Positions 1 to 64,000 of a DNA stretch of 64,000 nt are shown here, one piece after another. How positions within the stretch are numbered: the first letter of the stretch is position 1; every line of letters starts with the position of its first letter. The notes under the pieces were generated by a model. The model was not told the DNA's origin. It searched no databases and was given only the letters and a program-made list of their open reading frames with translations. Source of the stretch: Bacillota bacterium (GTDB lineage: Bacteria; Bacillota; Clostridia; Oscillospirales; Acutalibacteraceae); contig JAETSA010000008.1 of NCBI GenBank assembly GCA_021769885.1, positions 62,001-126,000 of the forward strand, written 5' to 3'. The translations under genes and the position numbers were made by a program.

Positions 1-1
1 A

Positions 2-1030
2 ATCATTGTCAAGCACCCGTTTCGGGATTTCCCCTACAATATCCTCAATATTATAAACAAAATACGGTTTCACAGTTCATACCGTACGATTGAAAAAAGC
101 TGGCAGGAGCAAAGAGAATACTTGAATCAGGCTGTAAGCTTTTTGGATGACGCGCATAAAATGCAGGCAAAAAAAGCACTGGCTTCTCTCCTGCCCCAAG
201 AACCTATCGTCTTTGAAAATGCCGAAAAGCTGAACGGCGCCGTAAGTGCGTTCGGCTTCGAGCTTGTGCTCAACGACTTCGGCGGCATCGGCAGTTTTAC
301 CTATCACGGTCAGGAAATTCTGAAAAACAATTCAAAACCGTTTTTGGAATACCGCGTTTACACAAGCAAGGATTACGATTTTTGGTTTCACAATTACGCA
401 AGGAATATGAAAGAAAACGCAGTTTGGGCATATCCTGACTTCGGCAGACCGCTTTTAAAATATGCGGACGGGAAATATCCGCAAGGCAGTTTTTATTACA
501 AACTGACCGATGCCTTTGTGTTAAAAGAGGCCGCTTCCGTAAAAATATTGGCAAATCTCGAATGCGATAAACCGCTTTGCGAGAACGCCGGTGCACCGAG
601 GACGGTGCAAATTCTTTACACCTTACACAGCGGCGGACTCAAATTTGACGTTTTGTGGTACGGCAAGGATGCCAACCGATTGACAGAAGCCGTTTTTCTG
701 CATATGTATCCGAATGCCGACGATTTCAGCTTAGTAAAGCTCGGCAGTCGGATTGACTACAAAAATGTCGCTTCCATGGGCGGGAAAAATCTCCACGCAG
801 TTGAAAAGTGCATTATGAAAAATCACGCGGGCAGTTTTGACTTTGTGAATCATCATTCTCCCCTGATATCCATAGGCAAAGGGAAAATCCTCGAATACGA
901 CAATAAAATCGAGCCCATAGAAGACGGCATTTCCTATGTCCTTTACGATAATGTATGGGGCACAAATTTCCCGTTATGGTATGCGGATAACGCCCGGTTC
1001 TCGTTTGAAATATTAAAAAACGAAGGGTAA
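2..1030 (+). CDS. DUF5054-type protein, 5' end outside window
   Basis: The frame is open from base 2 to the TAA at 1028-1030 with no stop, so only the last ~342 residues are visible and the true start lies upstream. The sequence resembles the C-terminal half of DUF5054 proteins, a poorly characterised family often found beside glycoside hydrolases; recognisable stretches are the PDFGRPLL motif and the C-terminal VWGTNFPLW motif. I infer a role in carbohydrate metabolism only from family context. A second, truncated copy lies on the minus strand at 17349-18105 and aligns along most of the same region, so this is a paralogous pair. The family name is moderately certain; no catalytic residue can be assigned. 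Confidence 0.6.
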   Translation: MIVKHPFRDFPYNILNIINKIRFHSSYRTIEKSWQEQREYLNQAVSFLDDAHKMQAKKALASLLPQEPIVFENAEKLNGAVSAFGFELVLNDFGGIGSFTYHGQEILKNNSKPFLEYRVYTSKDYDFWFHNYARNMKENAVWAYPDFGRPLLKYADGKYPQGSFYYKLTDAFVLKEAASVKILANLECDKPLCENAGAPRTVQILYTLHSGGLKFDVLWYGKDANRLTEAVFLHMYPNADDFSLVKLGSRIDYKNVASMGGKNLHAVEKCIMKNHAGSFDFVNHHSPLISIGKGKILEYDNKIEPIEDGISYVLYDNVWGTNFPLWYADNARFSFEILKNEG

Positions 1031-1032
1031 AA

Positions 1033-1146
1033 GCGAAGGGCTATACCCCCACATCGGCTGAGATTCGTTTCATTGTTGCCTGGAAAGGCGAAACAGATGA
1101 GGAGGAAACGCCTATCCTGCTTTCGGATATATATTTCGCGAAATGA
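1033..1146 (+). pseudogene. Possible C-terminal gene remnant
   Basis: Immediately after the DUF5054 stop, frame 1033-1146 reads 37 protein-like residues, including IRFIVAWKG and ILLSDIYF, ending at TGA 1144-1146. It has no start codon and looks like the end of a beta-rich domain such as a carbohydrate-binding module. The rest of the gap to 1366 holds a 46-codon GTG ORF without a recognisable family and no clear promoter. The call is tentative. Confidence 0.25.
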
Positions 1147-1366
1147 TATAAAAAAGTAATAAAAGTGCCAAAAAGAAAATCAGGGGACGGAGTTGTGATT
1201 GATATAACCGCTCCCCATCAATTTAAGTATAGTACAAAGATTTGTTTGAACAATATGAAATTGATTACTGCCGAAAGGTTTTGGGGAAATGATTTAGCAT
1301 AAAGCTTTTCGCTTGAAGTTAGCGATTTAATATTTTTCCGAAGTCCATATTGAGGAGTGTGCGCAG

Positions 1367-4288
1367 ATGAATAAAAAGGCTTTTATTGGTGGTCAAGAAT
1401 ATACAGCTGTGGAAAAGCTTTTCTCATTAGAGAATGGACAGTCGGTTATTATCTGTGCAGATGAACGCGGGGGAAAATATACTTGTTCTGAAGTATTTTG
1501 GCAGAACAGTGCGCCTAAAATAGAGCAAACTGCTCCGATTCATACGCATAGCTCCGCCAAAGAGAAAATCGACTTTTTCCTTTCCGTGTTTAAGGGACGG
1601 CCGGACTTGTATGCCAAGCGCTATTACAGCGAAAAGACAGGAAAAAGCGGATATACGCCTGTGTGTAAAAATGAATGGTCTTACGTTTTGTGTGACAAAA
1701 GAAAATATAAATGTGCGGACTGTCCCAACCGTGAATTCACACCTTTAAGTGCGGAGGCGGTTAAAGCACATTTGATTGGACAGGATGTTTTTTTCCGAGA
1801 TGTCGCGGCGATTTATCCTATGTTAGAGGACAATACAACATATTTGTTGGTTGCGGATTTTGACGAGAAAAATTGGCAGGCGGATGTGTCTGCTTTTTGT
1901 AAATGCTGTAAGGAGTTTGGCATTACTCCCGCAGTAGAGCGCTCGCGTTCGGGCAACGGTGCTCATGTGTGGTTTTTCTTTTCCGATCCCGTTTCGGCAG
2001 CAGACGCACGGCGTTTGGGAAGCGGATTGCTCACGCAGACGATGACCCGTCGTCACGAATTGTCCTTTAATTCATATGACCGATTGTTCCCATCTCAAGA
2101 TGCTGTCCCTAAAGGCGGATTCGGCAATTTAATTGCGTTACCGTTTCAAGGACAGGCTCAAAAAGATGGGAATTCTTTGTTTGTGGATGAACAATTTACA
2201 CCGTATCAGGATCAGTGGGCTTTCTTATCCTCTCTACCGAAAATTACGCCTGAACAATTACAAGGATATCTGCAAAAATTATGTTGTAACGGCGAGTTAG
2301 GTGAATTGGCTGACACCGAGGAAAAACAAGCGCCGTGGCAGCATAAACGCACGCGGAGTAAGCTTACAAATAAAGACTTTCCTGTGCAGACAAGGCTTGT
2401 GCTTTCCAATTTGATATATATTAATAAACACGGATTTTCGCAAGCCGCTTTAAACGCAATTAAAAGACTTGCGGCATTTCTAAATCCTGAATTTTGTAAA
2501 AAACAAGCTATGCGCCTACCGTTGTATAATGTCCCGCGCGTGATAGACTGCAGTTATGAAGATGATCCTTATATTGGTATACCGCGAGGATGCACAGATG
2601 CACTGACAGAACTTTTGGAGCAATATGAAGTATCCTTTTTCTTTGACGATAAAAGATGTGCCGGACATTCTGTTGACGTTGATTTTAACGGAACACTTCG
2701 CGAGGAACAGTTACCTGCGGCTGAGGCACTGCTCTCCGAAGATATGGGTGTTTTATCTGCAACAACCGCATTCGGAAAAACAGTAATCGGCGCATATCTT
2801 ATAGGGCAAAGAAAAGTCAATACCTTGATATTGGTGCATTCTGCCGCCCTGCTTGAGCAATGGAAATCATCCTTAGAGCAGTTTTTGGATATTCATGAAA
2901 TATTGCCGGAACCTACGAAAAAACGCGGCAGAAAAAGGAAACAAAGTTTAATCGGTCAAATCGGTTCGGGCAAAAATGCACGCGGCGGAATCGTTGATAT
3001 TGCGATTATGCAGTCTTTGTTCGAAGGAGAAGAAAAGACTGTAAAATCCTTTGTGTCTGAATACGGAATGGTTATTGTAGATGAATGTCACCATGTAGCG
3101 GCTTTTACCTTTGAAAGCATACTGAAATCGGTTGAAGCGAAATATGTGTACGGGCTGTCCGCAACGCCTACGCGCAAAGACGGGCATCAGCCGATTATTT
3201 TTATGCAGTGCGGGCCGATCAGATATTTGGTTGATGCAAAGAGCCAAGCGGAGAAACGGGAGTTTGATCATTTTGTTGTTCCGAGATTTACGAAAACAAG
3301 ATTACCGAATGCGGAAAATATTCAAGAGATATATGCCGGTATTACAGAAAATATACAACGGAATGAACTTTTGACGACAGATGCTTTGAAACTTGTTCTG
3401 GATGGCAGAACTCCGATTTTACTAACGGAGCGAAAAGAACATGCCATGCGGCTTGCCGCTTTATTAGAGGGAAAGGTGGACAATATCTTTTTACTCATAG
3501 GAAGTGATAGGCAAAAGGATAAGCGTGAAAAGCTCGATGCCTTGAAGAGCTTACCGGCAAATGAGCAGGTCGTAATCATTGCAACAGGCAAGTACATCGG
3601 AGAGGGATTTGATTTTCCGCGGCTTGATACATTGCTTTTGGCAATGCCTATCTCTTGGAAAGGCACATTGGCGCAGTATGTAGGCAGACTGCACAGAAAT
3701 TATGATGGAAAAAATGAGGTTCGTGTTTATGACTATGTGGACATTCATATTCCGACACTGGAACGAATGTATCATAAGCGTCTGAAAGGATATGCCGAAT
3801 TAGGTTATCAGGTGAAATTCGGAGAACCCAACGAAACCGCAAGCTCCATCTATGACGGATATGCGTCTATGATGCCGTTCGCACGAGATTTGTCTAATGC
3901 CGTGAAAAGTGTTGTTATTGTCAGCCCGTATATACAAAAAGATAGGATTGATATGCTGTTGCCTACTTTTCGAGAACTATTGCTTTCGGAAATAAAAATC
4001 ACTGTTTACATAAATGATGCGGACACATTTGCGGCAAAATATAAATCGGATATAAACAAAGCGATTTCTGCACTGGAAGAGGGCGGAGTAACTGTGGTAA
4101 AACGTCAAGATCTTAGGCAAAAATTTGCGGTGATTGACGAAAGTACAGTGTGGTACGGAAACGTAGATTTCTTAGCATTTGGAAAAAGAGACAGCTACGC
4201 ACTGCGCTTCGAAAATGCAGATATAGCCGGTGAACTGCTTGATATGTTAAATGAACCAGATGGTGAACAATTGACATTTGATATATAA
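1367..4288 (+). CDS. TOTE-type conflict protein: AEP primase-helicase-PLD
   Basis: A 973-residue multidomain protein. A Cys cluster (Cys100, 109, 116, 119) precedes an archaeo-eukaryotic primase-like domain with the DFD motif at 164-166 and SGNGAHVWFFF around 195-205, the metal and His positions of that superfamily. A superfamily 2 helicase follows, with TTAFGKT near 466-472 and DECHH near 572-576. The C-terminus (~860-973) resembles a PLD nuclease, but the usual HxK is RQK near 916, so the catalytic His appears lost. This order matches TOTE conflict-system proteins, proposed to act against invading nucleic acid. The ATG follows GAGGAGTG. It lies upstream of an AbiE-like pair, in AT-rich accessory DNA. 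The helicase and primase calls are firm; the defence role is inferred. Confidence 0.8.
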   Translation: MNKKAFIGGQEYTAVEKLFSLENGQSVIICADERGGKYTCSEVFWQNSAPKIEQTAPIHTHSSAKEKIDFFLSVFKGRPDLYAKRYYSEKTGKSGYTPVCKNEWSYVLCDKRKYKCADCPNREFTPLSAEAVKAHLIGQDVFFRDVAAIYPMLEDNTTYLLVADFDEKNWQADVSAFCKCCKEFGITPAVERSRSGNGAHVWFFFSDPVSAADARRLGSGLLTQTMTRRHELSFNSYDRLFPSQDAVPKGGFGNLIALPFQGQAQKDGNSLFVDEQFTPYQDQWAFLSSLPKITPEQLQGYLQKLCCNGELGELADTEEKQAPWQHKRTRSKLTNKDFPVQTRLVLSNLIYINKHGFSQAALNAIKRLAAFLNPEFCKKQAMRLPLYNVPRVIDCSYEDDPYIGIPRGCTDALTELLEQYEVSFFFDDKRCAGHSVDVDFNGTLREEQLPAAEALLSEDMGVLSATTAFGKTVIGAYLIGQRKVNTLILVHSAALLEQWKSSLEQFLDIHEILPEPTKKRGRKRKQSLIGQIGSGKNARGGIVDIAIMQSLFEGEEKTVKSFVSEYGMVIVDECHHVAAFTFESILKSVEAKYVYGLSATPTRKDGHQPIIFMQCGPIRYLVDAKSQAEKREFDHFVVPRFTKTRLPNAENIQEIYAGITENIQRNELLTTDALKLVLDGRTPILLTERKEHAMRLAALLEGKVDNIFLLIGSDRQKDKREKLDALKSLPANEQVVIIATGKYIGEGFDFPRLDTLLLAMPISWKGTLAQYVGRLHRNYDGKNEVRVYDYVDIHIPTLERMYHKRLKGYAELGYQVKFGEPNETASSIYDGYASMMPFARDLSNAVKSVVIVSPYIQKDRIDMLLPTFRELLLSEIKITVYINDADTFAAKYKSDINKAISALEEGGVTVVKRQDLRQKFAVIDESTVWYGNVDFLAFGKRDSYALRFENADIAGELLDMLNEPDGEQLTFDI

Positions 4289-4324
4289 CTTAAATTGTAC
4301 ATTCCAAACTGCATACAACAAGCA

Positions 4325-4380
4325 GACCGCCAAAAATTTAAACCTCGGCGGTCAAAATTTGTGACGCAGTAAACAAAGAA
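4325..4380. repeat. Integrase-tail motif, copy A
   Basis: Hairpin arms GACCGCC (4325-4331) and GGCGGTC (4347-4353) are followed by a tail reading AAAATTTGTGACGCAGTAAA and CAAAGAA. Nearly the same block follows the integrase at 11907-11960 and the Xis-integrase fusion at 20419-20472. Here no integrase precedes it; the TOTE gene ends 36 nt upstream. It could be a terminator, an attachment-site scar, or both. Confidence 0.6.
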
Positions 4381-4439
4381 GAGGAAGATGTTGCATAATA
4401 TCTTGAAATGAAAATATAAAATGGCATAATATTTTTACA

Positions 4440-4468
4440 TTGACATATTGAGTAAAAAACAGTATAAT
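4440..4468 (+). promoter_or_regulatory. Sigma-A-type promoter of the AbiE-like pair
   Basis: TTGACA at 4440-4445 and TATAAT at 4463-4468 are separated by 17 bp, a full consensus match. The start codon lies 40 nt downstream with GGAGG at 4497-4501. The pair can therefore be transcribed independently of the TOTE gene. Confidence 0.8.
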
Positions 4469-4508
4469 TTCAATTAGAGATAATATATTATGGTTTGGAG
4501 GTGTTTGT

Positions 4509-5126
4509 ATGGAATTTTTCGATTATCTTGTAAAAACTTACGGATATAATGAAGCGATTATGTTAGATGAAATTTCCTTTGCTGATTATTCTCTTTCTTG
4601 GATTAAGAAATCTTTGGGTCAGCTTTGTAAATACGGTAAAATAGTTCGCTTTGAAAAAGGCGTGTATTATATCCCTACCGACACATTACTCGGAAAAAGC
4701 AAGCTTGACCCTAAAAAAGTCATTGTAAAAAAATATGTCGATGACGGCAATGAAAAAATCGGTTATTTTTCGGGTATGGCATTTATAAATATGTTAGGGC
4801 TTTCGACCCAAATGCCGAACACATTGGAGATATACACGAACAACGAACCGTCAAGAGTGAGAGAAGTTCCTGTAGGAAATCAAAAGGTGTTACTTCGCCG
4901 TTCAAGAACCCAAATTAACAACGAGAACTCTGCTGTAATGAGTTTTCTTGAATTGATGAATTTTACCGACGCTACATTTTATGATGATGATAAGAAAAAA
5001 ATTGTTAAAAATTTTATAAAAGAAAATGGAATTACCCGAAAGTCAATTTCCAAATATTCGCCGTATTTTCCCGATAAAACTATGCGAACACTTGTAGAGA
5101 GCGAGGTTATTTATGATGTTACATGA
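4509..5126 (+). CDS. AbiEi/DUF6088-like antitoxin-regulator
   Basis: A 205-residue protein with an N-terminal winged-helix-like region (residues ~1-60, including LGQLCKYGKIVRFEKGVYYI) and a C-terminal domain, as in the DUF6088/AbiEi antitoxin group. In type IV AbiE systems the antitoxin represses its own operon and counters the nucleotidyltransferase toxin. The gene has a consensus promoter and a GGAGG ribosome site, and its 3' end overlaps the partner gene by 14 nt, indicating translational coupling. The assignment rests mainly on the N-terminal pattern and on the partner. Confidence 0.75.
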   Translation: MEFFDYLVKTYGYNEAIMLDEISFADYSLSWIKKSLGQLCKYGKIVRFEKGVYYIPTDTLLGKSKLDPKKVIVKKYVDDGNEKIGYFSGMAFINMLGLSTQMPNTLEIYTNNEPSRVREVPVGNQKVLLRRSRTQINNENSAVMSFLELMNFTDATFYDDDKKKIVKNFIKENGITRKSISKYSPYFPDKTMRTLVESEVIYDVT

Positions 5127-6024
5127 TGAAAAAGAATTGTTTAAGCAGATAATTCTTTTAACTTCAGAAAATGCCGGAATTGATTCAGGGATAATTGAAA
5201 AAGATTATTATGTCACAATGTTTTTAAAATTGCTTGTGGAAAAGCAACCTCAAATAATATTTAAAGGCGGTACATCTCTTTCTAAATGTCATAAGATTAT
5301 CAAACGTTTCTCTGAAGATATTGATTTGAATTTGGAATGTGAAACAAGACCCACCGAAGGTCAGCGTAAACATCTAAAAGAAAATATTATTTCCACTATT
5401 GACGAATTCGGTTTTGAATTGATTAATCAGGATAATGTGAGAAGCAGACGTGATTACAATAAATATATTGTTAATTTTCCGTCTGTATTTGATTATACCT
5501 CTCTTAAGCAGTATTTAATAGTTGAAACGTCTGTTTTTCTCCGTGCGTATCCGAGCAGGAAAATGGAGGCAACAAGTTTTATCTATGATTATCTAAAGCA
5601 GATAGACAGAGATGATTTGATAAAACAGTTCTCATTAGAACCTTTTGAATTAAATGTTCAAGGAATTGAGCGAACATTTATTGATAAGATATTTGCTATT
5701 GGAGATTATTATCTTGATAATAAAATTACCGAGCATTCAAGACATCTATATGATTTATATAAGCTGTTGGGAGTAATTGAAATTGATGAGCCTTTAAGAG
5801 AATTATTTGAAATTGTCAGAAAAGAACGCAGTGGACATGCTGCTTGCCTTTCTGCACAAGAAGGAGTAAGATTTAAAGACTTGTTACAGAAAATCATTGA
5901 TGAAAACGCTTATAAAAATGATTATGAAACTATCACGAAAGGCTTATTATTTGAAAAAATTCCTTATGAAACCGTAATCGGTGCATTACAAAAAATCATT
6001 GACGGCGGTTTGATAGATGAATAA
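5113..6024 (+). CDS. AbiEii-like nucleotidyltransferase toxin
   Basis: A 303-residue protein of the AbiEii/AbiGii (DUF1814) family. The nucleotidyltransferase signature is visible as GGTSLSK at residues 52-58 and SEDIDL at 67-72, the latter supplying the metal-binding Asp pair. Family members are toxins that abort phage infection by transferring nucleotides, in studied cases to tRNA. The start is ATG 5113, six bases after GAGG, inside the end of the antitoxin gene. Length and motifs look intact, so the toxin is probably functional. Target and phage specificity cannot be inferred from sequence. Confidence 0.85.
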   Translation: MMLHDEKELFKQIILLTSENAGIDSGIIEKDYYVTMFLKLLVEKQPQIIFKGGTSLSKCHKIIKRFSEDIDLNLECETRPTEGQRKHLKENIISTIDEFGFELINQDNVRSRRDYNKYIVNFPSVFDYTSLKQYLIVETSVFLRAYPSRKMEATSFIYDYLKQIDRDDLIKQFSLEPFELNVQGIERTFIDKIFAIGDYYLDNKITEHSRHLYDLYKLLGVIEIDEPLRELFEIVRKERSGHAACLSAQEGVRFKDLLQKIIDENAYKNDYETITKGLLFEKIPYETVIGALQKIIDGGLIDE

Positions 6025-6097
6025 TTGGATAATAATCTATAACCAAAGTGGGATTATATATGAAAATAAATTTGAAATAGTTTAAAAGATTAACAAA

Positions 6098-7021
6098 ATG
6101 AATGCGAATGAGGTGATAGCTATTCATAATGATTATGATATGATACAAAAATCTTTGAAAAAAAGTATTGAAATGAGCAATAAACCTTTGTTAAAGTATC
6201 AAGAACAAATGCAAAAGATAATTAATGCTACACAAGTAAATATACCTAATATTTTATTGCCGAATTTTGGGATAGAAAATTAGAAAATTATTCTTTTTTG
6301 CAGGAAAACCCAGCGGTTAATATAATAAATGAAAGAGAAAATGAATTAAAAGAATTAACTTCTACGCTCATTTCAAATTACACTTTCGTCAATCAATTCC
6401 TAGATAAAATAAACGGATCAATATCAGCAATGCTTCAAGCAGTTAATGAAAGTGCTAGAAGATTATTGTCAGATTCCGTTAGAAATATTATTGACAACAT
6501 GAGCTCTTTATTACTTGATGCCGTTAGTTCACCAGCATTGGAGTGGATTCGAAGTATAGATTTCTCTCCGATGATTACCGTCTTAAAGAACTTGAATTTT
6601 GATAGTGATGTTCTTAAAAGATACAGAGAACTAAAGCAAGTTTACTTAGTGACGATGTATGAATGTAAATGGTTTCCATATGCAGGCTGGACAACTGATA
6701 TATCTTTAATGACTGAAGTGTTAGATATTATTGATACAAGCCGAGGAAAAAGCAAACGCAGAGAACAAAGAGTAGATAAAGTCATTTTAAAATACTACAC
6801 GCAACAGGAAATTAAAAACATCAAGCGCTCATGGCAAAACTCCGATTTAGAATCACATATTAAGAAGATTTTAGGACAAGCAGTAGAGCTCATCTAAGAG
6901 GAGAATATGCACTTACCATAGCCTGCCTTGCTACAATGTGGGAAGGATTGATTCACCATAAGTTACATATAAACGGAAGATATAATCAGGAAAAAACAAA
7001 AAAGATTTTACAAGTCTTATG
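6098..7021 (+). pseudogene. Unknown gene broken by two apparent 1-base deletions
   Basis: Three consecutive frames read as one protein. Frame 6098-6283 (61 aa) ends just after CCGAATTTTGGG; adding one T restores the frame into WDRKLENYSFLQ and then 199 residues to 6897. Near 6890 a second one-base shift restores SRAHLRGEYALTIACLATMW and continues to TGA at 7019-7021. The C-terminal pattern resembles uncharacterised soluble helical proteins of Firmicutes mobile elements. I do not recognise a function. Both lesions look like single-base losses, the first in a T run, so either pseudogene decay or assembly error is possible. Confidence 0.6.
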
Positions 7022-7206
7022 ACGAGCTGCCGTTGTTTTTCAATGCGGAGCTTATTGGCAAGGTGCTTGGAATATCATCAACCACCGCACACGAACTGAT
7101 GCACCGAGAAGATTTCCCGAGCATAAAAATCGGCAACCGTCTTATCGTGTCCAAAGAAAAGTTTATTGAATGGGCGAACAAGCAGTCGGAAAGGAGCAAG
7201 CGATAG
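6982..7206 (+). pseudogene. Xis-like HTH gene without a start codon
   Basis: The frame reads YKSYDELPLFFNAELIGKVL, then a helix-turn-helix of the excisionase/HTH_17 type ending at TAG 7204-7206. It is homologous to the N-terminal part of the fusion at 19899-20411. No ATG, GTG or TTG with a ribosome site precedes the homologous region, because it merges directly into the broken gene upstream. Excisionases of this kind bind attachment-site arms and direct excision. This copy is probably not expressed in its original form. Confidence 0.65.
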
Positions 7207-7207
7207 A

Positions 7208-7606
7208 TTGAAGTATCAGCAATGTTTGAAACGGGACGCCGTCAAAAATTATTTTCCTCTGCCGAATGAAATCTTCTGCTTAAATCTTTCCTATGGTGAA
7301 ATCGCTGTCTATGCATATCTGCTCTACTGTGAGGACAGAAAAACATTCCAATGCCATCCGAGCTACAAAACCATCGGTCAATCGCTGAAAATGTCACGCA
7401 ATACGGTGAGCAAATATGTAAAACGGCTTGAGCAAAAACAGCTGATACGCACTGAGCCGACAGAGATCCGAACAGCAAACGGAGTGAAGCGCAACGGAAA
7501 CTTGCTCTATACAATTCTGCCTATTGAGCAGGCAAAGAACTTGTATTTGGAACAGGAGTTGCAGAGAGTTGCCTGTCAGCAGGCGGATGAAAAAGCAATC
7601 TTGTGA
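7208..7606 (+). CDS. Rep-like helix-turn-helix protein
   Basis: About 132 residues, with TTG at 7208 chosen because AAAGGAG lies ~10 nt upstream; an earlier ATG at 7166 would overlap the Xis frame and adds residues foreign to the family. The central region PSYKTIGQSLKMSRNTVSKY is a helix-turn-helix as in replication-initiator and regulator proteins of conjugative transposons. Its last codons run straight into a fragment of an integrase gene (7600-7761), so the natural C-terminus may be lost. In related elements the Xis gene, this gene and the integrase are neighbours, which supports its origin as part of a transposon module. Confidence 0.55.
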   Translation: MKYQQCLKRDAVKNYFPLPNEIFCLNLSYGEIAVYAYLLYCEDRKTFQCHPSYKTIGQSLKMSRNTVSKYVKRLEQKQLIRTEPTEIRTANGVKRNGNLLYTILPIEQAKNLYLEQELQRVACQQADEKAIL

Positions 7607-7761
7607 ACGGTATTAAACAAGCAGACGGCTCAATAAAATCTTTAACTCCTCACCAAGTTGCCGACCTGCCCGGTCACAGCACCTCGCAAATTACAGAACT
7701 CTATTATGTCAAAAAAGACACATCAAGGCTCAACGGTATCATCGAAGGATTTGAGATGTAA
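7600..7761 (+). pseudogene. Integrase C-terminal fragment
   Basis: 53 codons from LVNGIKQADG to RLNGIIEGFEM match the last 53 residues of the integrase at 10656-11870. The join to the preceding HTH gene is abrupt. The active-site GHSTSQITELYY segment is kept, but the rest of the protein is missing, and a Leu-to-Pro change sits next to the catalytic His (LPGHS versus LLGHS). It cannot be active. Confidence 0.85.
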
Positions 7762-7774
7762 AAAGAATCAATGA

Positions 7775-8284
7775 AAAAAGTCAAATAACCAAAGCTTGTT
7801 AGCGGCAATCATAACAATTCTTGTTATATTTACTACTTTAATGAGTGTATCCGCTACTAGAAAACCGATTATTGAATTCGTGAAAAAAGTTTTTTCGCAG
7901 TTTAATGAAATAACTCTGAGTGAAAATTTAGATCCGCCTGTTGAAACGATACAAACAGAATACACATTAACAAATTTACCGGAAGGATATGAAATAAGCA
8001 ATTATCAAAAGAGTGTAAATAGTGTATTTATTATTTGGACAAATGAAAGCGGAGAAGAAATTGTATTTTCGCAAGAATTGTTGGACTCCGATTTCACGAT
8101 AGATAATGAGTATGGATATCGTGAACTCGAAATCAACGGGCTTAAAGCATATTTATCGGAAGATGAATATGGATGTGCACTTAGATGGAGCGATGGCTAT
8201 TATTGTTTTACAATAACGGTTCCCACAAGCATAAAAAGCGATATTATAAATCTTCAAGAAAATATTTCTGAAAAAATTGAATAA
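7775..8284 (+). pseudogene. DUF4367-like membrane protein, 5' truncated
   Basis: The open frame starts after a TGA at 7772 and has no convincing start; TTG at 7796 is possible but lacks a ribosome site. Residues LAAIITILVIFTTLMSVSA form one membrane segment, followed by an extracellular-type domain resembling DUF4367 (strands around YTLTNLPEGYEI and GCALRWSDGYYCFTI). The N-terminal anti-sigma-like part normally present is absent. It begins 13 nt after the integrase fragment, so it is likely a remnant brought together by recombination. Confidence 0.5.
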
Positions 8285-8303
8285 TTTGTAGCTACACCCT
8301 CTT

Positions 8304-9032
8304 GTGTATTCAAAAGATACAAAGCAAGGTTATCTTACAAACAAAGCAATCGAGGATATGCGTTCGCTGTTTGCAAATGATATTTTCCGAAATGAAATGT
8401 ATCTTGCATTCACATTGGAAACACAGATGCGAGATGAAGTTCGGGCAGAAGCGAAAAAGCAGATAGACGAACTGCTGAGAGGTGCGGAAACACCGACATC
8501 TGCATCGAAAGAAATTCAAAATCTGTATGTCAAACTAATCGGTCAGCTTACAAATTACAAAGGCAAAAAGGTATACGGATATCTGCCGAAAAATATTAAG
8601 CAGACGGTAGATGCTGTCGTTGCCGAGCTTGCAAAGGATGAGCGAATAGCAGAGTTATATTCTGAATGGAACAAAGCGAACCGTGAAAAGCTGTCTGTGT
8701 ATTATGACAAGAAAACGCCGGATGTACCGTTGAAAGAAAACAAAGAATTCAGAGATATCAAAAACGTCGTTATCCGCTCTGCCATTCTTATAATGAAAGC
8801 CGAACAGCAGGGACAGCCGATATCGGTCAATTCTTCTGTCGGAAATCTTATCCTTCAGCTTGCCAAAGCGATAGCATCAGACTGTCATAAACGCAGAGCT
8901 AAACTCAGTGCACAAATGGATTCCAAACTGAAATCTAAAATCGAACAGAAAAAGCAGGCGCACGGCTTAAAAACCGACCGCAGTATTCCCGAATACAGCG
9001 AAGAGGAACAAGGCTTTGAAATGCGTATGTGA
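8304..9032 (+). pseudogene. MobP-type relaxase, C-terminal part
   Basis: 242 residues resembling the C-terminal region of MobP relaxases from clostridial mobilisable elements (NKAIEDMRSLFANDIFRNEM, YGYLPKNIKQTVDAVVAELA). The N-terminal nicking domain with its catalytic Tyr and His triad is missing; an in-frame stop at 8289 blocks extension upstream. GTG 8304 is only a formal start. The fragment shows that a mobilisable element once lay here. A stand-alone role is unlikely but not excluded, since the frame has stayed open for 242 codons. Confidence 0.6.
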
Positions 9033-9117
9033 ATTCTTTGATTATATAAATCGGCATAAGAAAAGCACCTGCTCGTATAGAGCAGATGCTTTCTAAATAC
9101 TATATAGCTGAGAAAAA

Positions 9118-10164
9118 TTATTTGAGTCTGAAATAGCAAGTGCTTTTACCGTTGCCTTCTCGCTTGAGTTCACCGCAGGCGACCATTTTGCGCAAAGCGC
9201 CTTCAATGGAACTGATGCTGAGTGAGGGACAAAGCTCACGTATGTCCTGCTTAGTGAATCGCCCAATCTTATTTTGTGTTGCAAGCCGTACGGTTTCAAG
9301 TGCGGACAGTTTTGTCTCTACAAGGGCAAACCGCTCCTCAAAATCCTTGTATGCCGCAAGAACTGTTCCGAGAATGTATTTAATAAAGGGGACAACATCT
9401 TCCGTACCTTCATGCCAGCCTGTTTGGGATTTGGCAAGTGCGTCATAGTAAAGGTCTTTGTTTTTTGCTATCTTAGCTTCGAGGGAGATGTACTTGCCGA
9501 CATAAAATCCGTTTCTGTACAGAAGCAGTGTTGTCAGCAGTCGGCTCATTCTGCCGTTTCCGTCATTGAAAGGATGGATGCACAGAAAGTCATGGATAAA
9601 TACTGGAATGGCAATCAGCGGCTCTAATTCCATGTTACCGATTACACGGTTGTATTCTTCGCAAATTCTGTCTAAAGCCTCTGGTGTTTCAAAAGGGGCA
9701 AGCGGAGTGAACAAAATTTTAACAGAACCGTCAGGATATGTGGCGCTGATATAATTCTGCACGCTCTTCGTTTTACCTGCTAACGGATTGTTCATATGGC
9801 TGTACAAAATTTTATGAAGCTGCAGAATATAGTTTTGCGTAATAGGGATAGCGTCAAAGCTCTCGTGTATGATGTTCAGCACATCACGGTAGCCTGCGAT
9901 TTCCTGTTCATCCCGATTCTTTGGCGTGGTTTTTTCTTCCACGAGCTGCTTAATACGGGTGCTTGTGGTAACGATGCCTTCAATGGCATTAGATGCTTCT
10001 GTACTCTGTACTTTTGCGATCTCCACCAGCTTTTCAAGTTCCTCTGGACGTTGCTTTAAATACTGCTCCTGTTTGCCGGCTTCCTTGTATATGGCGGCAA
10101 TCAAACTTAAGATCTCCGAATCCCACTTTTGGTCTTTGATTGCAGAATAATTAAATGCTCTCAT
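9118..10164 (-). CDS. Fic family AMP-transferase with HTH domain
   Basis: A 348-residue class II Fic protein. The inhibitory motif SNAIEG (residues 58-63) matches the (S/T)xxxE(G/N) consensus and precedes the Fic core with HPFNDGNGRMSR at 197-208. The C-terminal ~80 residues form a winged helix-turn-helix (IGRFTKQDIRELCPSLSISS). Fic enzymes transfer AMP from ATP to protein Ser, Thr or Tyr; this architecture is often an autoregulator. The ATG at 10164 follows AGGATAAGGA. A dense set of AAGGGAA palindromes lies just upstream, suggesting self-repression. All catalytic residues are present. Confidence 0.92.
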   Translation of the reverse strand: MRAFNYSAIKDQKWDSEILSLIAAIYKEAGKQEQYLKQRPEELEKLVEIAKVQSTEASNAIEGIVTTSTRIKQLVEEKTTPKNRDEQEIAGYRDVLNIIHESFDAIPITQNYILQLHKILYSHMNNPLAGKTKSVQNYISATYPDGSVKILFTPLAPFETPEALDRICEEYNRVIGNMELEPLIAIPVFIHDFLCIHPFNDGNGRMSRLLTTLLLYRNGFYVGKYISLEAKIAKNKDLYYDALAKSQTGWHEGTEDVVPFIKYILGTVLAAYKDFEERFALVETKLSALETVRLATQNKIGRFTKQDIRELCPSLSISSIEGALRKMVACGELKREGNGKSTCYFRLK

Positions 10165-10179
10165 TTCCTTATCCTCCGT

Positions 10180-10272
10180 GTATTTCCCTTAAATATTAAC
10201 ACGATTTAAGGGAATAGTCAAGACATTAAGGGCAAATTCCCTTGATATTATATCGGAAATAAGGGAAATTAT
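10180..10272. promoter_or_regulatory. Palindromic operator region upstream of fic
   Basis: TTCCCTTAAAT (10184-10194) and ATTTAAGGGAA (10204-10214) form a perfect 11-bp inverted repeat with a 9-bp spacer. ATTAAGGG and AATTCCCTT (about 10225-10243) form a second, shorter palindrome, and AAGGGAAA recurs at 10261. The cluster sits between the fic start and the next gene. It is most simply read as a binding site for the HTH domain of the Fic protein. Confidence 0.65.
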
Positions 10273-10360
10273 TATGTGAATTCTTTGATAAACTTTTTTG
10301 TTTCGCTGGATATTAGAAAGGTATTGTGGTATTGTATGGTGCTTGAGAGGAAGTGATTTT

Positions 10361-10678
10361 ATGCCGATTATTGTAGAAAGATTTTTGATCGCAGAACTTG
10401 TGTCGGTCGAAAAACTTTCCGATATGGAATATTCAGAGTGGAAATGGCGTGAGGGGTTTCTCGGATTTCAATCCACACTGACAATTTATGAAAGCACGCA
10501 GAATTTCAAAGGCAAAAGATTTATTGTGTTTAATGATTTTTCCGGTAACTGCCTAAGCACAGGTTTCGGCGAATACACAATAACCGATGATGAGCTTGTA
10601 ATGGTAACGAGAAACAGTATGTATAAATTCAAAATCATATATCGAGGTGAAGATTATGCAACGAAAACTATTAACTAA
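10361..10678 (+). CDS. Hypothetical protein preceding the integrase
   Basis: 105 residues starting at ATG 10361 (MPIIVERFLIAEL), preceded by GAGAGGAAGTG. An upstream in-frame start would add unrelated residues. The protein is rich in beta-strand patterns and aromatic residues; I recognise no family. Its 3' end overlaps the integrase start by 23 nt, so the two are probably translated together and this protein may assist recombination or its regulation. That role is a guess from position only. Confidence 0.6.
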   Translation: MPIIVERFLIAELVSVEKLSDMEYSEWKWREGFLGFQSTLTIYESTQNFKGKRFIVFNDFSGNCLSTGFGEYTITDDELVMVTRNSMYKFKIIYRGEDYATKTIN

Positions 10679-11870
10679 CGGCAATGCTTTTAAGCGTACA
10701 GACGGACGGTGGTGCGGTGTGGTTTGGTATATGGACGAGCACGGAGAACGGAAAAGAAAATCATTTTCGGGAACAACTAAACAGGCGGTCAATCGGAAAA
10801 TGACAGAATATGTTTCCGAATTTGAAAATCAGATAATCGATTCGGACGAGTCTAAGAAAAAGCTGAAAAACAGTATGCAGAATTGGTTACAGGTATTTAA
10901 GTTCCCTTCCGTTGAACCAACCACCTATGACCGCTGCGAATGCAGTGCGAAAAATCAGATTTATCCGTTGTTAGGGGACAAGGCAGTCGGTGACATTACT
11001 TCGGCGGACATAAAAAACTTTCTCAATCATTGGATGAATGAGGGGTACGCTTACACCACCGTGAAAAAAGCGTATGTAGTGCTGAATGAATATTTCCGAT
11101 ATCTTTACCGTGAGGAGCTAATCCCTAAAAATCCTATGGCGAATGTTGAGATGATAAAGAAATCAAATTTCCTATCGGCACAGAATAAAGAAAATCTCCC
11201 GACCAATGAAGCCGTAACAATTTTCACTGCGGAAGAAATTGAGAAATTTAAAGAGGAATGCTTTAAATGCTGGGGAAACGGCAAAAGACTGTATCAGCAG
11301 TCAGCGGCATACATTCTGATGCTGAATACGGGACTGAGAACAGGCGAACTGCTTGGATTGCTGAATAGTGATATTGACCTTGAGAACAAGACACTAACCG
11401 TTCGGCAAGGTGTAAAAGAGGTGTCAAGGCGAAACGGTACAGAATTTACAAGCGGACGGGAAATCAAAATCGGCAAGCCGAAAAGCACCGCCAGTAAACG
11501 CACTGTGCCCCTCAATAAGACGGCAATCGAGATGATAGAGGAATTACGCAAGGAAGCCTACTTCGGCGAAAACACACCCCTTGTTGCCGACGAGAACGGC
11601 GGTTATACAAAACCTGTAAATTTCCGAAAAAGATATTACAGAATACTGAAAGCCGCAGGAATTGAAACAAAAGGTCTACATTCACTGCGCCATACATTTG
11701 CGACAAATCTCGTCAACGGTATTAAGCAACCGGACGGCTCAATAAAATCCTTAACACCTCGCCAAGTTGCCGACCTGCTCGGACACAGCACCTCGCAAAT
11801 TACTGAACTCTATTATGTCAGAAAAGACACATCTAGGCTCAACGGTATCACCGAAGGCTTTGAGATGTAA
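10656..11870 (+). CDS. Tyrosine recombinase/integrase
   Basis: 404 residues, starting at ATG 10656 six bases after GAGGTG; the GTG at 10647 overlaps that ribosome site and is rejected. An N-terminal AP2-like arm-binding region (~1-60) and a core-binding SAM-like domain (~70-160) precede the catalytic domain. The catalytic set is complete: Arg228 in NTGLRTGE, His342-x-x-Arg345, His377 and the Tyr pair at 386-387. It catalyses integration and excision of a conjugative or mobilisable element. Its last ~100 codons are duplicated in the fusion at 19899-20411 and its last 53 at 7600-7761. The tail motif follows the stop. Confidence 0.93.
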   Translation: MQRKLLTNGNAFKRTDGRWCGVVWYMDEHGERKRKSFSGTTKQAVNRKMTEYVSEFENQIIDSDESKKKLKNSMQNWLQVFKFPSVEPTTYDRCECSAKNQIYPLLGDKAVGDITSADIKNFLNHWMNEGYAYTTVKKAYVVLNEYFRYLYREELIPKNPMANVEMIKKSNFLSAQNKENLPTNEAVTIFTAEEIEKFKEECFKCWGNGKRLYQQSAAYILMLNTGLRTGELLGLLNSDIDLENKTLTVRQGVKEVSRRNGTEFTSGREIKIGKPKSTASKRTVPLNKTAIEMIEELRKEAYFGENTPLVADENGGYTKPVNFRKRYYRILKAAGIETKGLHSLRHTFATNLVNGIKQPDGSIKSLTPRQVADLLGHSTSQITELYYVRKDTSRLNGITEGFEM

Positions 11871-11906
11871 CCCGATTGCATATCTCAAAATTAAACACAG
11901 CAGACA

Positions 11907-11960
11907 GACCGCCGGAGTTCAACCTCGGCGGTCAAAATTTGCGACGCAGTAAACAAAGAA
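11907..11960. repeat. Integrase-tail motif, copy B
   Basis: GACCGCC (11907-11913) and GGCGGTC (11927-11933) form a hairpin, followed by AAAATTTGCGACGCAGTAAA and CAAAGAA. It lies 36 nt after the integrase stop and matches copies at 4325 and 20419. It may be the integrase terminator and also a recombination site near the integrase end of the element. Confidence 0.65.
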
Positions 11961-11988
11961 AAGGGAAAATGCAATATGATTTCGTTCG

Positions 11989-12327
11989 TTAATATTTGTT
12001 ATCTGAGCATAACAGTGAATTGAGTATCTTGGTTATTGTGTCAGTGCCCCCAATGCGTGCACCCTCTTGAATATTGATTTTTTTACCAACCCACAGGCAA
12101 TGCGGATATGCTTCGGGACTAATAAATGTAATCGTTCCCTTTGCAGTTCCATCGGGCAGAATAAAATCAGTTTCGCAATAATGATGTATTCCAGTAGTCA
12201 AATAATTATCCGTTACCAAGTGTGCAGGTCGGTAGCCGTCCCAAACCGCCGTTTTTCTTGTACCGTTGAATTGAAATACAGCCTCAACATCAGGTGCTCC
12301 GTTTACAGCATTCGTTTGCGTAAACAT
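11989..12327 (-). CDS. Small protein resembling an EF-Tu C-terminal domain
   Basis: 112 residues with ATG 12327 after AAGGAGA. The pattern WDGYRPAHLV, TDFILPDGTAKGTITF and GKKINIQEGARIGG..TITKIL resembles the C-terminal beta-barrel of elongation factor Tu, without any GTPase part. Small stand-alone versions occur in Firmicutes with unknown role. It lies between the integrase-tail motif and the 187-bp repeat, on the strand opposite the integrase, so it may be cargo of the element. The function is not established. Confidence 0.5.
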   Translation of the reverse strand: MFTQTNAVNGAPDVEAVFQFNGTRKTAVWDGYRPAHLVTDNYLTTGIHHYCETDFILPDGTAKGTITFISPEAYPHCLWVGKKINIQEGARIGGTDTITKILNSLLCSDNKY

Positions 12328-12434
12328 AGTTATTTCTCCTTGTTATTAGTATGATTTGAAATTCAAGTACATCTTGCTTTACAGATATTATAATTTGATT
12401 TTAAAAGAAAAACAAGCGTTAGAAAGCAAAATAC

Positions 12435-12621
12435 TGATGCTATATTGATGATGTAGCAGACGGAATTGATGGAAGCGGTTGGCAACAGATGCGAAATTGA
12501 CGCTCAAATTGAGCATCAAAATGCGGCTTTCGAGACCTCGTGCCGACCACAGAAAGACAAAGAAAAAGCCTTGAAACCACGCTGTTTCAAGGCTTTTGGT
12601 GTGGCAGGGGCAGAAGGACTT
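12435..12621. repeat. 187-bp direct repeat, left copy, with tRNA-Trp 3' end
   Basis: The segment matches 22494-22680 at the same length with roughly 15% differences. It ends with the terminator hairpin AAAAGCCTTGAAA/TTTCAAGGCTTTT (12564-12597) and then TGGCAGGGGCAGAAGGACTT, which is the reverse complement of the last 20 nt of tRNA-Trp including CCA. At this copy the rest of the tRNA is absent and a dispersed structured repeat follows directly. This looks like an attachment-site or duplication scar. Confidence 0.8.
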
Positions 12622-12697
12622 GTTCTCGCCTGCCGGCTCGGTCGGTGCTTCTGAATACCTGCGGTATTCAGAGGTCTCCACCGGAGACCCGCACCCC
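12622..12697 (-). repeat. Three-way-junction repeat, copy 1
   Basis: Read on the minus strand: GGTGC, then hairpin GGGTCTCCGGTGGAGACC, then hairpin TCTGAATACCgcaGGTATTCAGA, then GCACC and the conserved tail GACCGAGCCGGCAGGCGAGA. Other copies are at 32101, 55334 and 56878. The stems differ between copies by paired changes. It abuts the tRNA-Trp fragment exactly. The remainder of the gap to 13005 holds an inverted repeat around AAACGGA/TCCGTTT (12752-12777) and no gene. Confidence 0.75.
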
Positions 12698-13005
12698 TCG
12701 ACACGCTCCGCGTGCCTCGGCTACAAGGCTTTTTACACAAACAAAAAATAAAAACGGACACCTTACGGCATCCGTTTCTATTTTTGTCTGCTGGGTACGA
12801 AAAAGATGTTCCCTGAAAATTTTGATTTTAGGTTCAGGATATAGCCCCTTTTTTCATTTTATAACTCCATACCTATTTCACATACAGTAACAATAACATT
12901 ACTCTGATTTCAATAAGTAGTAACAAGAAGCGTATAGTTTTTTACGAAATTCAGAAGACTTTAATAATTCAGCACATACCTTTTCAAATACATTTCTATT
13001 ATCAA

Positions 13006-13197
13006 ATGCACACATTCTACACAGAATGCCAAACTGCAGGAGTACCACCGAATATTACAAAAGAATTGATGGGACACTCGGATATTTCGGTAACTGCCAA
13101 AATTTATACTCATATGGTTGATGAAGTATTTGAGCAAAACATAAAACGATTAGCCGAATATGCTAATCAAAAATATCAAAAAGCAGTCAAAGAATAA
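13006..13197 (+). pseudogene. Tyrosine recombinase C-terminal fragment
   Basis: 63 codons with the motif MGHSDISVTAKIYTHM, which carries the catalytic His and Tyr of a tyrosine recombinase. The catalytic Arg and core-binding parts are absent, and the sequence is not of the same type as the integrase at 10656. ATG 13006 is formal only. It marks a second, older recombinase lineage near the left 187-bp repeat. Confidence 0.75.
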
Positions 13198-13274
13198 ATA
13201 CAAAACTAAAGATAGGGGCGTTGCTTAATTTACACCACCCCTACCTCTTATTTTGGTGACAAATAATATTTTAT

Positions 13275-13922
13275 CTATTTTTTAATCGCAACATCAATAA
13301 TTCCAATAATCACTGTTAATACGCCTAAAGCAATGAATATACCGCTTAGACCTATTGATGATTGCAAAGCAGATGTGAGCAAAAGTGCTGATGCAAAGCC
13401 TGTTGGAATACCTGTTAAAAGTACTGCACACCTGTTGGCCTTGCTGTTATTATCACAAGATGAAAGCAAATCACGGATAATATCTATTACTGCTATAATG
13501 CCACAGCAAACACTAATCATCATAAAAACAACATTGGCAATAATTGCGATACCTGATACGGTCTGCACTATCAAATCGCCTGTAAATCTGCTGATTGTAT
13601 AAGCTGACAAAAATGGAAGAACAATCCACAATACGCCCATTCCAATCATATAAAACGGATATATCTTTTTAGGTGCTTTGCATTTTTTCACTTTAACTGC
13701 AAAGGTGACAAACGCAAGTATGCCTGCCACAAGAAGTAAAGCCTTAATCAGAAAATCTCTTAAAGAGTCACCCATAAGCGTTGCAATTGAATAAGAGCCT
13801 GCTGTTTGCTCGGCAAAGGATATATAATATTTTACAGCAACAACACAAACGGATGATAAAACAACAGATGTTAAAAAGGAAGATAATAATTGCATAAAAT
13901 CATTTTTTGTATTTTGTTTCAT
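13275..13922 (-). CDS. Polytopic membrane protein in carbohydrate operon
   Basis: 215 residues with about six hydrophobic segments (roughly 11-33, 50-74, 88-110, 123-147, 165-188, 193-212) and short charged loops (KVKKCKAPKK, RDLLSSCDNNSK). I recognise no transporter motif. It starts 3 nt after the GH18 stop and must be co-transcribed with it. A role in anchoring or exporting the polysaccharide-acting enzymes is conceivable, but the sequence gives no direct evidence. Confidence 0.6.
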   Translation of the reverse strand: MKQNTKNDFMQLLSSFLTSVVLSSVCVVAVKYYISFAEQTAGSYSIATLMGDSLRDFLIKALLLVAGILAFVTFAVKVKKCKAPKKIYPFYMIGMGVLWIVLPFLSAYTISRFTGDLIVQTVSGIAIIANVVFMMISVCCGIIAVIDIIRDLLSSCDNNSKANRCAVLLTGIPTGFASALLLTSALQSSIGLSGIFIALGVLTVIIGIIDVAIKK

Positions 13923-13925
13923 TTT

Positions 13926-15374
13926 CTATTCTCCCTTCATATCATTCTTGATTTCTGCTCGACTGTCTATCGTTGTTTGAATTGACTTGAGCAGACTTAA
14001 ATCGTGATTGTACGGCAAATCCTCTGTAGCAGTAAAAATCATCATACCGCCAAGATTTTTTTCAATTGCGTATGCAGTTTTATCCATCGTCATCTGCGTG
14101 CCTGAAAACCACATACCGTCAACACAATTTTGGAATCTGTCGTGAGGTGTGTAATTCGGATCATCAAAATTAATCCATATTCCACCGCCGTCATAAGGTC
14201 TTGCATAAAACGGCAGACCAAGATTTATTTGCTCAGGCTTAAAGCCTTTGGCAAGGAAATATTCAACCGGCTGAACTGCACCACTTGAAAAAGAACTGTT
14301 GTGTCCGTTTTCGTCAAATAAATCGTAAGCCATAACTTCAATTTGGTCAAGACAATCAATGGCATCCTTACTCATATAAAAATTCCATGATGATACTGCA
14401 CAAGATAATTTCAGATTATGCTTTGAGAGTTCATTTTTCAAATTAATAAGATGTTCACTGAAAACAGCCCATTGCTTTTGGTTTGGATATTCCCAGTCGT
14501 AGCTGACACCGTCAAAGCCATATTCAATCAAAAAATCAACCGTGTTTTTAATCACTTCATCACCATGCTCGGCGAAAACTACATCCGGATTGCAGGCATT
14601 GAAAAATACGGTTGCAAAAATTTCGACATCCTTTTCACCGTAAAAATCTCTAATTTTTTGCACTGATGCTTTCAGGTCATTCCCTGTAAGTCCATCAGGA
14701 ATGATAAGTTCGCCGTTATCGTTCCACTTTGCAGCAGCGATAATGTGAATCTGGTTTACAACATCGCAGTATTCAGCGGGAAGATAATTACTTGATTCCG
14801 GGTCAAATAATTCGCCTTTGGCAAGCTGTGGTGTTACAACATAATCGGAAACTCTAAAAGAATTGCGTTCTTTTTTTTCGGTATTATATATTTCTATTTC
14901 TCTGATTTTAAATTTACTGTCAGATTCAAGCACTTCAAATTTAATTTGTTTTGCTGTAATATCATCAAAAGCACAATAACGATAATCATTGATTGCTTCC
15001 TGCTCATAAAATCTTTCCCAATGTTCATTTCCGGGAGTATCAATATAATATGACAGTCTGAATTTCTTAACATTCCAGCCCTTTTCACGCAGAATGATTG
15101 TATTAAATGTTTGTTCTTCTTTAAATGTCAGCACAAAGGAATCAGTTGTGCCTGAAGATTTCCACGCAGTATTTGTATCTGAATCCACGGCTTTTTTGAC
15201 ATTTGCTTTACCTTTAGCGTCTTCAATATTTTCAAGTTGTGTAACAGCTAAATTTTCAGAATCTACAGGACTTGGCAAATCTGAAAAACCATCGCCGGCA
15301 AAAGCAGTTGTGCCAATAATCAAGGCAAGGCACATTATTATTGCAACTGCTGAAATAATAATTTTCTTTTTCAT
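13926..15374 (-). CDS. Secreted GH18 family protein with discoidin domain
   Basis: 482 residues: signal peptide (1-26), an F5/8 type C (discoidin-like) domain at about 45-165, then a GH18 barrel. The active-site motif is DGVSYDWE at 288-295; the catalytic Glu295 and Asp293 are present, while the second Asp of the consensus DxxDxDxE is Ser291. Later barrel strands LSCAVSSWNF and IEVMAYDLFD and the loop LPFYARPYDGGG fit GH18. Substrates are likely beta-1,4 GlcNAc polymers or host N-glycans, with the discoidin domain binding sugar. It follows the glycosidase gene by 12 nt and precedes the membrane protein by 3 nt. Confidence 0.88.
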   Translation of the reverse strand: MKKKIIISAVAIIMCLALIIGTTAFAGDGFSDLPSPVDSENLAVTQLENIEDAKGKANVKKAVDSDTNTAWKSSGTTDSFVLTFKEEQTFNTIILREKGWNVKKFRLSYYIDTPGNEHWERFYEQEAINDYRYCAFDDITAKQIKFEVLESDSKFKIREIEIYNTEKKERNSFRVSDYVVTPQLAKGELFDPESSNYLPAEYCDVVNQIHIIAAAKWNDNGELIIPDGLTGNDLKASVQKIRDFYGEKDVEIFATVFFNACNPDVVFAEHGDEVIKNTVDFLIEYGFDGVSYDWEYPNQKQWAVFSEHLINLKNELSKHNLKLSCAVSSWNFYMSKDAIDCLDQIEVMAYDLFDENGHNSSFSSGAVQPVEYFLAKGFKPEQINLGLPFYARPYDGGGIWINFDDPNYTPHDRFQNCVDGMWFSGTQMTMDKTAYAIEKNLGGMMIFTATEDLPYNHDLSLLKSIQTTIDSRAEIKNDMKGE

Positions 15375-15386
15375 AAAATCTCCTTA

Positions 15387-17345
15387 TTAACAAATAAATA
15401 TATATTTATCCATTTTATTAATTTTGATTTCTTTGTCATTTATTTTAACAGTATATTTGTCACCATTGTTTATAAATATATTGAAGTGTTTACCACACAA
15501 TTCAATATTTTTTACTATAAAACTGTTCCAAGAATCAGGCAAGTTGGGTTTAATTTCAAATTTGTTAAATCCCGTTGGTCTGTAGCCTAAAATACCTTCA
15601 GTGAAAATCCTGAGATACAAAGCACTTTCAGCTGAAAGTTGTGCTGAATTACCCTCAGGAAACGCTTCAATAGGATAAGGAGGATGAAAGCCGAGCAATC
15701 GTTCATTTGTATATTTACTAAGCAAATCGAATGCTTTTTCCGTTTCGCCTACATAAAACAAACCTCGGAGTGCATAAAGCAAAGAACGGTCCCAATAGGT
15801 TTTTTCTCCGCTTCTTGTAAGCATACCGTTATCTCTACACAGTTTATCACTTAAAAGAGCACTTACAGTTGCCGATTTTCTCTCGTCAATTCCCATAACA
15901 AGAGGCAGACATATCCACGAACGAAGATTGCTTTCTTCTTTGCAGTAGCGATAAGTTTGATAACCCTCAACATCAGCAACGAAATAATTTTCAATACCTT
16001 CTTTTATCATTTGTGCATTTTTCAAAACATTCTCTGATTTTTCATCATAACCTAACTCACTGTATAAATAATGCAGAGAAACGAACGCATCATATGTAAT
16101 ACAAGCAGTAGAAAGATTTGCTTTTCCGCTTTTAAAACGATTTTCAAGCTCATCACTGTCACTTTTCACAATACCATCATCAGTAATCTGACTTTGAACA
16201 TATTTTTGTGCCGTTTCGATGGCAGGTAAAAAACCGATTGCCTTTTTCTTATCGCCTGTGGATAAAAGATAACGGCATAAACCATACAAAAACATAGAAC
16301 TGTCGCCACGGTCTCCTGCTCCATTCCATATATCATCACCGCAGGCAACAATACTTGTAGGAATGGCTTTATCCGCCTTTGCAAATTTTGAAAACAGTTT
16401 ATAACAGTTTATACTTTGCTTCTTTGCAGGAGCATAACCCAAATATGCAAACAATGGATTTGCATATTCACATTGGTCATTTGTCCACAAGGCAGCATAA
16501 TAATTACCGCCGCCGGGTGCATGCATCAACCCGTTTTTAGTATTAAAAATACTTTCGCTTGCTCTGATTTTACAAAACTCTGTCATAGTATTAATTGTGC
16601 TGTTAGGTGTGATAATCTGCATACAATTTTGAATTTGACTGATAAACTGTCGCCTTAAATTCAGTTGTTCTTCAATCTGCTTAGCATTCAGTCTTTCAGC
16701 ACCATTGCAAACAAGAATAATCTTTTCTTCAAAAGGTTCAAGAAAGACGATTTGCGATTTACAATCGGAATATGTATCATTCAAATACACATCAGTAAAC
16801 AATTCCTGTGCCTTATCTTCCACAAGGAAAAGTTTGCTGATTTTTTTATACGGATTTTTATTTTGAAGCGTAAAGGACTGTTGTTTATTGCTTGTATTTT
16901 TTAACACTATTTTTTCAAGCAATGCCTTTTTATCAAAAGATGGGCAGATTGTATGCTTTACCTCAATTTCATCAGCACGCTGACAAAATGTAAGAACGCC
17001 GTCAAATTCAACCTTTTCTGTTTTCAAAGATGAATTAAAGACCAAATCTACGCCGTTAAATCTGTAAGATAGACTACCCCTTGTTTCATTTGGAATAACC
17101 CTTATTTGCGGAAAAACGCAAAAGCGATAAATCTTCAACTTTTTATCAGAGTCAATTTTATAACTGATAATTGATGATGTCTCAAAGCCTGCCATTTCAA
17201 TATGATTTGCGTGTGGCAATTTATCACTATTAGCAGAAAAGTAAATTGCATTATCATTGCAGGAATAATATTTTCCTTTTGATTCAGTTCCTTTAAACTT
17301 AGTCCATAAAGGGAATATTCTTGGTTTTTTGTATATCATTTTCAT
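15387..17345 (-). CDS. Six-hairpin glycosidase-like enzyme
   Basis: 652 residues. The first ~270 form a beta-sandwich-like region; residues ~280-580 have the helical repeats of an (alpha/alpha)6 toroid glycosidase (ALWTNDQCEYANPLFAYLGY, CGDDIWNGAGDRGDSSMFLY, LLGFHPPYPIEAFPEGNSAQ), followed by a small C-terminal beta domain. There is no signal peptide, so it probably acts in the cytoplasm on imported oligosaccharides. The family could be near GH78, GH95 or related; I cannot decide without profiles. Acid residues such as Glu in PIEAFPEGN are candidates only. It lies 3 nt after the DUF5054 fragment. Confidence 0.7.
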   Translation of the reverse strand: MKMIYKKPRIFPLWTKFKGTESKGKYYSCNDNAIYFSANSDKLPHANHIEMAGFETSSIISYKIDSDKKLKIYRFCVFPQIRVIPNETRGSLSYRFNGVDLVFNSSLKTEKVEFDGVLTFCQRADEIEVKHTICPSFDKKALLEKIVLKNTSNKQQSFTLQNKNPYKKISKLFLVEDKAQELFTDVYLNDTYSDCKSQIVFLEPFEEKIILVCNGAERLNAKQIEEQLNLRRQFISQIQNCMQIITPNSTINTMTEFCKIRASESIFNTKNGLMHAPGGGNYYAALWTNDQCEYANPLFAYLGYAPAKKQSINCYKLFSKFAKADKAIPTSIVACGDDIWNGAGDRGDSSMFLYGLCRYLLSTGDKKKAIGFLPAIETAQKYVQSQITDDGIVKSDSDELENRFKSGKANLSTACITYDAFVSLHYLYSELGYDEKSENVLKNAQMIKEGIENYFVADVEGYQTYRYCKEESNLRSWICLPLVMGIDERKSATVSALLSDKLCRDNGMLTRSGEKTYWDRSLLYALRGLFYVGETEKAFDLLSKYTNERLLGFHPPYPIEAFPEGNSAQLSAESALYLRIFTEGILGYRPTGFNKFEIKPNLPDSWNSFIVKNIELCGKHFNIFINNGDKYTVKINDKEIKINKMDKYIFIC

Positions 17346-17348
17346 AAG

Positions 17349-18105
17349 TTAATCCTTATTATTCATTTTGATTTCAAATTCAAAGCGGGCATTATCCTCA
17401 TACCAAAGTGGAAAATTTGTACCCCACACATTGTTATAAAGAACATATGAAATACCGTCTTTTTTGATACTTTCAATTTTATTGTCATATTCAAGAATTT
17501 TGCCGTTGCCAATGGATATAAGCGGTGAATGATGATTGATAATATCAAAATTGCCGAAATCATTTTTTATAATGCACTTTTCAACTGCGTGCATATTTCT
17601 GCCTCCCATAGACACCGTACTGTTATAATCAATCCGGCTGTCAATCTTCACCATACTAAAATCAACAGTATTTGGATATAAATGAAGAAAAATTGCTTCT
17701 GTCAGCCTATTTGCATCCTTGCCGCTCCAAATAACATCAAATTTAAGTCCGTAACAATTTAATGTATAAATAATCTGAACATCCCTTGGAGCACCTGCCT
17801 TTTCACATACAGCACTTTCACATTTGAGATTTACAAAAACCTTTATCTCTGCATTTTCTTCACAAACATATGCACTGCTCATTTTATAATAGAAACTGCC
17901 ATCAGGATACTTACCATCAACACGTTTTAGTAATGGTCTGCCGAAATCAGGATAACCCCACACTGCATTTTTATCCATATTGCGTGCATAATGCTTAAAC
18001 CAGAAATTATAATCACGGCTTGTATATACACGATATTCAATTAATGCATTATTATTATTTTTTATGATTTCATTGCCCTTACACATTACAAATATATCAT
18101 ATCTT
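17349..18105 (-). pseudogene. DUF5054-type gene, N-terminal half lost
   Basis: From about NEIIKNNNN to the end, some 240 residues align with the gene at 2-1030 (for example EYRVYTSRDYNFWFKHYARN and PLLKRVDGKYPDGSFYYKM). The first ~20 codons of the 266-codon ORF (start 18149) are out-of-frame sequence of a fic gene, so the join lies near 18105. The N-terminal half and promoter of the operon are therefore missing. The operon order is DUF5054 remnant, six-hairpin glycosidase, GH18, membrane protein. Confidence 0.75.
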
Positions 18106-18375
18106 AACAACCATATAAAGTGCTGTTTCAAGATACATAAGCGGTGCAAATCTGAAATTACCTTTAGCCAAATTCACCGTACGCAGCTCTCCGGCAAAGT
18201 AATAAATATCTTCAAACAGATATTTGTGAATAGCGGCTAATGTCTTATATGTTCCGTCAGAAAGTAGCTTGAGAATGGCAAAGTCAAATAAATTAACAGC
18301 TTTCTTTTTACTGATTCGTTCTTCTCGTGCGAGTTCGGCAGAATCGGTAAGCCCTAATTTAATTTCAAGTGCCAT
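18106..18375 (-). pseudogene. Fic gene, 3' truncated
   Basis: From ATG 18375 (after AGAGGTG) about 88 residues match the N-terminal part of short Fic proteins, up to NLAKGNFRFAPLMYLETAL. The frame then runs into the DUF5054 fragment before the HPFxxGNGR catalytic motif, so no active enzyme can be made. It differs from the intact Fic at 9118, which is longer and has another N-terminus. Confidence 0.75.
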
Positions 18376-18540
18376 ATTGCACCTCTAAAAACTAAAATTT
18401 CTCGTAAGATTTATGTGTTTATTATAACATTTTTTGATTATAATTCAACTTAACGATTAGTATATACGCTCACCTTATGTGTTAAATGAATTAGGAATAA
18501 ACCTAAAAGCATTTTTATTTTAGCTCCCAAAAGTGACATC

Positions 18541-18723
18541 TTATTTGTCACTTTGAATGTCACTTTGAATTTTGTTTTTTGACTCTTCAAGATCTAGAAA
18601 ATCGATAACACTATCGGATGATGAAATTTCTGCCGGAACTTCGATATATTCTTCATCGTCATTGAACATCATATATTCGGCAGCGCGACCGGCAAGCCGC
18701 CTTTTAATTTCATTATCGTCCAT
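18541..18723 (-). CDS. Small acidic hypothetical protein
   Basis: 60 residues, rich in Asp, Glu and Ser, with ATG 18723. No motif of known antitoxins is evident, though its position one gene upstream of a fic remnant would fit a small Fic partner. A weak AGGTT precedes the start. The gap on either side (18376-18540 and 18724-18854) shows no further gene. Confidence 0.4.
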   Translation of the reverse strand: MDDNEIKRRLAGRAAEYMMFNDDEEYIEVPAEISSSDSVIDFLDLEESKNKIQSDIQSDK

Positions 18724-18854
18724 TCAATCGAACCTCGTTCTCGAATAAATATACTGACAAAAACTGTTATTAATCAAGTCTCTCTTCACAAGAAGTAAAC
18801 TCAAATTAACAAAACAAATGATTATAACTTATTAATTAGTAAATTAACATATAT

Positions 18855-19624
18855 TTAAAATAAGGCTAAAAGGAACAAATCTTCCATTGTTTCTATAACT
18901 TCTCCATCGTATCCTCCCGGAGAACCGTATGATTTATCAATGTTTTTATTTTTATTCCCATAGATTGCTGAAAACTCTGCAATAACAGTAACCAACTGGC
19001 ATACTTCTATTTCTTCGCAACTTTCAAAATTATATTCTATCAACAACTGCTGAATCGGTGTAGCCTTTTTGTCATTACTATTAAACGCATTAGCCAAAAC
19101 ATCTGTAATATGATTTTGATATTCAAACTCTCGACGTGGTATTGGTTTATCAGCATAGTATTCTAAGCTACGAGCAAAATACTTTCTCCTCCATCGTAAA
19201 AAACACTTTTATCATCAGGGAAGTGTTTATTTAGCACACTTTCTATTGCAACCAAACACTTTTCATAAATATTGTACTCACTGACTCGTAAATCCAAATC
19301 ACAATATTCCAAAATTCTATTTTGAACCTCTTTAGTACAACAGCAAAATTCTCTATACATCTCTCTATTGTAATAAAACAAATCATTATACATCGTGGCT
19401 ATTGCACATAGCGGAATAAGCCCTCTGTCCTTATAATATTTAGAAATAAATGATACCGCTTGTGATTTCACACATTCTTGATGACGCTGTTCATCACGCA
19501 TATCCTGCCTTTTTTCAAACTTTTCCATACGATTACTTTGCTTAATTTGCAGGATAGCAATAATTATTGTTGCTGTTAGGGCAACTACGGCACTAATAAT
19601 ACTTATCCAATCGGAAACACTCAT
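18855..19624 (-). pseudogene. Single-membrane-segment protein with frameshift
   Basis: The start is ATG 19624 after AGGAG (MSVSDWISIISAVVAL). One N-terminal membrane helix (~5-25) and a charged helix (KFEKRQDMRDEQRHQE) lead into a soluble domain. The frame ends early at 19163, but the overlapping frame continues naturally with ARSLEYYADKPIPRREFEYQ to 18855. Adding one A in GGAGAAAG near 19180 joins the two into a ~255-residue protein. Similar proteins are common in clostridial accessory DNA and have no known function. The lesion is in a short A run, so real decay and an assembly indel are both possible. Confidence 0.65.
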
Positions 19625-19898
19625 ATGGTTTCTCCTTTTACTATAAACGATAATTTTTTCTGAAAACACATCAACAAAACTTGAATTTTTCTCCGTGTTA
19701 TAGAGGGGTATTTTTTGGTATCGTGAAATCAAATGTAAACAAGGTGTAAAGATTTTTGAAAAACACCCGAACAAAATGGAAATTTTTCTCTGTATAGTAG
19801 AGGGATTTTTTTATAGGTGAATTTTTGTTTTCAAGTTTACTTATGCTTTTTTCTTTTTGAAAAAGTATCTCTCGAATAATACGAAAGGAGGCAGCGCA

Positions 19899-20411
19899 AT
19901 GAAAGAAAGCTACAAAAGTTTTGATGAGCTACCGATGATGTTATCGGTGTCGCAGGTTGCAAAGGTGCTTGGAATTTCTCGCACAAGGTCGTACGAGCTT
20001 GTCAATGAAAAAGGTTTTCCAAAAATAAAAATCGGCACAAGAATTGTTGTACCGAAAGATGAATTCAAGTTGTGGATTCAAAAACAAATCAAGAAAGCCT
20101 ACTTCGGCGAAAATACGCCCCTTGTGGCCGACGAGAACGGCGGTTATACAAGACCCGTAAACTTTCGAAAAAGATACTACCGAATTCTCAAATCCGCAGG
20201 GATTGAGCAGAAAGGTTTGCACAGTCTCCGCCACACATTTGCAACGAATCTTGTAAACGGTATTAAACAGGCAGACGGCTCTATAAAATCCTTAACTCCT
20301 CGCCAAGTCGCCGACCTGCTCGGTCACAGCACATCACAGATTACCGAATTGTATTATGTGAAAAAAGATACATCAAGACTTAACGGAATTACAGAGGGCT
20401 TTGAAATGTAA
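19899..20411 (+). CDS. Xis-integrase C-terminal fusion
   Basis: 170 residues from ATG 19899, preceded by AAAGGAGG. Residues ~1-65 are a complete excisionase-like HTH (SYKSFDELPMMLSVSQVAKV, IKIGTRIVVPKDEF). From AYFGENTPLV onward the ~103 residues match the integrase at 10656, with its HSLRH, LLGHS and ELYY motifs. The first catalytic Arg and the Lys region are missing, so strand cleavage is unlikely. The join is in frame with no stop and the ribosome site is strong, so a protein is probably made. It may be a deletion product of an xis-int pair or a DNA-binding modulator. The tail motif follows the stop. Confidence 0.8.
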   Translation: MKESYKSFDELPMMLSVSQVAKVLGISRTRSYELVNEKGFPKIKIGTRIVVPKDEFKLWIQKQIKKAYFGENTPLVADENGGYTRPVNFRKRYYRILKSAGIEQKGLHSLRHTFATNLVNGIKQADGSIKSLTPRQVADLLGHSTSQITELYYVKKDTSRLNGITEGFEM

Positions 20412-20418
20412 CCAAAAC

Positions 20419-20472
20419 GACCGTCCAAACAAAAAATTGGGCGGTCAAAATTTGCGTTGCTGTAAACAAAGA
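20419..20472. repeat. Integrase-tail motif, copy C
   Basis: GACCGTCC and GGGCGGTC form a hairpin 8-30 nt after the fusion stop, followed by AAAATTTGCG and TGTAAACAAAGAAAAAG. The hairpin differs from copies A and B but remains paired, and the tail is conserved. Next to it begins the CoiA-like gene. Confidence 0.6.
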
Positions 20473-20542
20473 AAAAGAATTGTTCTATTATTATAAATAT
20501 GTGATATAATATTTATAATATATTATTTTAGCAGGAGCTTTT

Positions 20543-22477
20543 ATGCATATTATATTACAGGTTGGAAATAAAATATTTTCTTCATATGGCAATAGTGATT
20601 GTGGCATTATATTAGAGTACAGTGGAATAGTTTCAAAGGAAAATATCATTAAATGGTTAGATGAAGAATTTGAAATTATGACTTCTGAAATTAATATAGA
20701 CCATACATATAGTGACTTTATAGTGGTCACAATGCCTTATAATGATAAAGTGTATTCAGGCAAGCTTATTTCTTTTTTTACAGCACTCAAGCATTTATCA
20801 CATATTGATAGTGATGAAATTAAAGAATATTTGTCTAATCAAAAAGCTCAATCATATATTAAACTGCAGTATGGATTAAGAGATAATAAATTAATATCTA
20901 TACAAGATATTCCAAAAGAGCAAAAAGGGCTTAAATGTAATTGCCGTTGCACAGGATGTGGCATGAGGCTTCAAGCAAGAATAGGCAACGGAAAAAGGCA
21001 ACCACATTTTGCTCATAATAACGAAGCTTGTGACATTGTTGTTGCACACCAAAGCGCTTTACATATTCTTGCTAAAGAGATTATTCAAGAAGAGAAAAAA
21101 ATAGGATTACCAGCACTTAAGGTTAATTTTGATGAAATTTCTAAAAATAATATGAAATCTTGGTATTATAAACTATCTGATGAAATGATTTATAAGTCAG
21201 CACAGACTGTAGCATGTGAGCAGGTAGTATTAGAAAAAAAGATTTCTGACATTGTCCCAGATATTATAGTAAAAATTGGTGAAAGATATTGCCTAATTGA
21301 GATTGCGGTTACCCATTTTGTTGATGAAACTAAAACTGAAAAAATAAAGAAATTAGGATTGCCTGTAATAGAAATCGATTTAAGTATGCTATCTGGGGTA
21401 GAACTTAGCAGAGATAATGTAAAAAAGATTTTACTTGAAGAGAGTGATTTAAAATATTGGATTCATAATCCCAAAAAAGAAGAGGCGATAATTTGGGCAA
21501 CAAATGAATATGAAAAGAAGGACAAAGAGATTCGTCATATTCAAGAAGAAATAGAACGGACTGAACGAGAAAAACGCCAAAGAAGAGTGGAAAAAAGAAA
21601 GATTGCTAAAGAAAAAATAGAACAATTGCAAATTGGCAACAATTATGAAAATGAAATTAAGCGTTTGAGAAACGATGTCGCATTTATGAATTTATTTAAG
21701 CACAGGTCTTTTTATAAAGATGGAATGGCAGTTCCATTCTATATGGACATTCCAATTACAGGAGAAGTTGTTTTTGACTGTGATAGAAGAATTTGGCAAT
21801 CAGCTATATTTGATGTGTTTATATACAATAGAAGATTAGACGGGAAGCCTGTTGTCAATATTAAAAAAATTTCAAAATGGGTAACTTCGTATCAGCAGGA
21901 ATTTAAACTGAATTGGGATTTGGTTTCAAAAGCATTTATTGCATTGAAAAATTCTTGTTATGAGAGAAGCTTACTTCAGATGTGTATAAAAGAGTATATA
22001 GAGTATCTATCCCTAATAGGGTTTCTTTCAAAGATTTATTATGAAGTTTTGTCTGCTCATAATCTAACTCCGCCTAATAAGGAAAAGGCGGCAGAATTAA
22101 AAGCAATAATAAATTCAGTTAATCAGTATTCGTGGAGTGTTACTGAGGAGATTTATGTTATGCTGAATCCTAATGAATATATTTTTAGCCATGATAGTAT
22201 TGGTAAAAATGCTTCTAATTTAACAAATAAAAGGATTGATGATATAAGCAATATTATGAAAGAGCAAAAAGAGAAGTCGAAACAATTAAAATACAATTCT
22301 GGTTTAGAAGAAATAATGTTTAATGACAGTTTATCAAGAAAGGAAAATGCTGTGGACAGTTTTGGCTTTAGATGGCTAACTTGCACATCATGTGGAGAAA
22401 TAAAAAGAGAAGATGAAATGGTATATTTAGATGGCAATGAGGGCTTATGCCGTGATTGCAGTCGAAGAAAAATATAA
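20543..22477 (+). CDS. CoiA-like nuclease with zinc-binding regions
   Basis: 644 residues. Residues ~129-165 carry a Cys/His cluster (CNCRCTGCGMRL, then HFAH and a later Cys) typical of CoiA-like proteins. Next comes a restriction-endonuclease-like core with SDIVPDIIV and CLIEIAVTHF (~235-260), giving Asp and Glu metal ligands. A long charged coiled coil (~320-375) and a unique ~250-residue region follow. A C-terminal zinc ribbon with two CxxC pairs (CTSCGE, CRDC) ends the protein. CoiA is a competence protein; large relatives on mobile elements may process DNA or act in defence. It has a GCAGGAG ribosome site and lies at the tRNA-Trp edge of the island. Confidence 0.75.
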   Translation: MHIILQVGNKIFSSYGNSDCGIILEYSGIVSKENIIKWLDEEFEIMTSEINIDHTYSDFIVVTMPYNDKVYSGKLISFFTALKHLSHIDSDEIKEYLSNQKAQSYIKLQYGLRDNKLISIQDIPKEQKGLKCNCRCTGCGMRLQARIGNGKRQPHFAHNNEACDIVVAHQSALHILAKEIIQEEKKIGLPALKVNFDEISKNNMKSWYYKLSDEMIYKSAQTVACEQVVLEKKISDIVPDIIVKIGERYCLIEIAVTHFVDETKTEKIKKLGLPVIEIDLSMLSGVELSRDNVKKILLEESDLKYWIHNPKKEEAIIWATNEYEKKDKEIRHIQEEIERTEREKRQRRVEKRKIAKEKIEQLQIGNNYENEIKRLRNDVAFMNLFKHRSFYKDGMAVPFYMDIPITGEVVFDCDRRIWQSAIFDVFIYNRRLDGKPVVNIKKISKWVTSYQQEFKLNWDLVSKAFIALKNSCYERSLLQMCIKEYIEYLSLIGFLSKIYYEVLSAHNLTPPNKEKAAELKAIINSVNQYSWSVTEEIYVMLNPNEYIFSHDSIGKNASNLTNKRIDDISNIMKEQKEKSKQLKYNSGLEEIMFNDSLSRKENAVDSFGFRWLTCTSCGEIKREDEMVYLDGNEGLCRDCSRRKI

Positions 22478-22493
22478 AATTTTTTGCAATTTT

Positions 22494-22680
22494 TGATGCT
22501 ATATTGATGATGTAACAGACGGAATTGTTGAAAACAGGTGGCAACAGATACAAAATTGACGCTTAAATTGAGCATCAAAATGCGTAATTTTAGACCGTGC
22601 GCCGACCTGAAACGGGCAAGTGAAAAGCCTTGAAACCACGCTGTTTCAAGGCTTTTGGTGTGGCAGGGGCAGAAGGACTT
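22494..22680. repeat. 187-bp direct repeat, right copy, at intact tRNA-Trp
   Basis: This copy equals 12435-12621 in length and order: TGATGCTATATTGATGATGT, a variable middle, the terminator hairpin and then the last 20 nt of tRNA-Trp. Here the tRNA continues intact. The block between the two copies is 10.06 kb repeat to repeat. Confidence 0.8.
22623..22656 (-). terminator. Terminator of the tRNA transcript
   Basis: AAAAGCCTTGAAA (22623-22635) and TTTCAAGGCTTTT (22644-22656) are perfect 13-bp arms with an 8-nt loop, just past the tRNA-Trp 3' end. On the minus strand the stem ends in a T run. The same hairpin occurs at 12564-12597. Confidence 0.85.
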
Positions 22681-22736
22681 GAACCCTCGGCACGCGGTTT
22701 TGGAGACCGCTGCTCTACCAACTGAGCTATACCCCT
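22661..22736 (-). tRNA. tRNA-Trp (CCA)
   Basis: 76 nt read on the minus strand, starting AGGGGTATAGCTCAGTTGGT and ending in encoded CCA. The acceptor arms AGGGGTA and TGCCCCT pair with one T-G. The anticodon arm GCGGT-CTCCAAA-ACCGC gives anticodon CCA. The T arm holds GTTCAAG. The 3' 20 nt are repeated at 12602-12621. Confidence 0.97.
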
Positions 22737-22862
22737 ATATATTCTGTTTTGAAATGCATCTAAGCGGAGCAGTGCTTTCACGCGGGAAGACAGCGACTGT
22801 GCGGCGTCAGAAACTCCTCGCTCTGTATTCTGCATCTGCACCGAATCGGACAGCCTAAAGAA

Positions 22863-22939
22863 TGGTGGGCCATCAGGGACTCGAACCCCGGACCGTCCGG
22901 TTATGAGCCGGATGCTCTAACCAACTGAGCTAATGGCCC
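22863..22939 (-). tRNA. tRNA with CAT anticodon, probably Ile2
   Basis: 77 nt on the minus strand, starting GGGCCATTAGCTCAGTTGGT and ending in encoded CCA. The anticodon loop is CTCATAA, anticodon CAT. The loop context and the GGGCCAT acceptor resemble clostridial tRNA-Ile more than elongator Met, so a lysidine-modified Ile2 tRNA reading ATA is favoured. Met elongator remains possible. Confidence 0.9.
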
Positions 22940-22958
22940 ATATCGAAGTTGCCTATTT

Positions 22959-22987
22959 ATTATATAAATATTTTCCCGTGATGTCAA
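22959..22987 (-). promoter_or_regulatory. Promoter of the tRNA pair
   Basis: On the minus strand TTGACA (22982-22987) and TATAAT (22959-22964) are exactly 17 bp apart, about 20 nt before the CAT-anticodon tRNA. One transcript covers both tRNAs. Confidence 0.85.
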
Positions 22988-23329
22988 GTCTTTTTTGCGG
23001 ATTCCCGCAGAACCTGAGGGAATCCTGCGAAAAAGGATGCGGCATAAAAAATGCGGCGGACAAGAACCCTTGCCCGCCTATATTTCCGCCCTCAATTTGC
23101 GGTGCCGTTTGTTAGAAATTATTCCTTTCGAACGACAACTATAGTATAGCACAACCCATTGTAAAAATGTGGATTTTTGTCTAAATGCAATGATTTCTTG
23201 TCTAAATGCAATATTTTCTCGGAAATTAGTGATAATTCAGCACAAATTTTGTACCGAATTACGGCGCATATTGAAAAAGTCAGACCGCTTACTTTGACAA
23301 GGAAAGCATTGTAAAATGCCCCTACGGAT

Positions 23330-24110
23330 TTGTGCAAATCTGTCATTCTGAGCCGCAGGCGAAGAATTCCACACAAAGCAGCGTGAATTGGATTCACGCA
23401 TAGTAGTACTATCATCTATAAACCGCATATCGCACCCTCGGGGAGGGTGATTCCCCGCAGTGCGGGGAAATGTCGTGCCAAAGCACGACAAAAGGGCTCG
23501 CCGCTGTCAGCGGCTGTCGAGCGTAGCGAGACTGAGGGAGTTTTCCACGTCCGACCCCTACAGGATTGCACAAAATCGTCATCCAGCGGGTGGTCGGGTG
23601 CGGGCTTGCTCGCACCGCAGATTTTTATCCGGCTTCGACGGACGCGCAATGCACGCCCCTGCGTATTGCCGTTGAATTTATACAAAATCCGATCGACCTC
23701 GGGCGATTCGTGAATCGCCCCTACGAGTGTAAAGAACGACTTCTGTGTTGCTCTGCGAATTTCATTAGACTTCTGCGGGCGGGCACGGAGACCCGCCCCT
23801 ACGCGCCATCCCCGTAGGTCGGGGGCTTGCTCTCGCCGTTTCTGGTTACGCAGATTTTGGAATCGCCTCGGGTCGCCGACCCCTACGAGGTTCGCGTATC
23901 ACGGTTGGATTTACGCAAAATCCGACTGTGCTCAGGCGGGTGGAAATTTGCCATTGGGGCGCACAGATTTCGCGGAACGCGTCATCGGTCGTTCCCTACG
24001 AGATTTATACATCCCCGTTGGATTGTTCTGATTTTCGCGGGCGATTCGTGAATCGCCCCTACGGGTGGTGAAAAGGTGTCCGCTATGATTATATCTAAGT
24101 TCTTTGGCGC
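23330..24110. repeat. Dense array of dispersed hairpin repeats
   Basis: This ~1.4-kb gap has no credible gene. It contains GTCATTCTGAGC..GCGAAGAAT near 23341-23370, GGGCGATTCGTGAATCGCCC plus CTACG at 23701 and 24039, GCGGGC..CCCGC plus CCTACG near 23775-23803, and GGGTCGCCGACCC plus CTACG at 23870. Spacer and unit lengths are irregular, so this is not CRISPR. Short ORFs in both strands are products of the repeats. From 24111 to 24231 nothing is evident. Confidence 0.75.
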
Positions 24111-24231
24111 GGTGTGAAAAATTTTTTTGCCTGCGATGCAAAATAACAGACCTGTTTTGAAAAAATCTGTTTTTATCCTATATTTTCTGTTGAAATTTTT
24201 AAATTGCTTTGCAAATAAACTGTGGATTTTG

Positions 24232-24260
24232 TTGAATTGTTGCACACTTTGTGCTATACT
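24232..24260 (+). promoter_or_regulatory. Promoter of the subtilase gene
   Basis: TTGAAT (24232-24237) and TATACT (24255-24260) have a 17-bp spacer. The start codon lies 58 nt downstream after TAGGAGG. Confidence 0.65.
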
Positions 24261-24318
24261 GTTTAGGAACACCTTTTCGGTAAAATTTGTTGTTACCGTG
24301 TAGGAGGAAAACAGACCT

Positions 24319-27300
24319 ATGAAACGTTTTCTTGCATTTTTTGTTGCCTTGCTTCTTGCATTTTCTACTGTCGGCGTGTGCTTTTCAGCCTTTGCCGCCG
24401 AAATCGGAGGCACAAACGAGCTCGGAAACTTCACCGACGCATTGTTAGAACTGGTGCGTACTTATGACGCGCCGGCATATGCTCCCGAACAAGGCGAAGC
24501 CGCAGCAGAAACAGAACTCAAACAAAAGCTGCCCATGACCTATGATAAGGACTTCTTCTCTCCGCACGAGTTTGCCGCTTCGCACTATGACGCCGTGGCA
24601 AACGATGGGGACGAGGAGATGCCGGATTCGACCTTTGCATCCAAGCGTCTGATTGTAAAGTCCGAAAAAAAAGATTCCTACACAAGGCGCAGTGGAATGC
24701 ATCAGCGGCTACCGTGATTTACACATTCTGCAATACGAAACCGAAAATGCTGCCCGAAACGCGCTTGCTTATTACAAATCCTGTCCGGATGTAATTTATG
24801 CAGAACCGGACTACATCTGTTCCGCCGAGGGCGATTGGAACATCCCATCTGCGCAAAGCAACGACACGCGGCTGACGGTACACGACCAAGCGCTTTCGTA
24901 TGTATCTGACCAAATCGGCTTTGAAAGCATTAAGGATACACTTGCAGGTATGCAGCTTTCGCAAATCGTTGTTGCACAGTTAGACAGCGGCGTGGATTTG
25001 GATCACGAGCTGTTAAAAGACCGTCTGCTCCCAAACAATGTGAATTTCAGCGGCACCGGCGAACCGGACAGCTGTGAAGATGACTACGGGCACGGCACAC
25101 ACGTGGCAGGCATCCTCGCCGATAACAGCTCAAGCAATGTGAAAATCCGTCCGTACAAGGTTCTGAACCGTGACGGAAAAGGTCCGATGAGCCTCATTGC
25201 GCTCGCAGTCGATAAAGCCGTCGAGGACGGTGCTTCGATCATCAATATGAGCCTTTCGAGCAAAGGCGAAAGCCAAACAATGACCGATTCGGTGAACAAT
25301 GCCGTGGCGAAGAATATTAATGTCGTTGTAGCGGCAGGAAACGACTGCGCTGACCTCGAAAAAACCTACTACTCCCCTGCCTGTGTGGAATCTGCCATTA
25401 CCGTGAGTGCCACCACACAGAGCAATCGACTTTCCGCATATTCAAACTATAACAACACCATTGATATTGCCGCCCCCGGTGATAATGTCAAAAGCAGTTA
25501 TCTGAACAATAGCTACACCTTAATGAGCGGCACCTCCATGGCGGCACCGTTGGTTTCGGCAGGTCTTGCCATTCTGCGCACGGCGTTTCCCGGGAAAACT
25601 GCCGCCGACGCAGAGGCAACCATCAAAAAATTTGCCATTCAAGTGCCGCGGAACGAAAAAATAAATGAATTTGGCAGCGGCATTCTGTTTTTAAAATACA
25701 TTTTACAATCTCAGCCGAAAACAGCCGATCCCGTATTCAGCGCAGAGGAAGGCGTGTTCGCGGAGTCCTTCGATTTAAGTCTTTCCTGCCCTGAGGCGGA
25801 TGCAACAATTCTATATGTGCTTAACAGCTCCGAAGCTCTTCCGCAAATCGGATTTCAAAACGGTACGGTTTATAAAACGCCTTTTACCGTTTCAATCGAC
25901 ACAAAGGTCTCCGCAATTGCCATTTCCAAAGGTAAGCTGCCGAGCGCCGTGGTCACTAAAACATACACGCGTGCAAAGGACAGCGAAGAGGATTTATATG
26001 ACATCAACAAAAGCGGCAACATCACCGCCTATTTGGGCACGCAGACGGATATTGTGATTCCCGACACGGTGCACGGCACAGCTGTACGCGGCATCGCCGC
26101 AAGAGCCTTTAGGGGCAACACCTTCCTGCGCTCGGTAACACTGCCTGACACAGTCACCACCATTGGCACATCCGCCTTTGCCGACTGCACTGCACTGCAA
26201 TCCGTTAAGGGCGCAGGCGTGCGTCAGATTTCAAGTGCCGCATTTCAAAACAGTGCTGTTTCTGCCTGTGCATTCCCAAATGTCACCTCCATCGGCACAA
26301 AGGTATTCTCCGGCTGTCGAAACCTTGCGGAAGTGGATTTTCCGAAAATTGACACGGTCGATGCCTATGCTTTCGAAAACACCGCTGTACGTGACTTTTC
26401 CTCAGACACCTTGCAACGCATCGGAATGTTTGCATTCCGCGGTTCAGCAATCGAAACCGTCAGCCTGCCGCGGCTTACCACACTGAGCGCATCGGCATTT
26501 GCAAATTGTGCTTCTCTGCGTTCATTTTCTGCGCCGCGTTTGGCTACTGTCAGCATCAGTGCCTTTGAAAACTGCATCGCCTTGCAAACGGCAAAGCTGC
26601 CCGAGGTCGTTTCAGTTGCTTTAAACAGCTTTAAAAATACGGGCTTGCGGCTCGCCTACCTGCCGAAGCTCCAAACCGTTGACCGCGCCGCATTCTCAGG
26701 CAGTACGGCACTTGAAGCCGTATTGCTCCCTGAAGCTGTGGATGTCAACACTTCTGCCTTTGAAAACTGTACCCAGCTGAGTCTTGTATATCTGCCGAAG
26801 CTCACGACGCTGAAGCGTTCGGTGTTTGACGGCTGTCGCTCGCTTACATTCCTGAGTCTGCCCGCAGTGGAAACCGTAAATGCAGGTGCTTTCTCCGACA
26901 CAACTCTCGGCATAAAATTCTTACAGTTGGATTCTGTTTGTGAAATCGAAAGTCTGCCCGCTACGGTCGAGCACCTCGTTCTGCCCACATCCTTCACGCA
27001 AATTTCCTGTACGTTACCGCAAACCGACTTCACCGTTTACGGAAATCCCAATACCTACGCACAGAAATTTGCCGCAGATGCAAAAGCCACATTCAAGGAA
27101 GTTCCCGTAATTGTGTTCAACGCACCTGAGAAATATACGCCCGAGGACAAGATTCTCGCGGTTTATGCAGTCGGATTCCACTGCAAATACCAATGGTATA
27201 AATCCGATTCTCCCGAAACGGTGGGCGCACCGATTGACGGTGCGGATGATTTCTGGTATACGCCTGTGCGCGAAGATAACACCGCTTACTACTATTGCGT

Positions 27301-27772
27301 GATTGAAAGCAACGACGGCACAAATACCGCCTCGGTGACCACACACGCGATTGAGAATGCGCCCGAGCTGCGGGATGCGGACTTTACCGCATATACGGCA
27401 GCAGTCGAGCAGGCAAACGCCGTAGACCGCAGTCAGCATTCCGACGCATCGCTCGCCGTGCTGGACGCCGCACTCGCCGTAGATGTGCAAGGACTCTCCC
27501 TCGCAGAGCAGGATACAGTCGATGCGCAGACACAAGCCATCCTGCAAGCCATCGCCGCACTACAGCCCCGATACATTTTGGGCGATGTGAACGGGGACGG
27601 TATGATCAACGCCGTTGACGCGCGTTGGACACTGCAAGCCGCCTCCGGCGTAAGAGCGTTGGACGACACCCAAGCTCTCGCCGCCGACGCCAATCTCGAT
27701 AATCGTGTGACCGCCGTGGATGCGCGGTGGATTCTGCAAGCCGCCTCCGGTATTCGAACGCTGTCATCCTGA
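24319..27772 (+). pseudogene. Dockerin-bearing subtilase, frameshifted at an A8 run
   Basis: A secreted S8 peptidase read in two frames. Frame one (24319-24717) gives a signal peptide (1-26) and the start of an inhibitor propeptide. At the A8 run 24664-24671 the frame must shift by one; with seven A the sequence reads KSEKKIPTQGAVECISGYRD and continues to 27772. The catalytic triad is intact: Asp (~222) in QLDSGVD, His (~258) in GHGTHVAG, Ser (~406) in SGTSMAAP. Next come a chitobiase-type beta domain, BspA-like leucine-rich repeats (~580-920), an Ig-like segment, a FIVAR-like helical region and a type I dockerin with two DxNxDxxxxxxD repeats. The dockerin implies attachment to a cohesin scaffold outside the cell. 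Confidence 0.8.
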
Positions 27773-27790
27773 TTTTTCTGAAATTGGGGA

Positions 27791-27819
27791 TTGACAAGCA
27801 GATATATTTGTGGTTTAAT
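27791..27819 (+). promoter_or_regulatory. Promoter of the T-box transcript
   Basis: TTGACA (27791-27796) and TTTAAT (27814-27819) are 17 bp apart, placing the transcript start near 27827 just before the T-box stem I. Confidence 0.8.
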
Positions 27820-27826
27820 ATGCTAA

Positions 27827-28044
27827 ACCGATGAAACGGAAGTAAAACTGTTAGACGCGCTTTCAGAGAGTGGGCGGCGGTGAAAATCCCACAGCAAACG
27901 CAGCAGATAAATGGTCCGTTGAGGGCGCATTGAAAAGATGCGACGGTGCTTTCCCGTTACAGAAAGAGGAATATGTTTGTATTCCGTGAAAGGTGGGCGG
28001 CGTTTGCCGTCAATCAAGGTGGTACCGCAGGTATTGTATTTTCA
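27827..28044 (+). ncRNA. T-box riboswitch, probable tryptophan specifier
   Basis: The leader contains the T-box sequence AAGGTGGTACCGCAG at 28016-28030, the AAGTA of the specifier loop, and the stem I element TTTCAGAGAGTGGG. AACGG and CCGTT close an internal loop whose 3' strand reads ATAAATGGT; the TGG at 27912-27914 is the best specifier, matching tRNA-Trp CCA. Uncharged tRNA binding would favour the antiterminator and allow reading into malQ and trpB2. The RNA class is certain; the specifier is a structural inference. Confidence 0.88.
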
Positions 28045-28076
28045 GCCTGTCCTTGTTTACGCAAGGGCAGGCTTTT
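28045..28076 (+). terminator. T-box-controlled intrinsic terminator
   Basis: GCCTGTCCTTG and CAAGGGCAGGC form a strong stem ending in TTTTTGTTTTT. It lies 15 nt after the T-box sequence, as expected for a terminator that competes with the antiterminator. Confidence 0.88.
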
Positions 28077-28111
28077 TGTTTTTCTATTTGTGTTTTCCGA
28101 GGTGAGAACTT

Positions 28112-29611
28112 ATGCTGCACACAAGAGCAAGCGGCGTGTTAATGGCGCTCTCTTCCCTGCCGTCGCGCTACGGCATCGGCGTAATGGGGGAAGAAACCAA
28201 ACGCTTTATTTTAAAAATCAAAGAAATGGGATTTTCCTACTGGCAGGTTCTGCCGCTCAATCCGCCCGACAGCTACGGCTCCCCGTATGCTTCACAGGCG
28301 GCATTCGCCGTATCGCATATGTATATTAACCCCGACGCGCTGTTTAAAATGGGGCTGATTTCCGAGGAAACGCTTGGGCGCAATGTCTATTACGGGTCGC
28401 CGTATACCGCAGATTATGAATTTGCCCGCACGGCACGCACCGAGCTTTTGAAAGAGGCATTTTCGAATATTTCTTCGGATTTGCGAAAGGAAATCCGTAT
28501 ATTTTGCGAGGAAAACCGATGGTGCGAAGGCTACGCGCTGTATGCCGCCGCAAAGGAACGCTTTGGCGACAAGCCGTGGTACGAATGGGACGAAAAGTTC
28601 GCCCGATTTGAATCCGCCCGCACGCACGCAGACGAATTGCAGGAAGCGGCGGCGTATTATCGGTTCGAACAGTATATCGCCTACACGCAGTGGCGTGAAA
28701 TCAAGCAATTCGCCAACGACCACGGTGTGAAAATTCTCGGCGATATGCCGATTTACGTTTCGTTTGACAGTGCGGATGTTTGGAGTAACCGCCATTTGTT
28801 TGAAATTGATGACCGCACCTTTATCCGAAAGCGCGTTTCAGGCGTGCCGCCCGATTATTTTTCAGAGGACGGTCAGCTTTGGGGCAACCCCCTCTACGAT
28901 TGGGTCGCTATGGAAAAGGACAACTACCGATGGTGGTGTGACCGTATCCGCACGTCACGGGAGCTGTATGACACAGTGCGCATCGACCATTTCCGCGCGT
29001 TTGCCTCGTACTGGGCAGTGCCTGCCGACAGCGAAACCGCGAAAAACGGCACTTGGGAAAAAGGCCCCGGCAAAAAGCTGTTCGACGCAGTATCCGATGC
29101 CTTCGGCGAAGTACCGATTGTGGCAGAAGACCTCGGTACGTTCGGGGAGGACGTCATACAGCTTTTGGAAGATACGGAGTTCCCCGGTATGCGCGTGATT
29201 CAGTTCGGCTTTGACCCTGACGGCGACAGCACGCATCTGCCGCACAACTATCCGCAGAACTGCGTCGCTTACGTCGGCACACACGACAACACCACCTTGC
29301 TTGCGTGGCTGTGGGAAGCCTCTGAACGCGACCGCCGCTTCGCCCTCGACTACTGCGGCTTTACAGGCGACAACTGGGGCGAAGGCGGCTTTTACAGCCC
29401 CTCGTGCCGCAAAATTATCGAAACCGTTTGGCGAAGCTCGGCAAAGCTCGCGGTCATTGCCTACCAAGATCTTTGCGGCTTCGGCTCGGATGCGCGAATG
29501 AACGTCCCCGGCAGGGCGCACGGCAACTGGCAATTCCGCACAACGGAGGAAATGATTCAAAATATCGATACAGCATATTATCAAAAAATCAACGCGTTAT
29601 TCAAACGCTGA
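28112..29611 (+). CDS. malQ: 4-alpha-glucanotransferase (GH77)
   Basis: 499 residues, the usual length. It transfers alpha-1,4-glucan chains during maltodextrin and glycogen use in the cytoplasm. The N-terminal SSLPSRYGIG and LPLNPPDSYGSPY motifs are characteristic. The nucleophile Asp lies in RIDHFRAF, the acid/base Glu in EDLGTFGEDV, and the third carboxylate in GTHDNTTL. ATG 28112 follows GAGGTGAG. It is the first gene after the T-box terminator and lies 17 nt before trpB2, so tryptophan-tRNA charging should control it. That link is unexpected for a sugar enzyme. Confidence 0.95.
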   Translation: MLHTRASGVLMALSSLPSRYGIGVMGEETKRFILKIKEMGFSYWQVLPLNPPDSYGSPYASQAAFAVSHMYINPDALFKMGLISEETLGRNVYYGSPYTADYEFARTARTELLKEAFSNISSDLRKEIRIFCEENRWCEGYALYAAAKERFGDKPWYEWDEKFARFESARTHADELQEAAAYYRFEQYIAYTQWREIKQFANDHGVKILGDMPIYVSFDSADVWSNRHLFEIDDRTFIRKRVSGVPPDYFSEDGQLWGNPLYDWVAMEKDNYRWWCDRIRTSRELYDTVRIDHFRAFASYWAVPADSETAKNGTWEKGPGKKLFDAVSDAFGEVPIVAEDLGTFGEDVIQLLEDTEFPGMRVIQFGFDPDGDSTHLPHNYPQNCVAYVGTHDNTTLLAWLWEASERDRRFALDYCGFTGDNWGEGGFYSPSCRKIIETVWRSSAKLAVIAYQDLCGFGSDARMNVPGRAHGNWQFRTTEEMIQNIDTAYYQKINALFKR

Positions 29612-29628
29612 ATAAAGGAGTTTTTACA

Positions 29629-31008
29629 ATGAAAAAAGTACCGCATAGATTATATTTGACCGAAGACCAACTGCCGAAGCAATGGTACAACCTGCGCGCG
29701 GATATGAAAGAGCAGCCCGACCCGCTCATCAATTCCGCGACCGGCAAGCCTGCCGTGGAATCCGACCTTTACCCTGTTTTCTGCAAGGAACTGGCACATC
29801 AGGAAATGGACAGCGAAACGCGTTATTTCGACATTCCCGAAGAAGTGCAGGAGATGTACAAAATCTATCGTCCGTCGCCCTTGGTGCGCGCGTATAATCT
29901 CGAAAAAGCACTCGGCACACCCGCGAAGATTTATTATAAATTCGAGGGCAACAACACCTCGGGCAGTCACAAGTTAAATTCTGCAATCGCGCAGGCGTAC
30001 TACGCAAAGAAACAGGGACTGACCTCGCTGACCACGGAAACGGGTGCCGGCCAATGGGGTACGGCACTTGCGGAAGCGTGCGCCTATTTTCACCTGCCGC
30101 TGACGGTCTTTATGGTGAAATGCTCCTACGAGCAAAAGCCGTTCCGTCAGGCAATCATCCGCACGTTTGGCGCAGATATCATCCCCAGCCCCTCGAACAC
30201 CACCGAGGCAGGACGCAAGATTCTTGCCGCTGACCCCGACAACACAGGCTCTCTCGGTACGGCGATTTCGGAAGCAGTCGAAAAGGCGGTTTCCTCCGAC
30301 GGCTGTCGCTATGTACTCGGCTCTGTGCTCAATCAGGTGCTTCTGCATCAGTCCATTATCGGGTTGGAAACCAAAACCGCAATGGAAATGCTCGACGAAT
30401 ATCCCGATATCGTGATTGGCTGTGCAGGCGGCGGTTCGAATCTCGGCGGTCTTATCGCGCCGTTTATGCAGGATAAGCTGACAGGCAAGGCAGACCCGCG
30501 TATCATCGCTGTAGAGCCTGCCTCCTGCCCGTCTTTGACGCGCGGCAAGTACGCCTATGACTTCTGCGACACGGGCAAAATCACACCGATGGCGAAAATG
30601 TATACGCTCGGCTGTGAGTTCAAGCCCTCGCCCAACCACGCAGGCGGGCTCCGCTATCACGGGATGTCGCCGATTCTTTCCAAATTATATCACGACGGGT
30701 ATATGGAAGCGGTCAGCGTAGAGCAGACCAAGGTATTTGAGGCGGCAACTATGTTCTCGAAGCTCGAAACCATTCTCCCCGCGCCTGAGAGCGCACACGC
30801 CATTCGCGGCGCAATTGACGAAGCACTCAAGTGCAAGGAAACAGGCGAAGAAAAGACCATTTTGTTCGGTCTTACGGGCACGGGCTATTTCGATATGACC
30901 GCGTACACGGCGTATATGAACGGCACGATGACCGATTACATCCCGTCTGACGAGGATTTGCAGTACGGCTTTGACAAGCTCCCGAAAATCCCCGGGGTGC
31001 AGGAATAA
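29629..31008 (+). CDS. trpB: Tryptophan synthase beta chain, TrpB2 type
   Basis: 459 residues, longer than classical TrpB and with the TrpB2 sequence style. The PLP lysine is Lys115 in NNTSGSHKLNSA and the phosphate-binding loop is GCAGGGSNLGG. It joins indole and serine to make tryptophan. TrpB2 often works without TrpA and may salvage free indole, which suits a gut bacterium with no trpA nearby. ATG 29629 follows AAAGGAG. It is the logical target of the T-box leader upstream of malQ. A long hairpin follows the stop. Confidence 0.95.
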   Translation: MKKVPHRLYLTEDQLPKQWYNLRADMKEQPDPLINSATGKPAVESDLYPVFCKELAHQEMDSETRYFDIPEEVQEMYKIYRPSPLVRAYNLEKALGTPAKIYYKFEGNNTSGSHKLNSAIAQAYYAKKQGLTSLTTETGAGQWGTALAEACAYFHLPLTVFMVKCSYEQKPFRQAIIRTFGADIIPSPSNTTEAGRKILAADPDNTGSLGTAISEAVEKAVSSDGCRYVLGSVLNQVLLHQSIIGLETKTAMEMLDEYPDIVIGCAGGGSNLGGLIAPFMQDKLTGKADPRIIAVEPASCPSLTRGKYAYDFCDTGKITPMAKMYTLGCEFKPSPNHAGGLRYHGMSPILSKLYHDGYMEAVSVEQTKVFEAATMFSKLETILPAPESAHAIRGAIDEALKCKETGEEKTILFGLTGTGYFDMTAYTAYMNGTMTDYIPSDEDLQYGFDKLPKIPGVQE

Positions 31009-31019
31009 AACATCAAAAA

Positions 31020-31060
31020 AAGACAGGGGACGATAAAAACAGAGAATCGTCCCCTGTCTT
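31020..31060. terminator. Terminator-like hairpin after trpB
   Basis: AAGACAGGGGACGAT (31020-31034) and ATCGTCCCCTGTCTT (31046-31060) are perfect 15-bp arms. An A run precedes the hairpin, giving a T run on the minus strand; the plus-strand T tract is weak. It may work in both directions. Confidence 0.65.
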
Positions 31061-31064
31061 GCGA

Positions 31065-31300
31065 TTTGCGAGTAGGGGCGGGCTTCCACGCCCGCCTAAA
31101 CAAGGTCGAATTTCACACAAATCCAACGGCGAATCGCAATCTGTAAGCACGGTTGGATTTTTGCAAAAACCCGACGGTGAAACGCAACTCGTAGGGGCGA
31201 TTCACGAATCGCCCGCGGACGGGGTACAGCTTCGCGACATTTTCCCTAATAGGGAAATCTTCCCTGCCCCTACGCGCAAATTAAATTTATTTTGTGCAAA
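31065..31300. repeat. Dispersed hairpin repeats
   Basis: The 31061-31392 gap holds GTAGGGGCGGGC (31072), GTAGGGGCGATTCACGAATC (31191-31210) and further degenerate units including CCCTAATAGGG. A repeat of GGTTGGATTT..GCAAAA.CCGACGG separates the units. No gene is seen. Confidence 0.65.
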
Positions 31301-31392
31301 ATTCACGGAACGACACAAAGGTCGTTCCCTACGGCGCATCGAATGTACACTGTATTATGAAAACCAAGGACTTAAGATAACGAGGTGATTCT

Positions 31393-31800
31393 ATGTTATA
31401 TTCTATCCCGATTTGGGGTTGGATCGTTTTACTGATTGGTTGCGAAACTGGAATGATTTATGGCTATATGAAGTGTAAAGCGCAATGTAATAAATCATTT
31501 AAAATGTTTTTTCTGTTTATGATTGTATTGTTTCCTATATTCATACTTGGTATGATTGTGAACCGTTGTAATGCGCTTGGACTTATACCGGGTTCTGCAC
31601 AAAACATTGCGGAGATATTTCCTGTTATAATGGGTTCTGTTTTTGTCATTGGTATTGTTGTTTTAGGAATTATACATTTGATTCAGGGGAATATTGCACC
31701 GGCGCAGAGAAATCTTTTAATTTTTGGATTAGGGCTTATTTTCGTAGGGATACTTATGTTTGTATCCATTCAAATTTTAGATAGTAGAGGAATCATTTAA
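31393..31800 (+). CDS. Small four-helix membrane protein
   Basis: 135 residues with four hydrophobic segments (about 5-24, 37-57, 75-98, 108-128). The start ATG 31393 follows AACGAGGTG. No family is recognised. It stands alone between two repeat-filled gaps, with its own terminator at 31808-31842, and is likely a monocistronic gene. Confidence 0.6.
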   Translation: MLYSIPIWGWIVLLIGCETGMIYGYMKCKAQCNKSFKMFFLFMIVLFPIFILGMIVNRCNALGLIPGSAQNIAEIFPVIMGSVFVIGIVVLGIIHLIQGNIAPAQRNLLIFGLGLIFVGILMFVSIQILDSRGII

Positions 31801-31807
31801 ACATAAC

Positions 31808-31842
31808 AAAAAGGGCGGACTGTTTGACAGCCCGCCCTTTTT
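31808..31842 (+). terminator. Terminator of the small membrane protein gene
   Basis: AAAAAGGGCGGaCTG and CAGcCCGCCCTTTTT form a long stem with one mismatch and a T run, starting 8 nt after the stop codon. Confidence 0.8.
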
Positions 31843-31854
31843 ACGCTTTGGAAT

Positions 31855-32100
31855 CCCCGCACAGCCCTCGTGGCTGTCTGCGGGCGAACGCAGTTCGCCC
31901 CTACGGCGTAGGGAACAACCTCTGTGTTGTTCCGTAAATTTTGCACAACATTAATTTGATTTGCGCGCCCCTACGAGGGTTGTACTCACCGTTAGGTTGT
32001 GCGAAATCCAACCGTGCTCGGGCGATTCGTGAATCGCCCCTACAGAGTTTGTGCATCGCCGTTGGGTTGTGTGGATTTTTACGTTTTCTCGGGCGGATGA
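31855..32100. repeat. Dispersed hairpin repeats
   Basis: Units: GGGCGAACGCAGTTCGCCC plus CTACG (31882-31905), GTAGGGAACAACCTCTGTGT ending TGTTCC (31909-31934) and GGGCGATTCGTGAATCGCCC plus CTACA (about 32022-32045). No gene is visible in 31843-32194. Confidence 0.7.
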
Positions 32101-32180
32101 AGGTGCGGGTGTCCAGTGGACACCTCTAAGCGAAGCTTAGAAGCACCGACCGAGCCGGCAGGCGAGAACGCCGCCCCTAC
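32101..32180 (+). repeat. Three-way-junction repeat, copy 2
   Basis: GGTGC, hairpin GGGTGTCCAGTGGACACC, hairpin TCTAAGCgaaGCTTAGA, GCACC, then GACCGAGCCGGCAGGCGAGA and CGCCCCTAC. The first stem has TGTCC/GGACA where copies 1 and 3 have TCTCC/GGAGA. Confidence 0.8.
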
Positions 32181-32194
32181 GGAGAGCTTCGCTG

Positions 32195-32497
32195 TTATTT
32201 TTTGCTGTTCTCTAACCTTGGAAGGATGCCGCAGTCCACGAAGGAAAAATTTCCGATTGAAAATTTCTTGTCCGTAATACTCTTGTCCAGAAGATAATCT
32301 ATACGGACATCCAAGCGCTTTGAAAGCTGTTTGAGGTTTTCTATATCGGGCATTCCTTTGTCACTTTCCCATTTTGTAATCGCCTGCCGTGATACCAAAA
32401 GCTGTTCTGCCGGCTGTTCCTGCGTAAGTCCTGCGCGCTTTCGTGCGGACTTTAATTTTTCGCCGAATGTTATGCTTACTTCATCCTTTTTTATCAT
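32195..32497 (-). CDS. XRE-family HTH regulator
   Basis: 100 residues with ATG 32497 after GGAGG. Residues ~10-70 form an XRE helix-turn-helix (FGEKLKSARKRAGLTQEQ, VSRQAITKWESDKGMPDI). The C-terminal ~30 residues are short, without a ligand-binding domain, so it may be a compact repressor or a shortened version of a larger regulator. Its target is unknown; the neighbouring esterase gene is on the same strand upstream but separated by a terminator. Confidence 0.85.
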   Translation of the reverse strand: MIKKDEVSITFGEKLKSARKRAGLTQEQPAEQLLVSRQAITKWESDKGMPDIENLKQLSKRLDVRIDYLLDKSITDKKFSIGNFSFVDCGILPRLENSKK

Positions 32498-32657
32498 TTT
32501 CTAATCCTCCGAAAATTAAGTCAGCTTTTCGCCGCTGCCTTAAAGATACTTCTCAAAACGCTCCATTGCAAGCAACGCGCGTTTTCATAAAGGCAACGCT
32601 CCGTAGCAAGGGTAATTTGTAGCGAAACACAAGGGGAGCTAAGCTTACTTTCGATAC

Positions 32658-32691
32658 AAAAAGCAGACTGTCCGACAGGCAGTCTGCTTTT
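32658..32691 (-). terminator. Terminator of the leuS-esterase transcript
   Basis: AAAAGCAGACTG and CAGTCTGCTTTT form a 12-bp stem 18 nt past the esterase stop. The minus strand ends in a T run. Confidence 0.8.
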
Positions 32692-32709
32692 GTTTAAGGC
32701 GGTATTTCG

Positions 32710-34020
32710 TTATGCTTCGTTTTTATATGTTTCAAAAAATGCCAGCATTTCGTCAATCGTCGTGACGCTTTCCTCTAAATCAGGGTAGGCGACACTCGTG
32801 ATATGCCCTGAGGAGCGGTTGAAGGTGATTTCCCAATCGTGCAGCTGATGCGGCAGCCCCTTTTCGGTCAACAGCTTATCCAACTGCAAGGACGCGGGAC
32901 GCAGGAAGTCCTTGGCGCTCGTCACGATATAAGACGGCGGCAAAGTGCCTTTGTCAATTACCTCTTCGGGCTGTAGATACGGATAATACGGCGAGTCATA
33001 ATAGGTATAGCCGAGCATACAGGAAATCAGCAGGCTGTTGACGCCGCTTTTCATATCGTACATTCCCGAAATTAAGCCCGCCGCATTGAAATGCAGTCCG
33101 CTGTCGGGCACATTATACAAAGCCCGAAGCTCTGCACTTGTATTTACAATGCTTGTATAGAAAGCCAACTGCCCGCCGGCGGAATCCCCGACGACATAGG
33201 CATTGTCGGTATCAAAGCCGTAGCGTTCGCTGTTCTCGGCAACCCATTTATAGGACGCCATCACATCGCGCACCTGCTCCGAATACAGCACATCGGGGCA
33301 AAGACGATAGTTGATGGCAACCACGATATATCCTCTCGCGGCAAGGCGCGAGGCATACACACGGTTGAGTTCTTTTTTTCCGTACATCAGTCCGCCGCCG
33401 TGGATATCCACAATCACAGGGTATTTTGCGCCCGCTTCTGCATTGGGCGGATAATAGATATCCAAGGTCTGATACTCGTTGGCGTTTTCCGTATATGGCA
33501 AATCGCGCACTACGCGCACACCCTCGCTCATTTCCTGCTCTTCCAAACGCTTGGCGTCGTAATAATCCATAAAGTCCCAAAGAATGGATACCGCCATAGC
33601 CACAAAACCGTCCTTTGCGGTCTCGTCGGGACGCGCTTTTTGTGCCTGCACCTGTGTATCCAATTCGAACAGACCGCTGAAAATCTCTTCGGCGCGGCGG
33701 GTAGCTTCCGCATCGGAAAGGCTGAGCCGCCCCGTCAGCAAATCCGCCATCAGGCGATACAGCTGTGTGAACAAAGACGTGACCTTTTGCGTAAAATTCG
33801 CATCCGCCGCCATCCCTGCGTCGCCAATCAGCTTTTCAACCTCTGCACTGCGGGCGGTAAACCGCTGTTCGGTAAAATCGTCGGGATAATAATTGCCCTG
33901 CGCTTTCAGGGTCTGCACGACTTCAAACCGCTCAGCGGTTTGTAAGGTGTTTGTGCAAATCGGCACGGTCAGCACCGCAACCAACAAAAGACTTATGATT
34001 CGGTTGATATGTGCTTTCAT
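32710..34020 (-). CDS. Secreted alpha/beta hydrolase (esterase/lipase)
   Basis: 436 residues: an N-terminal signal peptide (~1-25), a helical region (~50-165), then an alpha/beta hydrolase fold of the hormone-sensitive-lipase type. HGGG at 207-210 forms the oxyanion hole and GDSAGG at 278-283 carries nucleophile Ser280; SSGH near the C-terminus supplies the likely His. It probably hydrolyses acyl or acetyl esters outside the membrane, possibly on plant or host glycans. ATG 34020 lies 18 nt after leuS, so both are probably co-transcribed and the hairpin at 32658 ends the message. Confidence 0.85.
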   Translation of the reverse strand: MKAHINRIISLLLVAVLTVPICTNTLQTAERFEVVQTLKAQGNYYPDDFTEQRFTARSAEVEKLIGDAGMAADANFTQKVTSLFTQLYRLMADLLTGRLSLSDAEATRRAEEIFSGLFELDTQVQAQKARPDETAKDGFVAMAVSILWDFMDYYDAKRLEEQEMSEGVRVVRDLPYTENANEYQTLDIYYPPNAEAGAKYPVIVDIHGGGLMYGKKELNRVYASRLAARGYIVVAINYRLCPDVLYSEQVRDVMASYKWVAENSERYGFDTDNAYVVGDSAGGQLAFYTSIVNTSAELRALYNVPDSGLHFNAAGLISGMYDMKSGVNSLLISCMLGYTYYDSPYYPYLQPEEVIDKGTLPPSYIVTSAKDFLRPASLQLDKLLTEKGLPHQLHDWEITFNRSSGHITSVAYPDLEESVTTIDEMLAFFETYKNEA

Positions 34021-34038
34021 AACGAGTTCCCCACGCGC

Positions 34039-36447
34039 TTATTTTGCCACGATATTGACAAGCTTGCCCTTGACATACAGCTCTTTCACGATAGTTTTGC
34101 CTGCGAGTTCTTCCTGAATGCGCGGCTCTGCTTTCGCGAGCGCAATGGCATCCTCGGCGGAAATGTCGGTCGGGACTTGCAGCTTCGCGCGAATCTTACC
34201 GCAAATCTGCACCACGATTTCTACAGATGCGTCCACGCATTTCGCCGCGTCAAAGGTCGGCCATTTGCCGTCCTTTGCGAGCATTTCGCCAAAGCCCAGG
34301 GTTTCCCACATTTCTTCGGTAATATGCGGTGCGAACGGATTGAGGAGCACGAGCAAAGTGCGCAATTCGGCGCGGTTAATCTGCCCAACCTCGTATATGT
34401 TGTTGAGAAGCGTCATCAGTGCGGCAATTGCCGTGTTGTATTTGAGCGATTCAATATCCTCTGTGACCTTTTTAATTGTTTTGTGGAACGGCGTTTCCAA
34501 TTTTGCGGAGTAGCTGTCACCGTCCGCCAAAATCTCCTGCAGGTTCCAAATACGGTCTACAAAACGTTTACAGCCCTTAACGGAGCTTTCCGACCACGGC
34601 GCCGCCTTTTCATAGTCACCCATAAACAGCACGTAGGTGCGCAGAACGTCTGCGCCGAAAGCATCCACAACCTCGTTGGGGTCGATGACATTGCCGCGGG
34701 ATTTCGACATTTTCACGCCGTCGGGACCCAAAATCAAGCCCTGTGCAGTGCGCTTCTGATACGGTTCACGGCAGGGCACTACGCCCAAATCATAGAGAAA
34801 TTCGTGCCAGAAGCGCGAATAGATTAAGTGGCGCGTGACGTGCTCCATACCGCCGTTATACCAATCGACGGGCATCCAATATTTCAGTTTTTCGTAATCC
34901 GCAAAGCTTTCGCAGTTGTGCGGATCGACATAGCGCAGGAAGTACCACGATGAACCCGCCCATTGGGGCATCGTATCGGTTTCACGGCGCGCATCGCCGC
35001 CACACTTCGGGCACTTGCAGTTTACAAAGCTGTCAATCTTGGCAAGCGGGCTTTCGCCGTCCGAACCGGGCTCGAAATTCTCGACCTGCGGCAGTTTTAA
35101 AGGCAGTTCCTCATACGGCAAAGCGACCATACCGCAGTGCGGGCAGTGCACAATCGGAATCGGCTCGCCCCAGTAGCGCTGACGGTTAAACGCCCAGTCC
35201 TTCATTTTATACTGCACGCCGCCCTCGCCGATGCCTTTTTCGGAGAGGAATGCAATCATTTTCGCGATAGAATCCTTTTTATTGGTCATCCCGTTTAAGA
35301 AATCGGAGTTGACCATTTCACCGTCGCCGGTATAGGCTTCTTTGGAAATGTCGCCGCCTTTGATGACCTCGATGATGTCGATGCCGAACTTCTTTGCAAA
35401 GTCATAGTCGCGCTGATCGTGCGCAGGCACAGCCATAATCGCGCCCGTGCCGTAGCCCATCATAACATAATCGGAAATATAAATCGGAATCTCCTTGCCG
35501 CTCGTGGGGTTCACGGCAACCATACCGTCGAGACGCACGCCCGTTTTGTCTTTCACGAGCTGTGTGCGCTCAAACTCCGTCTTTTTCGCACACTCAGCGC
35601 GGTAAGTTTCGACGGCGTCCATATTGGCAATTTTGTCTTTATATTGGTCGATAATCGGATGCTCGGGTGCCATTACCATAAACGTTACACCGTAGAGCGT
35701 GTCGGGGCGCGTGGTGTAGATGCGCAGGGTTTCAGGGATATCTTTGAGTGCGAAATTCACAAACGCACCGCGGGATTTGCCAATCCAGTTCACTTGCTGT
35801 TGCTTAATGTTTTCGGGGAAGTCCAGTCCCTCTAAGCCCTCGAGCAATTTGTCGGCATATTCGGTAATGCGCAGATACCAAACATCCTTGGACTTCTGCA
35901 CCACGTCGCTGTGGCAGATGTCGCACTTGCCGCCCTGGGAATCCTCATTCGACAGCACGACCTTGCAGGACGGGCAGTAGTTGACCAAGGTCTTGTCGCG
36001 GAATGCCAAGCCCTTTTCAAACATTTTGAGGAAAATCCACTGTGTCCATTTGTAATACCCCTCTTCGGTGGTATCAATGACACGCGTCCAGTCAAAGGAA
36101 AAGCCGACTTTCTTTAACTGGCTTGTGAATTTGGCTATGTTCATATCCGTGACCTTGCGCGGATGAATGCCTGTTTTGATGGCGTAGTTTTCAGTCGGCA
36201 GACCGTAGGCGTCAAAGCCGATGGGGAACAGCACGTTGTACCCCTCTAAGCGGCGTTTGCGGGAGACGACCTCTAAGCCGCTGTACGCTTTGATGTGCCC
36301 GACGTGCATACCCGCACCCGAGGGATACGGAAACTCTACAAGTCCGTAAAACTTCGGCTTATCGGAATCGTCCTGCGCGTGGAACACGCCCTCTTCTTCC
36401 CACTTTTTCTGCCATTTTTCTTCTGCCTGTTTAAAATTATATTCCAT
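34039..36447 (-). CDS. leuS: Leucyl-tRNA synthetase
   Basis: 802 residues, typical bacterial length. HVGH at 48-51 is the HIGH motif and KMSKS lies near 577-581. The inserted editing domain includes TTRPDTLYGVTFMVMAPEH and the GTGAIMAVPAHDQRD motif. CxxC pairs in the zinc region (CPSCK, CDICH) are present. It charges tRNA-Leu. The gene precedes the esterase by 18 nt and has ~90 nt of non-coding DNA upstream. Confidence 0.98.
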   Translation of the reverse strand: MEYNFKQAEEKWQKKWEEEGVFHAQDDSDKPKFYGLVEFPYPSGAGMHVGHIKAYSGLEVVSRKRRLEGYNVLFPIGFDAYGLPTENYAIKTGIHPRKVTDMNIAKFTSQLKKVGFSFDWTRVIDTTEEGYYKWTQWIFLKMFEKGLAFRDKTLVNYCPSCKVVLSNEDSQGGKCDICHSDVVQKSKDVWYLRITEYADKLLEGLEGLDFPENIKQQQVNWIGKSRGAFVNFALKDIPETLRIYTTRPDTLYGVTFMVMAPEHPIIDQYKDKIANMDAVETYRAECAKKTEFERTQLVKDKTGVRLDGMVAVNPTSGKEIPIYISDYVMMGYGTGAIMAVPAHDQRDYDFAKKFGIDIIEVIKGGDISKEAYTGDGEMVNSDFLNGMTNKKDSIAKMIAFLSEKGIGEGGVQYKMKDWAFNRQRYWGEPIPIVHCPHCGMVALPYEELPLKLPQVENFEPGSDGESPLAKIDSFVNCKCPKCGGDARRETDTMPQWAGSSWYFLRYVDPHNCESFADYEKLKYWMPVDWYNGGMEHVTRHLIYSRFWHEFLYDLGVVPCREPYQKRTAQGLILGPDGVKMSKSRGNVIDPNEVVDAFGADVLRTYVLFMGDYEKAAPWSESSVKGCKRFVDRIWNLQEILADGDSYSAKLETPFHKTIKKVTEDIESLKYNTAIAALMTLLNNIYEVGQINRAELRTLLVLLNPFAPHITEEMWETLGFGEMLAKDGKWPTFDAAKCVDASVEIVVQICGKIRAKLQVPTDISAEDAIALAKAEPRIQEELAGKTIVKELYVKGKLVNIVAK

Positions 36448-36536
36448 TCAAATCACCCTTTTGCTGTGATAGTTAAAATTTATCTGTTTTGATTTCTTGC
36501 TCAAATCGCAAAAAATTCAGCACAGTTAGTTATTAT

Positions 36537-36899
36537 CTATTCTGTAATTAGTGCGCTGATATCCGTAACCTCGGCGTCGCCCCATAGCCGTTCCAAATTG
36601 AACAGCTCGCGCTCCGATTTTGTGAACACGTGCACCACTACGCTTTTGTAGTCGAGCAGAATCCAGCCCGTAGATTTGCCCTCCGTATGGTCGGGCTGTA
36701 CACCGAGTGCAGAAAGCCCGTCCTCAACTTCTTCTGAAAGCGCACGGATGTGCGTAGACGAAGTACCCGTCGCGATGACGAAATAATCCGCCACGCTTGA
36801 AACCTCGGTAATGTGCAGAACCTTTAAATCCATACCCTTTTTACTGTCCAAAATCCGAACAGCGTTTTCCATAATTTCCTGCGGTGTCATATCGTGCAT
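36537..36899 (-). CDS. rsfS: Ribosome silencing factor
   Basis: 120 residues of the Iojap/RsfS family (VADYFVIATGTSSTHIRALS, GWILLDYKSVVVHVF). It binds L14 on the 50S subunit and blocks subunit joining when nutrients are short. The start may be ATG 36899 or 36890; both lie within the end of yqeK, giving overlap and coupling. The order nadD-yqeK-rsfS is conserved in Firmicutes. Confidence 0.96.
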   Translation of the reverse strand: MHDMTPQEIMENAVRILDSKKGMDLKVLHITEVSSVADYFVIATGTSSTHIRALSEEVEDGLSALGVQPDHTEGKSTGWILLDYKSVVVHVFTKSERELFNLERLWGDAEVTDISALITE

Positions 36900-37480
36900 C
36901 CTTTCTCTGCGGCACTGACTGCCAATTCGTTATATGCGGCAAGGCTGTCTTCGTGTACCGCCCAACCGTTTGCTATCAATTCTGCCAAAGTGAACTGCAA
37001 GCCCTCCCACATCGCGTCCTCTAAAGAAACGTACGCCTTTTCACGCATCCGTTCCACGCCGTCATAGTCGCGGTCAACGGAAATAAAATCCGCAATGAAG
37101 ATGACCTTGTCTAAAAGGGTCATCCCCGCGCGTGCCGTGGTATGCCAGCGGATTGCGGAAAGGATTTCACAGTCCGTCACCGAGAGCACAAGCCTGCAAT
37201 ACGCTTCACCCGCTACCGCGTGCCAGGTTTTGCGGCTGACGCGCTCGGTCGCCGTTAGGATTATACCATTCTCCCGAAAAAATTTCAACAGCACCTCGTC
37301 AGGCGTGTTTTTCATAATATCGTGCAAAAGGCCCGCCGTATAGGCTTTTTCGGGGTCTGCACCGTAACAGAGTGCCAATTTTTTGGCTTCCTCGGCGACA
37401 TTTATCGAATGATACAGCCGCGCGGGCTGCAGGTGTTTTTTGAGTTCTTCCAAAAATTCAGCGTTTCTCTCGGTATCCAT
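36887..37480 (-). CDS. yqeK: HD-domain dinucleoside tetraphosphate hydrolase
   Basis: 197 residues from ATG 37480, which fits the family N-terminus (HLQPARLYHSINVAEEAKKL); a longer start at 37552 would lie deep within nadD. The HD motif is LLHDIMKN. YqeK enzymes split Ap4A symmetrically. It overlaps nadD by 23 nt and rsfS by 13 nt, consistent with one operon. Confidence 0.93.
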   Translation of the reverse strand: MDTERNAEFLEELKKHLQPARLYHSINVAEEAKKLALCYGADPEKAYTAGLLHDIMKNTPDEVLLKFFRENGIILTATERVSRKTWHAVAGEAYCRLVLSVTDCEILSAIRWHTTARAGMTLLDKVIFIADFISVDRDYDGVERMREKAYVSLEDAMWEGLQFTLAELIANGWAVHEDSLAAYNELAVSAAEKGCTI

Positions 37481-38087
37481 ATAAGCCTTTCCCGTGAATA
37501 TAGTTTTCGACGTCGGGCGCAAGATATGCGCTCGTATCTGCACCCGCCGCAATCGCTTGCCGCAATGCGGTGGAGCTTATCTCAAACGGCTCCATCGGCG
37601 ATAAAATCACGTTTTTGCCTTGTAACCCGTCAATATAGATGCGGAATTGTGAAAAAGCGTAACGGCGCAGGTCATTGATTTCCACCGCGTTTTCACGCGA
37701 AGCGACGCACAGTGTGCATTTTTCCAAAATTTCGCGGCATTTATACCATTTGTGAAACGACAAAAACATATCCGACCCGATTATCAAATAAATTTCCGCG
37801 CCTTGGTACTGCTCCAAAAGCGCACGCACCGTCAAAACCGTGTAGCTGTCCGTCGGGCGGTCGATTTCCATCGAGCTTACGGTATATTTCGGGTCACAAA
37901 ACGCCAAGCGGCACATCGCAAGCCTCTCGCTGTCGAGCGCCAAATCCTCACAGATTTTGTGGACGGGACGCTTGTCGGGCACTATAAAAATTTTGTCGAA
38001 CCCGATTTGCTCGGAAAAATGCTCCAATAAGCGCACGTGCCCCAAATGCGGCGGATTAAATGTACCGCCGAATAAGCCGATTTTCAT
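37458..38087 (-). CDS. nadD: Nicotinate-nucleotide adenylyltransferase
   Basis: 209 residues with GGTFNPPHLGH at 7-17 and ISSTALRQAI near the C-terminus, the two nucleotidyltransferase signature motifs. It adenylates nicotinate mononucleotide in NAD synthesis. It starts 11 nt after yhbY and heads the conserved yqeK-rsfS cluster. Confidence 0.97.
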   Translation of the reverse strand: MKIGLFGGTFNPPHLGHVRLLEHFSEQIGFDKIFIVPDKRPVHKICEDLALDSERLAMCRLAFCDPKYTVSSMEIDRPTDSYTVLTVRALLEQYQGAEIYLIIGSDMFLSFHKWYKCREILEKCTLCVASRENAVEINDLRRYAFSQFRIYIDGLQGKNVILSPMEPFEISSTALRQAIAAGADTSAYLAPDVENYIHGKGLYGYREKR

Positions 38088-38098
38088 ATTGCAAGCCC

Positions 38099-38389
38099 TT
38101 ATTTCTTTTTCTTTTCGTGCAGTTTTTTGCTGTAACGGTAAAAAATCATACTGCCGCCGACGACCGACACAACTTCGGAATTGGTCGCCGCCGCCAATTT
38201 TGCCGCAATCTCTTTCGGCTTTTCGGGCGCACTTTCCAAAAGCACCTTGAGCTTAATCAGCTCTCGTGCCTCTAACGCATCATTAGTCTGTTTAATCAGC
38301 GCATCGGAAATGCCGCCTTTGCCGACCTGAAACAGCGGTTCATATGTGTTTGCCTGCGCACGCAGCGCAGCACGTTCTTTGGATGTCAT
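38099..38389 (-). CDS. yhbY: YhbY-type RNA-binding protein
   Basis: 96 residues from ATG 38389 (MTSKERAALRAQANTY), with AAGGAGA upstream; the longer open frame reaches into repeat DNA and is not used. The CRM domain is clear (PLFQVGKGGISDALIKQTND, LIKLKVLL), and the tail is lysine-rich. Homologues bind pre-50S ribosomes. It is the first gene of the nadD cluster. Confidence 0.93.
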   Translation of the reverse strand: MTSKERAALRAQANTYEPLFQVGKGGISDALIKQTNDALEARELIKLKVLLESAPEKPKEIAAKLAAATNSEVVSVVGGSMIFYRYSKKLHEKKKK

Positions 38390-38419
38390 AAAATTCTCCT
38401 TGAAGATAATGTATAATTT

Positions 38420-38830
38420 GTGAGGGTGCATTGCGCACGCCGTGCGGCTCTGCATAAATTTTCGGTGATTCGCAACCCGTAGGGGGCGATGTGGATTCCC
38501 CTATTAGGGGAAATGTCGCGAAGCGACAAAAGGGTAATGGCGAAGCCGTAACTCGGCGCCCCGCCAAAGTCTGATGAAATTCCACGGAACAACACAGAGG
38601 TTGTTCCCTACGGTACACAAAAACCGCACCGTTTGTAGGGGCGATTGCGCGTAGTAGGGGCGGATGTAGATTCCCCTTTTAGGGAAAATGTCGCGAAGCG
38701 ACAAAAGGGTAATGGCGAAGCCGTAACTTCATCCGCCCGCGGACGGACGAGACGTCCGTCCCTACGCGTACGTCGATTACATTGCGCTGAGTGAGATTCT
38801 TCGCTTCGCTCAGAATGACAGAATTATACG
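38420..38830. repeat. Dispersed hairpin repeats
   Basis: Units include GTAGGGGGCGATGTGGATTC with CCCCTATTAGGGG, two near-identical ~55-nt blocks (about 38490-38555 and 38665-38730) reading AATGTCGCGAAGCGACAAAA and GGGTAATGGCGAAGCCGTAA, a GGACGGACGAGACGTCCGTCC hairpin (38752) and GAGATTCTTCGCTTCGCTCA (38793). No gene is seen. Confidence 0.7.
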
Positions 38831-38832
38831 AA

Positions 38833-39420
38833 TTATAAATATTTCGGCAATTCTTTTGCCAATTTGCGCAGGGCGTTGCCGCGGTGGGAAACGGCGTCTT
38901 TTTCGGCAGAGGTAAACTCTGCAAAGCTTCGCTCGCCGACATAGAACAGCGGGTCATAGCCGAAGCCGTTTTCGCCTTTCGGCTGATAGCCGATGATGCC
39001 TTTCACCTCGCCCTGTACCGTCAATTCCCGACCGTCGGGGAATACGCACGCCACACAGCTGACAAACTGTGCCGTGCGCTTCTCTGTCGGCACATCGGAA
39101 AGTGCATCCAACAGCTTTGCATTGTTTTTCGCGTCGTTGCCGTGCTCCCCCGCATAACGCGCGGAATACACACCGGGTGCACCGCCCAAAGCGTCCACAC
39201 AAAGTCCCGAATCGTCGGCAATACAGGGCATATTTCCCTCTTTTGCGCCCGAGCGAGCTTTCAAAAGGGCATTTTCCTCAAAGGTTGTGCCCGTTTCTTC
39301 TACATCGGTCAAATCCACGCCCGCCTCGTCTGCGGTCAGCACGTGGATACCCAAAGGCGACAAAATACGCTGTAATTCATCGCGTTTTTTCAAATTATGC
39401 GTGGCGATTAAAAAATCCAA
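38833..39420 (-). CDS. rdgB: RdgB/HAM1 non-canonical purine NTP pyrophosphatase
   Basis: 195 residues with ATHNLKKRDEL at the N-terminus, IADDSGLCVDAL and GENGFGYDPLFY, the hallmarks of ITP/XTP pyrophosphatases. It removes deaminated purine nucleotides from the pool. ATG 39420 lies inside the 3' end of ftsY (26-nt overlap), so the two are coupled. Confidence 0.97.
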   Translation of the reverse strand: MDFLIATHNLKKRDELQRILSPLGIHVLTADEAGVDLTDVEETGTTFEENALLKARSGAKEGNMPCIADDSGLCVDALGGAPGVYSARYAGEHGNDAKNNAKLLDALSDVPTEKRTAQFVSCVACVFPDGRELTVQGEVKGIIGYQPKGENGFGYDPLFYVGERSFAEFTSAEKDAVSHRGNALRKLAKELPKYL

Positions 39421-40597
39421 AACGTCTTTTCTCCTTTTTCTTCGGTTTCTCTTCTATTTCGCCCGAATCCGATTCCAATTCCGGAATTCCAGCTTCATCT
39501 GCTGTAGAATCGGCAGGGGCTGCCGTTTCCTCGGATGCCGCCAAGTCCGCTTGGTCGCGAGCGGATTCGTTTTCGGCGTCAACTCGTGACGCGGGGCGCT
39601 GTCCAGCATCTGAAAGGTCTTCAGAGACAGCTTCCACAGCGTCTTTCTCGTTGTTTTCTGCATTTTCGGCGTCCTCCTCTTGATAATCTATCTTTTGGAA
39701 CAGTCCGTCGGCAAAAGCGCGGGGCTTAAACGGCTGTAAATCGTCAATCTGCTCGCCGACGCCGACGAATTTGACGGGAATGCCCAACTCGTTTTTAATG
39801 GCAAGTACCACGCCGCCGCGCGCCGTGCCGTCCAACTTTGTCAGCACGATGCCCGTGATTTCGGCAACATTTTTAAACTCGCGTGCCTGATTGACGGCGT
39901 TCTGCCCCGTGGTCGCATCCAAAACAAGCAAAACCTCACGGTCGGAATACGGCAGTTCTCGGTCAATTACGCGATAGATTTTGGCAAGCTCCTCCATCAG
40001 ATTCTTTTTGTTGTGGAGTCTGCCCGCGGTATCGATAATCACAATGTCACAGTCGCGCGCCTTGGCGGCAGAAACGGTATCGAATACCACCGCCGCAGGG
40101 TCTGCACCCTCGGAATGCTTGACGATTTCGACATCGGAGCGTTTCGCCCAAATATCCAGCTGGTCGATTGCCGCCGCACGGAAGGTGTCCGCCGCGCCCA
40201 AAAGGACGCGCTTGCCCTCTGCCTTATACATCGCCGCCAATTTGCCGATGGTCGTGGTCTTGCCCACGCCGTTCACGCCGATGACGAGCACCACCGACGG
40301 CACGGTGACCAAGCCCATATCCTCGCCGCCGTCCAACAGCTCAGCAACGATTTCCTTGATTTCTTCCTTGACCTTTTCCGAGCCGCGCAGGCGTTTTTCG
40401 GATACGCGCTTGCGCAGCCGCTCGGTAATCTCGACCGCCGTAACCATACCGACGTCGCCCATCACGAGAACCTCTTCGAGTTCCGCATAGAGGTCATCGG
40501 TGATTTCGTCTACATCGTCGAACAAATCGTCGATTGCGCCCGCCATTTTGTTACGGGTTTTGGTGAGTCCGAAGTTGATTTTACTGAAAATGCCCAT
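39395..40597 (-). CDS. ftsY: Signal recognition particle receptor FtsY
   Basis: 400 residues from ATG 40597 (MGIFSKINFGLTKTRNKM); the upstream extension reads repeat DNA. The N helices and GTPase are complete: GVNGVGKTTTIGKLA, DTFRAAAIDQL, DTAGRL and TKLDGTARGG. It docks SRP-ribosome complexes at the membrane. The first ~15 residues lead straight into the NG core with no acidic A domain. Instead residues ~305-400 after the core are Glu/Asp/Ala-rich, ending in a basic tail (EKPKKKEKRRFGFFNRHA). A C-terminal acidic extension is unusual for this family. Confidence 0.96.
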   Translation of the reverse strand: MGIFSKINFGLTKTRNKMAGAIDDLFDDVDEITDDLYAELEEVLVMGDVGMVTAVEITERLRKRVSEKRLRGSEKVKEEIKEIVAELLDGGEDMGLVTVPSVVLVIGVNGVGKTTTIGKLAAMYKAEGKRVLLGAADTFRAAAIDQLDIWAKRSDVEIVKHSEGADPAAVVFDTVSAAKARDCDIVIIDTAGRLHNKKNLMEELAKIYRVIDRELPYSDREVLLVLDATTGQNAVNQAREFKNVAEITGIVLTKLDGTARGGVVLAIKNELGIPVKFVGVGEQIDDLQPFKPRAFADGLFQKIDYQEEDAENAENNEKDAVEAVSEDLSDAGQRPASRVDAENESARDQADLAASEETAAPADSTADEAGIPELESDSGEIEEKPKKKEKRRFGFFNRHA

Positions 40598-40624
40598 AAT
40601 TTTGTCCTTTCCGTGCGGTCGGGA

Positions 40625-41030
40625 ATACCGCCGTGGATTTATGATGTCGGGCGCGCAATGCACGCCCCTACGGGTTGTGCCGGATTATTTTATGCGGCGT
40701 AGGGAACGACCTTAGTGTCGTTCCGTAAAGTCTTTGCAGATTTCGGCGGGCGCTTCGTGAAGCGCCCCTACGGGATTGCTGTAATACATCATGCAACATA
40801 ATACGGGTCGTCGAGGACGCCGACCCCTACACGGTTTGCATACACTCGGCGTAGCGTAAGATTTTGTTGTAGTGTGCCTTTTCTCCGACGGCGACGCGTA
40901 CGAGGGTACACGAGCCATAGGAAAAAGGTGCAATACGGCAAAAGATTACGCGAGCCGCAGGCGTAGCTTGAGTTTGTTCGTATTGTGCATTTTTAAGGTG
41001 ACGCCGCGTACAAAGGTACGCAAGTTACCG
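40625..41030. repeat. Dispersed hairpin repeats between smc and ftsY
   Basis: The 457-nt gap includes GGCGCGCAATGCACGCCCCT (40649), GTAGGGAACGACCTTAGTGT with CGTTCC (40699), GGGCGCTTCGTGAAGCGCCC plus CTACG (40749-40772) and GTCGTCGAGGACGCCGACCC (40806). No start codon with a ribosome site was found for a gene here. Confidence 0.7.
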
Positions 41031-41054
41031 CAAAAATGTGCAAGACGGGCAAAA

Positions 41055-44000
41055 TCAAGCGAGCCCCAACTGCTTTGCCATTTCGGCGGTTTTAAGTTCG
41101 AGCAGTTTTGATACGCCGCTCTCCTGCATAGTCACGCCGTAAAGCACGTCGGCTTCTTCCATCGTGCCGCGGCGGTGGGTGATGACAATAAACTGCGTGT
41201 TGCCCGTCATACGGCGGAGATACTGTGCGTAACGCGACACGTTGACATCGTCAAGCGCCGCTTCGACCTCATCGAAGATACAGAACGGCGCGGGGGTCAC
41301 CTTGAGAATCGCAAACAGCAGCGAGATTGCCGCTAAGCCCTTTTCGCCGCCCGAAAGCGGTTCGATGCTTTTGAGGTTTTTGCCGGGCGGCTGTACCTTG
41401 ATTTCGATATCGCTTTCGAGAATATTGCGCTCATCGGAGAGCAGTAATTCCGCTCTGCCGCCGCCGAACAATTCGGAGAAGGTTTCGCCGAATGCGGTGT
41501 TGATTTGGCGGAATTTTTCGCGGAACTGCTCCGCCATTTTATCGGTTAATTCGTTAATCAGTTTGTTTAATTCGTCGCGCGAGCGCTCGACGTCGGAAAT
41601 CTGTTCCGACATAAACTCGTAGCGTTCGGAGACCTCTTTGTATTCTTCGATTGCGGAAACATTGACCGAACCGAGCGCGCGGATTTGTCCTTTTAACTCG
41701 TTCAGGCGTTTGCCTGCGGCGGCGTAGTCCTCAATGATAATTTCCAATGCCGCCGCCTCACGGCGGGTCAGCTGATACTCCTCATACAGCTTGGCGGTGA
41801 GGTCGTCATACTCCTTGCGCATGGCGATTTTGCGTTCTTCCAAGCGCGCCAATTCGCCGCTTAAATTCTCACGCTCCACGGATTTCGCGCGCTCCAAGGT
41901 GCGCAAATCGTTTTGCTCTTTGACAATTGCGTCCCTTGCGGCAATCAGTTCGTCGATTTTCTGCCGCGCGTCGCCCGTGTTCTCGCGAAGCTGTGCGGCG
42001 TTTGCCCGCAGATTTTCAATATTCAAAAGCAGTTGTGCGTTCTTTTGCTCGTAATCGGCAATTTCGCTGTCGAGCGCGCCCTGCTTATCGGTATGGCTCA
42101 GCTTTCGGTTTTCTAAATGCTGTACCTCGTCGGTCGACGCTTGCGCATCCTTTTCGAGTGCCATAATTTGCAGCTTCAAATCCGCCGCTTTTTGCGAAAG
42201 TGCTTCCCGCTCGGCGGCAAGTGCGGCACGGTCGCCCGTCAGTTTTTCGAGCAATTCCTCTTTTGCCTGCAAATCTTTTGAAAGCGTTTCGAGTGCGGTG
42301 CGCGCGGCGGCGGCATTTTCGAGAATGGTTTCGGCACGCGCAGACAGGGTTTCTTTTTCCTCTGCCAATTCGCGTACTGTACCCGACACGGACGCCAATT
42401 GCTCACGCGCCAATTTCAATTCGCCCTCACAGCGGATTTTTTCTTCATTCGCGCGTAAAAGATCACCCTGCGCACCCTCTAAATCGGCACGGGCGGCGGC
42501 TAAATCCTCGGTAAACAGCTTGTGGTCGGATTCCATACCGCGCAGTTCGGTTTCTGCCGCCTGCAAAGCGGTTTTCAGCTTTTCAATCTCATTGCCGCGG
42601 CTCAAAATGCCCGCATTCTGCGTGCGCGAACCGCCCGTCATAGAGCCGCCCGCATTCATAATCTGCCCGTCCAGGGTCACAATACGGAAGCGGTGGTTGT
42701 AGCGCTTCGCAATCGCGATGGCGGCATCCATATCCTCCGCAACGACGGTGCGCCCTAACTGTGCGCGGATAATTTCCGCATACTGCCTGTCGCAGGAGAC
42801 CAAATCGGACGCGATGCTGACAAAGCCGTATTGGTCATCGAGTCCGCTCTCCTGGAGCGCACGGGCGCGGATTGCCGAAATCGGCAAAAAGGTGGCACGC
42901 CCCGCGCGGGATTCCTTCAAAAATTGGATGCCACGCTTGGCGTCGTTTTCGTTATCGGTAACAATGTTCTGAATCGCCGCGCCGAGTGCGGTTTCAATCG
43001 CGACGGAATATTTCGGTTTTACGGAAATGAGCTGGGAAAGCGGTCCGTGAATGCCGCGCAGTGCGCCGCGCCCTGCCTCACGCATCACGGCTTTGACGGC
43101 ACCCTGATAGCCCTCCATATTTTTTTCGAGGTCTTGAAGCAAACGGATTCTGTCCTGCATTTTGTGGACTTCGCGCGCTTTTTCCTCCATATTCGCTTTG
43201 ATGACTTCCGCTTTTTTGGCGCGGCTCTCAAAGCGCATAGAATAGCCGTCCATGGCATTTTGCACGCTTTTTATCGTTTCCAAACAGGTATCTAAGGCAG
43301 ATTGTGCTTTCTGCTCGTTTGCCTTGTAGGCTTCATATGTATCCTGCCGCCCGCCCAATTGCGCGTCAATCGCGGCAATGCGGGTGCGGATTTCCTCTAC
43401 CGAAGAATTTGCGGTTTCGGCGGTCACGCGGTTGTCGGCGATGGTCACGGACAGCGCGGACACCTCGTTTGAAAGCGCCGCCGCTTCTTCGGAATACCGT
43501 GCGGCATCCGAAAGCGTGCTTTCCTGCTGTGTGGAAAGTGCTGAGAGCTCGGCTTTCAAGCTCTCGCACTGCGCTGTGCTTGCCTCGGCATTTTTCTTTG
43601 CCTCGGCAATACGCGCGTCGAGATGCTGTTCCGTTTCATTCTCGGAAAGCTTGTCCTTCTTCAGGCGTTCAATCGCATCTTTGTTATGCTGAACGGAGTT
43701 TTCCTCTACGCGGATTTGCGCGTCCAGCGCCGCCGCCTGTTCCTCAGACTTTGCGGAAGCGTTGCGGACATCTTCGATTTGTACGTTGATATTTTGTGTA
43801 TCTTCGACTGCTTTGTCGATTTTTTCGCCGATGATTTCCAATTCCCGTGCCGCCGCTTGGTGTCCCGCTTCGGCGGTCGCGATTTTATGCTCCTGCTCGC
43901 GCAGGCGGTCGTTGGTGCGGTCAATGGTATGCAGCCACGTGCCGATTTCGAGTTGCTTTTTCTCCTCGGCAAGGACTAAAAATTTCTGCGCTTTTTCGCT

Positions 44001-44624
44001 TTGCGTCTTTAAAGGCCCGACGCGCCCCTCTAATTCGGTTAAAATATCGCGCAGGCGCAACAGATTTTCTTCCGCCGCCGCAAGGCGTTTGTTCGCGTCG
44101 TTTCGGCGGTAACGGAAGTGAGAAATGCCCGAGGCTTCTTCCAGCATTTCACGGCGTTCGCCCGCTTTTGAGGATACCATTTCGGCAATTTTGCCCTGCC
44201 CGACGATGGAATAGCCGTCGCGCCCGAGACCCGTATCCATAAACAGCTCGTTGATGTCGCGCAGGCGGGAGCTTTCACCGTTAATAAGATACTCGCTTTC
44301 GCCCGAACGGTAATACCGGCGGGTGATAGACACCTCGTCCGTATCCTTCGAGAGAGAACGGTCTTGATTGTCAAAGCGCAGAGTTACCTCGGCATAGCCT
44401 TTGGCTTTGCGGAGACTCGTACCCATAAACACAACGTCTTCCATTTTCGCGCCGCGCAGATTTTTTGTGGACTGCTCGCCCAGCACCCAGCGCACAGCAT
44501 CGGAAATGTTGCTTTTGCCGCTGCCGTTCGGACCGACAACCGCGGTGATACCGCTATTAAATTCCAGTACGGTTTTGTCCGGGAAAGACTTGAACCCCTG
44601 CATTTCCAAAGACTTTAAAATCAT
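41055..44624 (-). CDS. smc: Chromosome segregation ATPase SMC
   Basis: 1189 residues. Walker A is GPNGSGKSN at 31-39, followed by coiled coil, a hinge domain (~500-660, with MRGIHGPLSQL-like GIHGPLSQLISVKPKY) and a second coil. The C-terminal head has signature LSGGEKGLAA at ~1090 and Walker B FCIFDEVEAALDD. It organises and compacts chromosomes with ScpAB. Its start overlaps the radical SAM stop by 4 nt; it is the last gene of the long operon and is followed by repeat DNA before ftsY. Confidence 0.98.
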   Translation of the reverse strand: MILKSLEMQGFKSFPDKTVLEFNSGITAVVGPNGSGKSNISDAVRWVLGEQSTKNLRGAKMEDVVFMGTSLRKAKGYAEVTLRFDNQDRSLSKDTDEVSITRRYYRSGESEYLINGESSRLRDINELFMDTGLGRDGYSIVGQGKIAEMVSSKAGERREMLEEASGISHFRYRRNDANKRLAAAEENLLRLRDILTELEGRVGPLKTQSEKAQKFLVLAEEKKQLEIGTWLHTIDRTNDRLREQEHKIATAEAGHQAAARELEIIGEKIDKAVEDTQNINVQIEDVRNASAKSEEQAAALDAQIRVEENSVQHNKDAIERLKKDKLSENETEQHLDARIAEAKKNAEASTAQCESLKAELSALSTQQESTLSDAARYSEEAAALSNEVSALSVTIADNRVTAETANSSVEEIRTRIAAIDAQLGGRQDTYEAYKANEQKAQSALDTCLETIKSVQNAMDGYSMRFESRAKKAEVIKANMEEKAREVHKMQDRIRLLQDLEKNMEGYQGAVKAVMREAGRGALRGIHGPLSQLISVKPKYSVAIETALGAAIQNIVTDNENDAKRGIQFLKESRAGRATFLPISAIRARALQESGLDDQYGFVSIASDLVSCDRQYAEIIRAQLGRTVVAEDMDAAIAIAKRYNHRFRIVTLDGQIMNAGGSMTGGSRTQNAGILSRGNEIEKLKTALQAAETELRGMESDHKLFTEDLAAARADLEGAQGDLLRANEEKIRCEGELKLAREQLASVSGTVRELAEEKETLSARAETILENAAAARTALETLSKDLQAKEELLEKLTGDRAALAAEREALSQKAADLKLQIMALEKDAQASTDEVQHLENRKLSHTDKQGALDSEIADYEQKNAQLLLNIENLRANAAQLRENTGDARQKIDELIAARDAIVKEQNDLRTLERAKSVERENLSGELARLEERKIAMRKEYDDLTAKLYEEYQLTRREAAALEIIIEDYAAAGKRLNELKGQIRALGSVNVSAIEEYKEVSERYEFMSEQISDVERSRDELNKLINELTDKMAEQFREKFRQINTAFGETFSELFGGGRAELLLSDERNILESDIEIKVQPPGKNLKSIEPLSGGEKGLAAISLLFAILKVTPAPFCIFDEVEAALDDVNVSRYAQYLRRMTGNTQFIVITHRRGTMEEADVLYGVTMQESGVSKLLELKTAEMAKQLGLA

Positions 44625-45628
44625 ACTTCTGTTTCCTTTATATGGATTTCGTAATCCTTCAAAAATTCGTTACCCTTTATTGTACACTGAATCCCGATAT
44701 TTCGCAATGCTTTTTCATTTCTTTTCTGCTGTCCTTTGGCTTTGGAAAGGGATTTTTTCGGCACTTCGACGGTGTATGCCTGTGATTTCGGCAAATCTTC
44801 GAATGCCGACAGCATTTTGCGAAGATAAATCTCGCCCTCGCACAGCTCCCGAAAGGCAGGATGATAGGCACCTGCAAGATACCCGTCTTCCACATTGCCG
44901 ACGCTGTGCAGTCCTAAACGAATAACGGGGATATGGTTTTTCGAGAACATTTCCAACAATTCCGCGCAAAGCGGTACAGCTTCTCGGAGCGTTTGCGGGG
45001 TGTATTTGCCGCTTTTGTAAAGCGCGCCGAGCGCAGTATGCTCCAACACCACAGTGGGGTAAATGCGCACGCAGTCGGGATGCAGGCTTATAAATGCCTG
45101 CGCCGTTTTGCGGTCAAGGTCAGGGGTACTGCCGTAAAGCCCCGTCATCATTTGCAGCCCTAAAGAAAAGCCTGCCTCTTGAATTTTCTGCGCCGCCGTG
45201 CGGACATCCGCCGCCGTATGCCCGCGGCGGTTTTGCAAAAGCACCTCGTCCGACATACTTTGCGCGCCTAATTCTATGGTTGTGACGCGGTATTTTTTCA
45301 GAACGGAGAGAATTTCTTCGTCAATGCAGTCGGGACGTGTAGAGATACGCACGCCGCAAAAGAAACCGCCCTCTATATACGGCAATGCCGCAGTCAAAAG
45401 GGAAACCATATATTCCCTTTCGATTGCGGTAAAGCTCCCGCCGAAAAACGCAATTTCGCTGTTTTCGGCATTGCATTTTTTCGATTTTACGGCAATGTCA
45501 CAAGCGCGGCGCACATCCTCGGCAGTCGGTGCGGCGGCAGTGCCTGTGATGGTTTTTTGGTCGCAAAAGCTGCACGCGTGCGGGCAGCCGATGTGCGGCA
45601 CAAAAATCGAAACATTGGCGTGCTTCAA
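44621..45628 (-). CDS. Elp3-like radical SAM protein
   Basis: 335 residues with CPHACSFC (Cys15, 19, 22), the 4Fe-4S cluster motif for S-adenosylmethionine. The remaining barrel resembles Elp3/COG1243 enzymes (FGGSFTAIE, GVRISTRPDCID, IELGAQSMSDEVL) but lacks the acetyltransferase domain. In Clostridia such a gene commonly sits between rnc and smc, and its reaction is not settled; RNA modification is plausible. It overlaps both neighbours by 4 nt. Confidence 0.88.
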   Translation of the reverse strand: MKHANVSIFVPHIGCPHACSFCDQKTITGTAAAPTAEDVRRACDIAVKSKKCNAENSEIAFFGGSFTAIEREYMVSLLTAALPYIEGGFFCGVRISTRPDCIDEEILSVLKKYRVTTIELGAQSMSDEVLLQNRRGHTAADVRTAAQKIQEAGFSLGLQMMTGLYGSTPDLDRKTAQAFISLHPDCVRIYPTVVLEHTALGALYKSGKYTPQTLREAVPLCAELLEMFSKNHIPVIRLGLHSVGNVEDGYLAGAYHPAFRELCEGEIYLRKMLSAFEDLPKSQAYTVEVPKKSLSKAKGQQKRNEKALRNIGIQCTIKGNEFLKDYEIHIKETEV

Positions 45629-46293
45629 AGCCCCATCAGCTCCAGTGCTTCTTTGGCGGCGTTTTGCTCGGCTTTCTTTTTACTGCCGCCCACGCCGCGT
45701 CCCAAAACATTGCTGTTTAAATGCACTTCGATTTCAAAACGCTTGTTGTGGTCAGGACCTGACTCCGACACCAGCACATATTCGAGTGCCTCGCCGTGGT
45801 TTTGCTGTACGACCTCCTGAAGCGCGGTTTTGTAGTCCTTAAAGGTCGGTTTTGCTTCAACATACGGCACGACAAAGCGCAAAACGAATTTTTTCGCCTC
45901 GTCCATACCGCCGTCGAGGTAAATCGCGGCAATTACCGCTTCGAAAGCATCAGACAGCACCGAGGGGCGTTCTCTGCCGCCTGTGCGCTCCTCGCCCTTG
46001 CCCAATTTCAAATATTTGCCGAGCTCGATTTCCTGCGCGTAGGCGAACAGACTTTTTTCGCACACGGCATAGGCGCGAAGCTTTGTCAGTTCCCCCTCGG
46101 GAAAATCGCGATGATTCGAGAACAGATATTCCGCCGTGATGAAGCCGAGCACCGAGTCGCCCAAAAATTCCAGACGTTCGTTGTCGCCTGCCGAAAGATT
46201 GTATTCATTGGCGTAAGAGGAATGCGTCAGCGCACGGGAGAGCAACGCCGTATTTTTGAAATGATACCCAATACTATTCTGTAACGCATCCAT
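45625..46293 (-). CDS. rnc: Ribonuclease III
   Basis: 222 residues. The catalytic signature NERLEFLGDSVLG lies at about 38-50 and a second metal site at DAFEAVIAAIYLDGG. The C-terminal double-stranded RNA-binding domain spans ~150-220 (KTALQEVVQQNHGEALEY, KKKAEQNAAKEALELMGL). It cleaves duplex RNA in rRNA processing. It overlaps plsX by 20 nt; the acpP gene often found between the two is absent. Confidence 0.98.
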   Translation of the reverse strand: MDALQNSIGYHFKNTALLSRALTHSSYANEYNLSAGDNERLEFLGDSVLGFITAEYLFSNHRDFPEGELTKLRAYAVCEKSLFAYAQEIELGKYLKLGKGEERTGGRERPSVLSDAFEAVIAAIYLDGGMDEAKKFVLRFVVPYVEAKPTFKDYKTALQEVVQQNHGEALEYVLVSESGPDHNKRFEIEVHLNSNVLGRGVGGSKKKAEQNAAKEALELMGL

Positions 46294-47293
46294 TTGCTAC
46301 CTCCCCCTTTCTGAGCGCGGCGGCAATTTCGCCTGCCACATCGCCGTTTACACAGTCTATCGCCTGCCGCACGGCATTTTCAATGGCATACGCGTCTGAC
46401 GAGCCATGCGCTTTAATGACGGTTTTCTGCACGCCGATAATCGGTGCGCCGCCGTACTTCTTATAGTTCATTTTCCCTTTAAAGTCATCCATACCCGATT
46501 TTACGCCGAGGTAAGACAGCATTGAAATCGGATTTTTCTTAAACATCGCTTTCAGCTCATTGGTAATCATTTTGGCAACGCCCTCATACATTTTGAGAAT
46601 CACGTTGCCCGTAAAGCCGTCGGCGACGATGACATCCGCCGCGCCGAACGCGATGTCACGTACCTCTATATTGCCCGTAAAGTGGATGTTATCCATTTCG
46701 GAAAGCGCCTTGTAGGCTTCGACCTGTAATTTTGTGCCTTTGGTTTCTTCCGTGCCGATATTGGCGAGTGCCACACGCGGATTTTTAACACCAAGAATCT
46801 TTTGCATATAAATACTGCCGAGATTCGCAAACTGACAAAGCATAGGCACGGAGCACTCTACGTTCGCGCCTGTATCCACCAAAATAAACGGGGATTTCGC
46901 CGAGGGCATCACGCCGCCGATGACGGGACGCTTCACGCCCTTGATGCGCTTGACAATAAAGGTTGCACCGACCAATAACGCGCCCGTACTGCCTGCGGAG
47001 ACGAACGCGTCGCCTTTGCCGTCCGAAAGGGCCTGAAGACCGACCGCCATAGAAGTATTTTTGCCCGATTTGAGGATTTCAGTCGGCTGGGTTTCCATTT
47101 GGAATACGCCGTCCGCCTGCAAAAGCCCCAAATCGGCAATATGTATGCTGTTTTTTTCGGCGCAGGCACGAATTTTTGCCGTATCGCCGACAAGGGTAAT
47201 ATCCGTATTGTATTTGTCTTTCGCGCGGCGCGCACCCTTCAGGATTTCCAAAGGCGCGTTGTCGCCGCCGAATGCGTCAATCAAAATATTCAT
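46274..47293 (-). CDS. plsX: Phosphate acyltransferase PlsX
   Basis: 339 residues with DAFGGDNAPLEILKGA at the start and VSAGSTGALLVGATF, VDTGANVEC and ADGFTGNV, all typical. It makes acyl-phosphate from acyl-ACP for phospholipid synthesis. It overlaps trmFO upstream by 4 nt and rnc downstream by 20 nt. Confidence 0.98.
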   Translation of the reverse strand: MNILIDAFGGDNAPLEILKGARRAKDKYNTDITLVGDTAKIRACAEKNSIHIADLGLLQADGVFQMETQPTEILKSGKNTSMAVGLQALSDGKGDAFVSAGSTGALLVGATFIVKRIKGVKRPVIGGVMPSAKSPFILVDTGANVECSVPMLCQFANLGSIYMQKILGVKNPRVALANIGTEETKGTKLQVEAYKALSEMDNIHFTGNIEVRDIAFGAADVIVADGFTGNVILKMYEGVAKMITNELKAMFKKNPISMLSYLGVKSGMDDFKGKMNYKKYGGAPIIGVQKTVIKAHGSSDAYAIENAVRQAIDCVNGDVAGEIAAALRKGEVANGCVTE

Positions 47294-48603
47294 AAGCCCT
47301 GTGCCTCCTTATATACTGTCAAATCCGCTTCTGCGCGGTCTGCAATTGCCGTGTAGCGAGCGGCTTTGTCGCGTATCTTTTCCGAAAGCGGCGGCAGTAC
47401 GCCGAAATTCGCGCCCATCGGCTGAAAATGCTTGACACTTTCGTCGCTGATGTAGCGCGCGAGTGCGCCCATCATCGTGGTTTCGGGCAGGGTTACGGTA
47501 GCCTCCCCTAAAAGGCGACGTGCGGCATTCAGCCCCGCCAAAATGCCCGAGGCGGCGGATTCCATATAGCCCTCTACACCCGTTATCTGCCCCGCGAAGA
47601 AAATGTTCGGGTCGCTTCGCAGGCTGAAATCGCTGTTTAACAGGCGCGGCGAATCGATAAAGGTATTGCGGTGCATCACGCCGTAGCGTACAAATTCCGC
47701 ATTGTGAAGCGCCGGAAACATCGAAAACACGCGCTTTTGCTCGCCGAATTTTAAATTGGTCTGAAACCCGACCAAATTGTAAAGCGTGCCCGCAGAATTT
47801 TCACGGCGCAGCTGTAAATTTGCCCACGGGCGATGACCCGTGCGCGGGTCTTGAAGCCCCACAGGCTTTAGGGGACCGTAGCGCATAGTATCTTTCCCGC
47901 GTGACGCCAAAACCTCTATCGGCATACAGCCCTCATACACATCCTTGCGTTTGTCAAAGGTGTGTACCTCTGCACTTTCGGCAGTGGTAATTGCCTCGTA
48001 AAACGCTTCGTATTCCGCCTTATTCATCGGGCAGTTGATATAATCGTCCGCACCGCCGCGGTCATAGCGCGACTGCGTGAATGCCAAGGACATATCTACG
48101 CTTTCCGCCGTAACAATCGGCGCCGCCGCGTCGTAAAACGACAGCCCCTCGCCGCAGAGTGTGCGAATCGTTTCCGATATGCCGTCGCTCGCCAACGGCC
48201 CTGCCGCGAGAATCACCGCATCCGCGTCCGTCGGCAATGCCGTCACTTCTTTATAAATAATATGAATATCCGCATCGTTTTTGAGCTTTTCGGTGATGTA
48301 GCCCGAAAATAAATCTCTGTCCACCGCCAACGCGCCGCCCGCAGGCACGCGTGACTGCATAGCGCTTTCCATACAAATCGAGCCGAACCGCGCCATTTCC
48401 GCTTTTAAAAGCCCTGCGGCGGAATTGCGGCGTTCCGCCTTTAAAGAATTGGAGCAGACCAATTCCGCAAAATTATCGCTTTTATGCGCAGGAGAACGCT
48501 TTTCGGGCTTCATCTCGTACAAATCCACCGAAATGCCGTGCTGTTTTAACTGCCACGCGGCTTCCGCACCCGCAAGCCCTGCGCCGATGACCGCTGCTTT
48601 CAT
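47290..48603 (-). CDS. trmFO: Folate-dependent tRNA (m5U54) methyltransferase
   Basis: 437 residues with the FAD-binding N-terminus VIGAGLAGAEAAWQLKQHGI and the TrmFO/GidA-like motifs ELVCSNSLKAE and GQITGVEGYMESAASG. It methylates U54 in the T loop of tRNAs using methylenetetrahydrofolate. It overlaps topA and plsX by 4 nt each. Confidence 0.98.
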   Translation of the reverse strand: MKAAVIGAGLAGAEAAWQLKQHGISVDLYEMKPEKRSPAHKSDNFAELVCSNSLKAERRNSAAGLLKAEMARFGSICMESAMQSRVPAGGALAVDRDLFSGYITEKLKNDADIHIIYKEVTALPTDADAVILAAGPLASDGISETIRTLCGEGLSFYDAAAPIVTAESVDMSLAFTQSRYDRGGADDYINCPMNKAEYEAFYEAITTAESAEVHTFDKRKDVYEGCMPIEVLASRGKDTMRYGPLKPVGLQDPRTGHRPWANLQLRRENSAGTLYNLVGFQTNLKFGEQKRVFSMFPALHNAEFVRYGVMHRNTFIDSPRLLNSDFSLRSDPNIFFAGQITGVEGYMESAASGILAGLNAARRLLGEATVTLPETTMMGALARYISDESVKHFQPMGANFGVLPPLSEKIRDKAARYTAIADRAEADLTVYKEAQGL

Positions 48604-50738
48604 ACGGTTTCCTCTGCCGCATCTGCCTTTTTGCGTTTGCGCTCGGCTTTCTTTTCAAATCCGCACTTTTCATCGAGGCATTTGAGCATACCGCCCTTGC
48701 CCTTAAACAGGGATTTTCCGCATTTGGGGCATTTCTCATCGGTGGGCTTATCCCAAGTCATAAAGTTGCATTCGGGGTAATTGTCACAGCCGAAGAACGT
48801 GTAGCCGCGCTTGCTCTTTTTCTGAATGACCTTGCCGCCGCAGACGGGGCAGGTTGCGGTGGTTTCGACCACCAGCGGCTTTGTATTTTTACAGTCGGGG
48901 TAGCCGGGGCACGCCAAGAATTTGCCGAACCGCCCGGTTTTGATAACCATCATTCTGCCGCACTTTTCGCAGGGGATATCGGTTTCATCCTCTTTCAGCT
49001 TGATTTTCATACCCTCGGTTTTTTCTTTTGCCTTTTTGAGATCCTCGTCAAAGCCGTCATAGAACGAATGGAGCATCGCAATATAATCCACCTTGCCGTG
49101 CTCGACCTCGTCGAGGTCGTTTTCCATATTCGCGGTGAATTTGACGTTGACGATTTTCGGGAACTGCTCTTTCAAAAGCCCGATAACTGCTTCGCCCAAT
49201 TCCGTAGGCTTTAACTGCTTCTGCTCGCGCGTGACATACTCGCGCCCTGTAATGGTCGATACGATGGATACATATGTGCTCGGTCTGCCGACGCCCGTTT
49301 CCTCAAGCGTCTTGACAAGCGACGCTTCGGTATAGCGCGCGGGCGGCTGTGTAAAGTGCTGGTTGCCGAACAATTCCTTCACCTTCAGCGCGTCACCCTC
49401 TTTGATGACAGGCAGTTTGGACGCATCCTCTTCCTCTTCATCCGTGCCTGCAACATAGAGCTTTGTGTAGCCGTCAAACCGCACGGTATAGCCGCTTGCG
49501 GTAAACAGACAGTACTTCTCTTCCGCCGCATCCTCGGCATTTGCACCGTGGATTTCCACTTTGACGGTATCCTGCACGCAGTTTGCCATCAGGCTTGCCA
49601 TAAAGCGTTTCCAGATAAGCGAATACAGCTTGAACTGGTCGGAGCTGAGGCTGTCCTTGACCTTATCGGGCGACAGAGACGGCACGGTCGGGCGAATTGC
49701 CTCGTGCCCGTCCTGCGCGGAAGCTTTGGTTTTATAATAACGCGGCTTTTCGGGCAGGTATTCTTTACCGAAATTCTCCGCAATGTAGGCGTTGCCCTCG
49801 GCGCGTGCTTCCTCAGAAATACGCAGGGAGTCGGTACGCATATAGGTAATCAAACCCATCGTGCCGTATCCCTTGATGTCCATACCTTCATACAGCTCCT
49901 GCGCGACCTTCATCGTACGCTTGCCCTGGAAGCCCAGCTTGCGCGAGCCCTCCTGCTGTAAGGTGGAGGTGGTAAACGGCGGCGCGGGCTGACGGCGGCG
50001 TGTGCCTTTTTTCACATTCGTGACGGCATAGGATGCGCCCTCTAAACGCCGGAGAATCGCATCGGACTGTTCTTTATCTGTAATTTTTACTTTGCCTGTT
50101 TCATCCCCTGCAAAGCTTGCCGAGAATGCGCGTTTGGAGGACGGCGCAATGAATTTTGCGTCGAGCGTCCAATACTCTTCGGGCTTGAAAGCGCGGATTT
50201 CCTGCTCGCGGTCTACAATCAGGCGCAAAGCAACCGACTGCACGCGTCCTGCAGACAGTCCGCGGCGGATTTTCTGCGAGACAAACGGACTTAATTTATA
50301 GCCGACCAAACGGTCTAAGATGCGGCGTGCCTGCTGTGCGTCCACCAAATCCAAATCGATTTTTTCGGGATTCGCAATGCCCTTTTGCACGCTCGTTTTG
50401 TTGATTTCGTTAAATTTTACGCGGTTTTCGTCATTCAAATCCAAATCGAGCACCGTCGCCAAGTGCCACGAAATCGCTTCGCCCTCGCGGTCCGGGTCGG
50501 TTGCAAGATAAACCTTATCCGCTTCCTTAACCATTGCTTTCAGCTCTTTGACGAGCTTTTCCTTGCCTTTGACAATCGCATATTTCGGTGCGAAATCGTT
50601 TTTGACATCCACGCTCAGGCGCGCGGCGGGCAAATCACGGATATGCCCGACAGACGCAGTCACCTTATACGCTTTGCCTAAATATTTTTGAATCGTTTTT
50701 GCTTTGGAGGGGGACTCCACAATCACCAAATTCGACAT
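48600..50738 (-). CDS. topA: DNA topoisomerase I
   Basis: 712 residues from ATG 50738 (MSNLVIVESPSKAKTIQ), after AAAGGAAA. The TOPRIM domain includes ATDPDREGEAISWHL; the catalytic Tyr is in GLITYMRTDSLRIS. Three C-terminal zinc fingers with CxxC pairs (CEKCGRMM, CPVCGGKV, CPKCGKSL) follow residue ~575. It relaxes negative supercoils. The upstream dprA stop lies 28 nt away, and trmFO overlaps by 4 nt. Confidence 0.98.
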   Translation of the reverse strand: MSNLVIVESPSKAKTIQKYLGKAYKVTASVGHIRDLPAARLSVDVKNDFAPKYAIVKGKEKLVKELKAMVKEADKVYLATDPDREGEAISWHLATVLDLDLNDENRVKFNEINKTSVQKGIANPEKIDLDLVDAQQARRILDRLVGYKLSPFVSQKIRRGLSAGRVQSVALRLIVDREQEIRAFKPEEYWTLDAKFIAPSSKRAFSASFAGDETGKVKITDKEQSDAILRRLEGASYAVTNVKKGTRRRQPAPPFTTSTLQQEGSRKLGFQGKRTMKVAQELYEGMDIKGYGTMGLITYMRTDSLRISEEARAEGNAYIAENFGKEYLPEKPRYYKTKASAQDGHEAIRPTVPSLSPDKVKDSLSSDQFKLYSLIWKRFMASLMANCVQDTVKVEIHGANAEDAAEEKYCLFTASGYTVRFDGYTKLYVAGTDEEEEDASKLPVIKEGDALKVKELFGNQHFTQPPARYTEASLVKTLEETGVGRPSTYVSIVSTITGREYVTREQKQLKPTELGEAVIGLLKEQFPKIVNVKFTANMENDLDEVEHGKVDYIAMLHSFYDGFDEDLKKAKEKTEGMKIKLKEDETDIPCEKCGRMMVIKTGRFGKFLACPGYPDCKNTKPLVVETTATCPVCGGKVIQKKSKRGYTFFGCDNYPECNFMTWDKPTDEKCPKCGKSLFKGKGGMLKCLDEKCGFEKKAERKRKKADAAEETV

Positions 50739-50766
50739 TTGTTTTCCTTTCCTAAATCCGAAGGTA

Positions 50767-51957
50767 TTAAACCTTTTTATATTTTTTACCCTCTGTAAGC
50801 TGTACACAGCCGTACAGTTCCAGCTCGGTCAGTGCACTGAGGCAGGCAGAAACGGGCAAGCCTGTTTTATCGCTGATTTCATCGATGTGCCGTTCTGCGT
50901 CGAGGGATGCATACACCGTTTTTGCCGTGCCTGTTGCCGATTCCGGTAAAGGTACGGACGGCAAAGCCGTGTTCGGTACAGCCGTGTTTGCCGAGGGGCT
51001 GTCTACGGCGGGACGCATCGAAGCTTCCCCGTGCCGCAGCATTTCACCGAGCGTACGACCTGCGTGCGCGGTATTTATCTCTTCGGGGTAAGTATATACA
51101 TATTCTTCCAAAATATCAAGAGGGGTAAATACAGGTTTTGCGCCGTCACGAATCAATTTATTCGCGCCCGTAAATGCCGAGGAGACGATATCGCCCGGCA
51201 CGGCAAATACATCGCGCCCCTGTTCCAGTGCCAAACGCGCCGTAATGAGGGAACCGCTTTTTTCACCCGCCTCCACAACGACCGTACCGAGCGACAGCGC
51301 CGAAATAATTCGGTTGCGCAACGGAAAGGTCGTTCTGGATGCAGGGGAAAACGGCAGAAATTCGGAAATCAGCGCGCCGTTTTGGGAAATTTCCTGGCGC
51401 AAGCCTGCATTTTCACGCAAATAATCCGTACCCAAGCCACAGCCGAGTACAGCAATCGTTTTGCCGTGTGCGTGCAAAGCACCTGCGTGCGCGGCACTGT
51501 CCACGCCGAGCGCGCCGCCCGAAACCACAACTGCACCCGCCTCACTCAACGCCTCCGCCAAAAGCCGCGCGACGCGCAGTCCGTAATTGGAGGCGCGGCG
51601 TGTACCGACGATGGATAATTTAACGTCGCGCAGAAGCACATCCCTTTCGCCCTTTAAAAACAGTACGGGCGGGAAGTTGCGAATCTCGCGCAATCTCTGC
51701 GGATAGTATATGCTTTGCGGCGTGAGAATTTCCCAGCCGTTTTCGCGGCAGGCTTTTAAAACATCGCCCGACTGTGACGGCGACCATTTGGAGAGCGCGG
51801 CAATCTGCTTTGCCGTAAGCAGTCCCGACAGCCGCCATTCGGTACTGCCCGCCTCGTACAGTCCGCGCGCCGAACCGAAATACCGTATAATATCGTCAAT
51901 TGCCGCCGCAGAGCCGAAACATTTTAACAGCCAAATCCAATAAATATCGTCGTTCAT
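50767..51957 (-). CDS. dprA: DNA processing protein DprA
   Basis: 396 residues from ATG 51957 (MNDDIYWIWLLKCFGSAAA); the longer frame runs back into the methyltransferase gene. The Rossmann-like core holds the GTRRASNYGLRVAR and VVSGGALGVDSAAHAGAL motifs, and the C-terminus is a winged helix (HIDEISDKTGLPVSACLSAL). A proline/serine-rich linker joins them. DprA loads RecA on incoming single-stranded DNA. The ATG overlaps the upstream stop by 4 nt. Confidence 0.96.
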   Translation of the reverse strand: MNDDIYWIWLLKCFGSAAAIDDIIRYFGSARGLYEAGSTEWRLSGLLTAKQIAALSKWSPSQSGDVLKACRENGWEILTPQSIYYPQRLREIRNFPPVLFLKGERDVLLRDVKLSIVGTRRASNYGLRVARLLAEALSEAGAVVVSGGALGVDSAAHAGALHAHGKTIAVLGCGLGTDYLRENAGLRQEISQNGALISEFLPFSPASRTTFPLRNRIISALSLGTVVVEAGEKSGSLITARLALEQGRDVFAVPGDIVSSAFTGANKLIRDGAKPVFTPLDILEEYVYTYPEEINTAHAGRTLGEMLRHGEASMRPAVDSPSANTAVPNTALPSVPLPESATGTAKTVYASLDAERHIDEISDKTGLPVSACLSALTELELYGCVQLTEGKKYKKV

Positions 51958-52748
51958 TTTGTCATTTCCCACATCAGAATAATTGCCGCAGCCGCCGCGT
52001 TTAAGGACTCTGCGTTGCCGCGCATCGGAATCGTGACACGGCATTGCACGGCTTGCAGTACCTCTTCGGATACACCCTCGCCCTCATTGCCGATGACTGC
52101 CGCCGCACCGCGTAAAAAATTCACATCCGAAACGGACTGCGCAGACACATCGGGCACTGCGGCAAAGGTTAGAACCGTTTTTCCCAAAGTCCGCAGGGTT
52201 TCGGCAATGTCCTCCGTCTCAAACACGGGCAGACGCAAAAGCGAGCCCATCGACGCGCGCAGAGCTTTCGGATTGTACCGGTCACAGCCTCCGAAAGCCA
52301 ACAGTGCATCCACGCCCAGGGCTTCCGCCGTGCGGGCGATTGCCCCAAGATTCTGCGGATTCTGCACGCGGTCAAGCACCACGTACCGACCGCCCGTGTG
52401 CACCTCGAACGGTTTTTCCGTTTCCATCCGCACGGTGCAAAAGACGCCTTGCGGCGATACGGTATCCGCCATTTTTTCGGCAACGGCGGACGAGACGGTG
52501 TAGATACGGCGGGCAGCTTTCAGTAGCAATTCCAACCGTTCGCCGCCTTTTTCTTCAGCCGCCTCGGTCAAAAACAGCGTTTCTATCGGGAATCCGCTTG
52601 CCGCCGCATCGGCGCAAAGCCGCAAGCCCTCCAACGGGAACAGACCGCTTTCGCGGCGCGCCTTGCGGGAAGCGAGCAGCTTTCGGTATTCTTTGATTTT
52701 TTCATTTGTATATGCGGAAATCAAGGTGTGATTCATAATTTTATCCAT
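51954..52748 (-). CDS. TrmH-family rRNA 2'-O-methyltransferase
   Basis: 264 residues. The substrate-binding N-terminal domain (YRKLLASRKARRESGLFPLE) precedes the SPOUT fold with VLDRVQNPQNLGAIARTAEA, AAAVIGNEGEGVSEE and IPMRGNAESLNAAAAAAI-type motifs. It methylates ribose in rRNA. The start may be ATG 52748 or 52736; neither has a strong ribosome site. It is the first gene of the overlapping operon that ends with smc. Confidence 0.93.
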   Translation of the reverse strand: MDKIMNHTLISAYTNEKIKEYRKLLASRKARRESGLFPLEGLRLCADAAASGFPIETLFLTEAAEEKGGERLELLLKAARRIYTVSSAVAEKMADTVSPQGVFCTVRMETEKPFEVHTGGRYVVLDRVQNPQNLGAIARTAEALGVDALLAFGGCDRYNPKALRASMGSLLRLPVFETEDIAETLRTLGKTVLTFAAVPDVSAQSVSDVNFLRGAAAVIGNEGEGVSEEVLQAVQCRVTIPMRGNAESLNAAAAAIILMWEMTK

Positions 52749-52774
52749 AAAGCGGTTATTTTGAGTCGTAGGGA

Positions 52775-52835
52775 GAAAGTAGGGACGGACGTCCCGTCCG
52801 TCCGCGGGTCGCTGTAGGCAGCGACCCCTACGGTG
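52775..52835. repeat. Dispersed hairpin repeats
   Basis: GTAGGGACGGACGTCCCGTC with CGTCCGCGGG (52780-52808) and GGGTCGCTGTAGGCAGCGACCC plus CTACG (52805-52831), between the methyltransferase gene and the rplT terminator. Confidence 0.65.
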
Positions 52836-52863
52836 TGTACGTCGTCACAACGAGAGAAAACAC

Positions 52864-52897
52864 AAACCACGCCCCGGCTTGTGCAGGACGTGGTTTT
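52864..52897 (-). terminator. Terminator of infC-rpmI-rplT
   Basis: Arms AACCACGcCC and GGaCGTGGTT flank a GC-rich loop just past rplT. On the minus strand the stem is followed by TTTGTGTTTT. Confidence 0.75.
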
Positions 52898-52900
52898 TTC

Positions 52901-53257
52901 TTATTTCAGTGCTGCTTTTGCCTGCTCGGTAAGCGCGGTGAAAGCGGCGGGGTCTGCAATCGCGATTTCGGAAAGCATTTTGCGGTTGAGGTCAATGCCT
53001 GCCTTTTTCAGACCGTTAATGAACGAAGAATAATTCATACCGTTCATTTTGCAAGCCGCAGAGATTCTTGTAATCCAGAGTCTTCTGAAATCTCTCTTCT
53101 TCTGCTTTCTGCCGATATATGCGTACTGACCGGATTTCATAACCGCCTGCTTTGCGGTCTTGAAAAGTCTGCTCTTGGAGCCGTAGTAGCCCTTTGCGAG
53201 CTTCAGGGTTTTATTTCTTCTTTTGCGCGTCATCATTGCGCCTTTAACACGTGCCAT
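52901..53257 (-). CDS. rplT: 50S ribosomal protein L20
   Basis: 118 residues with the basic N-terminal arm ([20 protein letters not shown]) and the globular domain with [20 protein letters not shown]. It is needed for early 50S assembly and, in Bacillus, represses its own operon through the leader. Last gene of infC-rpmI-rplT. Confidence 0.98.
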
Positions 53258-53301
53258 ATTGCGTTACCTCCGATATTTCTTTTACAGCAACAGTCTGCGG
53301 T

Positions 53302-53499
53302 TTATTTATAAGGAACCAAGCGTTTGATTTGCTTCTGGTTGGTTGTATCCGCAACAGCTGTCTTGCGGAGATTTCTTTTTCTCTTGGTGCTTTTTTTCGT
53401 CAAGATGTGCGATTTGTTTGCGTGTGCGCGAATCGGCTTGCCGTTTTTCGACAGCTTGAAGCGTTTTTTAGCTCCGGAATGGGTTTTGATTTTAGGCAT
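53302..53499 (-). CDS. rpmI: 50S ribosomal protein L35
   Basis: 65 residues, [20 protein letters not shown] at the start, the invariant L35 signature. It lies 27 nt after infC and 44 nt before rplT. Confidence 0.98.
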
Positions 53500-53526
53500 T
53501 TCAAATTCCTCCTGAATAATAATAAC

Positions 53527-54039
53527 TTATTTTAACGGCGCTAAGAACATCAGCATCTGTCTGCCCTCAAGCTTCGCAGGCTTTTCCACCGAGGAAAAGT
53601 CCTTGCAGGCTTCGGCGAACTTCGCCATAGAGTCAATCCCCAAATTCGTATGCGCCATTTCGCGTCCGCGGAAGCGGATGGAAACCTTAACCTTGTTGCC
53701 CGCCTTTAAAAATTTCTCGGCATGCCGCGCTTTTGTTTCAAAGTCATGCGTATCAATGTTCAAAGACAGACGAATCTCTTTGATTTCCACCGTTTTTTGA
53801 TTTTTGCGTGCTTCTTTTTCGCGCTTTGCCTGTTCAAAACGGTATTTGCCGTAATCCATAACCTTGCAGACGGGCGGCTTTGCGTTCGGCGCGATTTTTA
53901 CGAGGTCGAGATTTTTCTCCTCCGCCAAACGGCGCGCATCTCTTGCCGACATAATGCCCAGCTGTTCGCCCGAATCGCTGACGACGCGGACTTCACGGTC
54001 GCGGATCTGCTCATTGATCTGCATTTCTCTGGTACTGAT
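53527..54039 (-). CDS. infC: Translation initiation factor IF-3, likely ATC start
   Basis: 170 residues. The N domain (QINEQIRDREVRVVSDSGEQ), helical linker (GKYRFEQAKREKEARKNQ) and C domain (KVKVSIRFRGREMAHTNLG) are complete. IF-3 screens the start codon and initiator tRNA on the 30S subunit. AAGGAG at 54048-54053 is 8 nt from ATC 54039, while GTG 54048 overlaps that site and ATG 54024 is 23 nt away. An unusual start codon is typical of infC and lets IF-3 limit its own synthesis. A terminator hairpin lies directly upstream. Confidence 0.95.
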   Translation of the reverse strand: MSTREMQINEQIRDREVRVVSDSGEQLGIMSARDARRLAEEKNLDLVKIAPNAKPPVCKVMDYGKYRFEQAKREKEARKNQKTVEIKEIRLSLNIDTHDFETKARHAEKFLKAGNKVKVSIRFRGREMAHTNLGIDSMAKFAEACKDFSSVEKPAKLEGRQMLMFLAPLK

Positions 54040-54061
54040 AGCGATCACTCCTTAAAAATTT

Positions 54062-54091
54062 AAAAAAGCGTGAACGAAGACACGTTCACGC
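54062..54091 (-). terminator. Attenuator hairpin in the infC leader
   Basis: GCGTGAAC and GTTCACGC (54068-54075, 54084-54091) form a stem followed on the minus strand by TTTTTTAAATTTTT and then the infC ribosome site. Placed inside the leader, it should stop transcription unless relieved, as in the L20-controlled infC operon of Bacillus. Confidence 0.8.
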
Positions 54092-54195
54092 GAATACACA
54101 CAAATCCCGTAAAATCACGAAATTCAAACGGTATTGACCTGTTTTGTACGGAACGCACAGGTGAGAACGGAACGGTTCTTCTTTATTGCCCAAAT

Positions 54196-54224
54196 AGAAT
54201 ACAATATTTTTCGCCGTTTGTCAA
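54196..54224 (-). promoter_or_regulatory. Promoter of the infC operon
   Basis: TTGACA (54219-54224) and TATTCT (54196-54201) have a 17-bp spacer on the minus strand. The predicted leader is about 150 nt, long enough to hold the attenuator and an L20-binding structure. Confidence 0.8.
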
Positions 54225-54277
54225 GGATTATTTTGAAAAGGAAAAATAAAAGTACTATTTCAGACTGTAGAAAAACC

Positions 54278-54415
54278 TTTTTCCTCCCTCTGACGAGGGA
54301 GGTGGCACGCGCTTTGCGCGTGACGGAGGGAGAGAAAAGCTTGATAACTAAGCTTTTTAACTACCCCTCAGTCGCGCTACGCGCGACAGCTCCCCTGACA
54401 AGGGGAGCAAAATCC
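54278..54415. repeat. Repeat pair of the CTCCCTC type
   Basis: CTCCCTCTGACGAGGGAGGT, then GGCACGCGCTTTGCGCGTGA and GGAGGGAG, followed by CAGTCGCGCTACGCGCGACA and CTCCCCTGACAAGGGGAG. Each unit is made of nested inverted repeats. The two lie back to back between infC and the RHH gene. Confidence 0.65.
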
Positions 54416-54437
54416 ACTTTTTCGACACGCTGAAGTA

Positions 54438-54626
54438 CTATTTTTTGCCCGATTTGGCTTCGGAATGCGGCATATGATTGAGAGCGTAGTCGATGCACTG
54501 ATTGATAAATTCGCTTCTGCTCAAATCATATTCCGCCGCGAGCCTGTCAACTTTTTCCAACTTGTCAAAATCTATACGAATGGTAATCGGGTCTTTTTTG
54601 TATTGCTTCGGAACAAAATCAGACAT
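54438..54626 (-). CDS. Ribbon-helix-helix protein
   Basis: 62 residues from ATG 54626 (MSDFVPKQYKKDPITIRID). The strand-helix-helix pattern ITIRIDFDKLEKVDRLAAEY plus LSRSEFINQCIDYAL fits a CopG/Arc-type DNA-binding protein. ATTCTA and TAGAAT lie upstream near 54668-54683 and could be its operator. It has no toxin partner next to it; the SLOG gene is divergent. Confidence 0.8.
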   Translation of the reverse strand: MSDFVPKQYKKDPITIRIDFDKLEKVDRLAAEYDLSRSEFINQCIDYALNHMPHSEAKSGKK

Positions 54627-54722
54627 TTTATCATACACCTCTTGCAATCAGTATATGCTTTATTGTATTCTAAATATAGAATCGTTTAGCGAATACAAAT
54701 AAGAATACAAAGGTGATGAAAT

Positions 54723-55193
54723 ATGAAGAGACAAACCTGCTGCTTTACGGGACACAGAAAAATACCGCCCGAGCAATACAGTCGTATTGCCGAACGGCTT
54801 AAATCAGAAATTACAGCGTTGATTCATCAGGGTGTTATCTATTTTGGCGTTGGCGGTGCTTTGGGTTTCGACACAACGGCGGCGCAAACCGTACTTGCAT
54901 TAAAAGAGATTTATCCGCAAATCAAACTGATTCTTGTGTTCCCGTGCGAAACGCAAACACACGGTTGGCAGAAAACAGATACAGAAATATATGAAAAGAT
55001 AAAAACCGAGTGTGATAAATACGTTTACATCTCAAAAGAGTACACATACGATTGTATGCACAAACGAAACCGCCATTTAGTCAATTACAGTAATTATTGC
55101 ATTTGTTATCTGACAAAGCACACAGGCGGTACGGCTTACACTGTTGCATACGCAAAAAGAAGGGGTCTGACTGTTATTAATCTTGCTGAGTGA
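54723..55193 (+). CDS. SLOG/YpsA-like Rossmann protein
   Basis: 156 residues resembling the DUF1273/YpsA branch of the SLOG superfamily (CCFTGHRKIPPEQ, FGVGGALGFDTTAAQTVL, TGGTAYTVAYAKRRGLTV). The glycine-rich loops suggest nucleotide binding. SLOG proteins act in nucleotide signalling and some prokaryotic conflict systems; this short form has no attached effector. It is divergent from the RHH gene, sharing a ~96-bp control region, and its last 17 nt overlap the fucosidase frame. Confidence 0.85.
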   Translation: MKRQTCCFTGHRKIPPEQYSRIAERLKSEITALIHQGVIYFGVGGALGFDTTAAQTVLALKEIYPQIKLILVFPCETQTHGWQKTDTEIYEKIKTECDKYVYISKEYTYDCMHKRNRHLVNYSNYCICYLTKHTGGTAYTVAYAKRRGLTVINLAE

Positions 55194-56709
55194 AAAACAA
55201 CATATAGAAAAACCAGCCCTCGCGGCTGTCCGTTTTCGGGCGAACACAGTTCGCCCCTACGATTTGTAGGGAACGACCGATGACGCGTTCCGAAAATTTT
55301 GCACAAAATAAGTTGGATTCACGCGTAGTGGCGGGGTGCGGGTCTCCGGTGGAGACCTCTGCATACGGAGTATGCAGAAGCACCGACCGAGCCGGTAGGC
55401 GAGACATTCCACGCCCGCCATCGGATTGTGCGAAATCGGCGTCGGTCGTGACGGGGGCGTCAAAAATCGCAATACGTGAAAATCCGATGATTGTACCCTT
55501 GAACACGCAGTTGTTTTTGCCGTCGTAAATCTCGAACGCTTCTACGCGTTGGGATTTGGTTGTATCCTCGGTTAGATACACACGGTCAACCGATTCGCGC
55601 GGAAAGCGCAAGGTAATCTCGCGACCGTCGTTGGAAACCGTTTTTTCGCTTTGCAGGCGGCAGGCTTCCTCTTTTTTGAGCCATTCGCCCATCTCCCGCA
55701 AGCGTTTCACATCACCTTTGGCGAACTGCCCTTTGCGGTTCGGCGGGATGTTTAGCAAAAATAAACTGTTATTGCCGACGGAATTGTAATAAATCCGCAT
55801 CAAATGATCAAGACTTTTGCGCGTGAAAAATTGCATTGGATGATAAAACCACCCGAGCCGAATGGATACATCCACTTCGGCGGGATACCACATAAACTCG
55901 TCGAAATCCGCCAGGAATTTGCGCGAGCCCATATCGGGGAGCATCACATCCTGACAGCGTTTCTGAAAAGCGCGCATATCGTCGGTATCCTGACAGTTGG
56001 CGGCGAAATTCTGCTGATCGTATTGGAATTTCGGCACAACGTTCCATTCGCTTTCGCGCGTTTTTCCGCTCTCGTTGCCAATCCAGCGCACATCGGGCGC
56101 ACAGCCCGACATCACGATATTCGGCTGTAATTCGACAGCCGTTTTCCAAATGCGTTCAAAATCGTATTTCTGCGCAGGCTGACCGTCTGCCTTGGCACCA
56201 CACGCGCCGTCAAGCCACAGCATAAAAATTTCGCCGTAATTTGTCAAAAGCTCCGTCAGCTGTGCAATATAAAAATCGTTGTAGGCGGGCGTACCGTACA
56301 GCGGACAGTTTCTGTCCCACGGCGAAAGATACACGCCGAATTTCAGCCCGTATTTGCGGCAGGCATCCGCCGTTTCGCGCACCACATCGCCCTTGCCGTT
56401 TTTGTAGGGACTGTTTTTTATGGAATGCTCGGTCGTTTCCGTCTGCCAAAGGCAAAAGCCGTCGTGATGCTTGCAGGTCAAAATCAGACCTTTCATACCT
56501 GCATCCTTAATGGCGCGGCACCAGCCGTCCGCGTCCTGCGCCTTGGGATTGAAAATCTGCGGGGATTCCTTGCCGCTTCCCCATTCGCGTCCCGTAAAGG
56601 TATTGACGGTATAATGCACAAAGGCATAATATTTCATTTCCTGAATGCGAAGCTGCCGCGCATTCGGCACGATGCTTGTATACAGGTCAATGCGTTCCTG
56701 TTCTGTCAA
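55177..56709 (-). CDS. Alpha-L-fucosidase (GH29), repeat-derived C-terminus
   Basis: 510 residues from TTG 56709, ten bases after AAGGAG; the longer frame begins in repeat DNA. The GH29 barrel is clear: KYYAFVHYTVNTFTGREWG, CKHHDGFCLWQTE, FGVYLSPWDRN and IFMLWLDGACG, whose Asp is the likely nucleophile. There is no signal peptide, so it probably acts on imported fucosylated glycans. From about residue 428 (SDGGRGMSRLPARSV) the reading frame runs through dispersed repeats, including three-way-junction copy 3, to a stop inside the SLOG gene. A terminator-like hairpin precedes the ribosome site. Confidence 0.9.
   Translation of the reverse strand: MTEQERIDLYTSIVPNARQLRIQEMKYYAFVHYTVNTFTGREWGSGKESPQIFNPKAQDADGWCRAIKDAGMKGLILTCKHHDGFCLWQTETTEHSIKNSPYKNGKGDVVRETADACRKYGLKFGVYLSPWDRNCPLYGTPAYNDFYIAQLTELLTNYGEIFMLWLDGACGAKADGQPAQKYDFERIWKTAVELQPNIVMSGCAPDVRWIGNESGKTRESEWNVVPKFQYDQQNFAANCQDTDDMRAFQKRCQDVMLPDMGSRKFLADFDEFMWYPAEVDVSIRLGWFYHPMQFFTRKSLDHLMRIYYNSVGNNSLFLLNIPPNRKGQFAKGDVKRLREMGEWLKKEEACRLQSEKTVSNDGREITLRFPRESVDRVYLTEDTTKSQRVEAFEIYDGKNNCVFKGTIIGFSRIAIFDAPVTTDADFAQSDGGRGMSRLPARSVLLHTPYAEVSTGDPHPATTRESNLFCAKFSERVIGRSLQIVGANCVRPKTDSREGWFFYMLFFTQQD
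55205..55333. repeat. Dispersed hairpin repeats within the fucosidase 3' end
   Basis: GGGCGAACACAGTTCGCCCC plus TACG (55238-55261) and GTAGGGAACGACCGATGACG with CGTTCC (55267-55292) are read through by the fucosidase frame. Confidence 0.7.
55334..55405 (+). repeat. Three-way-junction repeat, copy 3
   Basis: GGTGC, hairpin GGGTCTCCGGTGGAGACC, hairpin TCTGCATACGGAGTATGCAGA, GCACC, then GACCGAGCCGGTAGGCGAGA. It lies within the C-terminal part of the fucosidase reading frame. Confidence 0.8.
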
Positions 56710-56724
56710 TGCGTTTTCACTCCT

Positions 56725-56757
56725 TAAAAAACGCCCTGTAGAAAAGTACAGGGCGTT
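56725..56757 (-). terminator. Terminator-like hairpin upstream of the fucosidase ribosome site
   Basis: AACGCCCTGT and ACAGGGCGTT (56730-56739, 56748-56757) form a stem followed on the minus strand by TTTTTTAAGGAG. It either ends upstream transcripts or acts as a leader attenuator, as its layout equals that before infC. Confidence 0.7.
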
Positions 56758-56799
56758 GCGTGTTAAAATCAAATTGCGAGGATGCACAAAGTTTGTTCG

Positions 56800-57095
56800 G
56801 CGGGCGCGCAATGTGCCCCTACGGGGTTGTATTTTCTCGTTGGTTTTTGCAGAATTGAAATGTGCTCGGGTCGCCGAGGTGCGGGTGTCCGGTGGACACC
56901 TCTAAGCGAAGCTTAGAAGCACCGACCGAGCCGGCAGGCGAGAACGTCGGCCCCTACGACTTGTGCATCACCGTTGGCTTTATGCGAAAACCAACCTTGC
57001 TCGGGCGCTTCGTGAAGCGCCCCTACGGAATTGCGTTTTATCGTTAGGTTTGTGCGGATTTTGCGGGCAAACGCAGTTCGCCCCTACGAATTGGC
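56800..57095. repeat. Dispersed hairpin repeats
   Basis: The fucosidase-lipoprotein gap contains GGGCGCGCAATGTGCCCCTACG (56804), GGGCGCTTCGTGAAGCGCCC plus CTACG (57003-57027) and GGGCAAACGCAGTTCGCCC plus CTACG (57064-57088), around the three-way-junction copy 4. No gene is seen. Confidence 0.7.
56878..56958 (+). repeat. Three-way-junction repeat, copy 4
   Basis: GGTGC, hairpin GGGTGTCCGGTGGACACC, hairpin TCTAAGCgaaGCTTAGA, GCACC, then GACCGAGCCGGCAGGCGAGA and the CCCCTACG end. Nearly identical to copy 2. Confidence 0.8.
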
Positions 57096-57110
57096 GGATG
57101 CATATATTTT

Positions 57111-58190
57111 TTATTTCGCTTCCGATGCCCAGCCAAAGCGGTAATACATATTGCCGCCGCAGTCGAAGTTTACAGTCTGCGTGCCGAGCGACTCTAAAGA
57201 GCCTTCGCCTGTGAGCGTTGCGGTAACCTTCATATTCTTATCATAAGAAAGAGAAAGCAGCTCGTCGGTCGCGGCATTGAACGTCGCGGTAATCACGCAG
57301 TCGAACGGTGTAACGTCCGCCTTGGTGATTGTAAAGGAGTTCTCGGGACGGTTCAGCTTCGAGAGCACATCTGCGGGGTCGCGGAACGAATACGCTTTGC
57401 GAATCGCGGCTTCGTCATTTTTCAAATGGATTTCCACCGTGCGCGTAAGCTCGGTAACCACATCCTGCTCTGCGGAATTTTTCTCGGTCGTGGCGGTGAC
57501 GGAAGAATAAATTGCGTCGATATCCGCAAGTGTAATCGAAGAAACCAGGTCACTGCCCTTCAGATATACAATGTCATTCAGGTTTTCCTCTGCCTCGGTC
57601 GCGCCGTTCGGCAGAGCACCTTTCAGTCCGTCCATAATAAAGTCTTTATACAGGCGGGCGGATTTCGCAAGCGCGGAGTTTTCATCGGCTTCCGCGCCGT
57701 TTGCATCCGTGAATTTGATGGTGCTGTCCGAAACCCAAAAATCCTCTTTGTATTCGGTTTGGGGCTTCTGCGTTTTTACGGCATTTGCAATGCGCGTGTA
57801 GTACTCGAGCACCTCTGCGCGGTTTGCCGCCAAAGCGGCCTGCTCACTGTCGTCCAAAAGCGCGAGCACCTTATTGAACAGTTCCGGGTCGTTTTTGTTG
57901 CCCGAATAGCGCGCTTTGATATCGTTGTAATTCAGCTGAATTTCGGTGTCGTCGGTTTTCTCTTGGAAATCCTCAAACAGATTTGCAAGCAAATCCGCCG
58001 GCAAAACCTCTTTGAGTTCGCCGTAAGTGAACGTGAACATCGCATCGTGCAAATCGGTTTTCAGTGTAACGGCGACGGGCTCAGGCGTTTCCTCTTGTTT
58101 CGAGAAGCTGAGGTCGCACGAGGTCAGTGCCGCAACCGAGAGCAAAACGGCAAGCAGCACACAAACGGTTTTCATAACTTTGCTTTGCAT
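57111..58190 (-). CDS. Putative lipoprotein
   Basis: 359 residues from ATG 58190 (MQSKVMKTVCVLLAVLLS), preceded by AAAGGGG. The lipobox is AALTSC, giving a lipid-anchored Cys near residue 25. The mature part has no family I recognise; it alternates acidic helices (DEQ-rich) with beta-strand stretches and may be a surface or cell-envelope protein. A long antisense ORF over it is a codon-usage shadow. It lies 22 nt downstream of the M28 peptidase stop, so both are probably in one transcript. Confidence 0.65.
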   Translation of the reverse strand: MQSKVMKTVCVLLAVLLSVAALTSCDLSFSKQEETPEPVAVTLKTDLHDAMFTFTYGELKEVLPADLLANLFEDFQEKTDDTEIQLNYNDIKARYSGNKNDPELFNKVLALLDDSEQAALAANRAEVLEYYTRIANAVKTQKPQTEYKEDFWVSDSTIKFTDANGAEADENSALAKSARLYKDFIMDGLKGALPNGATEAEENLNDIVYLKGSDLVSSITLADIDAIYSSVTATTEKNSAEQDVVTELTRTVEIHLKNDEAAIRKAYSFRDPADVLSKLNRPENSFTITKADVTPFDCVITATFNAATDELLSLSYDKNMKVTATLTGEGSLESLGTQTVNFDCGGNMYYRFGWASEAK

Positions 58191-58212
58191 AATCAATACC
58201 CCTTTCAGGATG

Positions 58213-59424
58213 TTAATAAACTTCTTTTAAGCCTTCGCTGTCGAACAGAAAGGCGGTTTCCAAAAGAATGTCGATACCCGCTTCCACAGTTTTCGGGTCG
58301 AGGTTTTGGGCAGTGTCACCGCGGGTATGGTAGTAGCGCGCGGGCGTGGGGTCCATTGCCGCGAGGGCGACGGCATTCATCCCGCCCTGCTGAATCGCGG
58401 CGGCATCGGAAGAACCGAAGGTGACGCTTGCATAGTCCAAATTGTAGCCTGCAATTTCACTTGCTTTTTTCACCATTGCGGCGGCGCGTGCGTCCAGCTT
58501 CACCGTACCGCTCATATCCTTATTGTACACACCCATAAAATCAAAGTCGCGAAGCGTGTCGGTGGCAACGAATACGGTTTCCACGTTATCCTCATTCGCG
58601 TGCTTTTTCGCGAATGCCTTTGCGCCGCGCAGGCCTGCTTCCTCACAGCCCATCGAAACGGCGACAACCTCGGTATTTTCAAAACGGATGTCGTTTGCCG
58701 CCATATAGCGAAGCACCGCTAAGGAGGCGAACACGCCTGTCAGATTGTCATTTGCACCGGGCACGACCAATTTCCAGTTGACAAAGAACGCGCCGAGCAA
58801 AATCGGCACTGCCGTGACGAATGCAAGCACCAGAATCACGGTGGAAAGCCATTCGGGCACGGGGCACAAGGAAAGAATATCCAAAACGAACTGCACGAAC
58901 ACCGAACCGAACGCCAATGCGATTACGGCGACAAGCAGCTTTCCGCCGCCGAGGTGCGTGTATGTCCATTCGTATGCGGAATCGATATGCCCGCTGAAAA
59001 TGATGCGGCGTTTGGTTTCGCCTGCCGACTTACGCGTGCACACGACATTGCAGGACCGCCGCTTCGGGAAAAACGGGTCTAAAATCGGCTTATAAAGCAA
59101 AAATTCAACCACCAAAAACACAAGCGAGAGTGCGGAAAGTGCAAGTGCACCGATATTAAATGCCGTGCTCAAAGCGGGAACTGCGTCAAAGCGGCTCAAA
59201 ATGAGCAGGACAGCGGAAATCATCATCAGTACGACGTCCACAAGCACCCAACCCATAAACGCTTTCGGGTGCAGTTCAAAATCCTCGGTTTCAACGGAAT
59301 CGGCGACGTTTTTCATCGATTCGGCGATATACGCCTGCGCCTTGCGCTCGCTTTCTTCGCCCGATTCGCGCGGACCGATTTGCGAGCAAACCTTTTTGAC
59401 CTCACGCAGTGTGTAATTGGTCAT
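58213..59424 (-). CDS. M28-family zinc aminopeptidase with membrane segments
   Basis: 403 residues from ATG 59424 (MTNYTLREVKKVCSQ), after AGGGAA. Two hydrophobic segments near 60-80 and 90-112, and further ones around 185-235, interrupt the peptidase domain. Zinc ligands are visible: SGHID, PGANDN, GCEEAGL, ATDT and YYHTRGD. It probably trims peptides at the membrane. It lies directly upstream of the lipoprotein gene. Confidence 0.85.
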   Translation of the reverse strand: MTNYTLREVKKVCSQIGPRESGEESERKAQAYIAESMKNVADSVETEDFELHPKAFMGWVLVDVVLMMISAVLLILSRFDAVPALSTAFNIGALALSALSLVFLVVEFLLYKPILDPFFPKRRSCNVVCTRKSAGETKRRIIFSGHIDSAYEWTYTHLGGGKLLVAVIALAFGSVFVQFVLDILSLCPVPEWLSTVILVLAFVTAVPILLGAFFVNWKLVVPGANDNLTGVFASLAVLRYMAANDIRFENTEVVAVSMGCEEAGLRGAKAFAKKHANEDNVETVFVATDTLRDFDFMGVYNKDMSGTVKLDARAAAMVKKASEIAGYNLDYASVTFGSSDAAAIQQGGMNAVALAAMDPTPARYYHTRGDTAQNLDPKTVEAGIDILLETAFLFDSEGLKEVY

Positions 59425-59615
59425 TTCCCTGCGACGGGAGGGGTAATTCGCGTTACTTTCACGCGCCAGCATAGAATCACTCCAAAATGCAATAATAAAA
59501 TTCGTTTTCCGCCCGCCTTTGGCGGCTTGCCCGAGAGCAGAGCCGGAGAGGCGTATAATCATAAGAGTTGATTTTTATTTTACCATATATAAGAAAAAAA
59601 GTCGATAGGGAATTT

Positions 59616-60029
59616 TCACAAAACCATCAGCAATGTGCCTGCCCCGATCAGCGCACAGCCAATCAAGGACTTCCAAGTGCATTCCTCGTGCAGAAACACA
59701 AAGGCGAGAATCATCGTCAGCACAACGCTCAGCTTATCAATCGGCACGACCTTCGAAGCCTCACCCAATTGCAGTGCGCGGTAGTAGCAAAGCCACGACG
59801 CGCCCGTAGCAAGCCCGGAAAGGATTAAAAATATCCAGCTTTTTCTGCTGATTTCCGAAAGCCCGCTTTGTGCGTGTGTCAAAAAGACCATTCCCCACGA
59901 CATCAGCACGACCACCACGGTGCGAACGGCAGTTGCAAGATTGGAATTTACGCCGTCGATACCCACTTTTGCAAGGATAGAGGTCAGTGCCGCGAACACG
60001 GCGGAAAGTACTGCAAATACAGCCCACAT
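59616..60029 (-). CDS. EamA-type small membrane transporter
   Basis: 137 residues with four to five hydrophobic segments and the EamA/DMT pattern (AALTSILAKVGIDGVNSNLA, ALQLGEASKVVPIDKLSVVL, TWKSLIGCALIGAGTLLMVL). Half-size DMT proteins form dimers and export or import small metabolites. ATG 60029 follows AGGAGTG. The substrate is unknown. Confidence 0.88.
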   Translation of the reverse strand: MWAVFAVLSAVFAALTSILAKVGIDGVNSNLATAVRTVVVVLMSWGMVFLTHAQSGLSEISRKSWIFLILSGLATGASWLCYYRALQLGEASKVVPIDKLSVVLTMILAFVFLHEECTWKSLIGCALIGAGTLLMVL

Positions 60030-60131
60030 ACAACATCACTCCTAATTGTTTATCATAGCATACTGCGCGAGCGACCGCAAGTTGTATCCGATAAATTTCG
60101 GGATTTCCGTCCGCGAAAACGGGGATTTCTG

Positions 60132-60160
60132 TTGACAGAATGCGTGAAAAATTTTACAAT
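60132..60160 (+). promoter_or_regulatory. Promoter of the VanY-like gene
   Basis: TTGACA (60132-60137) and TACAAT (60155-60160) with a 17-bp spacer, 35 nt before the ATG. Confidence 0.75.
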
Positions 60161-60195
60161 AGGCATAGGAATCCGATAAAAAAGGACTTTAAAAT

Positions 60196-61065
60196 ATGGC
60201 AAAACGAAGAATCAAAAAATCCGTAAAGGCAAAGGGCGCTTTGGCACTGTTGTTGGTCGTGATTCTGACCGCGCTGTGTACAGGCTTTGCCGTTACGCAA
60301 AAGCACAAAATCGCAAAAGAGGCAGAAACCTCCGTGCCGACGGAAGCCGAATCCGAATCGGCAACGGCTGAACCGACCGAAGCGCCGACAGAGGGCACGA
60401 CTGTGCCGACAACCACAGAGCCGACAACCACAGAGCCGACAACGGCGAAAGCCCCGCCTGTCTCTCTGCCTGCGGCGAGTGCGGACAATCCCGTCATTGT
60501 TTCGCCGACGGGCGATAAATGGGAGCTGACGGTCGTCAATCTTTCTTACTGCCTGCCCGAAGGGTACGAGCCGAAATTGGCGGCGGCGGTTGAGGGCAGC
60601 TCCGTACAGCTCGATGAGCGCGTCGCGCCGCAGTACGCGGCAATGTATGCGGCGGCAAAGGCGGACGGCTGTACGCTGACGCCGTATTCGGGCTACCGCT
60701 CCTACGCACGGCAGAAAAACAACTTTGACCGCAAGGTGGACTATTATAAAAAGCAAGGCTTTTCAGAGGCGGATGCGATTGTGAAAACGCGTGAACGCAT
60801 TTTGCCCGCAGGCCATTCCGAGCACAATATGGGCTTTGCGATGGATGTGGTGAGCGCAAGTGCGGATTTCGTATCCACCAAGGAATATTCATGGCTTGTC
60901 GCCCACGCGCACGAATACGGCTTCATTTTGCGTTATCCTGAAAATAAAACGCAGATTACAGGCGTGATGTATGAGCCGTGGCATTGGCGGTATGTCGGCG
61001 AAAAAGCGGCGAAAGAGATGCAGCAAAGCGGGCAGTGCTTAGAGGAATATCTGGGGCTGGCGTAA
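60196..61065 (+). CDS. D-alanyl-D-alanine carboxypeptidase, VanY/M15B type
   Basis: 289 residues. A membrane anchor spans ~13-35, then a Thr/Pro/Glu-rich linker with TTEPTTTEPTTA repeats, then an M15B domain (~105-289). Zinc ligands lie in GHSEHNMGFAMDV (His and Asp) and EPWHWRYVG (His), with SGYRSYARQ as a supporting motif. It trims the terminal D-Ala of peptidoglycan stems at the cell surface. It is monocistronic with its own promoter; no vancomycin-resistance genes are nearby. Confidence 0.93.
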   Translation: MAKRRIKKSVKAKGALALLLVVILTALCTGFAVTQKHKIAKEAETSVPTEAESESATAEPTEAPTEGTTVPTTTEPTTTEPTTAKAPPVSLPAASADNPVIVSPTGDKWELTVVNLSYCLPEGYEPKLAAAVEGSSVQLDERVAPQYAAMYAAAKADGCTLTPYSGYRSYARQKNNFDRKVDYYKKQGFSEADAIVKTRERILPAGHSEHNMGFAMDVVSASADFVSTKEYSWLVAHAHEYGFILRYPENKTQITGVMYEPWHWRYVGEKAAKEMQQSGQCLEEYLGLA

Positions 61066-61089
61066 AGGTTTTAAACAATTTTATGTTTT

Positions 61090-61300
61090 TGCACAAACCC
61101 CGTAGGGGCGCTTCACGAAGCGCCCGTTATCGTAAAATCCAGCACATCTTGCGGTAACAATTTGTAGGGGCGAACTGTGTTCGCCTGCGGACGGACGTCC
61201 CTACGCGCGAATCAAATTTACATTGTGCAACGTGAGATTCTTCGCTACGCTCAGAATGACAAGATAGACCGTAGGGGCGTGCAGCCGCCCGCAGGCGTGT
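61090..61300. repeat. Dispersed hairpin repeats
   Basis: GTAGGGGCGCTTCACGAAGC with GCCC (61102-61124), GTAGGGGCGAACTGTGTTCGCC (61163-61184), GGACGGACGTCCCTACG (61189) and GAGATTCTTCGCTACGCTCA (61231), in the gap before the GH35 gene. No gene is seen. Confidence 0.7.
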
Positions 61301-61359
61301 GCATTCCCTACACAGTTGCAATAAATCCAATCAAAATAACCCAAACAGGAGTATCATTT

Positions 61360-63141
61360 ATGCTGACAACCAAAGGCGGAAAATTTTTCTTGGACGGCAA
61401 GCCGTTCGCCATTTATTCGGGCGCAATACACTATTTCCGCGTGCCGCGCGAATACTGGGAGGACCGACTTTTAAAGATGAAAGCGGCAGGCTTCAATACG
61501 GTTGAAACCTATACGTGCTGGAACCTGCACGAGCCGCGCGAGGGTGAATTTGATTTCACGGGCATGCTCGACATCGCAGAATTTCTGCGCACCGCGCAAA
61601 AGGTCGGGCTGTATGCTGTGGTGCGTCCCGGTCCTTACATATGCGCCGAATGGGATTTCGGCGGCTTCCCCGCATGGCTTTTGAAAGACAAAAATATGCG
61701 TCTGCGCTGTAACTACAAGCCGTATTTGGACTGCGTACGCCGCTACTATACGGCACTCGGTGCACAAATCAACGGGCTGTTAGATAAAAACGGCGGCAAT
61801 ATCATTGCTATGCAGGTCGAAAACGAATACGGCAGCTACGGCAATGATAAGCAATACTTGCAGGCAATCCGCGAAATTATGGCGGAGGCGGGTATGGATT
61901 CGTTTTTATTCACCTCGGACGGGGATTGCGACTGGATGCTGTCGGGCGGCGGACTGCCTGATGTATTTAAGGTAATGAACTTCGGCTCACGCGCAAAAAT
62001 GCTTCTAAAAAAGCTGGATAAATATCAAAAAAATATGCCCTATATGTGCGGCGAATTTTGGGACGGCTGGTTTGACCATTGGGGCGTCAAGCATCACACG
62101 CGCCCTGCGTCTGAGATTCAAAAGGAAATTAAGGATTTCCTCGATATGGATGCCAGCTTTAATCTATATATGTTCCACGGCGGCACGAACTTCGGCTTTA
62201 CGGCAGGCGCAAACTGCCATAAGCAGTACGAGCCGACCGTCACAAGCTACGATTACAGTGCACCGCTGACGGAATGGGGCGCGTACACCCCGACCTATCA
62301 CGCGATTCGGGATTTGCTTTGCGAAAAGCAAGGCATTGAAAAAGGCGTTTTGCCGCCCGAGCCGAAATTACAGTATGTCGGCGAAGTGCAGTTGACGCAA
62401 TCCGCAGGTCTTTTTGAAAATCTGCCGAATATTGCAGAAAAGCATTATGCACCCGCACCCGAGAGTATGGAATATTTCGGGCAGAATTTCGGCTATATTC
62501 TGTATTCCACGGTAATTCGCGGCAAATATGAGCCTGCCAAACTGCAAATTGAAGGTGTGCACGACAACGCCTATCTGTTTGTAGACGGCAAGCTGAAAAA
62601 GACCTATTACCGTCATAAAAATCCGAAAATGGAGAACGGCGACGGCTTTTCGGTTTCGCTCGGCGGCTTCAAGGACGAAAAGCGCATCGATATTTTGGTC
62701 GATGCTATGGGGCGTGTCAACTACGGCAAGCACCTGTATGACCGCAAGGGTATTTCCCGCGTGATGCTCGGCAATCAGCTGTTGTTTGATTTCACGGTAC
62801 ACACCATTCCGATGGATAATCTTGAAAAACTGCAATACGGCACATCGGTCGAAAAATTCCCGAAATTCTTCAAGGGTACTTTTAAAGCCGCGACGGATGC
62901 GGACTGCTTTGTGGATATGAGCGGCTTTAAAAAGGGCTGTGTGTTCATAAACGGCTTTAACCTCGGACGGTATTGGGAGGCAGGCCCGCAGGTCACACTG
63001 TATGTTCCCAAAGGGGTGCTGAAAGCCGAAAATGAAATTGTTATTTTCGAGCAGGAGGGCACTGACCGCAGTGCCGTGGTGATTACCGATACCCCGAAGC
63101 TTGACAAACCGAAAAAGCGGCGTTGGTTTTGGCAGAAATAA
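61360..63141 (+). CDS. Beta-galactosidase (GH35)
   Basis: 593 residues from ATG 61360 (MLTTKGGKFFLDGKPFAIY), after ACAGGAG; the longer frame starts in repeat DNA. The barrel shows GAIHYFRVPREYWEDRLLKM, GPYICAEWDFGG, acid/base Glu156 in QVENEYG and nucleophile Glu231 in CGEFWDGW. C-terminal jelly-roll domains follow (~390-590). There is no signal peptide, so it acts inside the cell on galactose-terminated glycans. It precedes a sialidase-like gene by 170 nt. Confidence 0.95.
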   Translation: MLTTKGGKFFLDGKPFAIYSGAIHYFRVPREYWEDRLLKMKAAGFNTVETYTCWNLHEPREGEFDFTGMLDIAEFLRTAQKVGLYAVVRPGPYICAEWDFGGFPAWLLKDKNMRLRCNYKPYLDCVRRYYTALGAQINGLLDKNGGNIIAMQVENEYGSYGNDKQYLQAIREIMAEAGMDSFLFTSDGDCDWMLSGGGLPDVFKVMNFGSRAKMLLKKLDKYQKNMPYMCGEFWDGWFDHWGVKHHTRPASEIQKEIKDFLDMDASFNLYMFHGGTNFGFTAGANCHKQYEPTVTSYDYSAPLTEWGAYTPTYHAIRDLLCEKQGIEKGVLPPEPKLQYVGEVQLTQSAGLFENLPNIAEKHYAPAPESMEYFGQNFGYILYSTVIRGKYEPAKLQIEGVHDNAYLFVDGKLKKTYYRHKNPKMENGDGFSVSLGGFKDEKRIDILVDAMGRVNYGKHLYDRKGISRVMLGNQLLFDFTVHTIPMDNLEKLQYGTSVEKFPKFFKGTFKAATDADCFVDMSGFKKGCVFINGFNLGRYWEAGPQVTLYVPKGVLKAENEIVIFEQEGTDRSAVVITDTPKLDKPKKRRWFWQK

Positions 63142-63144
63142 CCT

Positions 63145-63262
63145 GTCATTCTGAGCCGTAGGCGAAGAATCTCACATCGCACAAAGTAAATTCGATATAT
63201 ACGTAGCGCGTTCCGCGGATTTACATCATACTTTTGCGGGCGCACAATGCGCGCCCCTACGA
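63145..63262. repeat. Dispersed repeats between GH35 and sialidase-like genes
   Basis: GTCATTCTGAGCCGTAGGCG with AAGAATCTC (63145-63173) and GGGCGCACAATGCGCGCCCC plus TACG (63239-63262). Confidence 0.65.
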
Positions 63263-63311
63263 TACATACAAATAAATTTTTTCTATTCAAATACAAACGG
63301 AGGCAACAGCT

Positions 63312-64000
63312 ATGTTTTGGAACAGCAAATATCACACCCCCGGCAAAGCGTATACCATACCGCAAATTGATTTGAGTGTGTGCCCCGAGGGCGCGGACGA
63401 TTCTGTTGCGGCACTTTTCACACAAACAACAGTGGATGCAGGAGAAGGCTATTTAGGGCATCCCGATTCTGTGCTTTTAAAGGACGGCTCCATTCTGACC
63501 TTCTTCCCCGAGGGACACGGCAAGGGCAAAACGCTGTCACGCATCAGCCACGACGGCGGCAGAAGCTATCCCGATACCATAAAAAATCCGCCGAAAAGCT
63601 GGGAAACCTCTCTCGAAACTCCGACGGTGTACCGTTTGGAGTTCTCTGAGCACGATTGGGATGACAAGCTGATTCTCATCTGCGGCAACCCGAAATGGCC
63701 GAATTTGCCGACACCCGGCGGCTTCAATTGCTCCGTTTCCTCCGATGAGGGCAAAACGTGGAGCGAGTACGAATTGTTCTACGGCAAAAACGACCCTGTT
63801 TTCTCCTGCTTGCCGATTGTGCCGATGAGCTCACTGACCCGTTTAAAAGAAAACGGGAAATTTGTGGACAAATGGATGGGACTGTTCCATAACCGCAAAT
63901 TTATAAATTATAAAACGATTCTGACCTTTGATGATGCAGGCAAAATGCATTGGTCAAAACCCGAACCGTATTTTTCTGCCTATCGCGGAATGGAAAAGCA
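63312..64000 (+). CDS. Sialidase-like beta-propeller, 3' end outside window
   Basis: The frame opens at ATG 63312 after GGAGG and continues without a stop to the window end, giving ~229 residues. Two Asp-box motifs are visible, SHDGGRSYP near 88 and SSDEGKTWS near 152, as in six-bladed sialidase propellers. The region GYLGHPDSVLLKDGSIL resembles BNR-repeat proteins. No signal peptide is seen. Together with GH29 and GH35 nearby it would fit removal of terminal sugars from host glycans, but catalytic residues are not all within view, so a non-sialidase BNR protein is possible. Confidence 0.75.
   Translation, partial: MFWNSKYHTPGKAYTIPQIDLSVCPEGADDSVAALFTQTTVDAGEGYLGHPDSVLLKDGSILTFFPEGHGKGKTLSRISHDGGRSYPDTIKNPPKSWETSLETPTVYRLEFSEHDWDDKLILICGNPKWPNLPTPGGFNCSVSSDEGKTWSEYELFYGKNDPVFSCLPIVPMSSLTRLKENGKFVDKWMGLFHNRKFINYKTILTFDDAGKMHWSKPEPYFSAYRGMEK

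Follow-up and report, generated by a model that had tools for sequence, protein, structure and literature searches.

The window analysed here, a 64,000-nucleotide stretch of DNA from a member of the Acutalibacteraceae (Clostridia), contains four copies of a short folded repeat, and every one of them is nested in another repeat: three lie in REP palindromes with a GTAG head and one in a partial tRNA-Trp (Table 1). The latter host lies at an island boundary and is the distal duplicate of the 3' end of the tRNA. All four copies sit where the original prediction had placed them, and its two inner stems recur as described: P2 is TGTCC/GGACA in two copies and TCTCC/GGAGA in two, while P3 is CTAAGC in two copies, TGCATAC or TGAATACC, with perfect pairing in all. 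The common tail was likewise found in the copies, except that copy 3 deviates by carrying GGTAGG. The 25-base end of the repeat occurs four times in the window and in none of 100 shuffles.

Table 1. Repeat copies of the window, their hosts and associated features. Coordinates of the copies were converted from covariance-model matches.
Feature	Position	Strand	Description
Element copy 1	12624..12695	minus	GGTGC, P2 hairpin, P3 hairpin TCTGAATACC/GGTATTCAGA, GCACC, tail hairpin P4
Host of copy 1	12602..12716	minus	Partial tRNA-Trp-like arm CGTGTCGAGG ... CAAGTCCTTCTGCCCCTGCCA
Direct repeat	12435-12622 / 22494-22681		Evidence for the duplicated tRNA-Trp end that hosts copy 1
Intact tRNA-Trp (cca)	22661..22736	minus	GAGGGTTCAAGTCC uninterrupted; corresponds to the copy 1 host without an insert
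Solo GTAG REP (example)	31191..31215	plus	GTAGGGGCGATTCACGAATCGCCCG; no element
Element copy 2	32102..32167	plus	P2 TGTCC/GGACA, P3 CTAAGC/GCTTAG
Host of copy 2	32090..32180		REP arms CGGGCGGATGAA ... AACGCCGCCCCTAC; GTAG head on minus strand
Element copy 3	55335..55404	plus	P2 TCTCC/GGAGA, P3 TGCATAC/GTATGCA
Host of copy 3	55325..55420		REP arms GTAGTGGCGG ... CATTCCACGCCCGCCA; GTAG head on plus strand
ORF	55177-56811		Copy 3, read on the minus strand, is in frame at its 3' end
Element copy 4	56878..56943	plus	P2 TGTCC/GGACA, P3 CTAAGC/GCTTAG
Host of copy 4	56866..56957		REP arms CTCGGGTCGCCGA ... AACGTCGGCCCCTACG; GTAG head on minus strand

The outer stem P1 (GGTGC/GCACC) surrounds one or two hairpins (P2, P3) and is followed on its 3' side by GAC, a tail hairpin P4 (C-GA-GCC-GGCA-GGC-GA-G) with apparent tandem G.A pairs, and the end GAGA(C/A). 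The three-way junction with two hairpins proposed at first had overlooked both P4 and the host repeats; across genera all helices covary, P4 included. In a 38-row alignment, 98.5% of the cells are paired and double changes occur at 15 of 25 pairs (8.1 in shuffles). With 105 rows, 97.5% of the cells are paired (35.5–46.2% in slid controls), and double changes reach 17 of 25 pairs and 195 cells (54.5 in shuffles); the signal is weak for one measure, the number of pair types, at 37 against 33.7 (36 of 500 shuffles). Alignments A2–A4 were fitted to the covariance model, A4 taking in 95 of the 126 fetched loci, with 31 (L243–L273) left out. Loci L163–L242 and L274–L277 were chosen by the exact tail pattern, which forces tail conservation in them; this selection does not apply to A2 and A3. 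In the aligned sequences the fold is maintained through compensatory changes. The claim that a folded form is under selection, or is the route of copying, has held up: the larger multi-genus alignment, where covariation might have vanished, shows strong covariation instead, and the copies occupy many different hosts rather than being pieces of one longer known repeat.

The family is large and unevenly spread. This genome has 126 covariance-model matches, the window copies included; 94 copies could be parsed, 45 of them distinct, and an 18-base pattern (up to 3 mismatches) occurs at 107 places in the genome compared with one for the reversed pattern. The element, about 53–72 nt long and without a gene in its interior, is carried by 20 of the 39 genomes in the genus (0–126 copies per genome across all 39) and by 37 of 200 genomes of the taxonomic family; copy numbers from the family and class scans are lower bounds, since at most 25 and 12 candidates, respectively, were scored per genome. 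Carriers are Clostridia of the gut and rumen and some of their phages, and the plasmids searched gave no match. Along contigs there is no obvious strand bias of the element, the strand of GTAG is uneven between contigs, and several element matches sit at contig ends. At the gathering threshold Rfam finds two tRNAs in the window and nothing at the element; at four other loci the one hit at E<=1 is a weak match to osmY that lies outside the element, and the exact tail strings do not occur in the literature searched. Conservation of the fold and of unpaired letters would suit an RNA that serves the host as a cis-acting regulator or sRNA, but this is very improbable given the range of copy number among species of one genus, the scattered hosts, the insertion in ORFs and in the element itself, and the lack of an Rfam match in the window and the four other loci.

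How does the element come to lie in so many places? Alignments with empty sites establish the inserted unit, at the level of sequence, as (G)TGC...GAGA(C/A), placed directly 3' of a pre-existing target GG, with no target duplication and with 0–3 target bases lost. The search for such sites, suggested with the original prediction, succeeded: one for L180 lies on the same contig, with flanks about 98% identical, and further comparisons are L242 with L150 and L090 with L277. REP empty forms occur in the same genome, for example GTAGGGCGGGGG^CTTGCCCCCGCC and GGCGGATGAAGG^CATCCGCC, and copies are nested inside other copies at L199 and L232. All five alignments or nested sites that were examined, and the REP pairs as well, have GG at the left junction of the empty target; at L232 this GG was replaced by the inserted copy. 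Among 75 independent sites (from 260 flank pairs after removal of similar flanks; hits <58 or >76 nt, or with a flank <22 nt, were dropped), position -2 is a purine in 73, -1 is G in 61 and +1 is C or A in 73. The element has entered GTAG REP hairpins, a partial tRNA-Trp at the ends of islands, its own stems, and ORFs (relaxase, RAYT, phage methylase) whose reading frames stay open; in REPs and ORFs alike, both strands have received insertions. Empty sites, nested copies, the gene-free interior and the variation in copy number within the genus all bear out the suggestion of a non-autonomous mobile unit. A MITE of DDE transposons was considered and rejected: the termini, TGCGGG... and ...GCGAGAC, do not form inverted repeats, and no target site duplication was found at the resolved empty sites and REP pairs.

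The majority of copies listed for this genome lie in GTAG REP arms. On that ground the element could be read as a REP whose loop is elaborate and which RAYT moves together with its GTAG hairpin, and its presence at the same codon window of RAYT genes in three genera (this genome, G000, and G010 and G075) would fit. This is unlikely: of 69 independent sites in other genomes, just 8 have GTAGG/CCTAC within 22 nt (controls: 1.9% of random positions, 4.6% of RGG positions), the element occurs in either orientation with respect to GTAG, and clean empty sites lack the element alone. As a general account it is contradicted, and it may describe a secondary amplification inside this genome.

Hairpins are preferred as targets, although not obligatory. 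A near-junction stem score of at least 5 is reached at 24 of the 75 independent sites (12.7 expected; matched in 1 of 3000 permutations) and of at least 7 at 10 (2.2 expected; 0 of 3000), but most of the 75 sites show no flank pairing. The duplex energy of whole flanks averages -10.7, compared with -9.5 for permuted flanks (0 of 5000 as low); its median rank is only 0.34, and the near-junction test was therefore used instead. Joining to an exposed single strand would explain the preference.

Is the folded form DNA or RNA? G-U pairs are scarce, at 51 of 3323 over all rows and 38 of 1578 in rows not chosen by the tail pattern, as compared with 44 of 585 in 28 tRNAs from the same loci. P3 loops are C-GNA-G or C-GNNA-G in 77 of 122 parsed cases (33 of 58 in rows not chosen by the tail pattern), and P4 loops are GNNA in all 64 parsed in the latter rows; DNA mini-hairpins with GNA or GNNA loops are described as unusually stable in PMC4686876. 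Because of the scarce G-U pairs and these loops, which are homologous and hence not independent, we infer that folded single-stranded DNA is favoured over RNA, and the structured RNA first offered as an alternative is a possible reading that the same features disfavour. A related proposal, in which RNA hairpins receive a small structured RNA and the product is copied to DNA and recombined into the genome, gains from the strong conservation of the fold, the exact junctions and insertion without target duplication, and RNA-mediated copying of a small hairpin element, the mitochondrial GC clusters, is argued for in PMC4478555. A reverse transcriptase occurs in 16 of the 37 carriers and in 48 of the 163 other genomes, a difference that is not significant (p=0.12), and several many-copy genomes lack it (G010, G087, G091, G101); with the scarce G-U pairs and the insertions on both strands of REPs and ORFs, RNA mobility is rather doubtful. 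Palindrome correction at replication is another possible source of the G-U scarcity, and it would yield perfect stems as well. Together with template switching in replication and ectopic gene conversion between hairpins, such correction might dispense with a dedicated enzyme, in keeping with mosaic copies in which the left arm of one REP type adjoins the right arm of another and with possible deletion footprints among solo REPs. That the GG junction is exact across genera, that nested insertions obey the same rule and that unrelated coding sequence (relaxase, phage methylase) is entered make this quite unlikely.

Which enzyme, then, might be involved? Y1 genes are present in all 10 members of the genus with at least 10 copies and in 13 of the 29 others (p=0.002), and RAYT (tnpA-REP) was found in 10 of 10 many-copy genomes of the genus. 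At the family level, presence of the element is not associated with Y1_Tnp (20/37 vs 76/163, p=0.47), the RAYT profile (17/37 vs 65/163, p=0.58) or either (24/37 vs 91/163, p=0.36), and 3 of 9 genomes with at least 8 listed copies (G087, G101, G174) have neither. Y1/RAYT is the leading, unproven candidate; in this genome, RAYT is intact at G000:C21:3079, C14:5867 and C26:108113. IS110 was rejected as the motor in the genus: PF02371 occurs in 5 of 39 genomes and in none of the 10, this genome included, with at least 10 copies. The search for a gene-bearing relative with the same ends, which covered element-locus stretches rather than whole genomes, returned none; its 38 left-only and 33 right-only matches are variants, truncations and contig-edge cases.

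Several known systems resemble the element in part. REPs and REPINs of GTAG families, mobilized by RAYT (TnpA-REP), are likewise small, folded and of high copy number alongside HUH Y1 genes (PMC3733652, PMC8266576), and the GTAG REPs of this genome are physically nested with the element. A GTAG REP, however, is GTAG directly 5' of a single, simple palindrome, whereas the element has no GTAG of its own, folds into a branched structure plus a separate tail hairpin and lies outside REPs in other genomes. Miniature elements derived from IS200/IS605 (PATEs) likewise have hairpins near their ends and insert just 3' of a short fixed target without duplicating it, although no transposase-bearing relative with the same ends was found among the element loci. 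The left target of IS200/IS605 is a site of 4–5 bases; that of the element is GG. Rickettsia palindromic elements (RPEs) probably differ in sequence and fold. PMC3733652 describes them as small palindromic repeats that enter ORFs in frame, as the element does. Mitochondrial double-hairpin elements and GC clusters are also tiny non-coding mobile units with adjacent hairpins that merge or nest, but they are organellar, and GC clusters carry a putative AG target duplication (PMC4478555) where the element has none. IS1397, ISKpn1 and IS621 insert into REP palindromes as well (PMC1525189) but are full-size with their own transposase, and IS621 belongs to the IS110 family, absent from the high-copy genomes of this genus.

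The most probable reading, to which we give a probability of roughly 0.6, is a miniature non-autonomous mobile DNA element that moves as folded single-stranded DNA, guided by GG and joined by a Y1-type enzyme. The active form would be the folded plus strand. The target GG would pair with the element's own CC and so complete P1, a guide-like step; in IS200/IS605, guide sequences pair with cleavage sites (PMC8266576). Only the third P1 pair varies often, and it is therefore the empty sites, rather than covariation, that support the GG/CC guide idea. A single-strand nuclease or transposase acting in trans, most likely HUH Y1 of the RAYT or IS200/IS605 TnpA kind, would then join the element to an exposed single strand. 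More tentatively, the element might represent a distinct class, a branched single-stranded DNA of 53–72 nt that uses the target GG to complete its own fold (target-primed folding), is joined to the exposed strands of hairpins by an enzyme hitherto associated with no element, and is under selection to lack stop codons, which lets it cross genes as an in-frame insert. In ORFs, the element adds a peptide of about 21–24 residues without closing the frame. If the proposed reading is true, the element would in our judgement be among the smallest mobile elements known, structure-guided insertion would become testable on a 60-base oligonucleotide, and the element would account for part of the dense repeats that break up assemblies of rumen and gut Clostridia.

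All four copies of the branched-fold repeat in the window are there as described in the original prediction, save that copy 3 differs by one tail letter. Throughout the window genome (G000; 2.32 Mb in 38 contigs), the 18-base pattern AGAAGCACCGACCGAGCC occurs at 107 places with ≤3 mismatches (reversed control: 1). A covariance model built on 16 element copies, all from G000, gives at least 126 matches in that genome at E≤0.001 with 150 of 1226 candidates scored, a few being cut by contig ends.

The outer stem, P1 (GGTGC/GCACC), encloses hairpins P2 and P3, which abut without a gap, the junction letters being one G and one A; the tail, GACCGAGCCGGCAGGCGAGA, folds as C-GA-GCC-GGCA-GGC-GA-G, forming P4. 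Copies from other genomes differ in the letters of all four stems and keep the pairing: P1 is GGTGC/GCACC, GGCGC/GCGCC or GGCAC/GTGCC; P2 is GGTCTCC, GGTGTCC, GATCTCC or GGTCGCC, each with a matching partner; P4 is GCC/GGC, GGC/GCC, GTC/GAC or GAC/GTC; and P3 is unconstrained in sequence and mostly 5–9 bp long. (A 53-nt form, locus L295 in genome G101, lacks P3; 53-nt matches in other families of the class are known by length, with letters inspected for L295 only.) The predicted compensatory changes, for which a larger alignment had been proposed as the check, are strongly borne out. In a 38-row alignment, 98.5% of cells pair, with double changes at 15/25 pairs (8.1 in shuffles) and in 99 cells (28.8). 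In a 105-row multi-genus alignment, 97.5% pair, against 35.5–46.2% in slid controls, with double changes at 17/25 pairs (9.8 in shuffles) and in 195 cells (54.5); a weaker measure, further pair types, gives 37 (33.7 in shuffles), and 36/500 shuffles reach 37.

The element is an insertion, as empty sites show. At L180, a copy at 3534-3595 has an empty counterpart elsewhere on its contig, with flanks ~98% identical (CCAAGG[GTGC...GAGAC]CGCTGTCCTTGG versus CCAAGG-A-CGCTGTCCTTGG), the empty form being a hairpin loop. L242 reads TGGGGG[TGC...GAGAC]AGGTGG versus TGGGGGAGGTGG in L150, and L090 reads AAAGG[GTGC...GAGAC]CCGGG versus AAAGG-T-CCGGG in L277, both viral contigs. Solo GTAG-headed palindromic repeats (REPs) in G000 supply further empty forms: GTAGGGCGGGGG^CTTGCCCCCGCC, GGCGGATGAAGG^CATCCGCC, GGGTCGCTGAGGG^CAGCGACCC and GGACAGCCGCGAGGG^CTGTCC. 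Copies also nest, one inside P3 of another at L199 (GCAGG[...]CAGAAG) and a diverged one inside P2 at L232. A partial tRNA-Trp is host at GAGG^...CAAGTCC for window copy 1 and in L085, L087, L096, L097, L103, L106 and L291; the window and loci L085, L087 and L096 also have an intact tRNA-Trp close by. Target duplication was absent at every site examined; 0–3 target bases are lost or changed.

The 75 independent sites have a purine at position -2 in 73 cases, G at -1 in 61 and C or A at +1 in 73; the counts from sites chosen without the tail pattern agree (42/43, 34/43 and 41/43). A preference for hairpins at the target is real but partial, since junction-adjacent stem scores of ≥5 occur at 24/75 sites (12.7 expected; 1/3000 permutations reach 24) and of ≥7 at 10/75 (2.2 expected; 0/3000). 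With G000 left out, these become 21/69 (11.1; 3/3000) and 7/69 (1.9; 4/3000). GTAG REPs are hosts at 8/69 sites in other genomes, against background rates of 1.9% at random positions and 4.6% at RGG positions.

The window has other repeats too (see table). GTAG-headed hairpins number 447 across the window and the examined G000 stretches and fall into 329 distinct forms; many REP families with differing stems are housed in one genome. Some solo REPs of G000, such as GTAGGGGTCGCTG-TTCT-CAGCGACCC, resemble deletion footprints of the element. In mosaic copies (G000:C33:49325, C24:172329 and C29:59374), the left and right arms come from different REP types, a sign of recombination between copies. 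Some copies are themselves host to another small hairpin insert, CCGTCCCCGACGG, which is found in P4 at L149 and in P2 at L196 and L235. The ATTCTGAGCC..GAAGAAT repeats share with P4 of the element apparent tandem G.A pairs.

Other repeats and features in the window
Feature	Position	Remark
Island array	7597-22736	at tRNA-Trp
Phage integrase	10647-11870	in island array at tRNA-Trp
188-bp direct repeat	12435-12622 / 22494-22681	in island array
165-nt repeat, three related copies	ends at 7761, 11870, 20411	two at ORF ends
ATTCTGAGCC..GAAGAAT repeats	23337-23393, 38777-38820, 61218-61261, 63140-63196	

Is the folded form DNA or RNA? G-U makes up 51/3323 standard pairs in all rows and 38/1578 in rows selected without the tail pattern, compared with 44/585 in 28 tRNAs from the same loci. 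P3 loops are C-GNA-G in 68/122 and C-GNNA-G in 9/122 parsed copies (27/58 and 6/58 without pattern-picked rows), and P4 loops are GNNA in 64/64 parsed copies from rows not so picked; DNA mini-hairpins with GNA or GNNA loops are described as unusually stable (PMC4686876). From these pair counts and loops, we infer single-stranded DNA. An RNA form or palindrome correction is a possible alternative.

Copies also lie inside genes. In L083, the copy sits within a relaxase ORF whose best PF03432 stretch restarts right after the insert, at residue 153; in L100, a 225-codon RAYT ORF is read through its copy uninterrupted; in L277, the host ORF matches DNA_methylase, and its homologue in L090, which has a second copy, gave no Pfam match alone (320/404 residues searched). 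An alpha-L-fucosidase ORF takes in window copy 3 at its end. All six frames are stop-free in 70/144 distinct full-length copies, against 7.8% of shuffles, and in 28/68 from rows selected without the tail pattern. RAYT genes carry a copy at ~codon 41–47 in three genera (G000, G010 and G075), that of G000 containing stops. In the RAYT genes of L078, L081 and L100, in-frame GTAG-type hairpins (STVGRGLAPA, IVGGDDLGAP) lie at ~codon 41–47.

What moves the element? An HUH Y1 enzyme is our leading guess, not a result. Y1_Tnp is found in 10/10 genus genomes with ≥10 copies versus 13/29 others (p=0.002), and in 15/20 with any copy versus 8/19 without (p=0.054). Across the family, presence was unassociated with Y1 (p=0.47), the RAYT profile (p=0.58) or either (p=0.36), and 3/9 genomes with ≥8 listed copies have neither. 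A GTAG hairpin lies directly upstream of both RAYTs in L079 and L081, as expected of REPtrons (PMC8266576). Of other candidates, IS110 was rejected for this genus, occurring in 0 of ten many-copy genomes, and RT showed no significant association with element presence (p=0.12).

The element occurs in 20/39 genomes of the genus (0 to 126 copies each), in at least 37/200 genomes and 35/135 genera of the family (scanned under stricter filters, with ≤25 candidates scored per genome), and in 14/391 genomes of the class, 10 of the 14 outside the family. Among the matches listed, the exact tail pattern occurs in MAGs from rumen and gut under labels such as Ruminococcus, Ruminococcaceae, Oscillospiraceae and Clostridia, one being labelled Alistipes. 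Four IMG/VR contigs have the tail pattern, and in two Ruminococcus phages a copy with 85.9% identity lies within a small predicted gene; the plasmids searched gave no match.

On the features tested, the element belongs neither to the REPs nor to the DDE MITEs, and membership among IS200/IS605 derivatives is unproven. It represents a new family of non-autonomous mobile DNA of very small size, which would work like a single-strand-transposing miniature element.
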